Position numbers and translations under genes: made by a program
Part shown: in pieces, positions 1-58,931 of the stretch
Layout: each line of letters starts with the position of its first letter
Position numbering within the stretch: position 1 is the stretch's first letter
NCBI GenBank assembly: GCA_016776505.1
Contig: JADHTG010000014.1
Span: forward strand, 1-58,931
Reading direction: 5' to 3'
Origin: Bacteroidota bacterium
GTDB lineage: Bacteria; Bacteroidota; Bacteroidia; CAILMK01; JAAYUY01
DNA: 58,931 nt
Notes under the pieces: model-generated
Database searches by the model: none
What the model was told of the DNA's origin: nothing
What the model saw: only the letters and a program-made list of their open reading frames with translations

Positions 1-1632
<1,632 letters not shown>

Positions 1633-1641
1633 TCAATTCTT

Positions 1642-1668
1642 AAAAAAAACCGGAGGTCGAACCTCCGG
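1642..1668 (-). terminator. Intrinsic terminator of rnpB
   Basis: Minus strand: perfect 8-bp stem CCGGAGGT/ACCTCCGG with a TCG loop followed by eight T. It begins a few bases after the 3' end of the RNase P RNA and ends 12 bases before the ligA start codon. Confidence 0.88.
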
Positions 1669-1672
1669 CATC

Positions 1673-2079
1673 AAGCATGCAATAAGCCGGATTCTGTACA
1701 TCCATATCCATGAACATGGTGGTCTATCATTTATCTGGGACTGTTGTCACCAACAGGCTCAATCGGTCTACCCCTCCCGATAAACGGCCGAGCCAGCCAG
1801 CTCCCAATAAAGGGAATCGGGATATACATGACTTTTCAACCGACAGGGTTTACCAAGCTCCCGATATCACTACCGGGACTGGTGAGCTCTTACCTCACCT
1901 TTTCAACATCGCCTGCCGAAGCTTTAGCGAAGGCAGGCCCTCGCAATAAACCCCAACATAGGCAGTTTCCCTTTCTGTGGCACTTTCCGTCTTCGCCTTC
2001 CCGTTAGGAAGTGTCGTGCTCTTTGTTGTCCGGACTTTCCTCCCTGACATTCAGTGTCAGTGCGATAGACTACATGCTT
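1673..2079 (-). ncRNA. rnpB: RNase P RNA (bacterial class A)
   Basis: This is the catalytic RNA that trims tRNA 5' leaders. On the minus strand the universally conserved blocks appear in order: GAGGAAAGTCCGGAC near the 5' end (P4 region), GACGGAAAGTGCCACAGAAA, the purine-rich GGTGAGGTAAGAGCTCACC arm, GGTAAACCC, and near the 3' end the AGACCACC and ACAGAATCCGGCTTA segments. The ends pair as P1 (AAGCATG at the 5' end with CATGCTT at the 3' end), which sets the boundaries to within a few bases. Length about 407 nt, usual for the class. One arm carries an inserted repeat hairpin (see the repeat at 1911). Short open frames on the plus strand here are spurious. Confidence 0.95.
1911..1938. repeat. 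28-nt palindromic repeat inside rnpB
   Basis: A near-perfect hairpin with arms GCCTGCC/GGCAGGC and core GAAGCTTTAGCGAA. It is the same length and has the same core as the hairpin at 3469-3496, whose outer arm differs by paired (compensatory) changes. It sits in the variable apical arm of RNase P RNA between the conserved GCCACAGAAA and GGTAAGAG segments, where length variation is tolerated. Confidence 0.8.
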
Positions 2080-2084
2080 TGCTG

Positions 2085-2092
2085 CAAAGTTA
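2085..2092 (-). promoter_or_regulatory. Bacteroidota -7 box upstream of rnpB
   Basis: Minus strand TAACTTTG, an exact match to the TAnnTTTG box, placed 6 bases before the mapped RNA 5' end. No clear -33 TTTG was found. Confidence 0.6.
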
Positions 2093-2122
2093 TTTATTCC
2101 CGCTTAATTTTGATTAGTATGC

Positions 2123-2158
2123 AAAAAAAAAAGCCCTGGTAAATTTTCCAGGGCTTTC
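2123..2158 (-). terminator. Intrinsic terminator of gapA
   Basis: Minus strand: GAAAGCCCTGG / CCAGGGCTTT stem with an AAAATTTA loop, then a run of T. It starts 20 bases after the gapA stop codon. Confidence 0.88.
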
Positions 2159-2177
2159 AATATTAATTGTTCGATTA

Positions 2178-3182
2178 TTAAAGCAATTTGCCTAGCATTA
2201 AAATCAAATCAGATAAACGGTGTGAGTAACCTGATTCATTATCATACCAACCAGCAATCCGAACCATGTTTCCTATCACATCTGTCAGGTTGGAATCGAA
2301 CACACAGGAGTACTCGCTTTTAATGATATCTGATGAAACAATTGCTTCTTCAGAATACTGTAAAATACCTTTTAAATGTGTATCAGCAGCTTTCTTAAAG
2401 GCCTTATTGATCTGGTCAATAGTTACTTCCTTTTTCACTGTGCACATAAAGTCGGCAATTGAGCCATCAATAACAGGAACCCGGTAAGCACTTCCCGTTA
2501 ATTTACCCTGAAGATGGGGAAAAATAAGGGCAGTGGCTTTAGCAGCTCCGGTTGAAGTGGGAATAATGTTGATCCCGGCGGCACGAGCTCTTCGAAGATC
2601 TTTATGTGGAGCATCCACCAGGCGCTGGTCTGCAGTATAAGCATGAACTGTAGTTGCAAATCCTGTATCAATTCCGGCTAATGCATCCAGCACCTTGACC
2701 ATGGGTGCGAGACAATTGGTTGTACAGGAAGCATTGGATAGGATATTCGTGTCTTTGGTGATGACTTCATCATTCACACCCAAAACCACGGCTTGTATAC
2801 CGCTTCCTTTTGGAGGTGCTGATAAAACCACTTTTTTTGCACCTGCTATCAGGTGATTTGTCAGTTTTTCCTTGTTGGTGAATTTACCTGTAGATTCCAG
2901 CACCACATCTACATCCAATTCCTTCCAGGGAAGCTTGGCATTGTCCATTTCAGCAAGGACCCTGATTTCCTTGCCATGTACCACCAGGTGCTCATTGTCA
3001 TATTTTACTTCATCGGCAAAAATGCCAAAGATAGAATCGTATTTCAACAAATAAGCGATGGTATGAGGATCTACCAGATCATTAACAGCCACTATATTAA
3101 TTTCAGGCATATTATACAATATTCTGAAAGTTGAACGCCCGATTCGTCCAAAACCATTAATGGCCACATTTATTTTTTTCAT
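2178..3182 (-). CDS. gapA: Glyceraldehyde-3-phosphate dehydrogenase (type I)
   Basis: Cytosolic glycolytic enzyme converting glyceraldehyde 3-phosphate, phosphate and NAD+ to 1,3-bisphosphoglycerate. The 334-residue length is the family norm. Visible: the Rossmann NGFGRIGR at 9-16, Asp35 at the end of the second strand (typical of NAD+ rather than NADP+ preference), the catalytic SNASCTTNCLAP with nucleophile Cys153, the phosphate-loop segment TSTGAAKA, and the C-terminal WYDNESGYS. It is monocistronic, with its own promoter box and terminator. Nothing unusual. Confidence 0.97.
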   Translation of the reverse strand: MKKINVAINGFGRIGRSTFRILYNMPEINIVAVNDLVDPHTIAYLLKYDSIFGIFADEVKYDNEHLVVHGKEIRVLAEMDNAKLPWKELDVDVVLESTGKFTNKEKLTNHLIAGAKKVVLSAPPKGSGIQAVVLGVNDEVITKDTNILSNASCTTNCLAPMVKVLDALAGIDTGFATTVHAYTADQRLVDAPHKDLRRARAAGINIIPTSTGAAKATALIFPHLQGKLTGSAYRVPVIDGSIADFMCTVKKEVTIDQINKAFKKAADTHLKGILQYSEEAIVSSDIIKSEYSCVFDSNLTDVIGNMVRIAGWYDNESGYSHRLSDLILMLGKLL

Positions 3183-3220
3183 GATTTAAATTTTAAAATA
3201 TTGAAATTATAATGAGATGG

Positions 3221-3251
3221 CAAATTTAAACTAATTATGTTAGTCGCCCAA
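3221..3251 (-). promoter_or_regulatory. Promoter of gapA (Bacteroidota type)
   Basis: Minus strand: TTG, 20 bases, TAAATTTG; both spacing and -7 box fit the phylum's primary sigma consensus. It lies about 40 bases before the gapA start codon. Confidence 0.6.
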
Positions 3252-3344
3252 CATAAATTATAAAATGAAAACGTTTTTATTTCTATTGTAATAAACTGAA
3301 TACCTGCGATTTGCAGAATAATAACTATTTTTCAATCAGGATAA

Positions 3345-3374
3345 TTGCTATTTTTAAAAAGCTCTTTATCTTTG
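3345..3374 (+). promoter_or_regulatory. Promoter of tRNA-Glu
   Basis: TTG, 19 bases, TATCTTTG; an exact TAnnTTTG box ending 18 bases before the tRNA 5' end. Confidence 0.65.
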
Positions 3375-3392
3375 CACCTCGTTTATTGACAC

Positions 3393-3464
3393 GGTCCGTT
3401 CGTCTAGGGGTTAGGACGCCAGGTTTTCATCCTGGTAACAGGGGTTCGATTCCCCTACGGACTA
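3393..3464 (+). tRNA. tRNA-Glu (anticodon UUC)
   Basis: 72-nt cloverleaf: 7-bp acceptor stem GGTCCGT/ACGGACT (first pair G-U), D arm with the GGGGTTAGGAC loop region, anticodon stem CCAGG/CCTGG around loop TTTTCAT giving anticodon TTC, and T arm AGGGG-TTCGATT-CCCCT. The CCA end is not encoded. A repeat-derived hairpin terminator follows at once. Confidence 0.95.
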
Positions 3465-3468
3465 CATC

Positions 3469-3505
3469 GCCCACCAAAGCTTCAGCGAAGGTGGGCTTTC
3501 TTTTT
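3469..3505 (+). terminator. Repeat-family hairpin acting as tRNA-Glu terminator
   Basis: Stem GCCCACC/GGTGGGC with core AAAGCTTCAGCGAA (28 nt), followed by TTTCTTTTT. It belongs to the same palindromic family as the hairpin inside rnpB. The rest of the spacer up to 3864 holds no gene that I can support. Confidence 0.75.
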
Positions 3506-3775
3506 ACCTCCACTCAAATTCAATGTTTTATGGAAATATCGAACTCCATAAGAACAATTTGTATTCTACTGATGATTTGCAGTAATCTAAAGCCATAATT
3601 GTCAAAACATTTCAAGTAATCATTCTCTGTAGAATCCAAGTCATTTTAATTGATTATTAAGGAATCCTGATTTAAACTGAAATTCCCGCTTAGGATTAAC
3701 GCATTCAAAAATTGCATAACAGACTGTCCCGGAATTATTTATTTCAATTTTAATTTTAATGTAACTTATACTAAT

Positions 3776-3783
3776 TATATTTG
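3776..3783 (+). promoter_or_regulatory. Possible -7 box for the transhydrogenase operon
   Basis: TATATTTG, an exact TAnnTTTG match 81 bases upstream of the start codon. The -33 element is weak. Confidence 0.4.
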
Positions 3784-3864
3784 CTGCTTCATACAATTGA
3801 TTCCTGATAGGTAAATATCAAGATTTGTTTATTTATTTTGAAACATTAATATTAAAAATAACGA

Positions 3865-4992
3865 ATGATTTTAGGACTATTAAAAGAAGTTGAGGCAGAA
3901 AAGCGAGTTGCTTTTTTACCGGAGATTGTAACCAAGCTTGTTCAATTGAAAGTAGAGGTGATTGTTGAAAAAGATGCTGGTGCCAAAGCATTCCATGACA
4001 ATGAAGCCTATCGAAATGCCGGAGCAAAAGATTTAAAGCGGGAAGAGGTATTAAAAAAGGCAGATTTGCTGGTTCAGATTGGTGAACCTGATCCTGATCT
4101 AATAAATTCACTCAAAACGAACCAGATTTGGTTAAGTCAGTACAATCCCCTGTGGAATAAGGAAATTGTTAAGAAGTTTCAAAATAAAGGAATCACAAGT
4201 TTTAGCATGGATTCTATACCCAGAACCAGCCGGGCTCAATCGATGGATGTACTTTCTTCCATGGCAACAGTAGCAGGATATAAAGCAGTGCTTCAGGCTG
4301 CCAATGAACTTCCTGTCTTTTTTCCCATGTTTATGACAGCTGCAGGAACCATCCGGCCTGCAACAGTTTTGATTTTAGGAGCCGGAGTGGCCGGATTGCA
4401 GGCCATTGCCATAGCTAGAAAATTGGGAGCCCAGGTGGAAGCATTTGATGTAAGAGCAGCTGTGAAGGAGGAGGTCATGAGCCTGGGTGCAAAATTTGTG
4501 GAAGTGGAAGGAGCCATTGACGATTCTGCTGCCGGTGGATATGCTGTGGAGCAAACAGAAGAGTTCAAAAAGAAACAGCAGGAAGTCATCAACGATCATG
4601 CAGCTAAAGCAGATGTTGTCATTTGTACAGCTCAAATTCCAGGAAGAAAGGCTCCCTTATTAATCCCTACTAAAGTAGTAGAGCGTATGAAACCAGGTTC
4701 TGTTATCATTGACCTGGCTGCTTCGAGTGGTGGTAATTGCGAACTTACTAAAGACAATGAAACTGTTATACACAAGAAGGTGAAAATTGTCGGGCAGTCT
4801 GAATATCCTTCTCATATGCCAGCCGATGCAAGTAAGATGTTCGGTAAAAATGTGTTTAATTTTCTTCAGTTATTAATTGCTGAAGATGGATCCCTGAACC
4901 TGGATTTTGAAGACGATATTATAAAAGGAACATGCATAACACACGAAGGAAAAATCCTAAACGAACGAGTCAAATCATTTATCGAATCATAA
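3865..4992 (+). CDS. pntAA: NAD(P) transhydrogenase subunit alpha part 1
   Basis: NAD(H)-binding domain I of the proton-translocating transhydrogenase, which moves hydride between NADH and NADP+ driven by the proton gradient. The 375-residue protein has the alanine-dehydrogenase-like fold: N-terminal PEIVTKL segment, RTSRAQSMDVLSSMA (~120-134), dinucleotide motif GAGVAGLQA (~175) and the mobile-loop region with DDSAAGGYA. It lacks membrane segments, so this is the split-alpha type; the membrane part follows 11 bases downstream as a separate gene. First of a three-gene operon. In this anaerobe it would balance NADH and NADPH pools. Confidence 0.95.
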   Translation: MILGLLKEVEAEKRVAFLPEIVTKLVQLKVEVIVEKDAGAKAFHDNEAYRNAGAKDLKREEVLKKADLLVQIGEPDPDLINSLKTNQIWLSQYNPLWNKEIVKKFQNKGITSFSMDSIPRTSRAQSMDVLSSMATVAGYKAVLQAANELPVFFPMFMTAAGTIRPATVLILGAGVAGLQAIAIARKLGAQVEAFDVRAAVKEEVMSLGAKFVEVEGAIDDSAAGGYAVEQTEEFKKKQQEVINDHAAKADVVICTAQIPGRKAPLLIPTKVVERMKPGSVIIDLAASSGGNCELTKDNETVIHKKVKIVGQSEYPSHMPADASKMFGKNVFNFLQLLIAEDGSLNLDFEDDIIKGTCITHEGKILNERVKSFIES

Positions 4993-5003
4993 AATAAAAT
5001 CAA

Positions 5004-5318
5004 ATGGAACAATTATTAATTTACTTTTTCACATATAAAGAAGCAATTTTTATTATTGCACTGTCCATCTTTCTGGGTATTGAGGTAATATCAAATGTAC
5101 CCTCTGTCCTCCACACACCCCTCATGTCGGGAGCCAATGCCATTAGTGGTGTCATTATTATTGGTGGAATTATTTTGGTCGGCCATGCAGATGCTTCAAA
5201 GATATCGCTGGAACTCATTCTCGGGATTTTTGCTGTCATCTTTGGAACACTCAATGTAGTGGGTGGATTTGTGGTAACAGACCGCATGTTGGAAATGTTT
5301 AAAAAGAAGAAAAAATAG
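5004..5318 (+). CDS. pntAB: NAD(P) transhydrogenase subunit alpha part 2 (membrane)
   Basis: 104-residue membrane subunit with three or four hydrophobic helices (about 7-25, 32-53, 55-62 and 70-92), matching the small domain II piece of split transhydrogenases. Contains the family segment PSVLHTPLMSGANAISG. Ends in a basic tail KKKKK. Located between the NAD-binding subunit and the beta subunit, 6 bases before the latter. Confidence 0.93.
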   Translation: MEQLLIYFFTYKEAIFIIALSIFLGIEVISNVPSVLHTPLMSGANAISGVIIIGGIILVGHADASKISLELILGIFAVIFGTLNVVGGFVVTDRMLEMFKKKKK

Positions 5319-5324
5319 GAAGAT

Positions 5325-6767
5325 ATGGAACAGGTATTAGGAAATTTAAATGGTATTGATTTCACATTGGGTGAAACCATACTGGAATTAAGTTACTTAA
5401 TTTCAGCATTGCTGTTTGTTTTTGGATTAAAATTATTAAGCCACCCTGAAACAGCAAGGCGAGGTAATTTTTTTGCTGCTGCCGGGATGCTTCTCGCTAT
5501 GATCACCACCCTGCTTTTACATAAAAATCCTGCAGGAAATGGAATTTCGCTTAACAATGTATGGATCATTCTTGCTGCTTTGGCCGTTGGTTCTGTCCTT
5601 GGTTGGACTATTGCCAGGCGTGTAAAAATGACCGCTATGCCACAACTGGTATCCTTCTTCAATGCCTCAGGAGGTGCTGCATCTGCATTGGTTGCATTAC
5701 TCGAATTCCCCAATGCCAGCATGGGTGACCAGGGATCTATTTTAGTTACCATTCTTGGTTTGATCATCGGTAGTGTTGCATTTAGTGGAAGTATGATAGC
5801 TTACGGTAAACTGGACGGGAAAATTGGTGATATTTTTTCAGGGATCATGAAATATGTCAACTTGTTCTTATTGCTGTGCATAGTCGCAATTGCTGCATTC
5901 ATCATGACTTCCGGTCAAAGTCCAGCGCAATTAAACTGGGCTATATATTTATTGCTTGCCGTCTCGCTTATCTACGGAGTGATGTTTGTCATGCCAATTG
6001 GAGGCGCAGATATGCCTGTGGTTATTTCGTTGCTGAATAGTTTTACAGGAATTGCAGCAACCATGGCCGGTTTTATTTACAACAACCAGGCGATGATACT
6101 GGGTGGTATCCTGGTGGGCGCGGCCGGCACCATCTTAACTTTACTGATGTGTAAAGCCATGAACCGCTCTTTGTTGAATGTTATAATTGGTGCATTTGGT
6201 GGTGATGGTGGATCCGCTGTTCAACAGGAAGGTGGTGTCATGAAAGAAATTAGCCTCAGCGATGCCTCTATTTTACTCAGTTACTCAAAGAGTGTCGTTA
6301 TCGTTCCGGGTTATGGATTGGCAGTTGCACAGGCCCAGCATGTGTGTCATGAACTGGAAGAATTACTCAGCGAAAAAGGAGTGAGTGTACGATATGCAAT
6401 TCATCCCGTAGCTGGAAGAATGCCGGGACACATGAATGTGCTGCTTGCAGAAGCTGATGTGCCATACAATCAGTTAGTTGAAATGGAAAATATCAATCCA
6501 GATATGCCCAATACGGATGTGGTGATAGTGATAGGTGCAAATGATGTGGTTAATCCGGCAGCAATAACTGACCCGGGAAGTCCAATTGCTGGTATGCCCA
6601 TTATTAATGCTCACCTGGCGAAAAATATCATTGTCATGAAACGTGGAAGGGGTAAAGGCTATGCCGGTATCGAGAATGAATTATTCTTTGATGACAAAAC
6701 ACGTTTGCTTTTTGGTAATGCAAAAGACAGCCTGCAGAATTTAGCTAACGAAATTAAGAGTCTGTAA
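5325..6767 (+). CDS. pntB: NAD(P) transhydrogenase subunit beta
   Basis: 480-residue subunit: about eight transmembrane helices (domain II, residues ~15-280) and a C-terminal NADP(H)-binding domain III (~305-480). Visible motifs: FFNASGGAASALVA, GGADMPVVISLLNSFTG in the proton channel, VPGYGLAVAQAQH (domain III Rossmann loop), HPVAGRMPGHMNVLLAEA and GANDVVNPAA. Completes the three-subunit enzyme in the inner membrane. The spacer after it (6768-6968) is AT-rich without a recognisable terminator. Confidence 0.96.
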   Translation: MEQVLGNLNGIDFTLGETILELSYLISALLFVFGLKLLSHPETARRGNFFAAAGMLLAMITTLLLHKNPAGNGISLNNVWIILAALAVGSVLGWTIARRVKMTAMPQLVSFFNASGGAASALVALLEFPNASMGDQGSILVTILGLIIGSVAFSGSMIAYGKLDGKIGDIFSGIMKYVNLFLLLCIVAIAAFIMTSGQSPAQLNWAIYLLLAVSLIYGVMFVMPIGGADMPVVISLLNSFTGIAATMAGFIYNNQAMILGGILVGAAGTILTLLMCKAMNRSLLNVIIGAFGGDGGSAVQQEGGVMKEISLSDASILLSYSKSVVIVPGYGLAVAQAQHVCHELEELLSEKGVSVRYAIHPVAGRMPGHMNVLLAEADVPYNQLVEMENINPDMPNTDVVIVIGANDVVNPAAITDPGSPIAGMPIINAHLAKNIIVMKRGRGKGYAGIENELFFDDKTRLLFGNAKDSLQNLANEIKSL

Positions 6768-6968
6768 ATTCTTATAAACAAAAATATTAGCTTTGATGTA
6801 TTGATTTTGAAGGAGTTCAGCCATAGACCTCTTTCACTTAATACCCATCATAAATAGAAATTATAAAATATATACTATTTTTACTATTCAATAAAATCGA
6901 AATAAGACATCATTCAATTGTTAACTGATAAAAGATATTTTTAGTTTAACCCATTAAATCAGTGACTT

Positions 6969-7154
6969 ATGGATTTCAAAAAATCGATTATTCATCTTGC
7001 AATTTGCTTAGTTGTATCACCTATCATCATTTACATTTTTATCTTGATAGCTAAATTGGCAGGTTCCACTTATGATATGACTCATGGGGAAACATTTATT
7101 ATCTGGCTTCTTATGGCCATATTGATCTCCCGGTCAATGATTAAGAAGGCATAG
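6969..7154 (+). CDS. Small two-helix membrane protein, unknown
   Basis: 61 residues with two hydrophobic stretches (about 9-29 and 42-56), a short polar loop and a basic end (SMIKKA). I do not recognise a family. The ATG follows an AT-rich leader with a weak TATTTTTA box about 35 bases upstream. It could be a real small membrane protein, but there is no homology evidence, so confidence is moderate. Confidence 0.45.
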   Translation: MDFKKSIIHLAICLVVSPIIIYIFILIAKLAGSTYDMTHGETFIIWLLMAILISRSMIKKA

Positions 7155-7507
7155 AGTACATACAATAAGAAGAAATAATAATTCAATTCATCCGGAAGGG
7201 ATCATGTATTCACGTTTTGAAATGCTGTTTCCTTATCGGTTCATTTTAACTCTTGCGGGTATCCTAAAGCTTTAGGAATTGCTTTAGTGTGGTTCATATT
7301 TGCCTGCCAGTAACTGCCAGGATTGTATTAATTGTAGCTGTGCTAGGCATTTCAAATGATTATAAGCCCAAATCTAATACACCATTAGTTTTCTGTGAGT
7401 TAAATCTTATCCCGAACTCAGGTTCATAAACACATCTCAGCTAAGCTTAAACAGAGAAATCCGTAAGTCGAGTTAGATATGATTGTTGTCTTTTCCTTTT
7501 ACAATTC
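7155..7507. other. Gene-free spacer with short palindrome
   Basis: No supported gene. It holds a perfect 16-nt palindrome TCCTAAAGCTTTAGGA at 7262-7277 and a nearby direct repeat CTGCCAG..CTGCCAG, probably remnants of the same kind of spacer repeats seen between the bam genes. No clear terminator for the bam operon was found here. Confidence 0.5.
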
Positions 7508-8104
7508 TCAGGAAGAAGCCTCGGGAAAAGCCATCGCTTCAGTTAACACAAATGCTGCCTGGAGGTAGGATGTCGGGCAAAGGGGAAAGCATTCCATACA
7601 ACCCTTGCACTCCTTTGACGCAATTTCAGGGATGAAACAAATCTCTTTATTAATACCCCTGTCGATAAATCCAACTGCATTTAATTGCTTTACTTCTGCA
7701 CAGTACCTGACACATAAACCACAGTGTATGCAAAATGAAGATTCTTTATCAAATTGATCTTTATTAGCACCGTATTCCACTGCTAAATCCTGTAATTGCT
7801 GAGAATTCGGGGCATGTGCCAGCAGAAGTTCCAAAAGAGTTTTCCGAATTCTATCAATCTTCTCTGACCTGGTTCTGACCACTAAACCATTTTCAACTGC
7901 ATAAACGCAAGAAACAACCAGTTTTGTCCATCTGCCTGATTCCACTTCGACGAGGCAAAGTCTGCATCCTCCAAAAGGAATTAATTTTTCATGGTGACAC
8001 AGTTTGGGTATGGATATACCTGCACTTTGGGCTGCTTCCAGAACTGTCATCCCTTCCTTCGCTTGGACATTTTGTTCGTCTATGTTTAGAGTGATTTCTT
8101 TCAT
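7508..8104 (-). CDS. bamI: Class II benzoyl-CoA reductase BamI-like subunit (NuoG N-terminal type)
   Basis: 198-residue iron-sulfur protein like the N-terminus of NuoG or HoxU. Seen: an N-terminal [2Fe-2S] ferredoxin domain (CHHE...GGCRLC...C, ~36-68), the His/Cys-type linker region, and a C-terminal pair of [4Fe-4S] motifs CIHCGLCVRYC and CKGCMECFPLCP. With the NuoE- and NuoF-like neighbours it forms a soluble NADH-oxidising module. It is the last gene of the operon, as in Geobacter bamB-I. A reading from a TTG at 8125 is possible but falls inside the spacer repeat; the ATG at 8104 has AGGGAAGA just upstream and was chosen. Function by family and synteny; electron partner inferred. Confidence 0.85.
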   Translation of the reverse strand: MKEITLNIDEQNVQAKEGMTVLEAAQSAGISIPKLCHHEKLIPFGGCRLCLVEVESGRWTKLVVSCVYAVENGLVVRTRSEKIDRIRKTLLELLLAHAPNSQQLQDLAVEYGANKDQFDKESSFCIHCGLCVRYCAEVKQLNAVGFIDRGINKEICFIPEIASKECKGCMECFPLCPTSYLQAAFVLTEAMAFPEASS

Positions 8105-8116
8105 TCTTCCCTTTTT

Positions 8117-8201
8117 AAATTCCAAGTTCCCTGCCTTGCCTGAAGGCAGTCAAATTAAAAGTCTCAAGCCCCAAGATGTGAATGAAACCCTCTTGGAATT
8201 T
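8117..8201. repeat. Imperfect inverted repeat in the bamH-bamI gap
   Basis: AAATTCCAAG at 8117-8126 is perfectly inverted as CTTGGAATTT at 8192-8201, with an inner CTGCCTTGCCTGAAGGCAG hairpin. It resembles the TTGGAATTTG spacer repeats common in Bacteroidota. Confidence 0.7.
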
Positions 8202-8238
8202 GGTTCCTGGAATTTGAGATTTTGGACTTAACATTGCC

Positions 8239-10152
8239 TTATTTTATAATCATTCTTTCTTCCTCCGGAATAGGTGCTGGTACCGTTTCACCGGAAATCT
8301 TCCTCACAGCATCAAACTTCAGCGGGCAAACTTCAAAACAAGTATTGCATTTTGTGCATTTTTCCTGGTCGATGACATGGATTTTTTTCTTCTCACCTAT
8401 TACAGCATCAGCCGGGCATTTTTTAAAGCAAATCATACAGGCACTGCATTTCTCAGGATCGATGTAGTAGGAGATCAGCTCTTTGCAATACTTTGCCGGA
8501 CATTTTTTCTCTTTGATATGTGCTTCATATTCTGTTCTGAAATAGTTTAATGTGCTTAAAAATGGATTGGGAGCACTTTTTCCTAAAGCACAGAGTGAAG
8601 CCTCCATGGCTGTTTCAGAAAGTACTTCCAGAAGTTCTATATCGCCCTCTTTTCCCTTTCCCTCGGTGATATTGGTCAGTATCCTGTTCATTTGCCTCAG
8701 GCCTTCCCTGCAGGGAATACATTTGCCGCAGGACTCTTCTGTGAGGAAATTGATGAAGTACCTGGCCACATCTACCATACAGGTATCTTCATCCATCACA
8801 ATCATCCCACCGGAACCCATCATGGAACCCGCCTGTGTGAGTTCATCAAAACCCACTTTCAGGTCCAGCTTATCCGCAGGAATACAGCCTCCTGAAGGTC
8901 CTCCGGTCTGTACTGCCTTGAATTTCTTAGCTCCTGGAATTCCACCACCAATTCCATAAATAATTTCTTTCAAACTAATACCCATAGGTATTTCCACCAA
9001 TCCGGTATTGGATATTTTTCCAACCAGGGAGAATATTTTCGTACCCTTGCTACTCTCGGTTCCAATTTGAGTGAACCAGTCAGCTCCCTTATTGATAATG
9101 AGTGGCACGTTGGCCCATGTTTCCACATTATTCAACACGCTGGGTTTGCTCCAAAGTCCAACGATGTTTGAGCGTACATATTTCGGCCTGGGTTCCCCCA
9201 CCCTGCCCTCCAGGGCTGTCATTAAAGCAGTTGATTCTCCGCAGACAAAAGCTCCTGCTCCCTGGTGAACAGTGACCTTGAAGTCAAAGCCAGAGCCCAG
9301 GATATTTTTTCCCAATAATCCGTAAGTCTCAGCCTGCTTAATGGCCAGGTTGATATTCACCACCGCCAGTGGGTATTCCTGTCTTACGTATACGAAACCC
9401 TCACGCGCTCCGATGGCATAACCTCCTATGATCAAGCCTTCCAGGATAGAATGCGGATTTCCTTCCAGCAGCGCCCTGTCCATAAATGCACCGGGATCAC
9501 CTTCATCTGCATTGACGATTACATATTTTGTTTTTTCAGGGGCATTCCTGGATCCTTCCCATTTTTCCCCGGTTGGGAAACCAGCTCCGCCCCTTCCCCT
9601 CAATTTGGATTTTTTGACTTCCTCCACTACTTCTTCTGCCGTCATTTTGAAAAGTGATTTGGTCAATGCTGTATATCCCCCTATGGCCAGGTAATCATCA
9701 ATACTCTTGGAATCAATTTTAATATTATTGCATATTATATTTCTTTCCTGGTTTTTGTAAAAGGGAATATCCGATTCATGAACTGATTTTTCGCCCGTTG
9801 CTGCATCCACATAGAGTAATCGGTCAACTACCTTCTTCGCTTTAATGGTTTGTGTCACTATCTCGGGAACATCTTTAGCGCATACCTGTAAATAACAAAT
9901 TTCCTCGGGGTAAATTACCACTACGGGTCCTCTTTCGCAAAAGCCTGGACAGCCAGTTCCTTTTAAATCCACAACTGCTTTTAATTTTTGTTTTTCAATC
10001 TCAGATTTAAAAGAGGCAATGACTTCATTCGCACCGGAAGCCAGACAACCTGCGCCTGCACACACAGATATGCAAGGTTTCGCAGAATCTCTTTTGGCAA
10101 TTATATCCTTTCTGAATATCTCTAATTCCTCAGGTGAATTGAACGGCATCAT
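8239..10152 (-). CDS. bamH: Class II benzoyl-CoA reductase BamH-like subunit (NuoF type)
   Basis: 637-residue flavoprotein that would take electrons from NADH. In order: a thioredoxin-like [2Fe-2S] domain (CAGAGC ... CPGFC, ~30-75), the NuoF core with FMN/NADH motifs GRGGAGFPTG (~187), NADEGDPGAFMDR, GAGAFVCGESTALM, the [4Fe-4S] site ESCGKCIPCREG (~480), and a C-terminal pair of ferredoxin motifs CSACMICFKKCP and CTKCNTCFEVCP. This extended layout is that of BamH and of NADH-linked hydrogenase/formate dehydrogenase subunits. Separated from its neighbours by repeat-bearing gaps. Two adjacent ATGs (10152, 10149) are possible starts. Confidence 0.88.
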   Translation of the reverse strand: MMPFNSPEELEIFRKDIIAKRDSAKPCISVCAGAGCLASGANEVIASFKSEIEKQKLKAVVDLKGTGCPGFCERGPVVVIYPEEICYLQVCAKDVPEIVTQTIKAKKVVDRLLYVDAATGEKSVHESDIPFYKNQERNIICNNIKIDSKSIDDYLAIGGYTALTKSLFKMTAEEVVEEVKKSKLRGRGGAGFPTGEKWEGSRNAPEKTKYVIVNADEGDPGAFMDRALLEGNPHSILEGLIIGGYAIGAREGFVYVRQEYPLAVVNINLAIKQAETYGLLGKNILGSGFDFKVTVHQGAGAFVCGESTALMTALEGRVGEPRPKYVRSNIVGLWSKPSVLNNVETWANVPLIINKGADWFTQIGTESSKGTKIFSLVGKISNTGLVEIPMGISLKEIIYGIGGGIPGAKKFKAVQTGGPSGGCIPADKLDLKVGFDELTQAGSMMGSGGMIVMDEDTCMVDVARYFINFLTEESCGKCIPCREGLRQMNRILTNITEGKGKEGDIELLEVLSETAMEASLCALGKSAPNPFLSTLNYFRTEYEAHIKEKKCPAKYCKELISYYIDPEKCSACMICFKKCPADAVIGEKKKIHVIDQEKCTKCNTCFEVCPLKFDAVRKISGETVPAPIPEEERMIIK

Positions 10153-10184
10153 AATTACTTTTGGTAAATGTCTTCATGATTGTA

Positions 10185-10320
10185 TAAAGCCCCAAATTTC
10201 AAATCCCAAAACTCAAAACCCGAGTTGTCTACAAGCTTGAATTTGCCTGCATGCAGGGTAAGGGGCTTGGAGCTTGGTGCCGAAGGTATCCCTTCGGGGA
10301 ATTTGAGACTCGGAGCCTTC
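10185..10320. repeat. Repeat-rich bamG-bamH gap
   Basis: Holds AAGCCCC inverted as GGGGCTT, a palindrome CCTGCATGCAGG, a hairpin TCCCTTCGGGGA, and multiple AATTTGAG/CTCAAAAC-type units. Same style as the other bam spacers; decayed inverted repeat. Confidence 0.55.
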
Positions 10321-10346
10321 ATTTCTTTTGTTTTTTATTGAAATTT

Positions 10347-10799
10347 CTATTCATAACTATTCAACACATCTGCAGTTCCACTGGTTGATACCTTACCATG
10401 GGTTTTGCCATCGATTTCCATCACCGGGCCCAATGCGCAGCATCCAAGACAGTTGACCGTTTCAAGGCTGAACTTCAAATCTAAATCTGTCTCACCAGAT
10501 TTAATTCCAGTCAGGTCTTCCACCGTTTCCAGTATGCGTGTTGCTCCGCGAACATGGCAGGCTGTTCCCATGCAAATGTGAACCTGGTGACGTCCTTTTG
10601 GAACTAAACTGAATGCTTTATAAAAGCTTGCAATATGCATGACACGGGTCAGGGGTACTTGAAACTTATTACTGACTCGCTCCAAAACCTCTTTGGGAAG
10701 CCAATGATTTTCACTCTGAATTTCAAGTAATACCTGAATAAGCGAACTGGCTTCAGCCTGGTGATTATTTATAATCTGATCTATTCTTTCGTTATTCAT
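10347..10799 (-). CDS. bamG: Class II benzoyl-CoA reductase BamG-like subunit (NuoE type)
   Basis: 150-residue thioredoxin-fold [2Fe-2S] protein of the NuoE family. An N-terminal helical region is followed by cluster ligands in CMGTAC (~87-92) and CLGCC (~127-131), the usual C-x4-C ... C-x3-C spacing. It pairs with the NuoF-like protein encoded next and passes electrons from FMN. Position between the MvhD-like and NuoF-like genes matches bamG. Length is normal for the family. Confidence 0.87.
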   Translation of the reverse strand: MNNERIDQIINNHQAEASSLIQVLLEIQSENHWLPKEVLERVSNKFQVPLTRVMHIASFYKAFSLVPKGRHQVHICMGTACHVRGATRILETVEDLTGIKSGETDLDLKFSLETVNCLGCCALGPVMEIDGKTHGKVSTSGTADVLNSYE

Positions 10800-10802
10800 A
10801 AT

Positions 10803-10911
10803 TTAACATTTCAAATCCCAAGATCCAAATTCCCCGAAGGGATGCCTTAGCCACAAATTCCAGGGCGAGCAGCACTTGGCATTTGAAGCTTTGAATTTGA
10901 GGTTTGAGTCT
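10803..10911. repeat. Repeat-rich bamF-bamG gap
   Basis: Contains AAATCCCAAG, CCAAATTCC, a CCCCGAAGGGATGCC segment shared in reverse with the bamG-bamH gap (ATCCCTTCGGGG), and TTGAATTTGAGGTTTGAG. Decayed inverted-repeat element, no coding potential. Confidence 0.55.
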
Positions 10912-11679
10912 TTAAGGAAGCACATAACATTTACTTTTAACATCATACTTTACCAATCCTTGTGTGGATGAATTATTCATGTGTTTTGCCACTTCTGATG
11001 AACTTAATCCCAATGAATCAGCTATTTCCATGGTGGAAAGAGATTTTTTCTGAAGCAGGGATGTTATCTGGCTGATGGTCAATTTACTGACAATGATCTC
11101 TTGAAATAAGCTCTCAAATTCCTCACTGCTAAAAAAGGTATAATATGCTTCTTCGGTTAATTCAGAAACATGTAACTTTTGAGTTAACACCAGTTTTACA
11201 AATGGAATGATTTTCTTAACGGCCCCAAAACGGAAAGATAATGTTTCCTTATCAATGCCTTCAGCAGTTCCTATAGGTCCGAGTTTCGTAAGTTCTTCAC
11301 TATATTCAGTCATAAAATTAGAAAAGCGGATTCCTTCTCCTGCTGACACCCATTCAATCCGCAAACGTTCTGGATATAGTCCGATGTGTTTCAATATTTT
11401 CCTAAAAACCTGCACCATTCCATATGCGGTGAAATTTCCATTGGTTACATAGTGGCAATCACAAAGATGACAGCCTCCGACAAAAACCCCATCCTGTCCG
11501 TTTACAAATGCTTTCAAAATATGTAACATATCAACCCGGGCAGAACACATGACGCGGATCAAACGGATATGAGGAGGATACTGGAATCTTGAAACACCAG
11601 CAAGATCGGCACCTCCGTAACAGCACCAGTTGCAGATAATGCCTATCATTTTGGGTTGAAAATTATGGTCGATACTCAT
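10912..11679 (-). CDS. bamF: Class II benzoyl-CoA reductase BamF-like subunit (MvhD/FrhD type)
   Basis: 255-residue protein with an N-terminal MvhD domain: CNWCCYGGADLAG (16-28) and later VMCSARVD and GGCHLCDCHY, the [2Fe-2S] ligands through which MvhD passes electrons to HdrA. In many relatives one site in the CNWC motif is selenocysteine; here it reads as plain Cys (TGC TGT), so no Sec machinery is needed. The C-terminal ~65 residues look like a winged helix (SLSTMEIADSLGLSSSEVAKHM), an unusual tail whose role is unclear. It lies directly downstream of the HdrA-like gene, as in bam operons, and probably bridges the NADH module and BamE. Confidence 0.85.
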   Translation of the reverse strand: MSIDHNFQPKMIGIICNWCCYGGADLAGVSRFQYPPHIRLIRVMCSARVDMLHILKAFVNGQDGVFVGGCHLCDCHYVTNGNFTAYGMVQVFRKILKHIGLYPERLRIEWVSAGEGIRFSNFMTEYSEELTKLGPIGTAEGIDKETLSFRFGAVKKIIPFVKLVLTQKLHVSELTEEAYYTFFSSEEFESLFQEIIVSKLTISQITSLLQKKSLSTMEIADSLGLSSSEVAKHMNNSSTQGLVKYDVKSKCYVLP

Positions 11680-11730
11680 TTTTTTTAACTGATCACTTAT
11701 AAACTATTTAAATTAATTCTTATTTTTTAT

Positions 11731-11823
11731 CGCCACAAAGACTCAAAGACACGAAGTTTCACAATGTTTTAAATTTTCTTATAAGCACTTTGTGTTTCTT
11801 TGTGTCCTAGTGCCTTCGTGGCT
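11731..11823. repeat. Inverted repeat in the bamE-bamF gap
   Basis: Left arm GCCACAAAGACTCAAAGACACGAAG and right arm CTTTGTG-TTTCTTTGTGTCC..CTTCGTGGC form a long imperfect hairpin. This is the 'CACAAAGACTCAAAGACACG' type of spacer repeat widespread in Bacteroidota. Confidence 0.75.
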
Positions 11824-11878
11824 AAATTGGATTTTATAAATACCAAATCCTTTCGTAATAATTCATAATTGTAAAATT

Positions 11879-14800
11879 CTAAATCTTTTCATTAGCAGCA
11901 TCGATTTGCGTTAGCAACTCTTCGTCCGTATAATGACTCAGTGAAATCGCGGAAGTGGGACATACAACATTGCAAAGTCCATCTCCCTTGCAAAGGACCG
12001 AGTTTACTATCGCTTTATTTGTTTCACCAAAGGCAATCGCTCCGTATGTACAAACCTTTATGCAGGCTCCACATGAAACGCATGCATTTTCATCCACTTC
12101 ACATACTGAACCTGAGGCCGTGACTGAATCCTGCGAAAGTAAAGTAACTGCTCTTCCTGCAGCGCCATAAGCCTGGCTGATGGCTTCTGAAATATGTTTG
12201 GGATAATGTGCTGTACCACATAAATAAACTCCTTCAGCAGAAAAATCAACCGGTCGTAATTTTACATGAGCCTCCTGGAAAAAGCCATCCTCGTTCAAAG
12301 GAACCTTGAACAAACGGGATGCCTCATAGCTGCCTTCTGATGAAATAACCGCTGCTGCCAGTGAAAGAATGTCTGCATCAATCACCAGTTCCTTACCCAT
12401 GATGGGGTCCATAACACTCAGCCTTAAAACTTCAGAATCCCCTTCTTTTACAGCTTCCACTTTGGGCTTCCTGTGAGGTTCGTACTGAATGAATTTCACA
12501 TCTTTGTCAGCAGCCATCCTATAATAATCTTCGCTGTATCCATAGGTTCTGATATCTCTGAAAAGAATATAAATATCTATTTCAGGATTGATCTCCCGTA
12601 GCTTCAAAGCATTCTTTATCGAGTGGGTGCAACATACACGACTGCAGTAATTCCTGTCCTCCTGGCGACAACCCACACATTGTATCATGACCAGGCTTTT
12701 GGCATCTGCCAGTTTTTTATCTCCCCTGGCCAATTGCTCTCCCATTTCTACGGATGTCATGACCTTATCGCTCGTTCCATAAAGATATTCAGTGGGTCTG
12801 TATTCAACAGCACCTGTTGCCAGTATGGCTGCACCATGTTTTATCGTTTTGTTTCTTCCTTCAGAAACTACTGTGGTAACGAAATTTCCAACATAACCAG
12901 ATACATCTGTGATGGTAGCACTGTGAGAAACAAATATTAACGGATGCTTATACACCTTACTGATCAGCTCTTTCAAATATTCATCGACATCCAGGCCTTC
13001 CAAAGTAGTTGGAATTCTCAAAGCCATCCCTCCCAGGTTGGCTTCTTTCTCCAGCAGGTGAACCTCGAATCCCTGGTTTGCAATACTGAGGGCAGAAGTC
13101 ATTCCAGCCAATCCTCCGCCAACCACAAGGGCTGCTTTATTCACAGGAAGATCAAATTCCTGAAGCGGTTCCAGGTGGGCAGCACGTGCCACTGACATGC
13201 GTACAATATCCTTTGCTTTCTGTGATGCTTCTTCCTTTTGTTTGGAGTGTACCCATGAGCAATGTTCCCGTATATTGGCCATGTCAAAAAAGTATTGATT
13301 CAGCCCACCTTCCCTAAGCGTATCCCGAAACAGGGGTTCATGAGTTTTGGGTGTACAGGCAGCTACAACCACCCTGTTTAGACCTTTTTCTTTTATTGTA
13401 TTCGCGATCTGCTGGGCTGCATCTGTTGAGCAGATGAAAAGGCCCTCTTCTGCATGCACTACATTCTCCAGCGTTTTGGAGTAATCCACCAGTGAAGGAA
13501 TATCTACTACACGTCCGATATTTGCCCCGCAATGGCAGGCAAATACACCCACCTTGGGTTCCTCTTCCGATACATCTCTTTCCTCAGGGTAAATCCGTTC
13601 TTTTGAAAGTTTTCCTCTCCTGAGTTTTAAAAGTTCACTTACCAGGGCATTCGCTCCGCTTGCTGTGACAACCGATTCGGGAATGTCAAGTGGTCCGGCA
13701 AAAGCTCCACTGATGAAAATGCCCGGTCTGGTGGTTTGAATTGGAGTAGTGGCTTGAGTATCACAGAATTGATGGTCATTGAGTTCAATTCCAAATATAT
13801 CTGCAAGCTCCTCAACCTGAGCAGGAGCGGTCAATCCAACTCCCAGAACCACAAGGTCGAATTCCTCTTCCTTCACACCATCATCGGTTGTGGCATACTT
13901 TATTGTTAGGTTTTGTGAACCAGGTATTTCCTTTCCCACAGTAACATAGCTCCTGATGAATGTCACCCCGGGAAGATTTTCAGCTCGCTCATAAAAGCGT
14001 TCGAAATCTTTCCCATAAGCCCTGATATCATTATGAAAAATCATGGCTTCCATATCCGCATCATGGTCTTTCGCCAGGATAACCTGTTTCTGGATATAAG
14101 TACAGCAAACAGAAGAACAATAACTATGACCTCCCTCGATGGACTGTCTTGATCCCACACAATGAATCCAGGCAATTTTCTTTGGATGTTTATGATCAGA
14201 GGGGCGCAGTATCTCCCCTGTATGCGGACCTGTTGCGCATAAAAGACGTTCGAAATCAAGGCTGCTTACTACATTTTTATATTTTCCATATCCATAATCA
14301 CCACGCACTTCGGGATGAAAAACATCATATCCGGGCGATAAAACTATTGCGCCTACTTTTACCACTCTTTTTTCAGCTTTTTGATGAAGGTCAATAGCTT
14401 TGTTTTTACACACACCGATACAAATGGAACAAGTGCCATCTTTCAGAAAATGGCAGCTCTCATCAATGTAAGGAACAAGAGGAACTGCCTGTGAAAAGTA
14501 GATATGCGTTGCTTTATTTTCAGAAAGGTTCTGATTAAATGGATCCGGGATATGAAGAGGGCAATATTCAGCACAAACTGTGCAACCTGTACATTTGTCC
14601 TCAATGACGTATCTTGGTTTTTTATTGAGTGTTACAGTGAAATTGCCAGCTTCTCCATCCACATGAACTACTTCTGTATAGGTCAGAATTTCAATATTAG
14701 GATGCCGATCACATTCAATGAACTTGGGAGATTCAATGCACATGGAGCAATCATTCGTGGGAAAGGTTTTGTCAAGCTGGGCCATTTTGCCACCAATAGT

Positions 14801-14947
14801 AGGTGCCTTGTCAACCAAATAAACCTTGTATCCGGTTGTTGCCAGATCCAGTGCAGCCTGAATGCCGCTGATCCCTCCTCCGACTACAATGACATCCGCA
14901 ATGTGGTCGTTTTTTATATTTATATTTTCAACACCTTCTTCTTTCAT
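11879..14947 (-). CDS. bamE: Class II benzoyl-CoA reductase BamE-like subunit (double HdrA)
   Basis: 1022-residue flavoprotein made of two HdrA-like modules. First module: FAD motif VGGGISGIQAALD (~22-34), the cysteine cluster NDCSMCIESPKFIEC, ferredoxin motifs CTGCTVCAEYC and CSICIGVCKNK, and GVGLTAPAQ. Second: GVFACHCGANIG (~475), another FAD motif VVGGGLAGMTSAL (~615), VGCRQEDRNYCSRVCC, and C-terminal ferredoxin motifs CVSCGACIKVC and CKGDGLCNVVC. HdrA flavins split electron pairs in methanogens; in the Bam complex BamE is thought to couple NADH (and perhaps ferredoxin) oxidation to the very low-potential ring reduction. Length and domain pairing match BamE. It is the largest gene of the operon. 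Confidence 0.88.
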   Translation of the reverse strand: MKEEGVENINIKNDHIADVIVVGGGISGIQAALDLATTGYKVYLVDKAPTIGGKMAQLDKTFPTNDCSMCIESPKFIECDRHPNIEILTYTEVVHVDGEAGNFTVTLNKKPRYVIEDKCTGCTVCAEYCPLHIPDPFNQNLSENKATHIYFSQAVPLVPYIDESCHFLKDGTCSICIGVCKNKAIDLHQKAEKRVVKVGAIVLSPGYDVFHPEVRGDYGYGKYKNVVSSLDFERLLCATGPHTGEILRPSDHKHPKKIAWIHCVGSRQSIEGGHSYCSSVCCTYIQKQVILAKDHDADMEAMIFHNDIRAYGKDFERFYERAENLPGVTFIRSYVTVGKEIPGSQNLTIKYATTDDGVKEEEFDLVVLGVGLTAPAQVEELADIFGIELNDHQFCDTQATTPIQTTRPGIFISGAFAGPLDIPESVVTASGANALVSELLKLRRGKLSKERIYPEERDVSEEEPKVGVFACHCGANIGRVVDIPSLVDYSKTLENVVHAEEGLFICSTDAAQQIANTIKEKGLNRVVVAACTPKTHEPLFRDTLREGGLNQYFFDMANIREHCSWVHSKQKEEASQKAKDIVRMSVARAAHLEPLQEFDLPVNKAALVVGGGLAGMTSALSIANQGFEVHLLEKEANLGGMALRIPTTLEGLDVDEYLKELISKVYKHPLIFVSHSATITDVSGYVGNFVTTVVSEGRNKTIKHGAAILATGAVEYRPTEYLYGTSDKVMTSVEMGEQLARGDKKLADAKSLVMIQCVGCRQEDRNYCSRVCCTHSIKNALKLREINPEIDIYILFRDIRTYGYSEDYYRMAADKDVKFIQYEPHRKPKVEAVKEGDSEVLRLSVMDPIMGKELVIDADILSLAAAVISSEGSYEASRLFKVPLNEDGFFQEAHVKLRPVDFSAEGVYLCGTAHYPKHISEAISQAYGAAGRAVTLLSQDSVTASGSVCEVDENACVSCGACIKVCTYGAIAFGETNKAIVNSVLCKGDGLCNVVCPTSAISLSHYTDEELLTQIDAANEKI

Positions 14948-14954
14948 TTCTTTT

Positions 14955-15062
14955 TAAATTACCAAATCCCAATTTTCCCGAATGGATGGTTTTGGCTCAA
15001 GTCCCAAGCTATTTCTTTCTTGTGGCCTGTGGCTTGGATTTTGAAACTTGAATCTATTCATT
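14955..15062. repeat. Repeat-bearing bamD-bamE gap
   Basis: Contains CCAAATCCCAATTTTCCCG, CAAGTCCCAAGC, GGCTTGGATTTTGAAACTTGAA; the CCCAAGC/GCTTGG units are inverted. Same decayed spacer family. Confidence 0.55.
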
Positions 15063-15069
15063 TTCTAAA

Positions 15070-16224
15070 TCATGAGATTGCTTCCTGAATAATTTCAGTA
15101 ATGTCCTTTATTTCAATGCTTTCATCATCCTTGCTGTTCAACAGGCTGTCTTCAAAATTAGCAATGCAATAAGGACATGCAGTTGCCATCACATCAGCTC
15201 CTGTTTCCACGGCCTGTTGCAACCTGATGTCAGAAAATCTTTCTCCTTTAGGAGTATCCATCCAGATACGGCCTCCTCCACCTCCACAGCAAAAACTTTC
15301 TTCCCTGGTCTCAACCATTTCCCTTAATTCTAAAGCAGCAATTTTCTGCAATACTTGTCGGGGTTCATCGTAAATACTGTTGTGCCTACCTAAATAACAT
15401 GGATCGTGATAGGTCACTTTTTTCTTATACTCTTTGGACAATTCAAGCCGGCCTTCCCGGATCAGTTCGAAAACATACTGCGCGATATGAACGATTTCAA
15501 AATTCACCATGAATTCAGGATACTCATTTTTAAACGTATGATAGCAATGCGGGGAAGAAACAAGAATTCTTTTCACTCCATGATCAATAAATGTTTTGAT
15601 ATTCTCTTTCGCTAATTGCAGGTATAAAGTCTCGTCACCGGCTTTGCGTATACTTTCTCCGCAACAGTTTTCTTTTGAGCCCAGAATACCATAATTTACG
15701 CTTGCTTTATTCAGTATACTGGCAGTAGCAACAGCCACCTTTTTTAACCTGGGGTCATAACTCAGGTAACAGCCCGGATAATAAAGAATTTCCATATCAC
15801 TGGCAAAGGTCTTGACAGAAAGTCCTTTTGCCCAGTCTGCCCTCTTGCTTCGATCTTCCATAAATGGATTCCCTTCTGCATTCAGAGCCGATCTGATGGA
15901 ACGCACAGGATCAGCCGAAGCTGCATAAATGCCATAATCTGTTGCTAACCTGCGCAATGCAATCCCCGATTCAACCTGCCCGACATTGCGCGGACAGGCT
16001 TGTGAGCATTTCCCACAGGTCGTACAAAGCCAGATATCTTCTCCTTCTATCTCAGACATTCCCAAATTACCCCCACGCACCAATTTGCGCATACTGAAAT
16101 TCCTTATGCCGCTCCATGGACAAACTACATCACACTTCCCACACTGGTAGCATAGTTTGAAAGAGTCACCACCCTGTTCTTTTATAATTTCGCTGATCTC
16201 TTTATAGTCGGCTAATTTCTCCAT
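15070..16224 (-). CDS. bamD: Class II benzoyl-CoA reductase BamD-like subunit (HdrD/GlpC type)
   Basis: 384-residue iron-sulfur protein. N-terminal pair of [4Fe-4S] motifs CYQCGKCDVVCPW (~25-37) and CTTCGKCSQACP (~66-77) as in HdrC, then two CCG domains as in HdrB: CCGESIRK (~205) and CCGGGGGRIWM (~315) followed by ACPYC. This fused HdrC-HdrB layout is that of HdrD and BamD; it should relay electrons between BamE and BamB-BamC. The longest frame starts at a TTG (16239) within the spacer repeat; the ATG at 16224 gives the natural start. Cytosolic, no membrane segments. Confidence 0.86.
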   Translation of the reverse strand: MEKLADYKEISEIIKEQGGDSFKLCYQCGKCDVVCPWSGIRNFSMRKLVRGGNLGMSEIEGEDIWLCTTCGKCSQACPRNVGQVESGIALRRLATDYGIYAASADPVRSIRSALNAEGNPFMEDRSKRADWAKGLSVKTFASDMEILYYPGCYLSYDPRLKKVAVATASILNKASVNYGILGSKENCCGESIRKAGDETLYLQLAKENIKTFIDHGVKRILVSSPHCYHTFKNEYPEFMVNFEIVHIAQYVFELIREGRLELSKEYKKKVTYHDPCYLGRHNSIYDEPRQVLQKIAALELREMVETREESFCCGGGGGRIWMDTPKGERFSDIRLQQAVETGADVMATACPYCIANFEDSLLNSKDDESIEIKDITEIIQEAIS

Positions 16225-16239
16225 TATTTTAAGTATCAA

Positions 16240-16385
16240 GTTTCAAGATCCAGGTTCACACTCTGTGATTTTCAAAGTCTATTAATATCCTATTCATATT
16301 CTGCTTTGAAATTTGAATTTGTGCCGAATGCATCCCTCCTGGAAAATTTGCCCTCCTGCCGGCAGGGCAAGAATTTTAGTCTTCA
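16240..16385. repeat. Repeat-bearing bamC-bamD gap
   Basis: Contains AAGTTTCAAGATCCAGG, CTTTGAAATTTGAATTTG, the hairpin CCTGCCGGCAGG and GCCCTCCTGCCGGCAGGGC. Another decayed inverted repeat of the same family. Confidence 0.6.
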
Positions 16386-16390
16386 CCATT

Positions 16391-16936
16391 TTAACCCTTC
16401 TTAGATTCAGATAAACGTTCAATGACATCCTTTATATTGTTCAATCCATATTTATTGGCCAGTGCTTCCAATCCAATTTCCAGGTCTTCCTGTTTCACCT
16501 CCTCTTCAATTTCTTCTTCCCTTTCTTCGTATATCAATGCTTCATTCAAGCACCACTTGACACACAAAGGTATTTCCTGGGCTGGATCACTTTCACACAT
16601 ATCACATTTTAGCGGAAGTCCCGAATCAGGTTCTTTGAAAAGGTCCCTCGAAGGACAGGAAGCCCTGCAAAATGCACATTCGTCATATTCTTTTCCATCA
16701 ATAATATATTTGTCCCTGCCGGCACATTCTGCCACCGCATATTCACCTGCATATACAGGTACATATATATCTGCAATTGGATCACGTATGACCCGGATCC
16801 GGGACCTCGCAGGATTGTTGCTGCTATATTTTGGAGAAGAATGAAATGCAGAGCAAATCACCTCACAAGCCATGCAGCCCACGCACTTGTCAACGTCAAT
16901 ATTTATGGTTTTTATTTTTCTTTTCTTACCCTTCAT
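16391..16936 (-). CDS. bamC: Class II benzoyl-CoA reductase BamC-like electron-transfer subunit
   Basis: 181-residue polyferredoxin of the DMSO-reductase-B/HycB style. Cysteine groups: CVGCMACEVIC (~18-28), CAFCRASC (~86-93) and CDMCESD...CVKWC (~109-127), enough for three [4Fe-4S] clusters. In Geobacter BamC forms a tight heterotetramer with the active-site subunit BamB. The start codon overlaps the end of bamB by 11 bases, the only overlapping pair in this operon, which suits a 1:1 complex made by coupled translation. C-terminus is acidic (EEREEEIEEEVKQED). Confidence 0.86.
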   Translation of the reverse strand: MKGKKRKIKTINIDVDKCVGCMACEVICSAFHSSPKYSSNNPARSRIRVIRDPIADIYVPVYAGEYAVAECAGRDKYIIDGKEYDECAFCRASCPSRDLFKEPDSGLPLKCDMCESDPAQEIPLCVKWCLNEALIYEEREEEIEEEVKQEDLEIGLEALANKYGLNNIKDVIERLSESKKG

Positions 16937-18959
16937 TCTTTACTTCCTCCACTTTATTTTTTCCATTGTTTTCTGAAGTTTCATCAGGAAGAGTATCATT
17001 AGAATCAGAATATATACCTCTATTCTGGAAATCGTCGCTTACATAATCCAGTCCCAGATCTTGCAGTGATTCTTTCGTAGGAATACTTTCTCTATTCCAG
17101 CCTTTAAACTTATAATAGGTATCCAGTAGTTCCTTTTCAAGCTCAGGAAATCTCTTTTTCCAATGATTTGCAGGTGGTTTATCATCTTTTCTCCTCATGC
17201 CCCTGCTTATATTAATAGCTCGAACCAAGGTTCTGTATCGTTTAGCTGCCTTGCTTAATTTGGCTTCATCCATTTCAATACCAGCTCCCCAGGAAATCAG
17301 TTTTGGAAAATTGTGTATATGATAAGGAGGCTTCAAGGGAAATGATGACAATCCCGCACACATCCCAAGGGCATCATCAATGTAATGCATTTTCTCCTGC
17401 CAGTCAACGATGTCACAGCACATTTGAACAGTAGGATAATAGGGAAATGAGTTCTCACCGCGAAGCTCCCAATCCAGGAAATACTGTTTGAATTTCTCAT
17501 CAGGAACCTGGTGCCAATCCTTCACAAATTCTTCCCTTTCTTCCCTGGTTGGAAAAGGCATTTGGGGAAATTGTCCTTCAATCTGGGTAATATTGATCTT
17601 CTCACCGGTACAATACATCAGGAAATAAATGGGATTCAGCATGGATAATTTAAGAGGCATCTGCTCATGTTTTTTAATATTATTATGTGCATAATCCTCA
17701 GCCCCTTTTCCAATCTCTTTTGCTGCCCAATAAGTACCATTGGCCAGGGCATCTCCTATTCCTTCTCTCCTGACAATTCTGTCAAGCAACCAGAAAAATT
17801 TCTCATCGTTGGATTCCGGCATGCCCTTCATGTCTTCATCACTCAATATGTCATTTTCATAGAGTTCCAGAGCAAAAGCCATTACTTGTGGAGTTGAAAA
17901 TGCATCCACACCATATTCAGTTGCCCGCTGGGCAATTTTTAAGCCAAAATCCAGGTTGGACATGGCAGCCATTGTATAGGTCAGTTTAGAGAAGCATTTC
18001 ATCATATAGGTTGGAAGTCCCTCAATGGAAATCGTAGCTCCGCATTTCATAGGGCAATTATAGCAGCTTATTAATCGCTTCCTTGCATTTTCCAGGGTCT
18101 CTGTCCATTCTTTTTCAACCTCCTCAGTCCAAAAGCCTTTTCTACGGTGGCGGGAATTACCCCACATGAAGCTTTCAGTGTGCCATTTTTCATCATGGGT
18201 TTTCATTTCCTGTGGTGAACCAAGACCTGCTAATATGGGCATAACACCTGGGATTGGCTTGGCATCGCGGACTTTTATATATTCCAGCACTTCATTGCAC
18301 ATGCCAAGGAATTCTTCAGCTTGTGCAATGTTTATGTCACCTGTACCACGAACCGCTATTGCTTTTACGCCCTTGTCACCCATGACAGCTCCTATTCCTC
18401 CTCTGCTGGCACTGGACCTGCCTTGCTCTATGGATGCAAAATACACCTTATTCTCACCCGCCAGTCCGATCGAAAGAACCTGTGCTTTGGGTTCATTCAA
18501 TTCCTGCTGAATAAGCTTTTCCGTTTCAATGGCTCCTTTTCCCTGCAAATGGGAAGCATCCCGCAACTCCACTGTATCATTATTGATCCACAAATAAACC
18601 AGATCAGGAGACTTACCGCTTAATATTATTTTGTCATAACCAGCGTACTTTAATTCAGGAGCCCAAAATCCACCCATCATTGAAAAAGCCAATAATTTAG
18701 TCTGGGGAGAAATGGTTGTAACAATGGTGCGGTTACACCCGGGAGCTGGAGTCCCGCACAAAAGGCCGGCAGCAAAAATGAGCAGATTATCAGGAGAAAA
18801 TGCTTCCACCTCCGGAGGGACCCTGTCCCACATTATTTTGGCATTTGTACCCAATCCTCCAAGATAAAGTTCAGTCTCCATAGGGTCACTTGCTACCCTT
18901 TCAATATTTCCCCGGCTTAAGTCAATTTCTAAATTAAAACCTGTCTCTGCATATCTCAT
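16926..18959 (-). CDS. bamB: Class II benzoyl-CoA reductase active-site subunit BamB-like (tungsten, AOR family)
   Basis: 677-residue member of the aldehyde:ferredoxin oxidoreductase family, slightly longer than Geobacter BamB (~650). The AOR fold is shown by NLLIFAAGLLCGTPAPGCNR, GGFWAPELKYAGYDKIILSG and SRGGIGAVMGDKGVKAI. The [4Fe-4S] ligands are Cys299, Cys302, Cys306 and Cys534 (LGMC). The residues I recall as functional in the BamB crystal structure, Glu251, His260 and the tungsten ligand Cys322, fall on Glu251 (QEMK), His260 (EKWH) and Cys322 (MMKCFS) here with the same numbering. Ordinary aldehyde oxidoreductases lack that cysteine ligand, so I prefer ring reductase over aldehyde oxidation. 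Reaction: two-electron reduction of an aryl-CoA to a cyclic dienoyl-CoA without ATP; the exact substrate here may be 2-aminobenzoyl-CoA or benzoyl-CoA. First gene of the minus-strand operon. Confidence 0.9.
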   Translation of the reverse strand: MRYAETGFNLEIDLSRGNIERVASDPMETELYLGGLGTNAKIMWDRVPPEVEAFSPDNLLIFAAGLLCGTPAPGCNRTIVTTISPQTKLLAFSMMGGFWAPELKYAGYDKIILSGKSPDLVYLWINNDTVELRDASHLQGKGAIETEKLIQQELNEPKAQVLSIGLAGENKVYFASIEQGRSSASRGGIGAVMGDKGVKAIAVRGTGDINIAQAEEFLGMCNEVLEYIKVRDAKPIPGVMPILAGLGSPQEMKTHDEKWHTESFMWGNSRHRRKGFWTEEVEKEWTETLENARKRLISCYNCPMKCGATISIEGLPTYMMKCFSKLTYTMAAMSNLDFGLKIAQRATEYGVDAFSTPQVMAFALELYENDILSDEDMKGMPESNDEKFFWLLDRIVRREGIGDALANGTYWAAKEIGKGAEDYAHNNIKKHEQMPLKLSMLNPIYFLMYCTGEKINITQIEGQFPQMPFPTREEREEFVKDWHQVPDEKFKQYFLDWELRGENSFPYYPTVQMCCDIVDWQEKMHYIDDALGMCAGLSSFPLKPPYHIHNFPKLISWGAGIEMDEAKLSKAAKRYRTLVRAINISRGMRRKDDKPPANHWKKRFPELEKELLDTYYKFKGWNRESIPTKESLQDLGLDYVSDDFQNRGIYSDSNDTLPDETSENNGKNKVEEVKNEG

Positions 18960-19797
18960 TTTATTAATCTATTATTACTTGAAAATTCTCTTTAATTCAA
19001 GGGATATTTCGCTTTTACTTTATTTTTCCTTTTTATTCCATTTGATGTGCCAGAACCTTCTTCTATTATTTAGGAAAATAGGATTAAAACTAATTTTTCT
19101 TCTGAATCTTATTTTACCTTTTAAAGCCTTTGAATAGTATATCTTCCCTTATTACTCGCTATGATTATTAGCTAATTTAATAAATTTTATTATTTAAATA
19201 TGATTGTGTGAAATACAATTCAATTTTATAGATTTTTTCAAATATATAAAAACAATTTTTTACCCACGAAATAAAACACTAATAGTAATTAAACTATTTA
19301 AAGGCTTACAGTCCTATCATAAAGCTTTAATTATTACATATAAAAACTAAACTAATCAGATTGAAAATACAGGTCATTCAAAAGTTAAAAATAGTAAATA
19401 AATGATACCTTAATCTATAATATATACAACTATTTCGATTTGATAATATGAAACTCTCAAAATATCAGTCTTTTATGATTCACTTTTGGTATATTCGAAT
19501 TATTAAGTATTTTTACTTCTGAAATACGCTGTTCTAATCGCGATTTTGTACAAAAAAAGCGACCACAACGGACTTAAGAGCTAAACATTCAAAACCAATA
19601 AATTTGAAATCAATTATCAAAAATCGTCTAACTCATTTTTCAGGTCTGAAACAGCATTTTCAATCACTTCCTGCAAAACATGTATTCCATTTTAGTTGTC
19701 CAGATCAAGTTGCATTGATGAATTTTATTTTTAGGAAAAGGGCAAGTCTTAATAAGGAAATTGCCATGTTAATTTTTCTTTAAAATATGTCAGTTAG
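18960..19797. promoter_or_regulatory. 838-bp divergent regulatory region between bam and indole operons
   Basis: Very AT-rich, no supported gene. Minus-strand TATATTTG at 19239-19246 and plus-strand TAAATTTG at 19599-19606 are exact TAnnTTTG boxes that could drive bamB and the plus-strand operon, though -33 elements are poor. The length suggests long leaders or regulator sites; I could not define an operator or riboswitch. Confidence 0.45.
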
Positions 19798-21951
19798 ATG
19801 AAAGAAAGTGAGATGAAATACAAGTTGGGAATAGATGTGGGAGGTACATTTACCGACTTCTTTCTTGTGGGCAACGATGGTTCATCATTGGTACATAAAA
19901 CACTATCCACTCCTGAAGATTCTTCCATAGGTTTCATTACAGGGATTCATGAAATGGCAGAGAAACTCCAATTAACTCTCCCAGGATTCATCGCTAGAAT
20001 TGAAACCATTGTACATGGTACTACAGTAGCTACCAATGCCTTATTGACGATGAAAGGAGCGAAAACTGCCCTGATCACAACTGCTGGTTTTCGTGACGCT
20101 TTGGAAATGCGCAGGGGCGTGAGGGAAGAACGATACAACAATCATTACAGGAACGTTAAACCATTGGTGCCAAGGCATTTAAGGCTCTGTTTGACAGAAA
20201 GAGTGGATGCATCAGCTAAGATCATAGAAGAGCTGAACTTTGAAGAGCTGGATACTATCATAAGCAAAATCAAATCTGAACAGGTGGAAGCCATTGCCAT
20301 CTGCCTGATGAATTCCTTTTTGAACAATGAAAATGAAAAACAGCTTACACAATATCTGCGAGAGGCTTTGCCCGAACTTTATATTTGTGCATCTTTTGAA
20401 GTCCTTCCATCTATTCGTTTTTATGAAAGACTCAGTACAACCTGTATCAATGCTTATATTGGGGTTGTCATCGACCGCTACCTGGAGTCCCTGCTTAAGA
20501 AATTGAAAAAGATAAATTTCCAGGGCAAATTAATGATCATGCAGTCAAATGGAGGGGTTGTCACACCCGAAGTAGCCCGAAAGATCTCGGCAGTAACTGT
20601 GCTATCGGGACCAGCAGCAGCACCCATTGCTGGCTCTTATTATGCCCGTTTGCTTGGTTTTGAAAACTGCATTACAATGGATATGGGAGGAACCAGTTTT
20701 GATACTTCCATGGTAGTTAATGGCCAGTGCATTACCAGCACGGATGGGGAAATTGACCGCCACCGTATTGCCCTTCCTACCCTCGATATTATTACGATTG
20801 GTGCCGGAGGCGGAAGTATCGGCTGGGTGGATCCGGGAGCTTTGCTAAAAATGGGACCACAAAGTGCCGGCTCACTGCCAGGTCCAATATCCTACAACCG
20901 GGGTGGACTTGAGCCGACTTGTACAGATGCTGATTTAGTCCTTGGCTACCTGGATCCTGATTATTTCGCCGGGGGTAAATACCCGCTCCATGTAGAAAAA
21001 ACCAGGGAAATAATTGCATCCCGCCTGGGTGATTCAATTGGATTGAACGAACAACAAACCGCTGCTGGCATGTATCGTGTCATTAATATGAATATGGCAC
21101 AGGGTGTTCGCCAGGTTTCTGTTGAAAGGGGTTACGATCCCAGGGAATTCCTCCTGATTTGTGCTGGAGGAGCAGGGGCTATTCATGCAGGTGAGATCTG
21201 CCGGGAACTGGAGATCCCCATGTTCCTGGTTCCGGCTGTGGCTTCTATTTTTTGTGCGGCAGGCATGTTACTGGGCGATCTCAAACACGATTATGTTCGC
21301 TCCTACATAAGCAATTATTCAGATGTGGATCGCGATCGTTTCCTTGCTTTGTACCATGAAATGAGGGAAGAAGCCCGAAGCACCCTCCTTGAAGAAGGAA
21401 TAGAAGCTAAAAATATTGAATATTATCCCTCCCTTGACCTTCGGTATTTAGGGCAGTTTCATGAAGTTCCCCTTGAAGTTTCCATGGAAGACATATTGGA
21501 CTTTAAATTAATGGACATGAAGGAGGCTTTCCATAAAGAACATAACCGAAAGTATGGATATGAATTGAAATCAGAGGGCACTGAACTGGAAATGATCAAT
21601 GCCAGGTTAAGGGCTGTAGGAATCACGGAAAAACCGCATTCCTTATCAGCGAAGGAAAACATTCCTAAAAGCGATGTAAAACAGGCCTTCAAAGGAAAAA
21701 GAATGGCTTATGTGCCGGAAGCAGATGAAATGCAGGAAATGGCTGTTTACGATGGCGATAAACTGGGCGAAAGCATCACTATAAAAGGACCTGCTATCAT
21801 TGAACAGGTAAATACCACGCTGTTTTTAAGTTCCAGTTATCATTGTGAAACCATTATTGGAGGAAGTTTCCTGGTCTATAATAAAATCCTGCTACCTGAT
21901 GGTTACGCAAAGAATTCGTCCACAACAGAAATGAGCACATTGCATGGCTGA
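19798..21951 (+). CDS. Hydantoinase/oxoprolinase-type ATP-dependent lactamase, subunit A (IaaC/IaaE-like)
   Basis: 717-residue HyuA family protein with the ASKHA ATPase fold: phosphate-1 loop DVGGTFTDFFLVG (~14), VHGTTVATNALL (~67), NAYIGVVIDRYLE, phosphate-2 loop MDMGGTSFDTSMV (~300), GGGSIGWVD and AGGAGAIHA (~460). HyuA/HyuB pairs cleave lactams (hydantoin, 5-oxoproline) with ATP or carboxylate ketones. Beside a molybdenum hydroxylase, CoA-transferase and B12 mutase, the best fit is the enzyme opening the lactam ring of 2-oxoindole-3-acetate to 2-aminophenylsuccinate in anaerobic indoleacetate degradation. An acetophenone-carboxylase-type role is the alternative, but no biotin or extra carboxylase subunit is present. 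First gene of the plus operon; overlaps the next gene by 8 bases. The ATG at 19813 is an alternative start. Confidence 0.85.
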   Translation: MKESEMKYKLGIDVGGTFTDFFLVGNDGSSLVHKTLSTPEDSSIGFITGIHEMAEKLQLTLPGFIARIETIVHGTTVATNALLTMKGAKTALITTAGFRDALEMRRGVREERYNNHYRNVKPLVPRHLRLCLTERVDASAKIIEELNFEELDTIISKIKSEQVEAIAICLMNSFLNNENEKQLTQYLREALPELYICASFEVLPSIRFYERLSTTCINAYIGVVIDRYLESLLKKLKKINFQGKLMIMQSNGGVVTPEVARKISAVTVLSGPAAAPIAGSYYARLLGFENCITMDMGGTSFDTSMVVNGQCITSTDGEIDRHRIALPTLDIITIGAGGGSIGWVDPGALLKMGPQSAGSLPGPISYNRGGLEPTCTDADLVLGYLDPDYFAGGKYPLHVEKTREIIASRLGDSIGLNEQQTAAGMYRVINMNMAQGVRQVSVERGYDPREFLLICAGGAGAIHAGEICRELEIPMFLVPAVASIFCAAGMLLGDLKHDYVRSYISNYSDVDRDRFLALYHEMREEARSTLLEEGIEAKNIEYYPSLDLRYLGQFHEVPLEVSMEDILDFKLMDMKEAFHKEHNRKYGYELKSEGTELEMINARLRAVGITEKPHSLSAKENIPKSDVKQAFKGKRMAYVPEADEMQEMAVYDGDKLGESITIKGPAIIEQVNTTLFLSSSYHCETIIGGSFLVYNKILLPDGYAKNSSTTEMSTLHG

Positions 21952-23695
21952 TATCAGAATTGATACCATATTGCTATCCATTTTCGAACGGGCTTTTAAG
22001 TCTATAACAGATGAAATGAGCATTTCATTGACAAAAACTACCCGTTCCCCTATTCTGTGCGAAGCCAAGGATTTTGTGACCGGACTTTATGATGCGGATG
22101 GCAATATGCTGGAACAAACGGAGAACCTTCCCATCCTGAGTTTTTCTCTTGGGCCAGTTTGCAAAGTCATTATTCAGCAATATGGAGATCAAATATTTCC
22201 CGGAGATGTCATCATTCATAATGACGTATTCAGCATGGGAAACCAAAATAATGATGTGGCCATTTTCAAGCCCATTTTTACAGGAGATAAATTAATGGGA
22301 TGGTCGGCAGCTAAAGGTCACCAGGCAGACATTGGCGGAGCAGTACAAGGCGGATACAATCCGAACGCAACAGAAGTCTGGCAGGAAGCCTTGCGGATTC
22401 CAGCAGTTAAAATTTATGAAAAAGGAGAATTGCGAAAGGATGTCTGGGACCTGATTTTCGCAAATATACGACTCAGTATTGTCCAGGAAGACATCAAAGC
22501 TCAGGTCGGAGCTTGTAGTTTGGGTGAGAGAAGGCTGATAAACTTCATTAGCAAATACGGCGTGGATTGTTTTGAAGTTCATAAAAAAGAATTATTCAGC
22601 AGGACAGAGCGTATGATGAAGGCTGAAATTACTTCGGTTCCCAATGGAACATATGAAGGAAGCAGCAAAGTGTATTTTGATGGCAGACACCCAGGATCCG
22701 AATTTATTGTAAAGAGCCGAATCATCGTGAATGATGAGGATATTGTATTTGACTTTTCGCAGTCTTCTCCACAAACCAATGGATTTGTCAATGGCACTTT
22801 CACATCCTCCTGTTCAGCCATCACACTGACCTTTCTTCAAATGGTAAATCCAAACATCCCTCATAATGAGGGCATGCTCAAGCCATTGACTTACCTGGTT
22901 CCTGAAGGTACTATACTGAATGCTTCTTACCCTAAAGCAACTACTTTCGGCAATCACTTATGCCCTCAAATCGCGGATTCTATATTCAAGGCCCTGGGAC
23001 CCGCTATGCCAAAAAGAGTTACTGCAGGTTGGAATCATCTGCTGTGTTCACTTTTTACTGGCAAGCATCCTGCGAAAGGGGGAAAATATGTTGACATTTG
23101 TTTTATGGGTTTAAAAGGTGGATCAGGTGCTTTGTATGAAGATGACGGCTATGATCATATTGGAATGATTGACGCTTCAGGCGGGCTTCTCGATCAGGAT
23201 TATGAAATGTATGAACAGCAAACACCACATCGTATTATTCGCCATGAATATGTGAAAGATTCCGGAGGAGTAGGAAAATGGAGAGGTGGACTCGGTGTGG
23301 AAACTATTATCAAGCTGGGGGGAGATAATACCACTATGGTGGTCTTTGGTGACGGGGATGTGGAAGAAAACTATGGATTATTTGGAGGCAAAGGCAGTGT
23401 GCTCAACAGCATTGAGTTAATGTATCCTGATGGGAATACTTACAAAGCTCTTAGCAAAGACCTGATCGAAGAAATCCCGGAAAATACAATTTACAGGCAA
23501 ATTGCCGGAGGTGGTGGTGGATATGGGGCACCACACGAAAGGGATGCAGAAGTTGTAAGAGATGATGTTTTGAACGAAGTAGTTTCAAAAGACCAGGCTT
23601 TTAACGAATACAAGCTTGTTTTTAAAGACGATAGCTTAGATTTGGATCTGGCAAAAACAACACAATTAAGGAACAGAACGAAAACAGATCAATGA
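21944..23695 (+). CDS. Hydantoinase/oxoprolinase-type lactamase, subunit B
   Basis: 583-residue HyuB family protein, partner of the preceding gene. Family features: N-terminal ERAFKSITDEMS, SPILCEAKDFVTGLYDADGNM (split over ~27-50), FPGDVIIHNDVFSMGNQNNDVAI, GWSAAKGHQADIGG (~118-131), and the C-terminal GGAGGYG-like segment IAGGGGGYGAPHERD (~520). In characterised members this subunit holds the metal and lactam-hydrolysis site, while subunit A supplies activated phosphate. Length typical. It overlaps the upstream gene by 8 bases and the downstream dehydrogenase by 4, so the three are surely cotranslated. Substrate assignment (2-oxoindoleacetate or its CoA ester) is inferred from context. Confidence 0.85.
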   Translation: MADIRIDTILLSIFERAFKSITDEMSISLTKTTRSPILCEAKDFVTGLYDADGNMLEQTENLPILSFSLGPVCKVIIQQYGDQIFPGDVIIHNDVFSMGNQNNDVAIFKPIFTGDKLMGWSAAKGHQADIGGAVQGGYNPNATEVWQEALRIPAVKIYEKGELRKDVWDLIFANIRLSIVQEDIKAQVGACSLGERRLINFISKYGVDCFEVHKKELFSRTERMMKAEITSVPNGTYEGSSKVYFDGRHPGSEFIVKSRIIVNDEDIVFDFSQSSPQTNGFVNGTFTSSCSAITLTFLQMVNPNIPHNEGMLKPLTYLVPEGTILNASYPKATTFGNHLCPQIADSIFKALGPAMPKRVTAGWNHLLCSLFTGKHPAKGGKYVDICFMGLKGGSGALYEDDGYDHIGMIDASGGLLDQDYEMYEQQTPHRIIRHEYVKDSGGVGKWRGGLGVETIIKLGGDNTTMVVFGDGDVEENYGLFGGKGSVLNSIELMYPDGNTYKALSKDLIEEIPENTIYRQIAGGGGGYGAPHERDAEVVRDDVLNEVVSKDQAFNEYKLVFKDDSLDLDLAKTTQLRNRTKTDQ

Positions 23696-24819
23696 ATTTT
23701 GAACTAAATGATATTCAAAAGCAAATCCAGCAGACTTTTAGAGAGTTTGTGAAAAGAAAAGTTTTATCACAGGCAAAGGCTATTGATGAAAACCGGGAAT
23801 TCCCCATGCAGCTTTTCAGGGAAGTCGGGGATCTTGGTTTTTTTGGCATGCGTTACCCTGAATCGGCAGGAGGAAGCCAAATGGATATAGTGTCTTATTC
23901 CCTGGCTGTTATTGAATTGAGCAGGGGTTCGCTTTCTCTTGCAGCCGCCTGTACCATGCAATCCCTCATGGCCACTTATTTTCTTTATCGTTTAGGGGAT
24001 GAGGAGGTTAAATCCTATTTTAGCCAAGCCCTTGAAGGGAAAAAAATTGGTGGAATTTGCATGACAGAACCTAATGCAGGTAGCGATCTTTTTGGAATTC
24101 AGTCTAAGGCAGAAGTATTGGAAGATGGATTTATACTAAATGGACAGAAAACCTGGGTCACTTCTGCACCTGTTGCTGATTTTTTAACTGTATTTGCCAA
24201 AACAGACCAGACTGAAGGACTATCCATCTTTTTTGTTCCAACCCATCTGGAGGGTGTAAATATTGGAAAAAGCATTGAAAAACTGGGAGTACGTGGATCC
24301 TTAACCAGTGAAGTTTATTTTGACCAGGTCAGGCTGCCATCCAACTACATTCTGGGCCATTTAGGAGATGGGACCAAATACCTGCTGGAAATCCTTGCAG
24401 AGATCAGAATAATGACCGCTGCCCTATCCATTGGTGTGGCTACTGCCGCTTTTGAAGATGCCCTTCAATATGCCAATGAGCGAAAACAGTTCGGACAGGT
24501 AATTTATAAATTCCAGGCCGTTAAAATGAAGTTTGCCGAAATGAAAGTTCAGCTGGACACGGCTCGTCATTATACCCTTTTTGCAGCCTCTCTCAGTGAT
24601 CAAAATAAATCTCGCAACCAGGAATCTATGATAGCCAAGCTTTATGCATCTGAATGTGCCAACGACATCTGCGATGAGGCCTGCCGAATACTGGCATCTT
24701 ATGGTTATGCAGAAGAATATTCTTTGCAGCGATACCTGAGAGATGCACGTTTCACACTAATTGGCGGTGGCACATCAGAGATCCTTAAACTGAATATTGC
24801 TAAAGAACTAATAAAGTGA
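23692..24819 (+). CDS. Acyl-CoA dehydrogenase family, probably decarboxylating benzylmalonyl-CoA type
   Basis: 375-residue FAD enzyme of the acyl-CoA dehydrogenase fold: FGMRYPESAGGSQMD (~52), CMTEPNAGSDLFGI (~122), TWVTSAPVADFLTVFAKT (flavin contact), NERKQFGQVIYKFQAVK (~262-278) and the C-terminal GGGTSEILKLNIAKELIK. In most family members the catalytic base is a Glu in a Y-E-G-T segment; here that position is Gly359 (IGGGTSE), as in isovaleryl- and long-chain enzymes that place the base elsewhere. In the indoleacetate pathway this step oxidises (2-aminobenzyl)malonyl-CoA with loss of CO2 to 2-aminocinnamoyl-CoA; decarboxylation would make the alpha-proton base unnecessary. Overlaps both neighbours (ATGA, GTGA). 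Family certain, substrate inferred. Confidence 0.85.
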   Translation: MNFELNDIQKQIQQTFREFVKRKVLSQAKAIDENREFPMQLFREVGDLGFFGMRYPESAGGSQMDIVSYSLAVIELSRGSLSLAAACTMQSLMATYFLYRLGDEEVKSYFSQALEGKKIGGICMTEPNAGSDLFGIQSKAEVLEDGFILNGQKTWVTSAPVADFLTVFAKTDQTEGLSIFFVPTHLEGVNIGKSIEKLGVRGSLTSEVYFDQVRLPSNYILGHLGDGTKYLLEILAEIRIMTAALSIGVATAAFEDALQYANERKQFGQVIYKFQAVKMKFAEMKVQLDTARHYTLFAASLSDQNKSRNQESMIAKLYASECANDICDEACRILASYGYAEEYSLQRYLRDARFTLIGGGTSEILKLNIAKELIK

Positions 24820-26207
24820 GTGAAATAATAAAATATGATGTAGCCTTTCCTGAATTCAGAATGTCAGGCCAGGTGTTGCATCCAAAAGGTCGAAACAAAA
24901 GTCAGCAGACTGTTTGCTATACTGATGAAGACCTCATTACCTTATCTTTTAGTGCATGTTCATCCATATTAAATGAAGGACATGTTCCGGATGCCATATT
25001 GTTTGCTACATCCAGCCCGGTTTTTAAAGACCGTTATCATGCTTCTTTTCTGGCAGATTTAATCGGATTAAAACAGGGCATCCTTGCTTTAGATATTATT
25101 TCAACAGCCCGTGCAGGAAGCGATGCGCTTTTACTGGCGGATAAGCTGATCGGTTCAGGACATTACAAACATATTTTGTTAGTGGCAGCTCATGTGGATT
25201 TTCCACCTCAGGGAGATGAATACCTTTATTCCTCAGGGCATGCAGCTGTTGCTATGATAATCTCTGCTGAAAAAGGACTGGCAGAAATAGTCAACACTCA
25301 GTCCTTTTCTTCTTCAATGGCTGAAGATTTTTATTATAAAGGAGAAAAAACAGTGTATGATCCCCGTTTTTCACGAGGAACTGGATTTAAAACCAATATG
25401 CAGGAAGCCTGGAAAAAAACAGATCCCAAAGCTGATCAGACGAAACAATTAATTATAAACTCCCCCTATGCAAGGATGGTTTTGGGCATGATCAAAAAAA
25501 GTGGATTTGATACAGATAATCAAGTCTTTAAAGATTCTATAAAAAATAAAGTCGGACATACAGGAGCATGCCATGCACTATTGCTGATGATAAGCGCGAT
25601 GGAAAATCTCAAGGGTTCTGTATTGTTATTTGATTATATGAATGGAACGAATGTAATTCAGTTTAACATAAATGAAGCACCTTCTATAGCAATGCTTTCC
25701 GATCTCACATTCACAGAACTTGATTCCTACCAGGATTATTTAAAATTACGGAAACAGGGAGATTTTACGGATGTTTCTTATCGTTCAGAGGACATGTTCT
25801 CCTCCGAAATGCTGATGGAGAGAGAAAAAGACCAGTTATTATACCTGAAAGGACAGGAATGTAAATCCTGCAAGTCAGTCTTCCTTTTAAAAACCACCCG
25901 ATGCCATCATTGTCATGGAAATGAGTTCAAAGAAAAGAAACTGGCTCAAACGGGTACAGTTTATACGCTTACAGCTGAACATTATTTCCCTTCCTCTTTT
26001 CCACCCGTTAACATGGTGGTCATTGATTTAGATGGCGGTGGCAGGGTGACCGTCCAACAAACTGATGATATGTATCCATCTGAAGAAAATCTGATCAAAA
26101 TTGGGGATGCTGTTAAACTGGTTTACCGCAGTATGATGGAAAAGGACAGAAAACCCAATTATTTTTGGAAATGTAAAAAAATAAATGCAAAAATTAAAAA
26201 TGAATAA
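24816..26207 (+). CDS. HMG-CoA synthase-like protein fused to DUF35 Zn-ribbon/OB-fold
   Basis: 463 residues, GTG start overlapping the upstream stop. Residues ~1-310 have the condensing-enzyme fold of HMG-CoA synthase/KAS III; residues ~335-463 are a DUF35 domain with a rubredoxin-like zinc ribbon (Cys349, Cys352, Cys363, Cys366) and an OB fold. The usual nucleophile region (D-x4-C-x-GG) reads DIISTARAGSDAL, with Ala or Arg where Cys is expected, so it is probably not a condensing enzyme. The next gene is an SCP-x-type thiolase. Such thiolases need a DUF35 partner (as BbsA for BbsB in benzylsuccinate degradation), and archaea assemble HMG-CoA synthase, thiolase and DUF35 in one complex. I infer a structural or CoA-channelling partner of the thiolase. 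Confidence 0.75.
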   Translation: MSEIIKYDVAFPEFRMSGQVLHPKGRNKSQQTVCYTDEDLITLSFSACSSILNEGHVPDAILFATSSPVFKDRYHASFLADLIGLKQGILALDIISTARAGSDALLLADKLIGSGHYKHILLVAAHVDFPPQGDEYLYSSGHAAVAMIISAEKGLAEIVNTQSFSSSMAEDFYYKGEKTVYDPRFSRGTGFKTNMQEAWKKTDPKADQTKQLIINSPYARMVLGMIKKSGFDTDNQVFKDSIKNKVGHTGACHALLLMISAMENLKGSVLLFDYMNGTNVIQFNINEAPSIAMLSDLTFTELDSYQDYLKLRKQGDFTDVSYRSEDMFSSEMLMEREKDQLLYLKGQECKSCKSVFLLKTTRCHHCHGNEFKEKKLAQTGTVYTLTAEHYFPSSFPPVNMVVIDLDGGGRVTVQQTDDMYPSEENLIKIGDAVKLVYRSMMEKDRKPNYFWKCKKINAKIKNE

Positions 26208-27387
26208 GAATATAGATATTGCCATCATAGGAGTAGGTTCCACCTCATTCGGTGATCTGTTTCAATACAGTTATGATGACCTGGTACGTGAAGCGGGTGA
26301 AATGGCAATGAAGGATGCAGGGATCACAGCTGATGAGCTGCAAGCGGCATGGTTGTCCACTGCATTTCCTGAAATAGGGGTATTTAAAGGACGAAGTGGG
26401 ATGGATCTGGCTGAACCACTTGGAATTTTTGGAATTCCTGTTACACGGGTATCCAATTTTTGTGCTTCAGGAGCTGATTCTATTCGGAATGCAGTGAACG
26501 CACTAAAAGCCGGAGATTGCGATGTGGCAATGGCACTTGGTGTGGAAAAACTGCGGGATCGTTCGCCACAGGACAGCATTGTCAAAATGATGGTGGAATT
26601 GTCGCATCCCTTTTACCAAAAAGGATTCACTGCTGCCGGGACTTTTGCAGTGTATGCCAACAGGATGATGCATGAATATGGAGTCAGCAGGGAAGATATC
26701 GCTTCTGTATCTGTTAAAAATCACTTTCACGGCTCGATGAATGAAAAGGCTCACTACCGGAGCAGCTGCACATTGGAGCAGGTAATTTCCTCACCCATGG
26801 TAGCTGATCCACTGACACTGATGGATAGTTGTCCAACGACCGATGGAGCTGCCTGTGTGATCCTGGTCAGGGCAGAAGATGTAGACAAAAACAAACATAA
26901 ACCCATTTATATTGATGGCATTGGTTTATCCATATCGACAGGTTGGGATCTTCCGTTTTTTGATAGCAATCATAAATTCCTGTCATTTCAAGCTACAAAA
27001 GATGCAGCAGCAATCGCTTACCAGCAGGCTGGAATCACAAAACCTGCTGAAGAGCTCGACCTGGTAGAAGTTCACGATTGTTTCTCTATAGTTGAACTCC
27101 TCACCTATGAAGACCTGGGACTTTGCAAAATCGGGGAAGCCAAGGACATGATAAGAGGAAAAGCAACTCAGCTTGGTGGAGAAATCCCGGTGAATGTGAG
27201 CGGCGGTTTACTGTCCTGCGGGCATCCGGTGGGTGCTACAGGAGTGAGAATGGTCGTTGAAGTGGCCAGTCATTTAAGAGGCCAGGCAGGGGAAAGACAG
27301 GTTACAGGAGCGAAACGGGGACTAACCCACAACATTGGTGGACCAGGTGCAATAGCCTCCGTCATCATTCTGAATAATGAACATTAG
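26200..27387 (+). CDS. SCP-x/BbsB-type thiolase
   Basis: 395-residue thiolase-fold enzyme of the non-decarboxylating lipid-transfer (SCP-x) type. Nucleophile Cys88 in RVSNFCASGADSIR, a central VADPLTLMDSCPTTDGAA, the VEVHDCFSIVE segment (~285) and the acid-base motif SGGLLSCGHPVGATG (~345). It would cleave a beta-ketoacyl-CoA with CoA; in the proposed pathway, 2-aminobenzoylacetyl-CoA to 2-aminobenzoyl-CoA and acetyl-CoA. The ATG at 26200 overlaps the preceding stop by 8 bases and was chosen over one at 26185. Close pairing with the DUF35 fusion resembles bbsAB. Confidence 0.85.
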   Translation: MNKNIDIAIIGVGSTSFGDLFQYSYDDLVREAGEMAMKDAGITADELQAAWLSTAFPEIGVFKGRSGMDLAEPLGIFGIPVTRVSNFCASGADSIRNAVNALKAGDCDVAMALGVEKLRDRSPQDSIVKMMVELSHPFYQKGFTAAGTFAVYANRMMHEYGVSREDIASVSVKNHFHGSMNEKAHYRSSCTLEQVISSPMVADPLTLMDSCPTTDGAACVILVRAEDVDKNKHKPIYIDGIGLSISTGWDLPFFDSNHKFLSFQATKDAAAIAYQQAGITKPAEELDLVEVHDCFSIVELLTYEDLGLCKIGEAKDMIRGKATQLGGEIPVNVSGGLLSCGHPVGATGVRMVVEVASHLRGQAGERQVTGAKRGLTHNIGGPGAIASVIILNNEH

Positions 27388-27390
27388 TAT

Positions 27391-27765
27391 ATGAAAATTC
27401 TATTAGCGAAACCCGGGCTTGATGGCCACGATGTGGGTGTTAAAGTCTTAGCACAAGCCTTGAAAGAAGCTGGTTTCCAGGTGATTTACAGTGGCCTGAG
27501 AAAAGCAGTCGAAAAAATACTGGATATGGCCGAAGAACATCAGGTGGATGTAATCGGATTATCCATTTTATCAGGCACACATCTGATTATATCTGAAAAT
27601 ATGATGAATTCGATGAATAAAAGGAATTTGAAAATTCCCTGGGTTGTTGGAGGCAATATCCCGGTAAAGGATGTGGATCAACTCATGAAACTGGGTCCTG
27701 ACCAGGTGTTTCCAACAGGCACTCAATTAAGGGATGTTATTACGTATTTTCAAAAACTTAATTAA
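27391..27765 (+). CDS. B12-binding small subunit of acyl-CoA mutase
   Basis: 124-residue cobalamin-binding domain. The base-off/His-on signature is intact: D-x-H-x-x-G as GLDGHDVGV (10-18), LSILSGTH (~57-64) and GGNIP (~88-92). Length equals the separate small subunits of isobutyryl-, 2-hydroxyisobutyryl- and methylmalonyl-CoA mutases of archaea and some bacteria. It lies three bases after the thiolase and is followed, after a 68-base spacer, by the catalytic subunit. Together they form an adenosylcobalamin-dependent carbon-skeleton mutase. Confidence 0.93.
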   Translation: MKILLAKPGLDGHDVGVKVLAQALKEAGFQVIYSGLRKAVEKILDMAEEHQVDVIGLSILSGTHLIISENMMNSMNKRNLKIPWVVGGNIPVKDVDQLMKLGPDQVFPTGTQLRDVITYFQKLN

Positions 27766-27833
27766 AAATGCAAAAAAAGCGGAGTGCAAGAGGATGATAT
27801 TATTAAAATGACGATTATTGTTTCAATTTGATT

Positions 27834-29441
27834 ATGGTAAAAAATAAAAATAAAAAAGCGATTAAGGATGTCTTTTTAGAAAGCGGCTTAAAAGTAAAAG
27901 CTGTTTATACCCATGAAGATTTAGAGAAATCAGGAATGGAAGAAGAACTTCCCGGGCAATATCCATTTACACGGGGGATCCATTCAGAAATGTACAGGAA
28001 AAGACCATTTACAATTCGTCAGTATGCAGGATTTGCATCACCAGAAGAAACCAATGAGCGTTTTCATTTCCTACTTAAAAATGGTCAAACGGGCTTGAAT
28101 GTGGCTTTCGATCTGCCCACTCAATGTGGTCTTGATTCAGATTCAGATGAAGCCTTTGGAGAAGTAGGCAGGGTAGGCATGACTGTAGACACGCTGAAGG
28201 ATTTTGAAATTGCATTTAAAAATATTGATCTTAACCAGATTACTGTTTCACTCACTATCAACGGATCAGCTATTGTTTTGATAGCTATGTATATTGCACT
28301 GGCTGAAAAATGGGGCTACGACATCAGCCAGTTGAGGGGTACAGCTCAAAACGACATTCTGAAGGAATTTATTGGCAGAGGAACCTGGATCTTTCCTGTT
28401 GATAAATCTGTTAAACTGGTCATAGATACGATTGAATATTGTGCCCAGCATGTGCCCAAATACAGTCCTGTAAGTGTTTGCGGCTACCATATTCGTGAAA
28501 GTGGAGCAAATCCTGTCCAGGAAATGGCTTATGCCTTTTGCATTGCCAAAGCCTATAGCGATGGAACCCTCAAACGAGGTCTTGGCATCGATGAATTTGC
28601 TTCCCGTTTGTCATTTAATTTTGATATTCACGGGAATTTCTTTGAACAGATTGCCAAATTCCGTGGAGGCCGGAGATTATGGGCCAAAATCATTCGGGAA
28701 GAATACCATGCTCAGAACGACAAGTCGTGTTGGATGCGAATGATAGCAGGTGGTGGTGGTGGTGGATTAACAAAAGAACAACCTGAGAATAACATCATCC
28801 GAAGTGCGTATTATGCTTTGGTAAGTGCTCTTTCCGGTACCCAGACTATGGCTCTTTGCAGTTATGATGAGGCCTATACCATACCCACCGAAAAAGCAGC
28901 GGAACTTTCTTTGCGCACCATGCAGATTCTCATCAACGAAATGGGAATTTGCGATACGGTCGATCCACTGGGTGGTTCGTATTATGTGGAAAGTCTGACT
29001 CAGCAATTTGAAAACTTAATCCAGGAGGAAATGAAAAAAGTGGATGCCTGGGGTGGCATTGAAAAAGCAATCGAAAGCGGTAAAATACAGGAGTCAGTGT
29101 CCCGGCAGGCTTACCTCAGGGAAAAAGGAATTCAAGAAGGTAAAATCCCTAAGGTGGGCCTTAATATGTTCAAACGGGAAGAAGAAGTCAAACCGGTGGA
29201 TTTTCATCCTTACAACCAGGAAGCAGCTCAGCAACAAGTGGATAAATTAAAATTAATCAAGCAAAATCGCAATAATGATGAGGTGATTAAACTTTTAAAC
29301 TCCATTCATACCCATGCCACTGCAGGTAAAAACCTGATGCCATCAGTCATCGAGGCCGTTAAAGGATATGCTACTGTCGGGGAAATAATTCAAACACTAA
29401 AGGATGTTTATGGGGAGTTTCAGGAGCCCATATTTTTATAG
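27834..29441 (+). CDS. B12-dependent acyl-CoA mutase catalytic subunit, likely (2-aminophenyl)succinyl-CoA mutase
   Basis: 535-residue TIM-barrel catalytic subunit of the methylmalonyl-CoA mutase family, without the B12 domain, which is encoded separately just upstream. Conserved: FTIRQYAGF (Tyr64, matching Tyr89 of methylmalonyl-CoA mutase), GLNVAFDLPTQ, GTAQNDILKEF, CGYHIRESGA (His219, matching His244). Altered: the carboxylate-binding Arg207 is Lys194 (FPVDKSVKLV), and the conserved QTSGWS loop is replaced by six glycines (306-311). Both lie in the acyl pocket, so an unusual, perhaps bulky aryl substrate is likely. In indoleacetate breakdown the equivalent enzyme converts (2-aminophenyl)succinyl-CoA to (2-aminobenzyl)malonyl-CoA. 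The longest frame begins at TTG 27828; the ATG at 27834 was chosen. No G-protein chaperone gene is nearby. Confidence 0.88.
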   Translation: MVKNKNKKAIKDVFLESGLKVKAVYTHEDLEKSGMEEELPGQYPFTRGIHSEMYRKRPFTIRQYAGFASPEETNERFHFLLKNGQTGLNVAFDLPTQCGLDSDSDEAFGEVGRVGMTVDTLKDFEIAFKNIDLNQITVSLTINGSAIVLIAMYIALAEKWGYDISQLRGTAQNDILKEFIGRGTWIFPVDKSVKLVIDTIEYCAQHVPKYSPVSVCGYHIRESGANPVQEMAYAFCIAKAYSDGTLKRGLGIDEFASRLSFNFDIHGNFFEQIAKFRGGRRLWAKIIREEYHAQNDKSCWMRMIAGGGGGGLTKEQPENNIIRSAYYALVSALSGTQTMALCSYDEAYTIPTEKAAELSLRTMQILINEMGICDTVDPLGGSYYVESLTQQFENLIQEEMKKVDAWGGIEKAIESGKIQESVSRQAYLREKGIQEGKIPKVGLNMFKREEEVKPVDFHPYNQEAAQQQVDKLKLIKQNRNNDEVIKLLNSIHTHATAGKNLMPSVIEAVKGYATVGEIIQTLKDVYGEFQEPIFL

Positions 29442-29539
29442 CCGTATTTTAAACCATACCCATTTAAACTAATAAAATGTGAAATTAATTTCCATAATTT
29501 TTATATAATTTTACTAATTCATTAAATAGGAGGAAAAAT

Positions 29540-31570
29540 ATGTTACCCGGAGAAAAGAAGTATCCAAACATTTTCAGCCCAATTCAAATCGGGAATCTGT
29601 GGGCCAAAAATCGAATTAAATATGCATCCACTGAAACGAATTATAATTATAGTGATGGTTTTGTTTCTGAAAAGGAGCTTGCTTACATCGAAGCGCATGC
29701 AAGAGGTGGCTCAGGTATTGTGACCACCCAGGGAGCTTACACTGATCCCAATGGTGAAGGCCAGGGCTATGTGGGCATGATGGGAATTTGGGATGATAAA
29801 TTTATTCCAGGACTCAAAAGAATGGCAGATATCATACATCAAAGTGATGCCCTTGCCTGCCTTCAGCTAATGCATTGTGGCCGTGTTGGAGGAATCAATC
29901 TTCCTTATACAGTAGGACCATCTGCTATCCCTCAGCGTTTACGCAGATTTCGGCCACAAAGAAAAATGAGTATACCGGAAGTGGAAACCTGTATTCAGGA
30001 ACATATTGATGGAGCAAGAAGAGCTGTTGAAGCAGGTTACGAAATCATCGAGATTTCAGGAATTGTCGGTTACCTGGTTTCAAACTTCGTTTCAAGCTAC
30101 ACCAACTGGAGAAGTGATGAATATGGAGGAGATATTGATGGCCGCTGTACATTTATGAGGAAAATAGTGGAAGGAATTCGCAAAGAAGTGGGAAATGATG
30201 TTGCCCTCGGGATACGCTTATGCGGTTGGGAAATGCTGGATGACAGGGGTGGAAATACGGAAGACGAAAGTTTAAGATCCCTGCTGATATCTGAAACCGC
30301 AGGCTGCGATTACCTGAGTGTAACCGTTGGTTGGCAGGAATCACTAGGTTCTGTCATTTCACGGGATATCCCAATGGGTAAGTGGCTTTACATTGCTGAA
30401 AGAGCTAAACAGGCTCTCACGATACCTGTTAGCATGGCATACCGGCTTTTTACACCTGAAATTCCGGAAGAAGCTATTTCAAATGGGAAATTGGATATAT
30501 GGGAAATGTGTCGGCCCCAGATTGCTGATCCCGCCCTGCCTAATAAAATTATGTGGGACAAACAGGAGGATATAATCCCTTGTATTGCTTGCCAGGTTTG
30601 CCTGGCCAGGTTGTTCCGCGATGCACCCGTTACCTGTACTGTTCGTCCCTCATGCAGTCATGAAGGAGAGCGTGAATGGGGTTATTATGGATTTCCAAAA
30701 ACAGAAATAAAGCGAAAAGTTATTGTTGCAGGAGCCGGCCTGGCAGGTCTGCAGGCAGCGAAAATTGCAGCCGAAAAAGGACATGATGTAACCGTCTATG
30801 AAAAAACTGCCCATGTGGGTGGACAATGGTATTATGCTTCAAGAAATCCATGGGGCGAGAAATCAGGAAAATACTGGGATGACGAGGAGTTCATGAGATG
30901 GATAGATCATATGAAAGCACAATGTGATAAACATGGAGCGAAATTTATCCTTAACACCCCTGTTACAAAAGAGCTTCTCGCAAAGGAAAAGCCTGATTCA
31001 TTGGTTATTGCAACCGGTGCAGTTCCTGAAGTTCCAGAAATTCCGGGAGCTGACAAACCACATGTGGTCAGTATTTTTGATGTATTCTCAGGAAAAGTAA
31101 AACTGGGTAAAAATGTGGTCATTATTGGGGGTTCAGGTGCAGCCATATCATTATCCTTGTTTATAATAGATCTGCAGGAAAAAAATGGCGTAAAAGACGC
31201 AAATCTTGCATTAATTGATTCTGCTCCCCGCTTTGGATGGGATGTAAATCCTTCTTATATCTGGAGGTACAGGTTGCGCCTTAAACAGGCAAAAGTCAAG
31301 GAATTAACCTACGGACAAATAAAAGAAATTAAGGACGACAGCATAGTTGCTGACTGGACAATTTTCAATAAGAAAACCAAAGAAAAAAGCAAATTCGAGA
31401 ACCAGACTGTTCCTGCTGACACCATTATTCTGGCTAAACTTATTCCTAATGCCGAACTTAAATATGGCGCATTAAAAAAAGATGATACGGCCATGATTGG
31501 TGATTGTGTGTGGGTAAGACGAGGAATTGACGCTATCCAGGATGGATATCGTGTGGGAATGAGATATTAA
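29540..31570 (+). CDS. Old-yellow-enzyme family 2-enoate/dienoyl-CoA reductase-like flavoprotein
   Basis: 676 residues: an FMN TIM barrel (~1-345) like 2,4-dienoyl-CoA reductase, 2-enoate reductase and 2-naphthoyl-CoA reductase, an iron-sulfur motif, and an FAD/NAD(P) domain (~390-676). Seen: NRIKYASTETNY, QLMHCGRVG in place of the usual HxGR, TNWRSDEYGG, cysteines CIACQVCLARLFRDAPVTC (C-x2-C-x2-C-x11-C, one residue shorter than the usual C-x2-C-x3-C), and dinucleotide motifs VAGAGLAGLQAA and IIGGSGAAISL. Strong ribosome site AGGAGGA. A ferredoxin gene follows. It may reduce a double bond of the ring-reduction product or of an aryl-CoA directly; substrate unknown. Confidence 0.82.
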   Translation: MLPGEKKYPNIFSPIQIGNLWAKNRIKYASTETNYNYSDGFVSEKELAYIEAHARGGSGIVTTQGAYTDPNGEGQGYVGMMGIWDDKFIPGLKRMADIIHQSDALACLQLMHCGRVGGINLPYTVGPSAIPQRLRRFRPQRKMSIPEVETCIQEHIDGARRAVEAGYEIIEISGIVGYLVSNFVSSYTNWRSDEYGGDIDGRCTFMRKIVEGIRKEVGNDVALGIRLCGWEMLDDRGGNTEDESLRSLLISETAGCDYLSVTVGWQESLGSVISRDIPMGKWLYIAERAKQALTIPVSMAYRLFTPEIPEEAISNGKLDIWEMCRPQIADPALPNKIMWDKQEDIIPCIACQVCLARLFRDAPVTCTVRPSCSHEGEREWGYYGFPKTEIKRKVIVAGAGLAGLQAAKIAAEKGHDVTVYEKTAHVGGQWYYASRNPWGEKSGKYWDDEEFMRWIDHMKAQCDKHGAKFILNTPVTKELLAKEKPDSLVIATGAVPEVPEIPGADKPHVVSIFDVFSGKVKLGKNVVIIGGSGAAISLSLFIIDLQEKNGVKDANLALIDSAPRFGWDVNPSYIWRYRLRLKQAKVKELTYGQIKEIKDDSIVADWTIFNKKTKEKSKFENQTVPADTIILAKLIPNAELKYGALKKDDTAMIGDCVWVRRGIDAIQDGYRVGMRY

Positions 31571-31600
31571 TTCTATTAAATTTAAAAAAAAGAAAAAGTT

Positions 31601-31918
31601 ATGATATTATCTGAAATTTCAAGTGCCCGACCAAATATTCCAGGTACCAAAATGAGTGTGTATCCCCATTCCGCTTCAAGCGGCAAAGGATTGTACCCAT
31701 GGGTTGACGCATTTAGATGCAATGGATGCAAAGCTTGTGCAAGGGCATGTCCGCCCGACATCATTGGCTTCCATAAAGGAAAAGCAGCTATCGTTCTGGA
31801 CCTTTGCCAACAATGTGGTGAATGCTTTGAAGCCTGTCCCGTGGAAGGAGCTATTTTATTCAAGCTGCCTCCGGGCGCACATGAAGGGGACAATATTCCT
31901 TTTATTTCAAAATATTAA
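31601..31918 (+). CDS. 2[4Fe-4S] ferredoxin-like protein
   Basis: 105 residues with two classical motifs, CNGCKACARACPPD (~41-54) and CQQCGECFEACPVEG (~71-85). The 40-residue N-terminal extension (SSARPNIPGTKMSVYPHS) is not typical of a free ferredoxin and resembles small electron-transfer subunits. It sits 30 bases after the old-yellow-enzyme-like gene and is probably its partner, or a carrier between the ferredoxin-linked indolepyruvate oxidoreductase and the reductases. Confidence 0.85.
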   Translation: MILSEISSARPNIPGTKMSVYPHSASSGKGLYPWVDAFRCNGCKACARACPPDIIGFHKGKAAIVLDLCQQCGECFEACPVEGAILFKLPPGAHEGDNIPFISKY

Positions 31919-31965
31919 ATTTTTATCGTTTTTACTGATTTATAAAATTATAGGAGAAATCAAAC

Positions 31966-32391
31966 ATGAGTGAAAAATTAAATACAAATTACGTGGACCA
32001 CATTTGCATTGCTGTGAATGATGTGAAGAAAGCAGAAAAGGATTATGTAGATGCATTTGGATGGGATGTAGCCTATCGTTATGTGGATGAACCTGAAAAG
32101 ATCCGGGTTACTGGCTTCATGGTGGGCCAAACTGCCATTGAGATCATGGAAGATACAGATGGAACAGGCGAAGTGGCAAAATTCATTAAACGGTCAGGAG
32201 AAGGAGTCATGCTGATCAGTTATAATGTAGACAATTGTGAAAAATCACTGGATATTTTAAAGAAAAACAAGGTCAGGTTAATTGATCAAAAACCAAGGTA
32301 TTTTGCCGAATATAAGCGAAATTTTGCATTTATTCATCCAGCTGCGACCCATGGCATATTGACGGAAATAATTGATGGGAAATATGAATGA
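31966..32391 (+). CDS. VOC-fold protein, methylmalonyl-CoA epimerase-like
   Basis: 141 residues, close in length and pattern to methylmalonyl-CoA epimerase. Three of its four metal ligands appear: His12 (VDHICIAV), Gln55 (GQTAIEI), Glu134 (HGILTEIID). The third ligand, a His in a G-x-HHI segment, is missing: the sequence is GEGVMLISYNV with Met82-Leu83. A good ribosome site (AGGAG) precedes the ATG. In a pathway with a B12 mutase an epimerase would invert the malonyl-CoA stereocentre; with a ligand lost, it may bind metal differently or do another reaction. Overlaps the CoA-transferase by 4 bases. Confidence 0.75.
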   Translation: MSEKLNTNYVDHICIAVNDVKKAEKDYVDAFGWDVAYRYVDEPEKIRVTGFMVGQTAIEIMEDTDGTGEVAKFIKRSGEGVMLISYNVDNCEKSLDILKKNKVRLIDQKPRYFAEYKRNFAFIHPAATHGILTEIIDGKYE

Positions 32392-33608
32392 AAAAAACAA
32401 TATTATCTCTTGAACAGGCCCTGGCACTCCCTTACACCACTCAACGCTTCGTGCAGTTGGGATGGAGGGTAGTGCGCATCGAATCGCCACCAGCTCGCGC
32501 AAATCACAGGAGCGGTGATCCTAACCGATATATTGGAGAAGACACCGGAGTGGATGACCTGCATGCTTATTATATTGCTCCTAATATGGGAAAAGAAGCA
32601 ATAAGCCTGAATCTCAAAACCAGGGAAGGACAGGAATTATTAAAAACCCTCATCAAGAAATTAGAAGTTGATATATTCCTCTGCAATACTTTACCCAAGA
32701 GATACAAGGAGCTTGGAATTGACTTCGATACATTAAAGGAAGCCAATCCCAATCTGATCTGGTGCGGGATTTCTGCATTTGGTCCGGATTATCCTAATAG
32801 TGCCGGATACGATCCTGCCATGCAGGCCTATATGGGATTTATGCATTTGACAGGTGAAGCAGATGGAGATCCAATGCTTTGTGGCCTGCCAATAATCGAC
32901 CTGAAGGCAGGTGATGAAGCATTTTCCCAGGTCATACTGGCCATAGCCGAACAATTAAGTCCTGATAAAAGCGATAGCAAAAAGAAAAGGGGTAAGGAAA
33001 TTTTTATTTCGATGGCCCATTGTGCCGCCTCCTGGCTGATCACAGCGCTGCCCCAAATCCAGTTTGTTCAGGATGAAGCAGATTTATTTACCCGCAGTGG
33101 CAATGAGCACAGAAGCTTTATTCCCTGCAACTGCTATCCCACCAAAGACGGTCATGTTTATCTTGCCATAGGCAACGATTTGCAATGGGAAAAGCTGACA
33201 AAAATCAAAGGATTTGAACATTTGCATAAAGACGAAAGAATGAGTAACCAGGGACGGGACCAGGATAAGGGAAATATTTATTCAGACATCCGGGCAGGTT
33301 TGCAAAACTACACGACCTCTGAATTTGTCACTATTTGTACAAATCTTAATTTAGCAGCCGCCCCTGTAAATTCAACAGTGGATATTGCTCAACTTGATTT
33401 TGTCAGTAAGAATATGATGAAAACCACTTTGCCTTCTGGTAAAACAGCTCCCCTTTTTCCCGCTCCGATAATAACTGATTATCTTACTGATGTCGATTTT
33501 ACACTCAACTGCCCTCCCCGTCTTGGAGAACATAATAACCTCATTTACAAGGAAATTGGTTATTCTGATCTTCAAATCAGTGAATTAAAAATGAATAAAA
33601 TAATTTAA
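32388..33608 (+). CDS. Class III (CaiB/BaiF) CoA-transferase, IaaL-like
   Basis: 406-residue family III CoA-transferase. Family segments: GWRVVRIESPP (N-terminal), YYIAPNMGKEAISLNLKTREG (~61-81), GISAFGPDYPNSAGYDPAMQA and the catalytic aspartate Asp171 in LCGLPIIDLKAGDEAF, the residue that forms the anhydride and acyl-aspartate intermediates. In the Aromatoleum indoleacetate pathway a phenylsuccinyl-CoA transferase (IaaL) of this family activates 2-aminophenylsuccinate. Here the donor could be indoleacetyl-CoA from the neighbouring oxidoreductase (inference). Interlocked with the VOC gene (ATGA). Confidence 0.85.
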   Translation: MKKTILSLEQALALPYTTQRFVQLGWRVVRIESPPARANHRSGDPNRYIGEDTGVDDLHAYYIAPNMGKEAISLNLKTREGQELLKTLIKKLEVDIFLCNTLPKRYKELGIDFDTLKEANPNLIWCGISAFGPDYPNSAGYDPAMQAYMGFMHLTGEADGDPMLCGLPIIDLKAGDEAFSQVILAIAEQLSPDKSDSKKKRGKEIFISMAHCAASWLITALPQIQFVQDEADLFTRSGNEHRSFIPCNCYPTKDGHVYLAIGNDLQWEKLTKIKGFEHLHKDERMSNQGRDQDKGNIYSDIRAGLQNYTTSEFVTICTNLNLAAAPVNSTVDIAQLDFVSKNMMKTTLPSGKTAPLFPAPIITDYLTDVDFTLNCPPRLGEHNNLIYKEIGYSDLQISELKMNKII

Positions 33609-33617
33609 GCCTTTTAG

Positions 33618-36158
33618 ATGGTCAAATTCAAAGACATTGTAGATACTCCAACAAACAGTAAATTAATATTGCAGGGGAATACTGCTTTTGCCCTCGGGGT
33701 GATACATGCCGGTTTTCATGCTGCCACAGGTTATCCGGGCACTCCAAGTACAGAAGTGATTGATAAATCACTTGCAGCAGTTCAGGATAAAATATTAGTC
33801 GGGTGGTCGGTAAATGAAGCAGTTGCTGTTTCTGTCGGATTGGGTCATGCTATGGCCGGTATGGACACTTTGGTCACCATGAAAATTCCAGGAGTATTTC
33901 AAGCCGGCGATGCGCTTACAACTACGGCATTCTTTTCCGGTGAAGCTGGTGCGCTCGTTATTTTGGCAGTAACCGATTATGTTCCCTCCAGCACCCAGCA
34001 TGTAATTGACGCAAGATATTTCTTTGCATCAAGCCGTCTGCCTGTGCTTGAGCCCAGGGATCACCAGGAAATGTATGAAATTTCCCGCTATGCTGCTGAT
34101 ATGAGCAGACAGTTCAATACTCCCGTTATTGTTCTTGCTTCTGGTATGTTAGCCCATTCAGAAGCCCTGATTACAACAAGGGAAAAAAGGACCATCGAAA
34201 AAAGAGAACTTCCTGAAAACCTGAATAAATGGATGAATTTACCTGTTATTGCCAGGGCAAATTATAACAGTGCTACAACCGAACGCATTCCAATGATCAG
34301 AAATTGGGCCGAAACTTCCGAGCTTGTAAACGTTACTTATGGTGAAGAAGACTGGGGTGTTATCGTTTCCGGTGACAGTAAAATTATCAGTGAGGAAGCC
34401 TTTCATATCGCTCATGTAAAGCCTTCAGTTCTTTCACTTGCGATCAGCTATCCAATCCCTGAAAAGCTGATCAGGGAATTCGCCTCTAAAATCAAAGGGA
34501 AAATATTTGTGATCGAAGATGGAGACCGCTTTCTGGAGGAAAAAATCCGCTTGCTGGGAATTGATGCAATAGGTAAGGGAGAAATGAGTACCATCACCAG
34601 CTGGGTACCTGAGGATGTTTTATTGTTTCTGAGATCTCATTCCGTTTTGGATTATCATCCTGAAAAAAAAGAAATTGACATCAAAGCCATTGCAAGGCCT
34701 CCATCCATATGTCCAGGTTGTCAATACAGGGGGTTTTCACTTGCTGTAGCCAAATTGAAAAAGCGTAAGAAACTATATGCTTCTTTCGGAGATATTGGTT
34801 GTTCTACCTTGCTGTTTTTCAATAATGCGATTGATACCGTATCCTGCATGGGTGCTTCAGATTCTATGCGGCAGGGTTTTGTTTTATCCCGTCCTGAAAT
34901 GGCCTCTCAAGTCATTAGTGTGATCGGAGATTCCACAGAATGTCATTCCGGGCTCGACTCAACCAGGAATGGAGTCTTTAGAAATATCCCCGGAGTGAAG
35001 ATCATTCTTGACAATTATATCACAGCTATGACAGGGGGGCAGGTTGCACCCAGTTCCTCGCTGAACCTCGAAGGAAGGCCACACCGTTTCAGCCTGAAAA
35101 CTGCCATTGAAGCAGAAGGAGGAAGAACCATAGTCGTGGACTCTTACAACCTGAAAGAAGTGGAGAATGAGTTGAAACATGCATTGGAACTGGCTGAAAA
35201 AGGAACCTACTCCACTTTAATTCTGGAGGGCTCCTGTGTAAGAGATTTGGAAAGTAAAAAGTTGGTCAGAACCATCGAGATCGATTACGATGCCTGTAAA
35301 AACTGCGCATTATGCGATATGTGCCCGGGTATTGAACTGGATGAGAACAAAAGTCCGCATTTCACGATGTTGTGTTCCAATTGCGGGGGTAATAAACCTG
35401 TTTGTATGCAAGTCTGTCCTTTTGATGCCATAAAATATATAGATAATGGAGATAAGAAGAAAAGTGAATTCAGACTTCCTCCTGCGGCTGAAAAGAAACT
35501 CAATCCTACTTATAGCATGAAACAAATCCCTGATTCTCTGAGGGTGGCAATCAGGGGAATAGGTGGCCAGGGTAATTTATTTTTTGGTAAAGTTCTGTCG
35601 GAAGTGGCATTACGCACGCCATTTATCGAAACCAATATTGTGAAGGGCGATACGCATGGAATGGCACAGCTTGGAGGTGCAGTGATTTCTACATTCAGCT
35701 GTGGAGAAGTTTTTTCTCCTGTGCTGGCTGGTGGATCTGCTGATGTTCTGGTTGTGATGGAAATAAGTGAAATTCTAAGACCGGGCTTTTTAACGCTTCT
35801 TAAAAAAGATGGAATAATTATCATTAATACATTTTCAGCTCTTCCAGTAAATACTAAAAAAGAAGATTATCCGAAATTAGAGGAAATAGAAAAAGCATTG
35901 AAAGATTATACAGTCATTAAAGCAGATGCAAACCAATTGGTTTCTGAGCAGGGTGATAAATTCGGGAAAAGTGCTAATGTTCTGATCCTGGGCATATTAT
36001 CTTCAGTAAAACCATTTAATTCAATTCCTGAACAGGCCTGGATAGATGCATTGACTTCTATTTCAAAGACTGATATAAGCAAATCCCAGAATATGTTAGC
36101 CTTTGATTTAGGCAGAAAATATTTAGGAAATAATAGCAATGAAGCGGAAATAATTTAG
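33618..36158 (+). CDS. Indolepyruvate:ferredoxin oxidoreductase, alpha-beta fusion
   Basis: 846 residues combining both IOR subunits. Alpha part (~1-625): pyruvate-ferredoxin-type domain starting LQGNTAFALGVIHAGFHAATGYPGTP, thiamine-diphosphate domain with FGDIGCSTLLFF and GDSTECHSG...LDNYITAMTGGQ, then ferredoxin motifs CKNCALCDMCPG and CSNCGGNKPVCMQVCPFD. Beta part (~640-846): IRGIGGQGNLFFGKVLSEVA. IORs oxidise aryl pyruvates from aromatic amino acids with CoA and ferredoxin to aryl-acetyl-CoA and CO2; indolepyruvate gives indoleacetyl-CoA. This explains why no indoleacetate-CoA ligase is present. Substrate range (Trp versus Phe/Tyr products) cannot be read from the sequence. Reduced ferredoxin could feed the low-potential reductases. 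Confidence 0.9.
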   Translation: MVKFKDIVDTPTNSKLILQGNTAFALGVIHAGFHAATGYPGTPSTEVIDKSLAAVQDKILVGWSVNEAVAVSVGLGHAMAGMDTLVTMKIPGVFQAGDALTTTAFFSGEAGALVILAVTDYVPSSTQHVIDARYFFASSRLPVLEPRDHQEMYEISRYAADMSRQFNTPVIVLASGMLAHSEALITTREKRTIEKRELPENLNKWMNLPVIARANYNSATTERIPMIRNWAETSELVNVTYGEEDWGVIVSGDSKIISEEAFHIAHVKPSVLSLAISYPIPEKLIREFASKIKGKIFVIEDGDRFLEEKIRLLGIDAIGKGEMSTITSWVPEDVLLFLRSHSVLDYHPEKKEIDIKAIARPPSICPGCQYRGFSLAVAKLKKRKKLYASFGDIGCSTLLFFNNAIDTVSCMGASDSMRQGFVLSRPEMASQVISVIGDSTECHSGLDSTRNGVFRNIPGVKIILDNYITAMTGGQVAPSSSLNLEGRPHRFSLKTAIEAEGGRTIVVDSYNLKEVENELKHALELAEKGTYSTLILEGSCVRDLESKKLVRTIEIDYDACKNCALCDMCPGIELDENKSPHFTMLCSNCGGNKPVCMQVCPFDAIKYIDNGDKKKSEFRLPPAAEKKLNPTYSMKQIPDSLRVAIRGIGGQGNLFFGKVLSEVALRTPFIETNIVKGDTHGMAQLGGAVISTFSCGEVFSPVLAGGSADVLVVMEISEILRPGFLTLLKKDGIIIINTFSALPVNTKKEDYPKLEEIEKALKDYTVIKADANQLVSEQGDKFGKSANVLILGILSSVKPFNSIPEQAWIDALTSISKTDISKSQNMLAFDLGRKYLGNNSNEAEII

Positions 36159-36164
36159 ATTACC

Positions 36165-36659
36165 ATGGATGAAAATCTTATACCCATTTCTTTTACTATC
36201 AACGGAGAGAAAGTGAGTAAACGGATCTTACCTTCTCTTATCCTGATAGACCTGATACGGGATCAGCTTCAATTAAAGGGAACCAAGCCAGGCTGCCTGG
36301 AAGGTGAATGCGGAGCCTGTACAGTATTGGTAAATGGATCAGCCGTCAACTCATGTCTTTACATGGCCGTGAATATCGATGGGAAAGAGATTCTAACCAT
36401 TGAAGGACTCAGTAGCATTGAGCAACCTTTGCATCCAATCCAGGAAAAAATGCTGGAACATGGTGCAGTACAGTGTGGTTTCTGCACTTGTGGAATTGTC
36501 CTGACTACAAAAGCATTTGGGGAAGAATGTAAAAAAGAAGGAAAAATTCCCACACGAAAGGAAGTGAAGAAAAGCCTGGAAGGACATTTGTGCAGATGCA
36601 CAGGCTATGTTAAGATCATCGATGCAGCTGAAGATTATTTAACTCATCCATCTGTTTAA
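36165..36659 (+). CDS. Molybdenum hydroxylase [2Fe-2S] subunit (xanthine dehydrogenase family)
   Basis: 164-residue subunit with two [2Fe-2S] clusters: plant-type CLEGECGACTVLVNGSAVNSC (shown in parts: CLEGECGAC at ~43-51, C at ~63) and the helical domain CGFC...CRCTGY (~106-109, ~146-150). Standard size. First of three subunits of a molybdenum hydroxylase. In anaerobic indoleacetate degradation an enzyme of this family inserts water-derived oxygen at C2 of the indole ring. Six bases after the IOR gene. Confidence 0.92.
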   Translation: MDENLIPISFTINGEKVSKRILPSLILIDLIRDQLQLKGTKPGCLEGECGACTVLVNGSAVNSCLYMAVNIDGKEILTIEGLSSIEQPLHPIQEKMLEHGAVQCGFCTCGIVLTTKAFGEECKKEGKIPTRKEVKKSLEGHLCRCTGYVKIIDAAEDYLTHPSV

Positions 36660-36672
36660 TAGTGCCAGGATC

Positions 36673-38988
36673 ATGGATAAAAATTTAAATATAATAGGAA
36701 AGTCCAAACCCAAGCTGGATGGCAAGGAAAGAGTGAGCGGAAGGGCAGTCTATGGACATGATATCGAACTTCCGAACATGCTCCATGCCAGGATCCTTCG
36801 CAGCCAATATCCCTGTGCACGAATTAAGTCTATCGATTGTACGAAAGCACTGGGGCTTGAAGGGGTAAAATGCATACTGACTGCTCAGGATGTGGATGTT
36901 AACAGAATTGGTTATAAACGGGATCATCCTGTTTTAAAAAAAGACGCAAATTGCCAGCGGGATGAAATTGCAGCTGTAGCTGCTACAAGCAAAGAAATTG
37001 CAGCAAAAGCCCTGAACCTGATCCATGTGGAATATGAAGAAATAGAAGGTATTTTCGATCCTTTTGAAGCCATGAAAGAGGAGAGCAGGCAGATCAATCT
37101 CCACGGAAAAGGTAAAGATTTGTATGGAAATAAAAACATTGCAGAGTCTTTTCATTATTCACACGGAGAGCTTGAAAAGCAAACGAAACGATCCAAAGTG
37201 ATTGTCAGCAGAAGGTATGAGCTGCCCAGGGTGACTCATTGTTGCATGGCTACCAGTAATATAACGGCAGATTACTCTACGATGGATGGGCGCCTGACAC
37301 TTTACGCCTCCACCCAGGTTCCATTCCTTTACCAGCGGGATATGGCCCATGCTCTTAAAATGGATCCTTCCCTGATCAGGATCATTCAACCTGTGATTGG
37401 TGGTGGTTTTGGCAGCAAACTCGACATGTATCCATTTGAACCCATTTGTGCCTTATTATCGATCAAAACAGGAAAGCCTGTCCAATTATTATATGGCAGG
37501 GAGGAGGAATTCCTTGCTTCTCCTACTCGCCAAACCATGATAATCGACCTGACTTCAGGTGCAGATGCTGACGGGAAATTTACTTTCAGGGAGGTCCGGA
37601 TTACTATGGACAATGGGGCCTACACCTCCTGGGGAGCAACCACACCCTTTGTCATGATGCAGACCTATTCCTCTCTCTACCAGGTTGCTGCCTGCGACTT
37701 TCAAGCGAAAGCCATTTATACCAATAATCCTTTCGCTGGTTCATTCCGTGGTTATGGGAATCCGCAGGCCACTTTTTCGATAGAAAGAAACAATGATCTC
37801 CTGGCTGATGAATTGGGATTGGGCAAGGATGAAATCCGCCTGATCAATGCAAATTATCCCGGTGAAATTACTGGTCAGGGTTTGCATTTTAAAACCTGCG
37901 GAGCCAAACCTGCCTTGACGAAGGTGATTGAAGCCAGCAATTTCATTAGGAAAAATCGAGAAAAGCATAAAGGAAGATATTTGAAAGGTGTGGGCCTGGC
38001 TTCCATGCTACATGTCGGAGGGGGAGCAAAAATATATCGCTCAGACGGATGTGGTACCCGGCTAAAACTGGATCATTATGGATATCTTGATATCATCACT
38101 GGCTCCAGTGAAATCGGCCAGGGATCGGAAACTGTTCTGGCCATGATAGCTTCCCAGGAACTGGGGATCCCCATGAAACACATCAAAGTCGTCAATACCG
38201 ATACGGATGTAAAACCATGGGATGTGGGCGTTCATGCATCCCGAACCAGTTTTGTAGCCGGGAATTCACTGCTCGGAGCCATCCGGCTCATGAAACAAAA
38301 ACTGGATCGAAAAGCGGCACAGCTAATGGAGTGTGAAGCTGGGGAATTTTTATATGAAAATGGCTTGATAAAAAGAGATAAAAAAGAAATAAGAATTGAT
38401 AAAGTGGCCAGGGAAATGCATTTTGGCTCCCCAAATGAATTGTGCATAGTGGAATATTTCTATGAACCGGAAAGCAGCTTCCAGGATAAACAGTTCATGG
38501 GCGATGTTTCAGGCAATTATGCTTTTGCTTCCCAGGCTGTGGAAGTGGAGGTAGATACCTTTACCGGTAACGTAAAGGTCAGGGATGTATATGTAAGCCA
38601 GGATGTAGGAAGGGTGCTTAATCCGATGGGATTACAGGGACAAATTGAAGGAGGCGTGGCAACCGGTATTGGATATGCCCTTACAGAAGAAATGATTTAT
38701 GAAAAAGGATATTTGATGAATCCCAGTTTCCATGAATACAAGTTACTGACTGCTGTGGATATGCCTGATATCCATTTTTATCCAATAGAAACTTTGGATG
38801 AAGCGGGTCCTTACGGATCCAAAGGAGCCGGAGAAGCTCCACTCATTCCAACTGCTGCAGCCATAGCCAACGCAGTGTCGAATGCACTTGGAATAGAATT
38901 TCTGACATTGCCGCTTAGTCCTGAAAAAGTACTGAAAGCATGGAGTGAAAAAAAACAAAATGAACTTGCTAATTCTCAGAGTATATGA
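36673..38988 (+). CDS. Molybdenum hydroxylase catalytic subunit (xanthine dehydrogenase family)
   Basis: 771-residue molybdopterin-binding subunit. Visible: N-terminal KLDGKERVSGRAVYGHDIELP, the cofactor motifs GGGFGSKLD (~239), AGSFRGYGNPQATF (~355), SSEIGQGSETVLAM (~478) and the catalytic glutamate Glu721 in YGSKGAGEAPLIP, whose carboxylate activates the Mo-bound water. No signal peptide, so cytoplasmic. Reaction proposed: oxidation of indoleacetate or indoleacetyl-CoA to the 2-oxo (lactam) derivative, the substrate for the hydantoinase-like pair. 4-hydroxybenzoyl-CoA reductase is the nearest alternative, but the FAD subunit lacks that enzyme's extra iron-sulfur loop. Overlaps the FAD subunit by 4 bases. 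Confidence 0.92.
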   Translation: MDKNLNIIGKSKPKLDGKERVSGRAVYGHDIELPNMLHARILRSQYPCARIKSIDCTKALGLEGVKCILTAQDVDVNRIGYKRDHPVLKKDANCQRDEIAAVAATSKEIAAKALNLIHVEYEEIEGIFDPFEAMKEESRQINLHGKGKDLYGNKNIAESFHYSHGELEKQTKRSKVIVSRRYELPRVTHCCMATSNITADYSTMDGRLTLYASTQVPFLYQRDMAHALKMDPSLIRIIQPVIGGGFGSKLDMYPFEPICALLSIKTGKPVQLLYGREEEFLASPTRQTMIIDLTSGADADGKFTFREVRITMDNGAYTSWGATTPFVMMQTYSSLYQVAACDFQAKAIYTNNPFAGSFRGYGNPQATFSIERNNDLLADELGLGKDEIRLINANYPGEITGQGLHFKTCGAKPALTKVIEASNFIRKNREKHKGRYLKGVGLASMLHVGGGAKIYRSDGCGTRLKLDHYGYLDIITGSSEIGQGSETVLAMIASQELGIPMKHIKVVNTDTDVKPWDVGVHASRTSFVAGNSLLGAIRLMKQKLDRKAAQLMECEAGEFLYENGLIKRDKKEIRIDKVAREMHFGSPNELCIVEYFYEPESSFQDKQFMGDVSGNYAFASQAVEVEVDTFTGNVKVRDVYVSQDVGRVLNPMGLQGQIEGGVATGIGYALTEEMIYEKGYLMNPSFHEYKLLTAVDMPDIHFYPIETLDEAGPYGSKGAGEAPLIPTAAAIANAVSNALGIEFLTLPLSPEKVLKAWSEKKQNELANSQSI

Positions 38989-39854
38989 ATTTTAATATAG
39001 AGAGTCCGACAAGTAAAGAGGAATTATTGAACTGCCTTCGTAATCACCAGTCTGGTTATTTCAGGTTGGCGGCTGGATTTACTGATTTGCTTATTGAATT
39101 GAAAAAATCAAAAACTGAAGAGCTGACAGTAATCAATCTTTCTCAGATAAAAGATAAGCAATTTACCGGCATTGATATTCAGCCGTCTGGAATCAGAATA
39201 GGTGCATTGGTCAATGTAGCACAAATCGGAAAGAATCAGTCTATCAGGAAATCTTTCCCTGTATTGCAACAGGCAGCTGATGCACTTGCTTCAGGGCAAA
39301 TCAGGGAAGTCGCTACTATTGGTGGAAATATTTGTCAAGCTTCTCCTTCCGGAGATCTGAGTTGTGCACTAGTTGCACTGAAAGCCAGTTGCGAAATCCT
39401 GAAAATGGATGGCACAATCAGGCATGAAAGCCTGAATGATTTTTTTAGAGGACCTGCTGTGACCTCGCTGCAAAAAAATGAAGTATTAAAAAGCATTGTT
39501 ATTCCTGCAAACCAAACTAATAAATTGAAATCAGGATTTATCAAAATTGGTAAAAGATCAGCCATGGAGTGCTCCATCGTTTCAATCAGTTATCATTTCC
39601 AGCTTGGAGCGGATGCTGCCATACTTCACAGTGGAATAGCAATAGGTGCGGTGGCACCGACTGTGATCTTTTGCAGGGAAGCCGCAGATTTCCTGCACAA
39701 ACTAAATGTCAACAAGATACATGAAACGGATCAGCTTAAAGTAGCTGAGCTGATTCAACAATCTGCCTCCCCTATCGATGACCAGCGTGCCAGTGCCTGG
39801 TATCGAAATGAAGTACTTTTTAATTCTGCAAAGTCTATATTTGAACAGGATTAA
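38985..39854 (+). CDS. Molybdenum hydroxylase FAD subunit
   Basis: 289-residue FAD-binding subunit of the CoxM/xanthine dehydrogenase B family. Flavin loops: FRLAAGFTDLLIELK (~27-40) and the TIGGNICQASPSGD segment (~110-123). There is no cysteine-rich insertion of the 4-hydroxybenzoyl-CoA reductase kind. Third subunit of the preceding enzyme; passes electrons to an unknown acceptor (NAD+ or ferredoxin). Last gene of the tightly packed operon; a 254-base gap with an inverted repeat follows. Confidence 0.9.
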   Translation: MNFNIESPTSKEELLNCLRNHQSGYFRLAAGFTDLLIELKKSKTEELTVINLSQIKDKQFTGIDIQPSGIRIGALVNVAQIGKNQSIRKSFPVLQQAADALASGQIREVATIGGNICQASPSGDLSCALVALKASCEILKMDGTIRHESLNDFFRGPAVTSLQKNEVLKSIVIPANQTNKLKSGFIKIGKRSAMECSIVSISYHFQLGADAAILHSGIAIGAVAPTVIFCREAADFLHKLNVNKIHETDQLKVAELIQQSASPIDDQRASAWYRNEVLFNSAKSIFEQD

Positions 39855-39962
39855 AATTGTTTCATTCAATTCACGAACATTAGAATGGATGAATAATGAA
39901 ATAGCTTATGCTCAAAATAGGTAAAACTATGCCTTTTCAGATTGAATTAAATGCTAAAGAAA

Positions 39963-40016
39963 TAGGGTATAAAGGCATAAGGAAGAACAACTTATACCCT
40001 TATACCTTATATCCTT
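39963..40016. repeat. Inverted repeat in the gap before the aminotransferase
   Basis: GGGTATAA at 39965-39972 is inverted as TTATACCC at 39992-39999, within AGGGTATAAAGGCATAAGG and CTTATACCCTTATACC. It may attenuate or end the upstream operon; there is no T-run. The rest of 39855-40108 shows nothing. Confidence 0.5.
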
Positions 40017-40108
40017 TTACAATAGGAATTTACACCAATAGTTCATAATTGAAACGAAAAACATGAAATGAATGAATTAAGCTCATTCAAGATCTAATTA
40101 AAAAAAAC

Positions 40109-41149
40109 ATGAAGAAACAGGAATCTCCCTTATATGTTAATCTGGATTACGAAGGCCATGTCAAAAGGCTTGCACAAAATGAAAACCCTTACGGTCCTTC
40201 ACCCCTGGCTAAAGAAGCCATAGCACAAAATATAAACAAGATTTCTTTATATCCTGATGTGGTATTAACAGAGCTGAAGGAAAAGCTGGCTGCCAAACAC
40301 CATGTTTCTCCACAAGAAATAATTGTTTCCAACGGATCAGGGGCCATCATCAACTCACTGATCAAATTCATGATGGGAAATACGGAGAATATTGTTGTTC
40401 CTGAAATTTCTTTTGTCGCCTATAAGCTTTGCGCAGCAATTTATGAAAGGGAATGCAGGATAGTACCGATGAAAAATTATTCTATCGACCTGCATCAGAT
40501 AGCTCAAAGCTGTGATGAAAAAACCCGATTGGTTTTTTTGGCCAACCCCAACAATCCTACGGGCACCATATTTACACATGCAGAGATTGTGGAATTTCTT
40601 AACCAGATCCCTCCCGATACGATTGTAGTTCTGGACGAAGCTTACAGGGAGTATGTAAATCATCCCGATTTCCCGGATTCGATCCAACTTTTTAAAAATC
40701 ATGTCAATGTAATAATATTACACTCTTTCTCAAAGATTTATGGACTGGCTGGCTTAAGAATTGGATATGGCATTGGCCAAAAATCCATTATTGAAAGCCT
40801 GGAAAAGAAGCGACTCCCTTTTGCCGTAGGGAGCATAGCCAATATCGCCGCACTCGCCTCACTTGACGATAAGGAACATATCCGTGAAAGCGCCAGCTTA
40901 AATGCTGGAAGCAGAGATTTCCTTTTCAACGAACTTAGTCGTCTGGGCTATCAGGTCATTCCATCACAGGGAAATTTTATTTTTATTTCCTTCCCAAGCA
41001 CTGCTGAGCGCGATCAAATGCATGATACCTTAATGGAAAATAAAATGGTGGTAAGAAAAATGGAAGCCTTTGGTGATAATCGTGCTTTACGTATTAGCCT
41101 GGGAAGCAAAGAAGCCAACGGACAACTGGTGGATTGTTTGAAGAAATAA
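40109..41149 (+). CDS. PLP aminotransferase, HisC/aromatic aminotransferase type
   Basis: 346-residue class I/II aminotransferase of the histidinol-phosphate aminotransferase group. Seen: AQNENPYGPSPLAKEAI (~22-38), NGSGAIINSL, the ANPNNPTGT segment (~145-153), DEAY (~176-179) and the pyridoxal-phosphate lysine Lys209 in HSFSKIYGLAGLRIGY. No other his genes are nearby. HisC-type enzymes often accept aromatic amino acids, and this gene lies on the same strand 254 bases after the operon that includes an indolepyruvate oxidoreductase, so a tryptophan (aromatic amino acid) aminotransferase role is likely. Histidine or phenylalanine biosynthesis cannot be excluded. Confidence 0.8.
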   Translation: MKKQESPLYVNLDYEGHVKRLAQNENPYGPSPLAKEAIAQNINKISLYPDVVLTELKEKLAAKHHVSPQEIIVSNGSGAIINSLIKFMMGNTENIVVPEISFVAYKLCAAIYERECRIVPMKNYSIDLHQIAQSCDEKTRLVFLANPNNPTGTIFTHAEIVEFLNQIPPDTIVVLDEAYREYVNHPDFPDSIQLFKNHVNVIILHSFSKIYGLAGLRIGYGIGQKSIIESLEKKRLPFAVGSIANIAALASLDDKEHIRESASLNAGSRDFLFNELSRLGYQVIPSQGNFIFISFPSTAERDQMHDTLMENKMVVRKMEAFGDNRALRISLGSKEANGQLVDCLKK

Positions 41150-41160
41150 TGATAGAATTC

Positions 41161-41193
41161 AAGCTAACAGGGTTTTTTTCAACCTGCTAGCTT
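41161..41193 (+). terminator. Possible terminator hairpin after the aminotransferase
   Basis: AAGCTA-CAGG pairs with CCTG-TAGCTT across a T-rich loop. It starts 11 bases after the stop codon but has no following T-run. Confidence 0.4.
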
Positions 41194-41264
41194 GGTATTT
41201 GGAAACTCGAAATGCCCCATTCAGTTGACTCCTGATAAGAAACAATAGTCATTTCACTTTTGTT

Positions 41265-42005
41265 TTATGCATTTTTATTTCTCACATAGATGAGTTTATA
41301 CCTTCCTTTTTGACTTTCTCTCTGCTCAATCTCAAATTTTTTAGTGGAATTGATCAATGGAGTCAGTTTCTGAAATCCAAAGTTCCGGGCATCGAAATTA
41401 GGTTGTTTTTTCTGTAAAAGACTTCCTACATCACCCAGAAAAGCCCAACCATCATCATCAGCCAAATCGGATATGGTGGTTGAGATCAGCCTGATCACTT
41501 TGGGGGTTATTTTATCTACACTATCCCTTTCTGAGATTTTATCCTCAGCAGATTCTTCTTCATGTTCTTCTGATTGAGCCTTCAGAATTTCAATATAAAT
41601 AAACTTGTCACATGCAACGATAAATGGATTGGGCGTTTTTTTCTCGCCCATACCAAATACCTGCATGCCGGCTTCCCTTAGGCGGGTGGCTAAACGGGTG
41701 AAATCACTATCGCTTGATACCAGGCAAAAACCATCCACTTTTTCTGAATACAAAATATCCATGGCATCTATTATCATGGCTGAATCAGTTGCATTTTTAC
41801 CTGTAGTATAACCGTATTGCTGAATGGGTGTAATAGCATTTTCCAGAAGAAGATTCTTCCACTTGCTTAGTTTTGGGTTGGTCCAGTCACCATAAATTCT
41901 TTTAATAGTAGGATTGCCATATTTAGCAATTTCTTCCATCATTTCCTTGATATATGCGGAAGGGATATTATCCCCATCTATTAAAACTGCTAAATTTATG
42001 TCCAT
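41265..42005 (-). CDS. NYN-domain (DUF88/LabA-like) protein with C-terminal LOTUS/OST-HTH domain
   Basis: 246 residues. The N-terminal NYN domain has the PIN-like acidic residues: LIDGDN (Asp10, Asp12), GKNATDSAMIIDAMD (~70-84) and LVSSDSDFTRLATRLREAG (~95-112), pointing to a metal-dependent RNase. The C-terminus (~170-240, TPKVIRLISTTISDLADDDGWAFLGDVGSLLQ split) fits the OST-HTH/LOTUS RNA-binding domain. Such proteins are thought to act in RNA turnover; the target is unknown. Convergent with the aminotransferase and not obviously part of the aromatic cluster. Confidence 0.85.
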   Translation of the reverse strand: MDINLAVLIDGDNIPSAYIKEMMEEIAKYGNPTIKRIYGDWTNPKLSKWKNLLLENAITPIQQYGYTTGKNATDSAMIIDAMDILYSEKVDGFCLVSSDSDFTRLATRLREAGMQVFGMGEKKTPNPFIVACDKFIYIEILKAQSEEHEEESAEDKISERDSVDKITPKVIRLISTTISDLADDDGWAFLGDVGSLLQKKQPNFDARNFGFQKLTPLINSTKKFEIEQRESQKGRYKLIYVRNKNA

Positions 42006-42204
42006 AACAAATTTTTGATTTTTCAGATCAAATTTAATTATTTATTTCTGTAATGTCTTTCATGTAGGCTATTCATCTTCAAATCCATTATTTTTCTTTT
42101 TCAAAAGTTCATTTGTTCTATTTATATGGATTGGAAATCATTCTGGATTCAGTTTGTGACTGAATCGTTTCTTTCCTTAATTTTGAAGTTTAAATCCAAA
42201 CGAG

Positions 42205-43044
42205 ATGAACAAAACTGAATGCGACCAGGTAGCTGAAGCAGCCCTTAACCATAAAATAAGCTGCCAGGTTTTAAACATGGCTGAAGTCTATGAAGTCATC
42301 CTCGACAATGAAGCAAGATTCAAAAGTTTTGAGGCTGCAAAATACGGGCTGAAGGCATTTATAATTGAGAAACAACATACTTTATATGAAAACATGGATT
42401 TTGAATTACCGGATTTGTTTTTCGAGAACATGGAGAAGGAGGAAGATACAACTGTTTCAAAAAAAGATGAAAATCAAGTCAGCCTGAAAGTCGACAAAAA
42501 TGAAGACTTTTACGAAAGCAAAACCTTCCTGGTTTTCACCACCCATCACAATGTCTGCAAAGTGCAAAACCTGAAGTTTGGCAATCTTTCTCAAATCATA
42601 GATTTTTGTGAATTAGATCCTGGTGAAAAACCATTTTATATTACAGGGATAAATCACTACAAAGGTTTTTTAATTACCGCATTTGAAAATGGGAAAATAG
42701 GGAAAATCAGCATGCAGAGTTTTAAAACCGAAACCAATCGGAAAAAACTTAAAAATGTGGTCAATGACGAATCACGGCTGGTGTTTATTGAACGATTTGA
42801 GGAGGATGGAGATTTGGTTGCCATTAGCGATATTGACAAAGTGGTTCTTTTTAGTACCAATCAAATTAATGCCGTTGGGAGTAAAACAACAAAAGGGATA
42901 CAGGTGATGAAGTCCAAGGACAGGAGCCTGATGATCAAAGTAAAAAAAGCAAAGGACATGAAATTAGCTGATCCTGAATATTATCGAAAAAGTGAAGGAT
43001 TAAATGCTGTAGGCTTTTACCTGAAAGAAGGGGATTCCATTTAA
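42205..43044 (+). CDS. Free-standing gyrase-A C-terminal-like (beta-pinwheel) protein
   Basis: 279 residues, no named family. The first ~100 residues are helical and acidic. From about residue 105 there are repeated blades of the kind seen in the GyrA/ParC C-terminal domain: FLVFTTHHNVCKVQNLKF, GFLITAFENGKIGKISMQSF and LVAISDIDKVVLFSTNQIN, followed by KTTKGIQVMKSKDRSLM, which resembles the GyrA-box region (GRxTQGV). No breakage-reunion domain or active-site tyrosine is present. It may bind or wrap DNA; this is inference from pattern. It ends 5 bases before the aldolase gene, so they probably share an mRNA. Confidence 0.6.
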   Translation: MNKTECDQVAEAALNHKISCQVLNMAEVYEVILDNEARFKSFEAAKYGLKAFIIEKQHTLYENMDFELPDLFFENMEKEEDTTVSKKDENQVSLKVDKNEDFYESKTFLVFTTHHNVCKVQNLKFGNLSQIIDFCELDPGEKPFYITGINHYKGFLITAFENGKIGKISMQSFKTETNRKKLKNVVNDESRLVFIERFEEDGDLVAISDIDKVVLFSTNQINAVGSKTTKGIQVMKSKDRSLMIKVKKAKDMKLADPEYYRKSEGLNAVGFYLKEGDSI

Positions 43045-43049
43045 TATTT

Positions 43050-43805
43050 ATGATGTTACTTAAACAGCTTCTGGAATATCGGCTTAATGAAATTCAGGAA
43101 ATAGCTCAAATAGTTTGGGATAAAGGCTGGGGTGAGGGCAGTGCCGGGAATTATTCTATTGGCCTGGGAAAAATTGATTTGAAGGATAATTACCTCTTTC
43201 ATAAAGGAAAAATCCTGAGTCTTAATTCGTCTTATAAGTCTTTGGCTGAGCATAGTTTACTGATCAGTGCAAGGGGAGCAAGAATGAGAGATGTTGCCAG
43301 GAATGCTGAATTATTAACAGGATTGCTTCACATTTCCAAAGATGGAATGCAGGCAACTTATTACAAGCATCACAAGCAAATGTATGATATGGCGCCCACT
43401 TCTGAAATGGATGTGCATCTTGCTTTACACAGCCTGGAAAATAAGCAAAACACAAGAGCAGTGCTTCATGCCCATGTGACAGAAATAATTGCTTTCACTC
43501 ATTATCCTGAATTCAAGCAGGAAGAAAACATAAACCAGGCATTAATAAATATGCATCCTGAATTCGCCCAATTTATCCCTGAAGGAGTTGGATATATCCC
43601 TTTCATGACTACTGGAAACCTTCAAATTGCAGAAAAAACAGCAAAAACAGCTCGGGAAAAATCTGCTATCATATGGAGCAAACACGGGATGGTTTGCCAT
43701 GGTGAGAATTTAACCACTGCTTTTGATTTAATGGATATTACAGCCAAACAAGCTGATATCTACCTGAAGTGTCTTCAGTCCGGATTTACTCCTGGAATTT
43801 TATAA
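43050..43805 (+). CDS. Class II aldolase, rhamnulose-1-phosphate aldolase (RhaD)-like
   Basis: 251-residue zinc-dependent aldolase of the class II aldolase/adducin family. Motifs: GWGEGSAGNYS near the N-terminus, TSEMDVHLALH with Glu119, the zinc ligands His140 and His142 in VLHAHVTE, and His212 in WSKHGMV; E. coli RhaD uses His141, His143 and His212. Expected reaction: cleavage of L-rhamnulose 1-phosphate to dihydroxyacetone phosphate and L-lactaldehyde. No other rhamnose genes are nearby, so the sugar is uncertain. Its stop codon abuts the convergent redoxin gene with no spacer. Confidence 0.8.
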   Translation: MMLLKQLLEYRLNEIQEIAQIVWDKGWGEGSAGNYSIGLGKIDLKDNYLFHKGKILSLNSSYKSLAEHSLLISARGARMRDVARNAELLTGLLHISKDGMQATYYKHHKQMYDMAPTSEMDVHLALHSLENKQNTRAVLHAHVTEIIAFTHYPEFKQEENINQALINMHPEFAQFIPEGVGYIPFMTTGNLQIAEKTAKTAREKSAIIWSKHGMVCHGENLTTAFDLMDITAKQADIYLKCLQSGFTPGIL

Positions 43806-44387
43806 TCAAACCAAATCACAGGCATCTGCAGGCATCCAGTGGGCATCTCTCCCATCCCACTTTACATTGCATCCAATGGGATTCGATACCGGATTACTCA
43901 CTTCTTTCCCTCCAGTTAATTCGCTCAAAACGTTATCCAGGTCAAAAACTTTTGCCTGTGTATGATCTCTTGGGTAATCAATCCCTCTGCCTGTATAAAC
44001 CAGTTTTCTTTCTTTATTAAAAACGAAAAAATGCGGAGTGCGAAGAGCACCAAATGCAGTAGCCACATCCTGGCTTTCATCATACAGATATTTCCATGGA
44101 AAATCGAATTCTTTCATCCGAGCTACCATGTGATCGAAATCATCTTCAGGATAGGTATTCTTACTATTTGAATTGATGCCCACAAATTCAACTCCCATTT
44201 CTCCAAATTTATCAGCTGTTTTCCTTGTCGATTCATCCGAACCGATCACATAAGGACAATGGTTGCAGGTAAAAAAAACAACCAGAAAATCACTTGAACT
44301 AAAACTGGATAAACTATACTTCTGTCCATCTGTAGCTGGCAAATTGAAATCAGGGCAAGTACTCCCTATTTGTAATGTAAATGACAT
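43806..44387 (-). CDS. Thioredoxin-fold redoxin (AhpC/TSA-like)
   Basis: 193-residue cytosolic redoxin: [18 protein letters not shown], then [12 protein letters not shown] with Cys41 and Cys44, and [12 protein letters not shown] with the cis-proline. The long C-terminal part ([28 protein letters not shown]) matches a family of thioredoxin-like proteins of unknown client common in Bacteroidota. Probably a thiol reductase or peroxidase. Convergent and flush with the aldolase gene. Confidence 0.85.
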
Positions 44388-44513
44388 ATTTTAAATTTTT
44401 TTTATTATCATTCAAAATTAAGCAATTAATAAATGCTAATTTGAACAATTAAGCTTTATAAAAACAGCTATGAAATTATTTGAAAAATGTAGCCCAGATG
44501 TTCAATTAGTCCT

Positions 44514-44521
44514 TATCTTTG
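44514..44521 (+). promoter_or_regulatory. -7 box upstream of the RRM gene
   Basis: TATCTTTG, exact TAnnTTTG match, 95 bases before the start codon; implies a ~90-nt leader. No good -33 element. Confidence 0.45.
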
Positions 44522-44616
44522 TATTTGTATAAATTTTTGAATGACTAATTAATCCAGAAAACCTCTTTTTAATTTTCATTCTTATTAGCAAATATGATTT
44601 CAATTAATAGGACATT

Positions 44617-44919
44617 ATGAACATTTACGTAGGTAACCTAAATTATGCTGTTACGGAAGAAGAATTACAAGAAGTATTTCAGGAATATGGAAGTGTTTCT
44701 TCCGTTAAAATAATTAGAGATCAGCATTCAGGTCGTGCAAAAGGTTTTGCATTTGTGAGCATGGACGATGACAGTGAGGCAAACAACGCTATTGAAAAAC
44801 TCAATCAAACTGAAATTTTTGGTCGCACACTTAAAGTAAGCCAGGCAAAAGATAGAGGTGAAAGAAGAGACAATTCGTTTAATAAATCCCTGGACGAGTC
44901 TCCAAGTAGCGAAGACTAA
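44617..44919 (+). CDS. RNA-binding protein with one RRM domain
   Basis: 100 residues. RNP2 is IYVGNL (3-8) and RNP1 is AKGFAFVSM (~41-49), with the usual aromatic residues for RNA stacking; the tail (~80-100) is charged and disordered (RGERRDNSFNKSLDESPSSED). These single-RRM proteins are common cold- or growth-related RNA binders in Bacteroidota and Cyanobacteria. It stands alone with a long AT-rich leader, in which self-regulation is possible. Confidence 0.92.
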   Translation: MNIYVGNLNYAVTEEELQEVFQEYGSVSSVKIIRDQHSGRAKGFAFVSMDDDSEANNAIEKLNQTEIFGRTLKVSQAKDRGERRDNSFNKSLDESPSSED

Positions 44920-44956
44920 CCGTATGAATAATTCTCTTCTCGTTTAGTAATCCCAA

Positions 44957-45490
44957 TTACTGAATAAAGAGCGTTTTGATGCTCTCGTTCAGTCCATTGA
45001 TATATTTATTCTTTCTTTTTTCAGGACATTGGAAAAGGAAGAATATGTACTCATTGTTTTCAAGTGACGAACAAAATATACAGCTGTATTTTTCCTTTCC
45101 CTTTAGCTTAGCACTAAGTTCAATTACGCCAATTTGCTTTTTGTTATTAATATTTGCTTTTCGTTCTTTTTTAATCGTAAAAAACTCAGAATCACTAAAT
45201 TCATTCCAAAAACTATGTGTAACAACTAAAATATCACTGGCGGATTCATGCTCAAATGTAAAAGCATTTAAGGTTGCTGCATTGTTTTTCGTTTTCCAGC
45301 ATTTTTCATGCTTTGCTAGCTGGCTGTTGATCAGACTGTCCTTCAACTGAGCCTCAATAAAGTTTTTTTGAACCAGAATTTTTACACGATTTTCAAGAAA
45401 AATATATTTGATGAATTTTTGTCCATGTGCCTGGTTCGACACCATCATTATTAAACAAAATGCAAAAACACCAGTTGATCTGAATTTCAT
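44957..45490 (-). CDS. Small secreted protein, unknown
   Basis: 177 residues with a signal peptide (MKFRSTGVFAFCLIMMVSNQAHG, hydrophobic core ~7-18, likely cleavage after AHG). The mature part is basic, with two cysteines close together (CIFC) and one near the C-terminus (QCPEK). I do not recognise a family. It is convergent with the RRM gene and followed upstream by a strong terminator for other minus-strand transcription. Confidence 0.6.
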   Translation of the reverse strand: MKFRSTGVFAFCLIMMVSNQAHGQKFIKYIFLENRVKILVQKNFIEAQLKDSLINSQLAKHEKCWKTKNNAATLNAFTFEHESASDILVVTHSFWNEFSDSEFFTIKKERKANINNKKQIGVIELSAKLKGKEKYSCIFCSSLENNEYIFFLFQCPEKRKNKYINGLNESIKTLFIQ

Positions 45491-45523
45491 TTTATCCCTT
45501 TAATTTAATTCAGCTAAATGTAC

Positions 45524-45556
45524 AAAAAAAAGGCAAATAAGCGATGCTTATTTGCC
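45524..45556 (-). terminator. Strong intrinsic terminator, minus strand
   Basis: Perfect 10-bp stem GGCAAATAAG/CTTATTTGCC with a 5-nt loop, then eight T on the minus strand. It ends whatever minus-strand RNA arises in the 45.6-46.1 kb gap. Confidence 0.85.
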
Positions 45557-46077
45557 TTCCCTTGCTATTAAAGATTGAAAACAGTGATGAAACTTTACGC
45601 GAATATATAATAAAATTCTAACTGACAAAACATTTAGTGAAAAAGTTAGCTAGACTTAATTTCAATAAAGTCCCTAATTATTAACTCCAATATATTACTT
45701 TTTCGATTTTTTCACATTTACGACTTTGATTAACAGCTCACAATATAGTTATACATGTAATTATATAAGTATTTAAAGTTCCAAATTCAAAAATTAATAA
45801 ATTATTTAAATGGATGACAGGGCAGTATAATCAACATGAATGTGTATTTCTTTTTGAAAAAAGCTCTTATGGAGCAGATACATTTGTAGTTGATTGATAG
45901 ATTAGTATAGGTGCAGAAAAAAAAGCCACAGGTTCAAAAGGAATGAACCTGCGGCAAAATGGTAGAAATGAAAAGAATCTGTAGTTATATTCATTTCAGA
46001 GGGAAATAGTTACCTATAGTCTAATCAAACGATTGACAAACAAATACTTACAAACAATCTTTTTACAAGATTTTCTT
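45557..46077. other. 520-bp gene-free gap with terminators; possible small RNA region
   Basis: No coding frame that I can support. Holds a second minus-strand terminator and AT-rich sequence. Two complete minus-strand terminators in a row without genes suggest one or two short non-coding transcripts, but no promoter box was found. Confidence 0.35.
45917..45955 (-). terminator. Intrinsic terminator, minus strand
   Basis: Stem GCC-CAGGTTCA / TGAACCTG-GGC with one A-C mismatch and an AAAGGAA-type loop, followed on the minus strand by eight T. Confidence 0.8.
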
Positions 46078-46104
46078 AAAGCCGGTATGAAAACTACCGG
46101 CTTT
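46078..46104 (-). terminator. Hairpin after the glycogen synthase/phosphorylase gene
   Basis: Perfect 10-bp stem AAAGCCGGTA/TACCGGCTTT with a 7-nt loop, 15 bases past the stop codon on the minus strand; the T-run is short. Confidence 0.6.
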
Positions 46105-46118
46105 CCTTTGCCAGATAC

Positions 46119-49100
46119 CTAAGCCCAGATAACCAAATTGATGTCTGTCTTATCACTTATTCCAGGATGTTTGGGCAAAACCCTGATGCCATAATTGAAC
46201 TTTCCTGATTGTTCTGCCACGTAGTCTATTGAGTAGTTCAAAATATCTCCGCTTTCCTGTACCAATTGCATTTCTAAAATGGAATAGTTTTCGTCGAAAT
46301 ACTCGATTTTATTACCGTAACCAATTGAATCTTTTGAAGAGTCCTTTACAATAATCAGCTGAGTGCTGATCTCCTCTTTTGTCATTTTTCCTTTATTCAA
46401 CTCAATACTGGCTGAAATAGCATCACTTACATTTAGCACATTTCCATTACCTCCCTTCAGATTGATGGAATTAATATGCACACTTCCAAAACGTATTCTC
46501 ACAGAATTAAGCCATTCCGTATATGATTTACATTTTTCAAATGAATTATCAATAATTTCAGCATATCGTTTGGCGGAAGGAAAATACATCTTATTGAAAT
46601 AATCATTCAGCATTCGATGGGTATTAAATGAGCCAAGAATTGTGATCATGGATCGTTTCATCTTTTCAATCCATTGCAAAGGCAGTCCACGGTTATTCCG
46701 GTTAAAAAATGTGGGGATTATTTTCGTTTCAAGAATATCATAAAATGAATCGCTGTCCACAATATTCTGGGTGTCCAGATTTTTATATTGCTTTGTTTCT
46801 CCAATTGCCCAGCCATTTGTAGTATCATATCCTTCGTCCCACCAACCATCCAGTACGCTCAAATTAATGACACCATTGATACCTGCTTTCATTCCACTGG
46901 TCCCTGATGCTTCATAAGGACGCACCGGGTTGTTTAACCAAACATCAACACCCGACACCATTTTTCGGGCCAGTTTGATATTGTAATCCTCAAGGAAGAT
47001 GATTTTACCCAGGAATTCAGGCATTTTGGAAATTCCCACAATTTCTTTTATTAGACCGGCACCCTCTACATCATCAGGGTGTGCTTTACCAGCAAAAATA
47101 AGCTGAACCGGGAACTGATCGTTCAAAAGGACCTGCTTCAAACGATCAAAATCTTTAAACAGAAGTGTGGCTCTTTTATAGGTGGCAAATCGCCTGGCAA
47201 ATCCAATGGTTAACGGACTGGAGTCCAGGTTTTTCAAAAATTGTTCTAATTTGGCAGGTTCCTCCCCTTCGCGTGTCCAGTTTTCAGTGACTTGCTCTTT
47301 GATATAATTAAAAAATCTTTCTTTGCTATTGTTATGAGCCTGCCAGATATCTTTGACAGGAATCTTTTCAATCTTTTCCCAGAATTCTTTGTTAAGCTGA
47401 TTTTTATGGTAATCTATAGCCTGGTATTTCTCACATAAATCACGCATTTCCGGAGACAGCCAGCTGCTTACATGAATGCCATTCGTTATGTGGTCTATCG
47501 GAACTTCTTCCTGCAAGAAACCTGTCCAGATTTTAGACCACATTTTTCTTGCTACGACACCATGAAGCATGCTTACTCCATTTCTTTTCAGGGTGTTTTT
47601 CAGAGCCAGCACGGTCATTTCATAATTGCTTGTAGAAGATGCATCTCTTCCTGAAATTTCGTTAAAATGTTGCCAGCTTAATCCATTGGATTCAACATAT
47701 TGCTTCAGGTAATTTTCAACCAATTTATAATCAAAGGTTTCATTTCCTGCCGGTACCGGTGTGTGTGTCGTAAATACGGTACTTGAGCGAATGACTTCCC
47801 TGGCCATCTCAACATCCAGCTTATTGTATTTAATTTGATTAATAAATCGCTGAATGATCAAAAAAGCCGAGTGACCTTCGTTTAAATGATATACTGAAGG
47901 AGTGATATTCAATTCCTGCATCAGTTTCACACCTCCAATTCCCAGTATGAGCTCTTGTTCTATACGGTTTTTCTTTCCACCTCCATAAAGATTTGCAGTA
48001 ATCACACGATCTGCCGGACTGTTCTCAAGAATATCGGTATCCAGCATATATACTTTTATGCGACCTGCCTGTATCATCCAAACCTTTGCCATGACGGTTC
48101 TTCCGGGAAAATCAACGGCTATTACCAATGCACTCTCTCTTTTTCTGACTTCCTGTACAGGCATTCTATGAAAGTCGTTGTGAAAATATTCTACTTTTTG
48201 ATTGCCATCCAATGCAATGCCCTGCTTAAAATATCCTTTTCGATAAAGTAATCCTACCCCAATAAGAGGTATATTCATGTCAGAAGCTGATTTTATATGA
48301 TCTCCTGATAGTATCCCTAATCCGCCTGAATATATGGGCAATGATTCATGCAATCCAAATTCCATACTGAAATAAGCTATTGGATTTTCATGGGATATAT
48401 ACTCCTCCCCTTTTACCATGGATTTTTTAGAATCCATGTATTTATTGAACTTGTTCATTACCTCCTCGTAAAAATGAAGATAGTTCTCACTTTGAATAAG
48501 TTCCTGCAAGCGTGAAGGTTCGATGGATTCGATCAAACTGACCGGATTATTTCCTATACGGTCATATAAATCCGGATCAAGCCTGTTAAATAACTGGTGA
48601 GCTTCAGGGTTCCATGCCCACCAAAGATTAAAAGCCAATTCTCTCAGACCAGAGATTTCTTTTGGAAGAGATGATTTCACTGTGAAATTTCTGAGCCTGG
48701 GCCGGGTACTGTCGGTACCACTAAAAACCAGGAGATTCCCTTTTTGTTTATTTTGATTCGCATGTCCCATTAATCTTGTTTTAGAAACCCTCATGGCATG
48801 CTCATAGGCTTGCAAATAATGAGGATAAAAGTTTTTCCATTCCGCCCTGGCTGCCAATGATCGAAGATCGGGCCTTAATTCATCAATTTGCTTTCTGCTG
48901 AGCCTTATATAAAAGAGAATAGCCTCTCTCAATTCAGCAATAACCTGATCCTGAGTCTGATTGAGTCGTTTTATGACCCTTACACCAGCTGTATTCCATT
49001 TGCCGGAATTTACCCAAAGACCAAATCCAGCTAAATCGGTAGTGATAGTAGGGATACTGTAGGCTACACTTTCGAGAGGAGTATAGCCCCAGGGTTCATA

Positions 49101-50366
49101 ATAAGAAGCAAAAACACTTAAATCGCAGGCTGATAAAGCATCATAATATGGCATATCCATAATGCTGTCCTGTCCATCCAGATAAATTGGAACAAATATT
49201 AAATTAATAGAATCCCCTTCATTATTCAACAAATGATGATCAACAGAGGCTTTTATTATTGGATCATCATGCTGGTTCCATAAAGGATGAGTGGACACGT
49301 TTGAATAGCGGGTCAGTAATTTATTTCCAGGCTGATTGTGCATTTCGGTGGCACCAGCCAACACAAACATGAATACAATCAACTCCTTATCTGCCGGAAG
49401 TTCTCCCCGATCACGGATAGATGCAATTGAAGACAATAATACATCCAGTCCCTTATTCCTGAATTCGTATCTGCCTGAGGTTGCCAACAGAAAAGCCTTC
49501 TCTTCTGCTATTTCTTTTTGAAGAAAATCAGAAGCTATTTTAAGTAATTTTTCCCTGTTCGTTTTGAAATATTCAGGTTTTGTTTTAAAATCAGGAACAG
49601 TTCCCAGGTTAAATCCATTGGGTAGCACCTTATCCACTTTCACATTTAACAAATGCTGAGCCTCCATGGCTGTGATATCGCTTACAGTGGTAAAGCAATC
49701 CGCTTCACGGGCACAAATTTTCTCCATGGAGTATTTTGCAAAAACGTTGAATTTCGCTGCTTCCTTATCCGGATTTAAATTTTCAATTACACTATATAAA
49801 TCAATCCCATTTCCTGCAATGGAACGCCCCAGAATGGTAGCATGGGTTGTAAAAACTGTACTGATGTGTGGTGCATATTTCTTAAGATAAAAAAGACCTG
49901 CAGATGTCATCCATTCATGAAAATGAGCAATTATGTGTTTATCATGATGAATATCACTCACTGCATCGATCACTTTTCCTGCCAGGGTGGCAAAGGTCAC
50001 AGGTTCAATATAATCCCAGCCTCCTGTCATTGATTCGATTCCAAAGTCTTCCCATAATTCGTACAGAATCTTATCCTTATCAACTTGTGCTGCGGGTACC
50101 AGAATGACAGATGGTTTAGTCGGCAAATCCCAATAACCTACCTGGGCTGGAATCCCTAAACTATCCAGCTTATGCTTAATCGTCAGCATATCTGTCGATT
50201 TAGATTCAATAAAACCGGGATTTGAGCCGAGCAGAGGTCCTATTAAAAAGTAATTTTTTCCAAAAGCTGCAACTGCCTGTTCTAATTTAGAGGTGATTAC
50301 AGTGTATATTCCCCCCACTTTATTACAAATTTCCCAGGATACCTCAAAAAGTAAATTATGATTCAT
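46119..50366 (-). CDS. Fused glycogen synthase (GT3) - alpha-glucan phosphorylase (GT35)
   Basis: 1415 residues. The N-terminal half (~1-540) is a eukaryote-type GT3 glycogen synthase: LFEVSWEICNKVGGIYTVI, HFHEWMTSAG, TTHATILGRSIAG, YYEPWGYTPLESVAY. The C-terminal half (~570-1415) is a short-type glycogen phosphorylase: FNLWWAWNPEA, AYFSMEFGLHESLPIYSGGLG, GYFKQ, NEGHSAF, and the pyridoxal-phosphate lysine in YEASGTSGMKAGINGV. The fusion is known in Bacteroidota. It joins chain extension and phosphorolysis in one polypeptide. Last gene of a four-gene alpha-glucan operon, followed by a hairpin. Confidence 0.93.
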   Translation of the reverse strand: MNHNLLFEVSWEICNKVGGIYTVITSKLEQAVAAFGKNYFLIGPLLGSNPGFIESKSTDMLTIKHKLDSLGIPAQVGYWDLPTKPSVILVPAAQVDKDKILYELWEDFGIESMTGGWDYIEPVTFATLAGKVIDAVSDIHHDKHIIAHFHEWMTSAGLFYLKKYAPHISTVFTTHATILGRSIAGNGIDLYSVIENLNPDKEAAKFNVFAKYSMEKICAREADCFTTVSDITAMEAQHLLNVKVDKVLPNGFNLGTVPDFKTKPEYFKTNREKLLKIASDFLQKEIAEEKAFLLATSGRYEFRNKGLDVLLSSIASIRDRGELPADKELIVFMFVLAGATEMHNQPGNKLLTRYSNVSTHPLWNQHDDPIIKASVDHHLLNNEGDSINLIFVPIYLDGQDSIMDMPYYDALSACDLSVFASYYEPWGYTPLESVAYSIPTITTDLAGFGLWVNSGKWNTAGVRVIKRLNQTQDQVIAELREAILFYIRLSRKQIDELRPDLRSLAARAEWKNFYPHYLQAYEHAMRVSKTRLMGHANQNKQKGNLLVFSGTDSTRPRLRNFTVKSSLPKEISGLRELAFNLWWAWNPEAHQLFNRLDPDLYDRIGNNPVSLIESIEPSRLQELIQSENYLHFYEEVMNKFNKYMDSKKSMVKGEEYISHENPIAYFSMEFGLHESLPIYSGGLGILSGDHIKSASDMNIPLIGVGLLYRKGYFKQGIALDGNQKVEYFHNDFHRMPVQEVRKRESALVIAVDFPGRTVMAKVWMIQAGRIKVYMLDTDILENSPADRVITANLYGGGKKNRIEQELILGIGGVKLMQELNITPSVYHLNEGHSAFLIIQRFINQIKYNKLDVEMAREVIRSSTVFTTHTPVPAGNETFDYKLVENYLKQYVESNGLSWQHFNEISGRDASSTSNYEMTVLALKNTLKRNGVSMLHGVVARKMWSKIWTGFLQEEVPIDHITNGIHVSSWLSPEMRDLCEKYQAIDYHKNQLNKEFWEKIEKIPVKDIWQAHNNSKERFFNYIKEQVTENWTREGEEPAKLEQFLKNLDSSPLTIGFARRFATYKRATLLFKDFDRLKQVLLNDQFPVQLIFAGKAHPDDVEGAGLIKEIVGISKMPEFLGKIIFLEDYNIKLARKMVSGVDVWLNNPVRPYEASGTSGMKAGINGVINLSVLDGWWDEGYDTTNGWAIGETKQYKNLDTQNIVDSDSFYDILETKIIPTFFNRNNRGLPLQWIEKMKRSMITILGSFNTHRMLNDYFNKMYFPSAKRYAEIIDNSFEKCKSYTEWLNSVRIRFGSVHINSINLKGGNGNVLNVSDAISASIELNKGKMTKEEISTQLIIVKDSSKDSIGYGNKIEYFDENYSILEMQLVQESGDILNYSIDYVAEQSGKFNYGIRVLPKHPGISDKTDINLVIWA

Positions 50367-50443
50367 TGTTGGTGTTGGCTATTTATTTTGTTAATTGGAT
50401 TTTTAGCTGTGAAAAGTTAATAAAATATGATAATAAGAGAACT

Positions 50444-51652
50444 CTATGTATCCATCGCGACCAGGCTCTTTTGTTTTATTGTTTCTATTAAATCGTTTAA
50501 TACATTCGCATAAACAACATAAGCATCATAAGGACTATCATAGGGATTGAAATATTTATGAACATCCCCGTCAGAAAACCATTTTGTACACATATAATAA
50601 AAATGGTCAGAAGTTAATAACTTCCTCCATGTATGAATGATTTCCACATCCTTAGAAGCCTTTACTTCTTTTTCAATCTCGTAAATTTTTTCAATAGCAG
50701 AATCCTGCAAAGGATTGCCAAGCCAGGCAGTCAGATCCCTTTCCAGGTCTGCCCATGAAATATAATAAGGAACATCGATTTGTGATAAGGGAGTATAAAA
50801 CTGACTTGCCTGCGAAGGAGTAATAAATTGATATTCCGGATTTTTTAGGATGGCTTCCGGCAATGCCTTCATAAAGTCGAAAATACCGGTGTCAGCCCAC
50901 TGGTGCTCCCCAAATGTTTCATAATCCATAAAGAGATTGATCAATTCTCCATTCCCTGAGGTGGAGTGTATCCAGGAAGCGAATTTTTCAGCAGTCAGCG
51001 GATAGTCCTCCCATCCCTTGTTTGAAAAACGGAAAGCAATATCATCTGATAATTTAAAGTTTTTAAGCAATAGATTCAATTTATGTACTCCCACCGGTTG
51101 GTATAGATAATTGGGGCTTCTCCATCCCATTATCTGGTTAGCACCCTCTGAAATCACGGTCTTATACCCCATCTTTTCCAACTCTAAAGCCAGGTCATTG
51201 TGATAAATTAACTCCGTATTTCGAAATGTTGTAGGTGTTTGTCCGAACAAAGTCTGAATTTTTTCCTTGTGCATTTTCACCTGCTCTTTGAACTCCTTTT
51301 TTGAAAACAAAAAGGATAAAGAGTGATAATAGGTTTCATTGATAAATTCTACCTGGCCTGTAGCTGCCAATTCCTGGAACAGTTCGAGCACATAGGGATT
51401 ATATTTTTCAAATTGCTCAATGACCACGCCTGAGATCGAAAACGCGACTTTAAACTGGCCGGGATAACGTTTTATCAAGTCTAACAATAACTTATTAGTC
51501 GGAATATAACATTTGTCAGCCACCTTGTTCAATATGCTTCGATTGGCTTCTTCGTCTTCGTAAAAGTGATTTTTACCAATGTCAAAAAAGGAATAGTCTT
51601 TTTTAAGTCGAAATGGTTGATGAACCTGGAAATAAAATAATACGGATATCAT
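50444..51652 (-). CDS. GH57 alpha-amylase/4-alpha-glucanotransferase-like
   Basis: 402-residue cytosolic glycoside hydrolase family 57 protein. Conserved regions: FQVHQPFRL at the N-terminus (region 1), FSISGVVIEQ, NTELIYHNDLA, EGANQIMGWRSPN and the catalytic-aspartate region LFMDYETFGEHQW (~240-252). In Bacteroidota these sit in the glycogen operon and trim or transfer alpha-1,4 glucan chains. Six bases downstream of the glycosyltransferase gene. No signal peptide. Confidence 0.9.
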   Translation of the reverse strand: MISVLFYFQVHQPFRLKKDYSFFDIGKNHFYEDEEANRSILNKVADKCYIPTNKLLLDLIKRYPGQFKVAFSISGVVIEQFEKYNPYVLELFQELAATGQVEFINETYYHSLSFLFSKKEFKEQVKMHKEKIQTLFGQTPTTFRNTELIYHNDLALELEKMGYKTVISEGANQIMGWRSPNYLYQPVGVHKLNLLLKNFKLSDDIAFRFSNKGWEDYPLTAEKFASWIHSTSGNGELINLFMDYETFGEHQWADTGIFDFMKALPEAILKNPEYQFITPSQASQFYTPLSQIDVPYYISWADLERDLTAWLGNPLQDSAIEKIYEIEKEVKASKDVEIIHTWRKLLTSDHFYYMCTKWFSDGDVHKYFNPYDSPYDAYVVYANVLNDLIETIKQKSLVAMDT

Positions 51653-51658
51653 TATTTT

Positions 51659-52957
51659 TTAATTAAAATTCAAAACAGTTTTGTACACAGATTTAATTTT
51701 TTCTCCTGCATAATCCCAATGAATAAATTCCATATCGGCTTTACTCTTAGATGCTATTTCTTTGGCTATTTTTTCATTTTCAAGAAGCATTAACATCATT
51801 TCTGCCAATCGGTCAATATCCCAAAAATCGATTTTGATCGCATGATTCAACACCTCAGCAACCCCGGATTGTTTGGAAATAATGGCTGGCACATCATATA
51901 ACAAAGCTTCGAATGGAGAAATACCAAATGGCTCGGAAACAGACGGCATTACATAAATATCGCTCATGGCATACATCCTTTCCACATCAACACCCTTCAG
52001 AAACCCGGTAAAATGAAATCTATCCAGCATACGCAAGCTGGCTACACGCAATATCATCCGAGTGAGCATATCACCACTTCCTGCCATCACAAACCGAACA
52101 TTTTTATTTTTTTGAAAGACTTTATAAGCTGCTTCTACAAAATAATCGGGTCCTTTTTGCATAGTTACCCGTCCGAGGAACAATACGATTTTTTCTTTGA
52201 CATTCTTTTCAATTCCCAATCGCTTCAGCTTTTGGCTTTTGTCCACTGCATTATGAACCACATCAACTTTAGAAGCATCTATTCCATATTTATGGATGAT
52301 AATATTTTTAGTGTAATGACTCACGGCAATAATTCTGTCAGCATGTGTCATTCCATATTTTTCGATACCAAAAACCTCCTGGTTCAGGTTTTCTCCACTT
52401 CTGTCTACTTCGGTGGCATGCACATGAATAACCAATGGTTTGCCGCTGGCTTCTTTAGCAGCTACACCAGCAATATAGGTCAGCCAGTCATGCGCATGAA
52501 TCACATCACAATCTTCTCCATAACCCAATATTTCACCAATTATTCCATAGCGATGAACTTCGCTCATTAATTGTTTGCCATAATTACCTGTGAAATATAG
52601 CAAACCTTCCTGCTCCAGGTCAATTTTATGATGCTTTTTTTCAATCTCAAATTGCTGTAGGTATTCTGTATATTCTTCTTTTGTAAAATAGGGTGCAATA
52701 GTAAATTTCTTTTTAAAAACAGAGGTATTGATATTTTTCATTTCACGAATCACCTGCTCATAGCGCTTGATCAGATGAACTTCATCCGCAGCAATAATAT
52801 CAAATGGAACATCTATTTTTAATCTCTTTTTGGTGGGCATGACAAACGCAAGCTCCACACCCGCATTGTGTAAACCCCTGGTTATTCCATAACTGGCAGT
52901 ACCTAAGCCTCCGCTGATAATTGGAGGAAATTCCCAACCGAACATTAAAACTTTCAT
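51659..52957 (-). CDS. Glycosyltransferase (GT4/GT5-like glycogen synthase)
   Basis: 432-residue GT-B enzyme: MFGWEFPPIISGGLGTASYGITRGL at the start, HAHDWLTYIAG (~155), VHNAVDKSQ, FLGRVTMQKGPDYFVEA (~270) and PSVSEPFGISPFEALLYDVP (~345), the E-x7-E nucleotide-sugar region. It probably adds glucose to alpha-glucan chains. Its presence with the GT3-GT35 fusion gives the operon two synthase-type enzymes. Between the debranching enzyme and the GH57 gene. Confidence 0.9.
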   Translation of the reverse strand: MKVLMFGWEFPPIISGGLGTASYGITRGLHNAGVELAFVMPTKKRLKIDVPFDIIAADEVHLIKRYEQVIREMKNINTSVFKKKFTIAPYFTKEEYTEYLQQFEIEKKHHKIDLEQEGLLYFTGNYGKQLMSEVHRYGIIGEILGYGEDCDVIHAHDWLTYIAGVAAKEASGKPLVIHVHATEVDRSGENLNQEVFGIEKYGMTHADRIIAVSHYTKNIIIHKYGIDASKVDVVHNAVDKSQKLKRLGIEKNVKEKIVLFLGRVTMQKGPDYFVEAAYKVFQKNKNVRFVMAGSGDMLTRMILRVASLRMLDRFHFTGFLKGVDVERMYAMSDIYVMPSVSEPFGISPFEALLYDVPAIISKQSGVAEVLNHAIKIDFWDIDRLAEMMLMLLENEKIAKEIASKSKADMEFIHWDYAGEKIKSVYKTVLNFN

Positions 52958-52976
52958 AGGATCATTTTCCGTTTTA

Positions 52977-54938
52977 TTAGATTTTTAACATACTTAAAAC
53001 CCTGATCAGTTCTGCTTCACTCCATGCCTGTGCTATGCATGCTTTGGCAACATAAGGTGGATTTGGCCTGAATAACTCAGATATATGATTTAAGCCGTAT
53101 TGTTTCAAATGAATATCCCATAATTCATGGAATTGCTTTTTCACCACTTTTTTCACTTCTGCTTTAGATTTTGCGTATTTCAGGAGTGCATCTACATAAA
53201 TTCCAATTAGCCAGGGCCAAACCATTCCCTGGTGATAGGCCTCGTCACGGGATTTATGATCCCCTTTATATTCTCCCCTGTAAAAGGGATTTCTGGGTGA
53301 CAATGATCTCAAACCATATGGAGTAAGCAGGTGTTGCTTTATTGTCTCAAGACTTTTCAATGCATGTTCATGACTGATGCAAGTGTAAGGCAAGGCCATC
53401 GCAAAAAGCTGGTTTGGTCGAATGAATGAAGCTCTTGGATTTCCATCATTTTTCAAATCAAAAAAGCATGCATCATCTTCATTCCAGAATGCTTGTTCAA
53501 AACTTCTTTCAAACTGTTCCCCTTTATCAGTGAGTTGATGTTTTAAATCATCATCTAATTGCTGTGAAAAGTCATTCAACAGGAACTTAATTGAATTATA
53601 CCAGAGAGCATTGATCTCAATCGGGGCTCCTGACCTGGGTGTAACAGGATTTCCATCCACCACAGCATCCATCCAGGTAAGATTTTCTGAATCACTTCCA
53701 CAATAAATCAAGCCATCCCCTCCAAGCTGCATTAATTGATTTTTGTTTTCCAATATAGCTGAAACTATCTTTTTCATCAGAGGAAGAAGCTTTTTAATGA
53801 CCTTCTTCCTGTCCCCTCCATATGCGAGGAATTGCTGAACACTTCTGAAATACAATAATGGCGTATCCACCGTATTATAAGCATGAGCCCCTGTTTCGTT
53901 CATCATATTGGGCAGCAGTCCATTTTGTTCATAACCGCAAAAACTCTCCAGTATTTTGAAAGCTGAATTAAAATCATTTCTACAAAGCGTGATTCCAGCT
54001 AAAGAGATCAAACTGTCCCGACCCCATTCCTGGAACCAATGGTAACCAGCAATAATACCCATCTGATTATTTTGCTCAACCAGGAATTGACCTGCATGTG
54101 TTTTTATTGTCCTCAGCGGTTCTTTATCAGTATCAAATTTCTTTTTATAAAAAGACAGTCTTTTTAATTCTTTTGTCCATTCTTTATTAATATCTGAATT
54201 GGCTGGTTGAAGGGATGCCCTGAAAACGATTTTTTCTCCCGGCTTTAAATTAAATTCAAACACTCCAGGAACAAACAGGTCTTCCTGATAATCGTAACCA
54301 CGGTTTCTTTCTTTTAAATACTCAAAATTGAACCACCATTTAGGAGAAGGATAAAATATGGAGGGGCTTGAGCTTTGAATAAACAAAGCAGGAAGTCCAT
54401 TGTAGGGATTGATTTTAAAACCATTGTTTTCGAAATAAGTTCTGGGCTTGATATCCATATTTTGCTTCGATAAACTATGAATATCCCTGTAAGCAAGTAA
54501 AGGAATTGCCCTGAACGAAATTTCCTGCTCACTTGATTCCAAATGGTATTTCACTAAAACACTTTCCTCTCCCTCAGGCATGAGGATGGCTTTGCTGATT
54601 GTTGCTTCACCGATTTTGTATTTTGTGACCGGAAAAAGATCGTACTCAAATGATTCTGCATATTTATGACCGGTTGGATCATACACTCCGGGAAACTTAT
54701 TAGATGACAAATGAAATTCTTTTTCATTAATAAGTGCTGTCAATTCAAGTTTTGACAGGAAATTAAATAGCTTTCCACTACCCTCAACCGGCAAGTTCAA
54801 CAGGCCGTGGTATTTCCTGGTATGACAATCATGTATTGTACTTGAACAAAAGCCCCCCTTTCCATTTGTCAGCAGATATTCCTTTTTAAGTGAAATCTGC
54901 AAGTCCAGTAACTCTTCCCGCTTAAGACTAATTATCAT
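52977..54938 (-). CDS. Glycogen debranching enzyme (amylo-alpha-1,6-glucosidase type)
   Basis: 653-residue GH133/GDE_C protein. N-terminal domain with YLLTNGKGGFCSSTIHDCHTRKYHGLL (~20-45, split), and a C-terminal (alpha/alpha)6 barrel with GYHWFQEWGRDSLISLAG (~300), NTVDTPLLYF, GLIYCGSDSENLTWMDA, TPRSGAPIEINALWYN and EAYHQGMVWPWLIG. It hydrolyses alpha-1,6 branch points. First gene of the operon. The spacer upstream (54939-55074) shows no clear promoter box. Confidence 0.93.
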   Translation of the reverse strand: MIISLKREELLDLQISLKKEYLLTNGKGGFCSSTIHDCHTRKYHGLLNLPVEGSGKLFNFLSKLELTALINEKEFHLSSNKFPGVYDPTGHKYAESFEYDLFPVTKYKIGEATISKAILMPEGEESVLVKYHLESSEQEISFRAIPLLAYRDIHSLSKQNMDIKPRTYFENNGFKINPYNGLPALFIQSSSPSIFYPSPKWWFNFEYLKERNRGYDYQEDLFVPGVFEFNLKPGEKIVFRASLQPANSDINKEWTKELKRLSFYKKKFDTDKEPLRTIKTHAGQFLVEQNNQMGIIAGYHWFQEWGRDSLISLAGITLCRNDFNSAFKILESFCGYEQNGLLPNMMNETGAHAYNTVDTPLLYFRSVQQFLAYGGDRKKVIKKLLPLMKKIVSAILENKNQLMQLGGDGLIYCGSDSENLTWMDAVVDGNPVTPRSGAPIEINALWYNSIKFLLNDFSQQLDDDLKHQLTDKGEQFERSFEQAFWNEDDACFFDLKNDGNPRASFIRPNQLFAMALPYTCISHEHALKSLETIKQHLLTPYGLRSLSPRNPFYRGEYKGDHKSRDEAYHQGMVWPWLIGIYVDALLKYAKSKAEVKKVVKKQFHELWDIHLKQYGLNHISELFRPNPPYVAKACIAQAWSEAELIRVLSMLKI

Positions 54939-55074
54939 ATATTTATAATTTTTTTAATCAATTATCCACACACAGATTTATGCATGATATTCCTGTCTGT
55001 CCATAATTGAGATTCAATATTTCGTAAATAACAGGCTCAGTAGAATCCGAGTCCCAAAAACCCTGAATATTTTT

Positions 55075-56538
55075 TTACTCTTTTATAAACTGGGTAGTGA
55101 ACCCATTTTCCCCACCATCACTAATCGAAATAAGATAGGTTGCAGCTGGCAAAAAGCTCACATCAGTTGTAATTTTTTGCTTTCCCATACTCAAAGAAGT
55201 AATATTTCTTTGGTAAACTAATTTGCCTTTCAAATCAAATATGGAAATATAAAGGTCCTTATCCAGGTTTGAATTGAAATCAATATCCATATTAATTGTT
55301 TCCCTGGCAGGATTTGGATATGCAAAAATCGTATTTAATTGATCATTAATTACAGGAACTCCCACTGTACCATACCAATAGATCATTTCATCCACTATCA
55401 ATTCATTTCCCACCCCACTATTAGTTCCAAAAAACAAATTACTGGATGTCAGCAGAATATTACTGGTATCCGGGATGCCACTTGCCGGATTAAAAGCAAA
55501 TGATTTCCTTGACCAGTTAAATGAACCTGGCAAAAAGGATAAAGCTGAATCAATCGTAACAGATTGCTGCATTCCCGCGTCATATTTTGAAAAAGCAACA
55601 TAGATAACAGCTAAATCCAGGATATTATTTGAATTATTGTATTTGTAATAGAAACTCAGTGAGTCTGGCTTGTTTTTCATTGGAAACCCACCAGCAAAAC
55701 CGAAATCACCGATCATGCCTGTTGTGGCAATACCAAAAGTATCCAGTTCTCCACCAAAAAAGCTGAGTGAAGAGGTTTTGATGGATATAGATGAATTTCC
55801 TTTATAGGCATCTGAAGACCTGGTAACATTTGGTTGTTTCCCATCCAGTAAAAAGAACAGGTTAAAGGTATTCCATCCAAGGGGCTCTTCAGCTTGAAGT
55901 GTCAACCAATTTTCAAAACTACTATTTGGAATAGTTGAAGTTGTATTTGTAAAACTTATATGATCAACCATCAGCCAGTTTCCCGGATTAATGGTATTAT
56001 TATCAGGATTTGAAGATGCAAATCCAATAATTATGGAATCAGGTGCCTGGCCTACCGGAGTCATTTTAAATGCGAGCTCTGTCCATGTATTTTGAACTCC
56101 ATAAAAGGGAATGAATTCCATGCTTATTGGAAATCCATTTTTTTTCTGCAAAACCAGTATCAAAGCAGAATCATTGTTTGCTGTATGGTATTTGAAAAAT
56201 CCTTTAATTGAATCGGGCATCTCTGTGAAAGGGAAACCTCCTCCAAATCCATTGTCGTCTGCAAGGCCATAAATGGCAAAACCAAACAGGGTATCTTCTG
56301 CAAAAACAGAAGTTTCCATTCTCAAGGAATACATCCCATCATATGCATCTGTAGATTTAGTCACATTCGGAGTTCCACCGATCATAAAAAACTGAGAATT
56401 TGCTGTTGAATATCCAAGGGGATCTTCATAGAAAACCTTGTTTTCCCATGCCTCAAAATCTCCATTATAAACTCCCTGTGCTAAAATAGTATAAAACATT
56501 CCAAGTGACATAAAGATCATGAATAAAATCTTCTTCAT
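55075..56538 (-). CDS. Secreted protein with duplicated module and T9SS sorting domain
   Basis: 487 residues: signal peptide (1-20, ending LAQG), two related ~200-residue modules beginning NGDFEAWE... and PNSSFENWL..., each with PLGW/PLGY, NVTKSTDAY or NVTRSSDAY, and GFAGGFP-type segments, then a C-terminal type IX secretion sorting domain (~405-487; AYPNPARETINMD, IFDLKGKLVYQ, LPAATYLISI). The modules look like carbohydrate-binding or adhesion beta-sandwiches. The protein should be exported through the outer membrane and anchored or released. No catalytic motif seen. Confidence 0.85.
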   Translation of the reverse strand: MKKILFMIFMSLGMFYTILAQGVYNGDFEAWENKVFYEDPLGYSTANSQFFMIGGTPNVTKSTDAYDGMYSLRMETSVFAEDTLFGFAIYGLADDNGFGGGFPFTEMPDSIKGFFKYHTANNDSALILVLQKKNGFPISMEFIPFYGVQNTWTELAFKMTPVGQAPDSIIIGFASSNPDNNTINPGNWLMVDHISFTNTTSTIPNSSFENWLTLQAEEPLGWNTFNLFFLLDGKQPNVTRSSDAYKGNSSISIKTSSLSFFGGELDTFGIATTGMIGDFGFAGGFPMKNKPDSLSFYYKYNNSNNILDLAVIYVAFSKYDAGMQQSVTIDSALSFLPGSFNWSRKSFAFNPASGIPDTSNILLTSSNLFFGTNSGVGNELIVDEMIYWYGTVGVPVINDQLNTIFAYPNPARETINMDIDFNSNLDKDLYISIFDLKGKLVYQRNITSLSMGKQKITTDVSFLPAATYLISISDGGENGFTTQFIKE

Positions 56539-56569
56539 AACTAATTTAATTTAAAGTTTAAAACGGGTA

Positions 56570-56577
56570 CAAAGATA
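56570..56577 (-). promoter_or_regulatory. -7 box for the T9SS protein gene
   Basis: Minus strand TATCTTTG, exact consensus, 31 bases before the start codon; -33 element not clear. The spacer 56578-56807 is otherwise featureless AT-rich sequence. Confidence 0.5.
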
Positions 56578-56807
56578 CAATAAACAATACCTTATTGAGT
56601 ATGAAAACATTAAAAAAAGATATAGCGATTACAATTCAGAATTTTAAACTATTTAAACACCCATTTATGAAATTAATACTCTTAATATTCACAAAATCAT
56701 AAAAATTGTTGACAATAAATTAATAATATATCACCATTAAATTAGAATTTGTAATGGTATAATATTTGATTTTGTTACATATAATCAAATGATTTGATTA
56801 TTTAGAA

Positions 56808-57056
56808 ATGAATGTAGAAAAAACAGAATTAAAAAAAAGTAATTTTTCAGTTGAAGAATACACGGATGAGATTTTGAAGGATCCGGTAAAAAATGCTATT
56901 ATTGGACTTCTTTATGAGAAGGGGGGCTGCTTTTTTGGAGATATCATTCAGGAATTGAAATTCCCTTATGATTTGATCTTGCAAAACCTATTGGAATTAA
57001 AAAATCTGGGAATTATCAGTAAGAAATCTGAGCCCTCTCATTTTGTTCTCAACTGA
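56808..57056 (+). CDS. Small winged-helix-like protein, unknown
   Basis: 82 residues. Residues ~28-80 (PVKNAIIGLLYEKGGCFFGDIIQEL, then LQNLLELKNLGIISKKS) have the helix-turn-helix and wing pattern of MarR/ArsR-like DNA-binding domains, but no family is recognised. It is on the opposite strand to both neighbours. It could be a small transcription regulator; moderate confidence that it is a real gene. Confidence 0.5.
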   Translation: MNVEKTELKKSNFSVEEYTDEILKDPVKNAIIGLLYEKGGCFFGDIIQELKFPYDLILQNLLELKNLGIISKKSEPSHFVLN

Positions 57057-57124
57057 AAATATTATTCATTAAAAAGGGAAACCAGAATTATCCAGTTTCC
57101 CTCCCTATTCATGTGAACTTTTAG

Positions 57125-58783
57125 TTATAAACCCAGAACATCCACGCCTTGCTTAAATATGATATCTGTAGGAATTGATAATTGGGATAACCTGCTTAAA
57201 TCTTCTTTTAATTGCTCTCCGACAACTGCGCCAGTCATCACCCAGTTCTTTGCCTCCTCGTAATCTCCATCTCCCTGCATCATTAAAATTTTTGCAGCTA
57301 ATTCATTCACCAATTCTTTCATTCGGTCAAAATCGACCCAGTAAGTTCCTGTTTCTTCATTTCTGACCAATCCTTTATTTTCCATGACGTAATTAAACCG
57401 CATCATATTGGCTTTGCCGTGAGAACTTGCTACACCAAAACGAATCGACCTGAATATACTTGCACTGAAAGTGACATAGTAATCCATCAGGTCCATATCA
57501 GTCAATTCCCCATTTTCATGAAGATAAGTGATCATATATAAACCTAAAATATCTGCTTTTCCTTCTTCAATAGCAGAATACTGCTCCTTTAAAGCATCCC
57601 GAACAGACACCTCCGGATTATTTATTAAATATTTGATACCCAGACCATGAGCCACTTCATGAAACATGGTGTTTGAAAAGAATGCATCAAATTTAACATG
57701 ATCTCTCTGAGAGGGATCAATTAAAACATCGGTAATGGGGAGCAGTATTTTATCAAATTTTGCGCGCATGGCATTCTTCAACTGGAGTTTGCGGGTTCCT
57801 TTTAAAATATGAACTTCTTCATCGTTTGGTAAGTTGATCGCAATGGTCTTACTTCCTGCATTACAATCTCCGGCATAATACACGACCTCATAAGCATTCA
57901 GCTCTGAATCAGTTCCTGGTTTTTCTTTTTTGAACTCTTTTTCAACAGGCAAAGATTCTTGCAACTGGGGTAAAAAAGCTGCATATTTTGCCAGTTTTTC
58001 ACTCCATACTTTGTCCTTGATTAATATGAATGATTCATGAGCAGCTTTATATCCATAGCGGGAATCTTCGTAATTTTCAATAGGTCCTACAATAAAATCA
58101 ATGGTATTTGTCTTCATATCCAGCCAGGCCAGGTCACTGGGTTGATAATCATCGGTTAGCAGGGCATCTGCGCGCAGTCTCAGGTAATTCTTCAGTTCCT
58201 CATTTTCAGCAAGCTCAGCTGCTTCATACAATAATTCATTCGCTCTCTGATGCTGTTCCCTGAAAAACTCAGCATATGGAATAGCCATTAAATCACCATC
58301 CTCATTTCTGCGGATGATGGTATAAAGACTGCTTTTATCGGGATCTTCAAATTCCTCAAATTCGTTCGCAGACATGTCGGCAGGGTAAAAATTCGCTCCA
58401 ATTGGTTTGGGTCCTATTCCATCAATAAAGCTATTATTACCATCTAATCTGTCCCATGGACCATAATTAATGGCAATAAATTTTTTCGTATCCTCATCCT
58501 TAATTTTAGAAAGCAATTCTTCTTTATCACCATAAGCTTCTTCCCAATAAATATCATCCATAATTTTTGCGATCTCAAACAAAATAGGAAGCATTTGCTT
58601 TTCCTTTTCTGTCAGTACACTCATATCAGTGGTCAGCTCAACAACAACATATTTTGCTAATCGGTTTTCAATATCAACTCCGGAGTATAATGGCACCTCT
58701 TTTTCTTCAGTTTTTATCTGACTAAGGGCTTGGAAAGAAATAAACAGAACCAATGCCACTAAAATACTTGAAATTATTTTCAT
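57125..58783 (-). CDS. Putative secreted zinc peptidase, M49 (dipeptidyl peptidase III)-like
   Basis: 552 residues with a signal peptide (1-21, LSQ). Residues 375-379 read HEVAH followed by GLG, and ~25 residues later IEEGKADILGLY supplies a likely third metal ligand (Glu406 or Glu407). Classical M49 enzymes use HExxGH with a six-residue spacing; here the motif is HExxH. Flanking text (YYAGDCNAGSKTIAINLPNDE, ILLPITDVLIDPSQR) matches M49-like Bacteroidota proteins often labelled as zinc hydrolases. Substrate unknown. Only 148 bases of spacer lie to its right before the window ends. Confidence 0.75.
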   Translation of the reverse strand: MKIISSILVALVLFISFQALSQIKTEEKEVPLYSGVDIENRLAKYVVVELTTDMSVLTEKEKQMLPILFEIAKIMDDIYWEEAYGDKEELLSKIKDEDTKKFIAINYGPWDRLDGNNSFIDGIGPKPIGANFYPADMSANEFEEFEDPDKSSLYTIIRRNEDGDLMAIPYAEFFREQHQRANELLYEAAELAENEELKNYLRLRADALLTDDYQPSDLAWLDMKTNTIDFIVGPIENYEDSRYGYKAAHESFILIKDKVWSEKLAKYAAFLPQLQESLPVEKEFKKEKPGTDSELNAYEVVYYAGDCNAGSKTIAINLPNDEEVHILKGTRKLQLKNAMRAKFDKILLPITDVLIDPSQRDHVKFDAFFSNTMFHEVAHGLGIKYLINNPEVSVRDALKEQYSAIEEGKADILGLYMITYLHENGELTDMDLMDYYVTFSASIFRSIRFGVASSHGKANMMRFNYVMENKGLVRNEETGTYWVDFDRMKELVNELAAKILMMQGDGDYEEAKNWVMTGAVVGEQLKEDLSRLSQLSIPTDIIFKQGVDVLGL

Positions 58784-58931
58784 CTTAAAAATATTTTATA
58801 GCGTATTCAGAAATTAATAAAAACGCTTCAATTGAATAAAGTTAGATTTGTATCAGACTTCAAAATTAACAAATCAGGATTATTAAAAGCAGAAATACAA
58901 ATCTTATTACAATGTCATTTTTTAGTTTATT

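What the first reader, a model, noticed from the sequence alone, without database searches (positions are those of the whole stretch)
7508..41149. Apparent tryptophan/auxin degradation supercluster joined to a dearomatising tungsten reductase in Bacteroidota
The plus operon carries, in one run, the enzyme classes of the anaerobic indoleacetate pathway (Mo hydroxylase, HyuA/HyuB lactamase, class III CoA-transferase, B12 mutase in two subunits, acyl-CoA dehydrogenase, thiolase) plus an indolepyruvate:ferredoxin oxidoreductase and an aromatic-type aminotransferase. Divergent to it lies a complete bamB-I operon. The combination predicts tryptophan -> indolepyruvate -> indoleacetyl-CoA -> oxindole derivative -> 2-aminophenylsuccinyl-CoA -> 2-aminobenzylmalonyl-CoA -> 2-aminobenzoyl-CoA -> ring reduction. 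Gene content is seen; the pathway in Aromatoleum/Azoarcus is established; the join of the two and its presence in this phylum are inference.
Basis: partly seen in the sequence, partly recalled or inferred. Interest (0 to 1): 0.95.

Follow-up and report, generated by a model that had tools for sequence, protein, structure and literature searches.

The report
Anaerobic tryptophan ring-breaking supercluster in Bacteroidota
An uncultured Bacteroidota genome carries, back to back on divergent strands, all eight genes of a BamB-to-BamI type benzoyl-CoA reductase and an indoleacetate-type gene set, which together are predicted to break down tryptophan without oxygen, with a neighbouring flavoenzyme likely stripping off the ring's amino group before the ring is reduced.

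Summary
The minus operon (7508-18959) is a full bamBCDEFGHI set; BamB scores 1226 bits against Geobacter BamB and keeps Cys322 and four proton-path residues. The plus operon (19798-39854, 15 genes, largest gap 98 bases, then an aminotransferase) is an indoleacetate (iaa) type set: its acyl-CoA dehydrogenase has the published IaaF signature GGG in place of YEG (6 of 6 homologues in such clusters, window included; 0 of 7 others). Most of the cluster recurs in other Bacteroidota, and 3 of 6 other BamB-bearing Bacteroidota genomes carry its HyuA. I propose that it likely deaminates 2-aminobenzoyl-CoA to benzoyl-CoA for BamB. The window has no indoleacetate-CoA ligase; a 2-oxoacid:ferredoxin oxidoreductase takes that place, so tryptophan rather than auxin is the likely entry. 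The bamB-hyuA junction was seen only here, and a close HyuA is in just 2 of 395 evenly drawn Bacteroidota genomes. Nothing was assayed, and Aromatoleum iaa sequences could not be fetched for comparison.

The parts
16926..18959 (-). [quoted passage not shown]
   Evidence: 1226 bits to PDB 4z3w over residues 1-651; E251, H255, E257, H260, C322 present
16391..16936 (-). bamC, Fe-S subunit
   Evidence: weak 4Fe-4S matches; 86% to the own-genome C122 copy
15070..16239 (-). bamD, HdrD-like CCG protein
   Evidence: PF02754
11879..14947 (-). bamE, HdrA-like flavoprotein
   Evidence: HdrA2 model 925 bits, below its cut-off of 1100
10912..11679 (-). bamF, MvhD/FlpD-like
   Evidence: PF02662
10347..10799 (-). 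bamG, NuoE-like
   Evidence: PF01257
8239..10152 (-). bamH, NuoF-like
   Evidence: PF01512, PF10589
7508..8125 (-). bamI, NuoG-like Fe-S protein
   Evidence: PF13510
18960..19797 (.). 838-base divergent intergenic region between the two operons
   Evidence: 12 promoter-like matches against 6.8 expected (sd 2.4), not evidence of function
19798..21951 (+). hyuA, ATP-dependent lactamase subunit (predicted 2-oxoindoleacetyl-CoA lactamase)
   Evidence: PF01968; CapA model 652 bits, below its cut-off of 1000
21944..23695 (+). hyuB, lactamase partner subunit
   Evidence: PF02538
23692..24819 (+). iaaF-like decarboxylating acyl-CoA dehydrogenase
   Evidence: GGG at residues 358-360 in place of YEG
24816..26207 (+). 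HMGCS-like domain fused to zinc-ribbon/OB-fold, thiolase partner
   Evidence: no Cys between residues 49 and 251
26185..27387 (+). thiolase (Thiolase_C_1 type), predicted to release acetyl-CoA
   Evidence: benzoylsuccinyl-CoA thiolase subunit 174 bits
27391..27765 (+). B12-binding subunit of the CoA mutase (iaaGH-like)
   Evidence: PF02310
27828..29441 (+). large subunit of the CoA mutase (iaaGH-like)
   Evidence: PF01642; loop reads IAGGGGGGL
29540..31570 (+). OYE-type FMN/FeS/FAD reductase, predicted 2-aminobenzoyl-CoA reductase
   Evidence: best solved relative NCR 6qkg 442 bits against 252 for 2,4-dienoyl-CoA reductase
31601..31918 (+). 4Fe-4S dicluster ferredoxin, predicted electron donor of the OYE enzyme
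   Evidence: follows OYE also in PowLak16 and gw1592
31966..32391 (+). methylmalonyl-CoA-epimerase-like protein, predicted benzylmalonyl-CoA epimerase
   Evidence: TIGR03081 92.5 bits, below its cut-off of 114.95
32388..33608 (+). class III CoA-transferase, iaaL-like
   Evidence: PF02515
33618..36158 (+). fused alpha-beta 2-oxoacid:ferredoxin oxidoreductase of the indolepyruvate family
   Evidence: TIGR03336 383.6 bits, below its cut-off of 650.9; beta part 641-834
36165..36659 (+). Mo hydroxylase 2Fe-2S subunit
   Evidence: PF01799
36673..38988 (+). Mo hydroxylase large subunit, predicted indole C2 hydroxylase
   Evidence: PF02738, PF20256
38985..39854 (+). Mo hydroxylase FAD subunit
   Evidence: PF00941
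40109..41149 (+). HisC-family aminotransferase, predicted tryptophan aminotransferase
   Evidence: TIGR01141 304.8 bits; next to moM also in PowLak16, GWA2_32_17 and G403

Best explanation
The locus holds two divergent operons, a bamBCDEFGHI benzoyl-CoA reductase set and an indoleacetate-type (iaa-like) set, which are predicted to work as one route that would carry tryptophan through indoleacetyl-CoA to 2-aminobenzoyl-CoA, from which the OYE-type flavoenzyme would likely remove the amino group so that BamB could reduce the ring. Steps, all inferred from gene content: the aminotransferase makes indolepyruvate; the fused oxidoreductase makes indoleacetyl-CoA and reduced ferredoxin; the Mo hydroxylase makes 2-oxoindoleacetyl-CoA; HyuAB opens the lactam with ATP; the CoA-transferase moves CoA between the two carboxyls; the B12 mutase gives (2-aminobenzyl)malonyl-CoA; the epimerase-like protein sets its configuration; the IaaF-like enzyme removes CO2 and two hydrogens to give 2-aminocinnamoyl-CoA; beta-oxidation and the thiolase pair give 2-aminobenzoyl-CoA and acetyl-CoA; OYE plus its ferredoxin add hydride at C2 and expel ammonia (the least certain step, about 0.3); BamB-I reduces benzoyl-CoA with ferredoxin electrons by bifurcation; hydratase, dehydrogenase and ring hydrolase on contig C82 finish.
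For: BamB identity and active-site residues (residues from PMC12096430 passages). Full bamB-I order. IaaF GGG signature (PMC8360864 Discussion): 6 of 6 homologues in iaa-like clusters, window included, and 0 of 7 others. IaaF uses one benzylmalonyl-CoA enantiomer and an epimerase restarts the reaction, matching the epimerase-like gene. Synteny: PowLak16 C84 carries mcmL-oye-fd-glx-coat-ior-moS-moL-moM-amt in the window's order; GWA2_32_17 and G403 carry the core. In gw1592 bamB..I is followed on the same strand by oye (89%) and fd (89%), so the same flavoenzyme pair is attached to bam in one genome and to iaa genes in another. In G403 a TrpB-like gene lies 35 bases before hyuA. HyuA at 73-80% in 3 of 6 other BamB-bearing Bacteroidota against 1 of 394 other evenly drawn genomes with a match at E<=1e-150; Fisher p 7.5e-6. 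G403, found through HyuA and lacking BamB, has a class I benzoyl-CoA reductase C subunit over the cut-off; base rate 2 of 395. The own genome holds the ring hydrolase (584 bits, cut-off 464), the 6-hydroxycyclohex-1-ene-carbonyl-CoA dehydrogenase over its cut-off, and a dienoyl-CoA hydratase-like gene below it. Anaerobic A. evansii turns 2-aminobenzoyl-CoA into benzoyl-CoA by a reductase (PMC4539516 passage), and NCR defluorinates 6-fluoro-naphthoyl-CoA, in line with hydride transfer (PMC6502838 passage).
Against: No activity data. The bamB-hyuA junction was seen in no other locus: of 80 BamB loci none has the iaa-type set within the held flank, though only 46 of 80 hold 5 kb or more upstream of bamB. 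GWA2_32_17 (G412), G403 and D. sandiegensis have the cluster but no OYE at E<=1e-100, so OYE is not needed everywhere. Three other BamB-bearing Bacteroidota (G409-G411) have no HyuA match at E<=1e-60. The two class I reductase carriers among the 395 (G059, G294) have no HyuA match at E<=1e-100, and G160 has HyuA but only sub-cut-off reductase matches. Desulfosarcina cetonica has a split HyuA relative (49/39%) beside Mo-hydroxylase genes but no mutase there, and its best dehydrogenase match has YEG. OYE differs from NCR at His284 (Gln in 124 of 124 sequences). IOR, epimerase and HyuA models score below their curated cut-offs. The mutase family with the GGGGGG loop is widespread in Bacteroidota, so it is not diagnostic alone. 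No enoyl-CoA hydratase lies in the operon. G406 (NIOZ-UU40, same species by C122) gave no HyuA match, perhaps because a record near the window is withheld.
Confidence: 0.72

Rival explanations
1. Same tryptophan route, but BamB would reduce 2-aminobenzoyl-CoA directly and the OYE enzyme would act afterwards on the amino-diene, which loses ammonia as an enamine or imine.
For: OYE relatives include 2,4-dienoyl-CoA reductase; two of the three clusters without OYE (G403, GWA2_32_17; not D. sandiegensis) carry a RidA-type gene between hyuB and the dehydrogenase, fitting enamine hydrolysis.
Against: BamB is ordinary at the five active-site residues checked; the OYE residue E322, equivalent to NCR E341 and reported absent in dienoyl-CoA reductase, is invariant in 124 of 124.
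Confidence: 0.3
2. The two operons are functionally separate neighbours: the plus operon ends at 2-aminobenzoyl-CoA, and the bam operon serves benzoate-type substrates.
For: The join is unique among the loci seen; in PowLak16 and MAG16 bam is divergent to benzoyl-CoA genes instead, and in C15 it is near them.
Against: Co-occurrence by genome, OYE-Fd at the end of bam in gw1592, and a second bam operon in this genome already beside a 4-hydroxybenzoyl-CoA-reductase-like gene.
Confidence: 0.15
3. The plus operon breaks down another lactam-forming N-heterocycle or aryl acid, not indole compounds.
For: Hydantoinase and Mo-hydroxylase families are broad; several models score below their cut-offs.
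Against: GGG signature, mutase, epimerase-like gene and CoA-transferase together with an indolepyruvate-family oxidoreductase, and the TrpB-like neighbour in G403.
Confidence: 0.1
4. Assembly or binning artefact.
For: The genome is a 129-contig draft, 92.8% complete, 3.8% contamination.
Against: The same order of ten genes in PowLak16 at 68-94% identity; the window's mutase and HyuA are each reported on 7 contigs with the same longest length, 168,426; a Por_Secre_tail protein at 55075-56538 fits Bacteroidota. None of these tests the bamB-hyuA junction directly.
Confidence: 0.03

Closest known systems
Aromatoleum aromaticum iaa operon (anaerobic indoleacetate degradation; IaaF, IaaGH, IaaL)
   Same: Lactamase-type HyuAB, CoA-transferase, B12 mutase in two subunits and a dehydrogenase with GGG.
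   Different: No IaaB-type ligase found in the window; a 2-oxoacid:ferredoxin oxidoreductase and an aminotransferase instead; an epimerase-like gene; an OYE-ferredoxin pair; a class II benzoyl-CoA reductase operon alongside (A. aromaticum is recalled to use a class I enzyme). Sequence identity to Aromatoleum was not measured.
Geobacter metallireducens class II benzoyl-CoA reductase BamBCDEFGHI
   Same: All eight subunit types in order; BamB 1226 bits; key residues kept.
   Different: Phylum; a second paralogous operon in the same genome; divergent to an iaa-like operon.
2-Naphthoyl-CoA reductase (type III aryl-CoA reductase, PDB 6qkg)
   Same: Best solved relative over residues 8-675; Tyr197, Tyr82, Arg245, Glu341 and four Cys have counterparts.
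   Different: His284 is Gln; one residue fewer between the second and third Cys; sits in a tryptophan-type cluster, while published members are for polycyclic aromatics.
iaa-type operons of sulfate reducers (here the Dethiosulfatarculus sandiegensis region L136-L137)
   Same: Acyl-CoA dehydrogenase with GGG, mutase, HyuAB, Mo hydroxylase.
   Different: It has an ETF pair and a branched-chain-type transporter; no such gene was found in the window operon.

Membership tests
Class II benzoyl-CoA reductase | BamB-type catalytic subunit with the extra Cys ligand (Cys322) | tested here: met
   feature
Class II benzoyl-CoA reductase | Glu251, His255, Glu257, His260 | tested here: met
   feature
Class II benzoyl-CoA reductase | Seven further subunits BamC-I | tested here: met
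   subunit count; the subunit letters were assigned by domain and order, as recalled for Geobacter
Class II benzoyl-CoA reductase | Tungsten content and benzoyl-CoA reduction | not testable with these tools
   needs purified enzyme
iaa indoleacetate pathway | IaaF with GGG in place of YEG | tested here: met
iaa indoleacetate pathway | Two-subunit B12 mutase, class III CoA-transferase, HyuAB-type lactamase in one operon | tested here: met
iaa indoleacetate pathway | HyuA falls in the published 2-oxoindoleacetyl-CoA lactamase subcluster | not tested
   the subcluster is described in a PMC5214803 passage, but its sequences were not fetched
iaa indoleacetate pathway | Indoleacetate-CoA ligase IaaB as in A. 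aromaticum | tested here: not met
   no AMP-binding ligase among 38 window ORFs scanned; the rest of the genome was not searched for one; hence filed as an iaa-like variant, not as the auxin operon
Type III aryl-CoA reductase (NCR type) | OYE barrel, Fe-S linker and FAD domain with four Cys | tested here: met
Type III aryl-CoA reductase (NCR type) | Tyr197 with Tyr82, and Arg245 with Glu341 | tested here: met
   roles
Type III aryl-CoA reductase (NCR type) | His284 as second hydrogen-bond donor | tested here: not met
   Gln266 in 124 of 124; hence called NCR-like, not filed as a member
Type III aryl-CoA reductase (NCR type) | Trp459 blocking the NADPH site | tested here: inconclusive
   by my count Trp446 lies two residues from the position aligned with Trp459

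The most novel reading that the evidence does not exclude
The OYE-ferredoxin pair is the missing anaerobic 2-aminobenzoyl-CoA reductase: an ATP-independent flavin reductive deaminase that turns the tryptophan-derived aminoaryl-CoA into benzoyl-CoA for BamB. It would be a first monocyclic substrate for the NCR-like fold, and would give Bacteroidota a complete oxygen-free tryptophan mineralisation route in which the ferredoxin reduced by the indolepyruvate oxidoreductase feeds ring reduction.
Probability: 0.28. Interest if true: 0.85.

Novelty: new variant of a known kind. Interest (0 to 1): 0.74.

Why it matters
Each half resembles known biochemistry, but the join would give one gene set running from an amino acid to ring reduction without oxygen, in a phylum for which the titles and abstracts listed by my searches of an open-licence library (one search listed 20 of 144) showed no report of it. 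It names a testable candidate for how the aniline nitrogen of 2-aminobenzoyl-CoA is removed anaerobically, suggests that NCR-like flavoenzymes serve more than polycyclic hydrocarbons, and points to uncultured Bacteroidota of anoxic habitats as possible tryptophan mineralisers.

Tried and rejected
Rejected: the mutase alone as a marker (its GGGGGG-loop family is widespread); plasmid records as a source of iaa relatives (mutase, HyuA and dehydrogenase all below 60% identity in 427, 991 and 1976 records); an aerobic 2-aminobenzoyl-CoA monooxygenase as the end step (no match over the cut-off in 6 genomes); BamB specialisation for an amino substrate (10 positions depart from a 95% consensus, none of them among the five listed active-site residues); a single origin of Bacteroidota BamB (quick tree, 5 changes for 6 rows, many open forks). 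Promoter matches in the divergent gap were not used. The OYE and dehydrogenase tallies used the same 17 genomes, which were picked, not drawn at random. In the 80-locus table matches under 30% query coverage were left out.
Full report
What is there. The window is one whole contig (C70) of a 3.33 Mb, 129-contig draft genome, 92.8% complete. Another of its contigs, C122, matches 22,031 bases of 'Bacteroidetes bacterium isolate NIOZ-UU40' at 99.995%, so the species is very likely that one. NIOZ-UU genomes are described from the Black Sea (PMC8359478, passages); the passages seen do not mention UU40. Two operons diverge from an 838-base gap. The minus operon is bamBCDEFGHI. The plus operon runs 15 genes from hyuA to the Mo-hydroxylase FAD subunit with no gap over 98 bases, then a HisC-family aminotransferase 254 bases on.

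The bam half. BamB aligns without gaps over residues 1-651 to Geobacter metallireducens BamB at 1226 bits; the next solved relative scores 213. Cys322 and the four proton-path residues named in a review (PMC12096430, passages) are all present. The genome has a second bam operon on C122, 79-87% identical, beside a thiolase, an SDR, an oxoacid oxidoreductase and a 4-hydroxybenzoyl-CoA-reductase-like gene that scores 869 against a cut-off of 994.55. Contig C82 carries the ring hydrolase (584 bits, cut-off 464), the hydroxyacyl-CoA dehydrogenase (440, cut-off 339) and a dienoyl-CoA hydratase-like gene (218, below its cut-off of 292.5). So the central benzoyl-CoA route is present apart from proof of the hydratase.

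The iaa half. The published IaaF subclass has GGG where other acyl-CoA dehydrogenases have YEG (PMC8360864, Discussion read). The window protein reads LIGGGTSEI. Of the 13 homologues I examined (window included), the 6 in iaa-like clusters have GGG and the 7 others have YEG or GEG. The paper also reports that IaaF uses one enantiomer and that a methylmalonyl-CoA epimerase restarts it (passages); the operon has an epimerase-like gene (below its cut-off). The mutase loop that reads QTSGWS in human methylmalonyl-CoA mutase reads GGGGGG here; this likely makes room for an aromatic substituent, but the same loop is common in Bacteroidota. HyuA and mutase hit lists (best 120 each) share 19 exact longest-contig lengths among 59 and 67 contigs of at least 10 kb, which suggests wide physical linkage; contig identities were not shown. 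The window has no AMP-forming CoA ligase among 38 ORFs scanned, so the indolepyruvate-type oxidoreductase is the likely source of indoleacetyl-CoA; [quoted passage not shown]

Recurrence. PowLak16_MAG5 has mcmL-oye-fd-glx-coat-ior-moS-moL-moM-amt in the window's order at 68-94% identity, and hyuA-hyuB (80 and 90%) on another contig; both contigs end inside the cluster, so its dehydrogenase region was not seen, and no dehydrogenase match at E<=1e-70 was found in that genome. GWA2_32_17 has hyuAB-RidA-dehydrogenase-mutase-transferase-oxidoreductase and, on the other strand, the Mo hydroxylase and aminotransferase. G403, of the same order, has a TrpB-like gene (TIGR01415 633 bits, cut-off 519), hyuAB, RidA, dehydrogenase, mutase, transferase, oxidoreductase, Mo hydroxylase and aminotransferase in one run. 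gw1592 has mutase small subunit, dehydrogenase, ETF pair and hyuBA. G160 has hyuB, dehydrogenase and mutase on one contig and hyuA and the CoA-transferase on another. Dethiosulfatarculus sandiegensis has an ETF pair, dehydrogenase with GGG, mutase, hyuAB and a Mo hydroxylase; the paper says predicted iaa operons of sulfate reducers hold an ETF. Desulfosarcina cetonica has a split HyuA relative and Mo-hydroxylase genes but no mutase in the fetched stretch, and its best dehydrogenase match has YEG, so HyuA alone does not make an iaa cluster.

Are the halves linked? In 395 evenly drawn Bacteroidota genomes, HyuA at E<=1e-150 is in 2, own and G160 (33 have a weaker match at E<=1e-100), and BamB in 1, own; in the order, HyuA in 2 of 12 and BamB in 1 of 12. 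Of 7 Bacteroidota-titled genomes among the 80 best BamB loci (297 loci matched), one is the own species; of the other 6, 3 carry HyuA at 73-80%. Against 1 of 394 this gives Fisher p 7.5e-6; the two samples were drawn differently, so this is a guide only. G403 and G160 came through HyuA, not BamB: G403 has a class I benzoyl-CoA reductase C subunit over the cut-off (441, cut-off 421), G160 only weak matches. The base rate is 2 of 395, and those two genomes have no HyuA match at E<=1e-100, so the link is not one to one. No locus but the window has the iaa-type set beside bamB: 0 of 80, with 46 of 80 holding 5 kb or more upstream of bamB. In gw1592, however, bamB to bamI is followed by oye and fd at 89%, the pair that sits inside the iaa operon in the window and in PowLak16.

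The overlooked flavoenzyme. Its best solved relative is 2-naphthoyl-CoA reductase (442 bits; 2,4-dienoyl-CoA reductase 252). Counting along the alignment, NCR Tyr197, Tyr82, Arg245 and Glu341 have the same residues here and His284 is Gln; all hold in 124 of 124 sequences (window, the best 120 database relatives of 1509, and 3 cluster homologues). The NCR paper (passages) says that Glu341 counteracts the Arg charge at FMN and is absent in dienoyl-CoA reductase, that a ferredoxin-like donor is assumed, that NCR removes fluorine from 6-fluoro-naphthoyl-CoA, and that flavin hydride transfer to benzoyl-CoA appears to be no option, which speaks against OYE as the ring reductase but not against deamination. 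Two 2026 papers (passages) say type III reductases are known only from polycyclic aromatics, and one reports reduction of isolated benzene rings. A review (passage) says anaerobic Azoarcus evansii turns 2-aminobenzoyl-CoA into benzoyl-CoA by a reductase. Together these make reductive deamination the reading I commit to for OYE, at about 0.3. In 17 picked genomes the OYE enzyme was found in 4, all with HyuA. RidA-type genes sit in two of the three clusters without OYE (not in D. sandiegensis) and in none of the fetched loci with OYE (the PowLak16 dehydrogenase region was not visible), which hints at two ways of losing the nitrogen; with so few cases this is only a lead.

Limits. Aromatoleum iaa proteins were not compared: no reference sequence was reachable. 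Chemistry of the iaa steps beyond the cited passages, the lettering of the Bam subunits, and the role of HisC-type enzymes on tryptophan are recalled or inferred. Statements about what is in print rest on the listings in an open-licence library, several of them capped (for example 20 of 144); most subscription papers are not held.

Noticed in passing
G000:C122, L006 490-19974: A second complete bam operon 79-87% identical to the window's, beside a thiolase, an SDR, an oxoacid oxidoreductase and a 4-hydroxybenzoyl-CoA-reductase-like gene.
   Followed up: partly
L013 4127-6940: A second 4-hydroxybenzoyl-CoA-reductase-like large subunit (950 bits, cut-off 994.55), apparently fused at its N-terminus to a 2Fe-2S region, near the benzoyl-CoA ring-cleavage genes.
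   Followed up: no
L140 13111-14478: A TrpB-like gene lies directly before hyuA in G403 (ends 14478, hyuA starts 14514); it may feed indole into the route as tryptophan.
   Followed up: partly
L134 17581-17988 and L140 18350-18778: RidA-type genes between hyuB and the dehydrogenase in two clusters that lack the OYE enzyme (D. sandiegensis has neither).
   Followed up: partly
window 24816-26207: The HMGCS-like domain has no cysteine between residues 49 and 251, so it is probably not a working synthase; it may be a scaffold for the thiolase.
   Followed up: partly
P0241-P0360: The best 120 database relatives of the NCR-like OYE enzyme are 79-93% identical; named sources include Bacteroidota, Aminicenantes and Zixibacteria, and some are labelled 2,4-dienoyl-CoA reductase.
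   Followed up: partly
L159 14971-18266: About 3.3 kb of unexplained sequence splits bamB from bamC in gw1592.
   Followed up: no
L134 13553-13957 and L133 4639-8448: Nuclease-superfamily and restriction-modification-type genes inside iaa-like clusters of GWA2_32_17 and gw1592.
   Followed up: no
L138 14936-17007: The Desulfosarcina cetonica hyuA-like match is split over two frames.
   Followed up: no
window 3865-6767: Pyridine nucleotide transhydrogenase genes beside the 3' end of the bam operon.
   Followed up: no
window 1667-2081 (-) and 3393-3465 (+): RNase P RNA (class A) and tRNA-Glu.
   Followed up: no
window 46119-54938: Glycogen metabolism genes: a glycogen synthase/phosphorylase fusion of 1415 aa, GH57, a glycosyltransferase and a debranching enzyme.
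   Followed up: no
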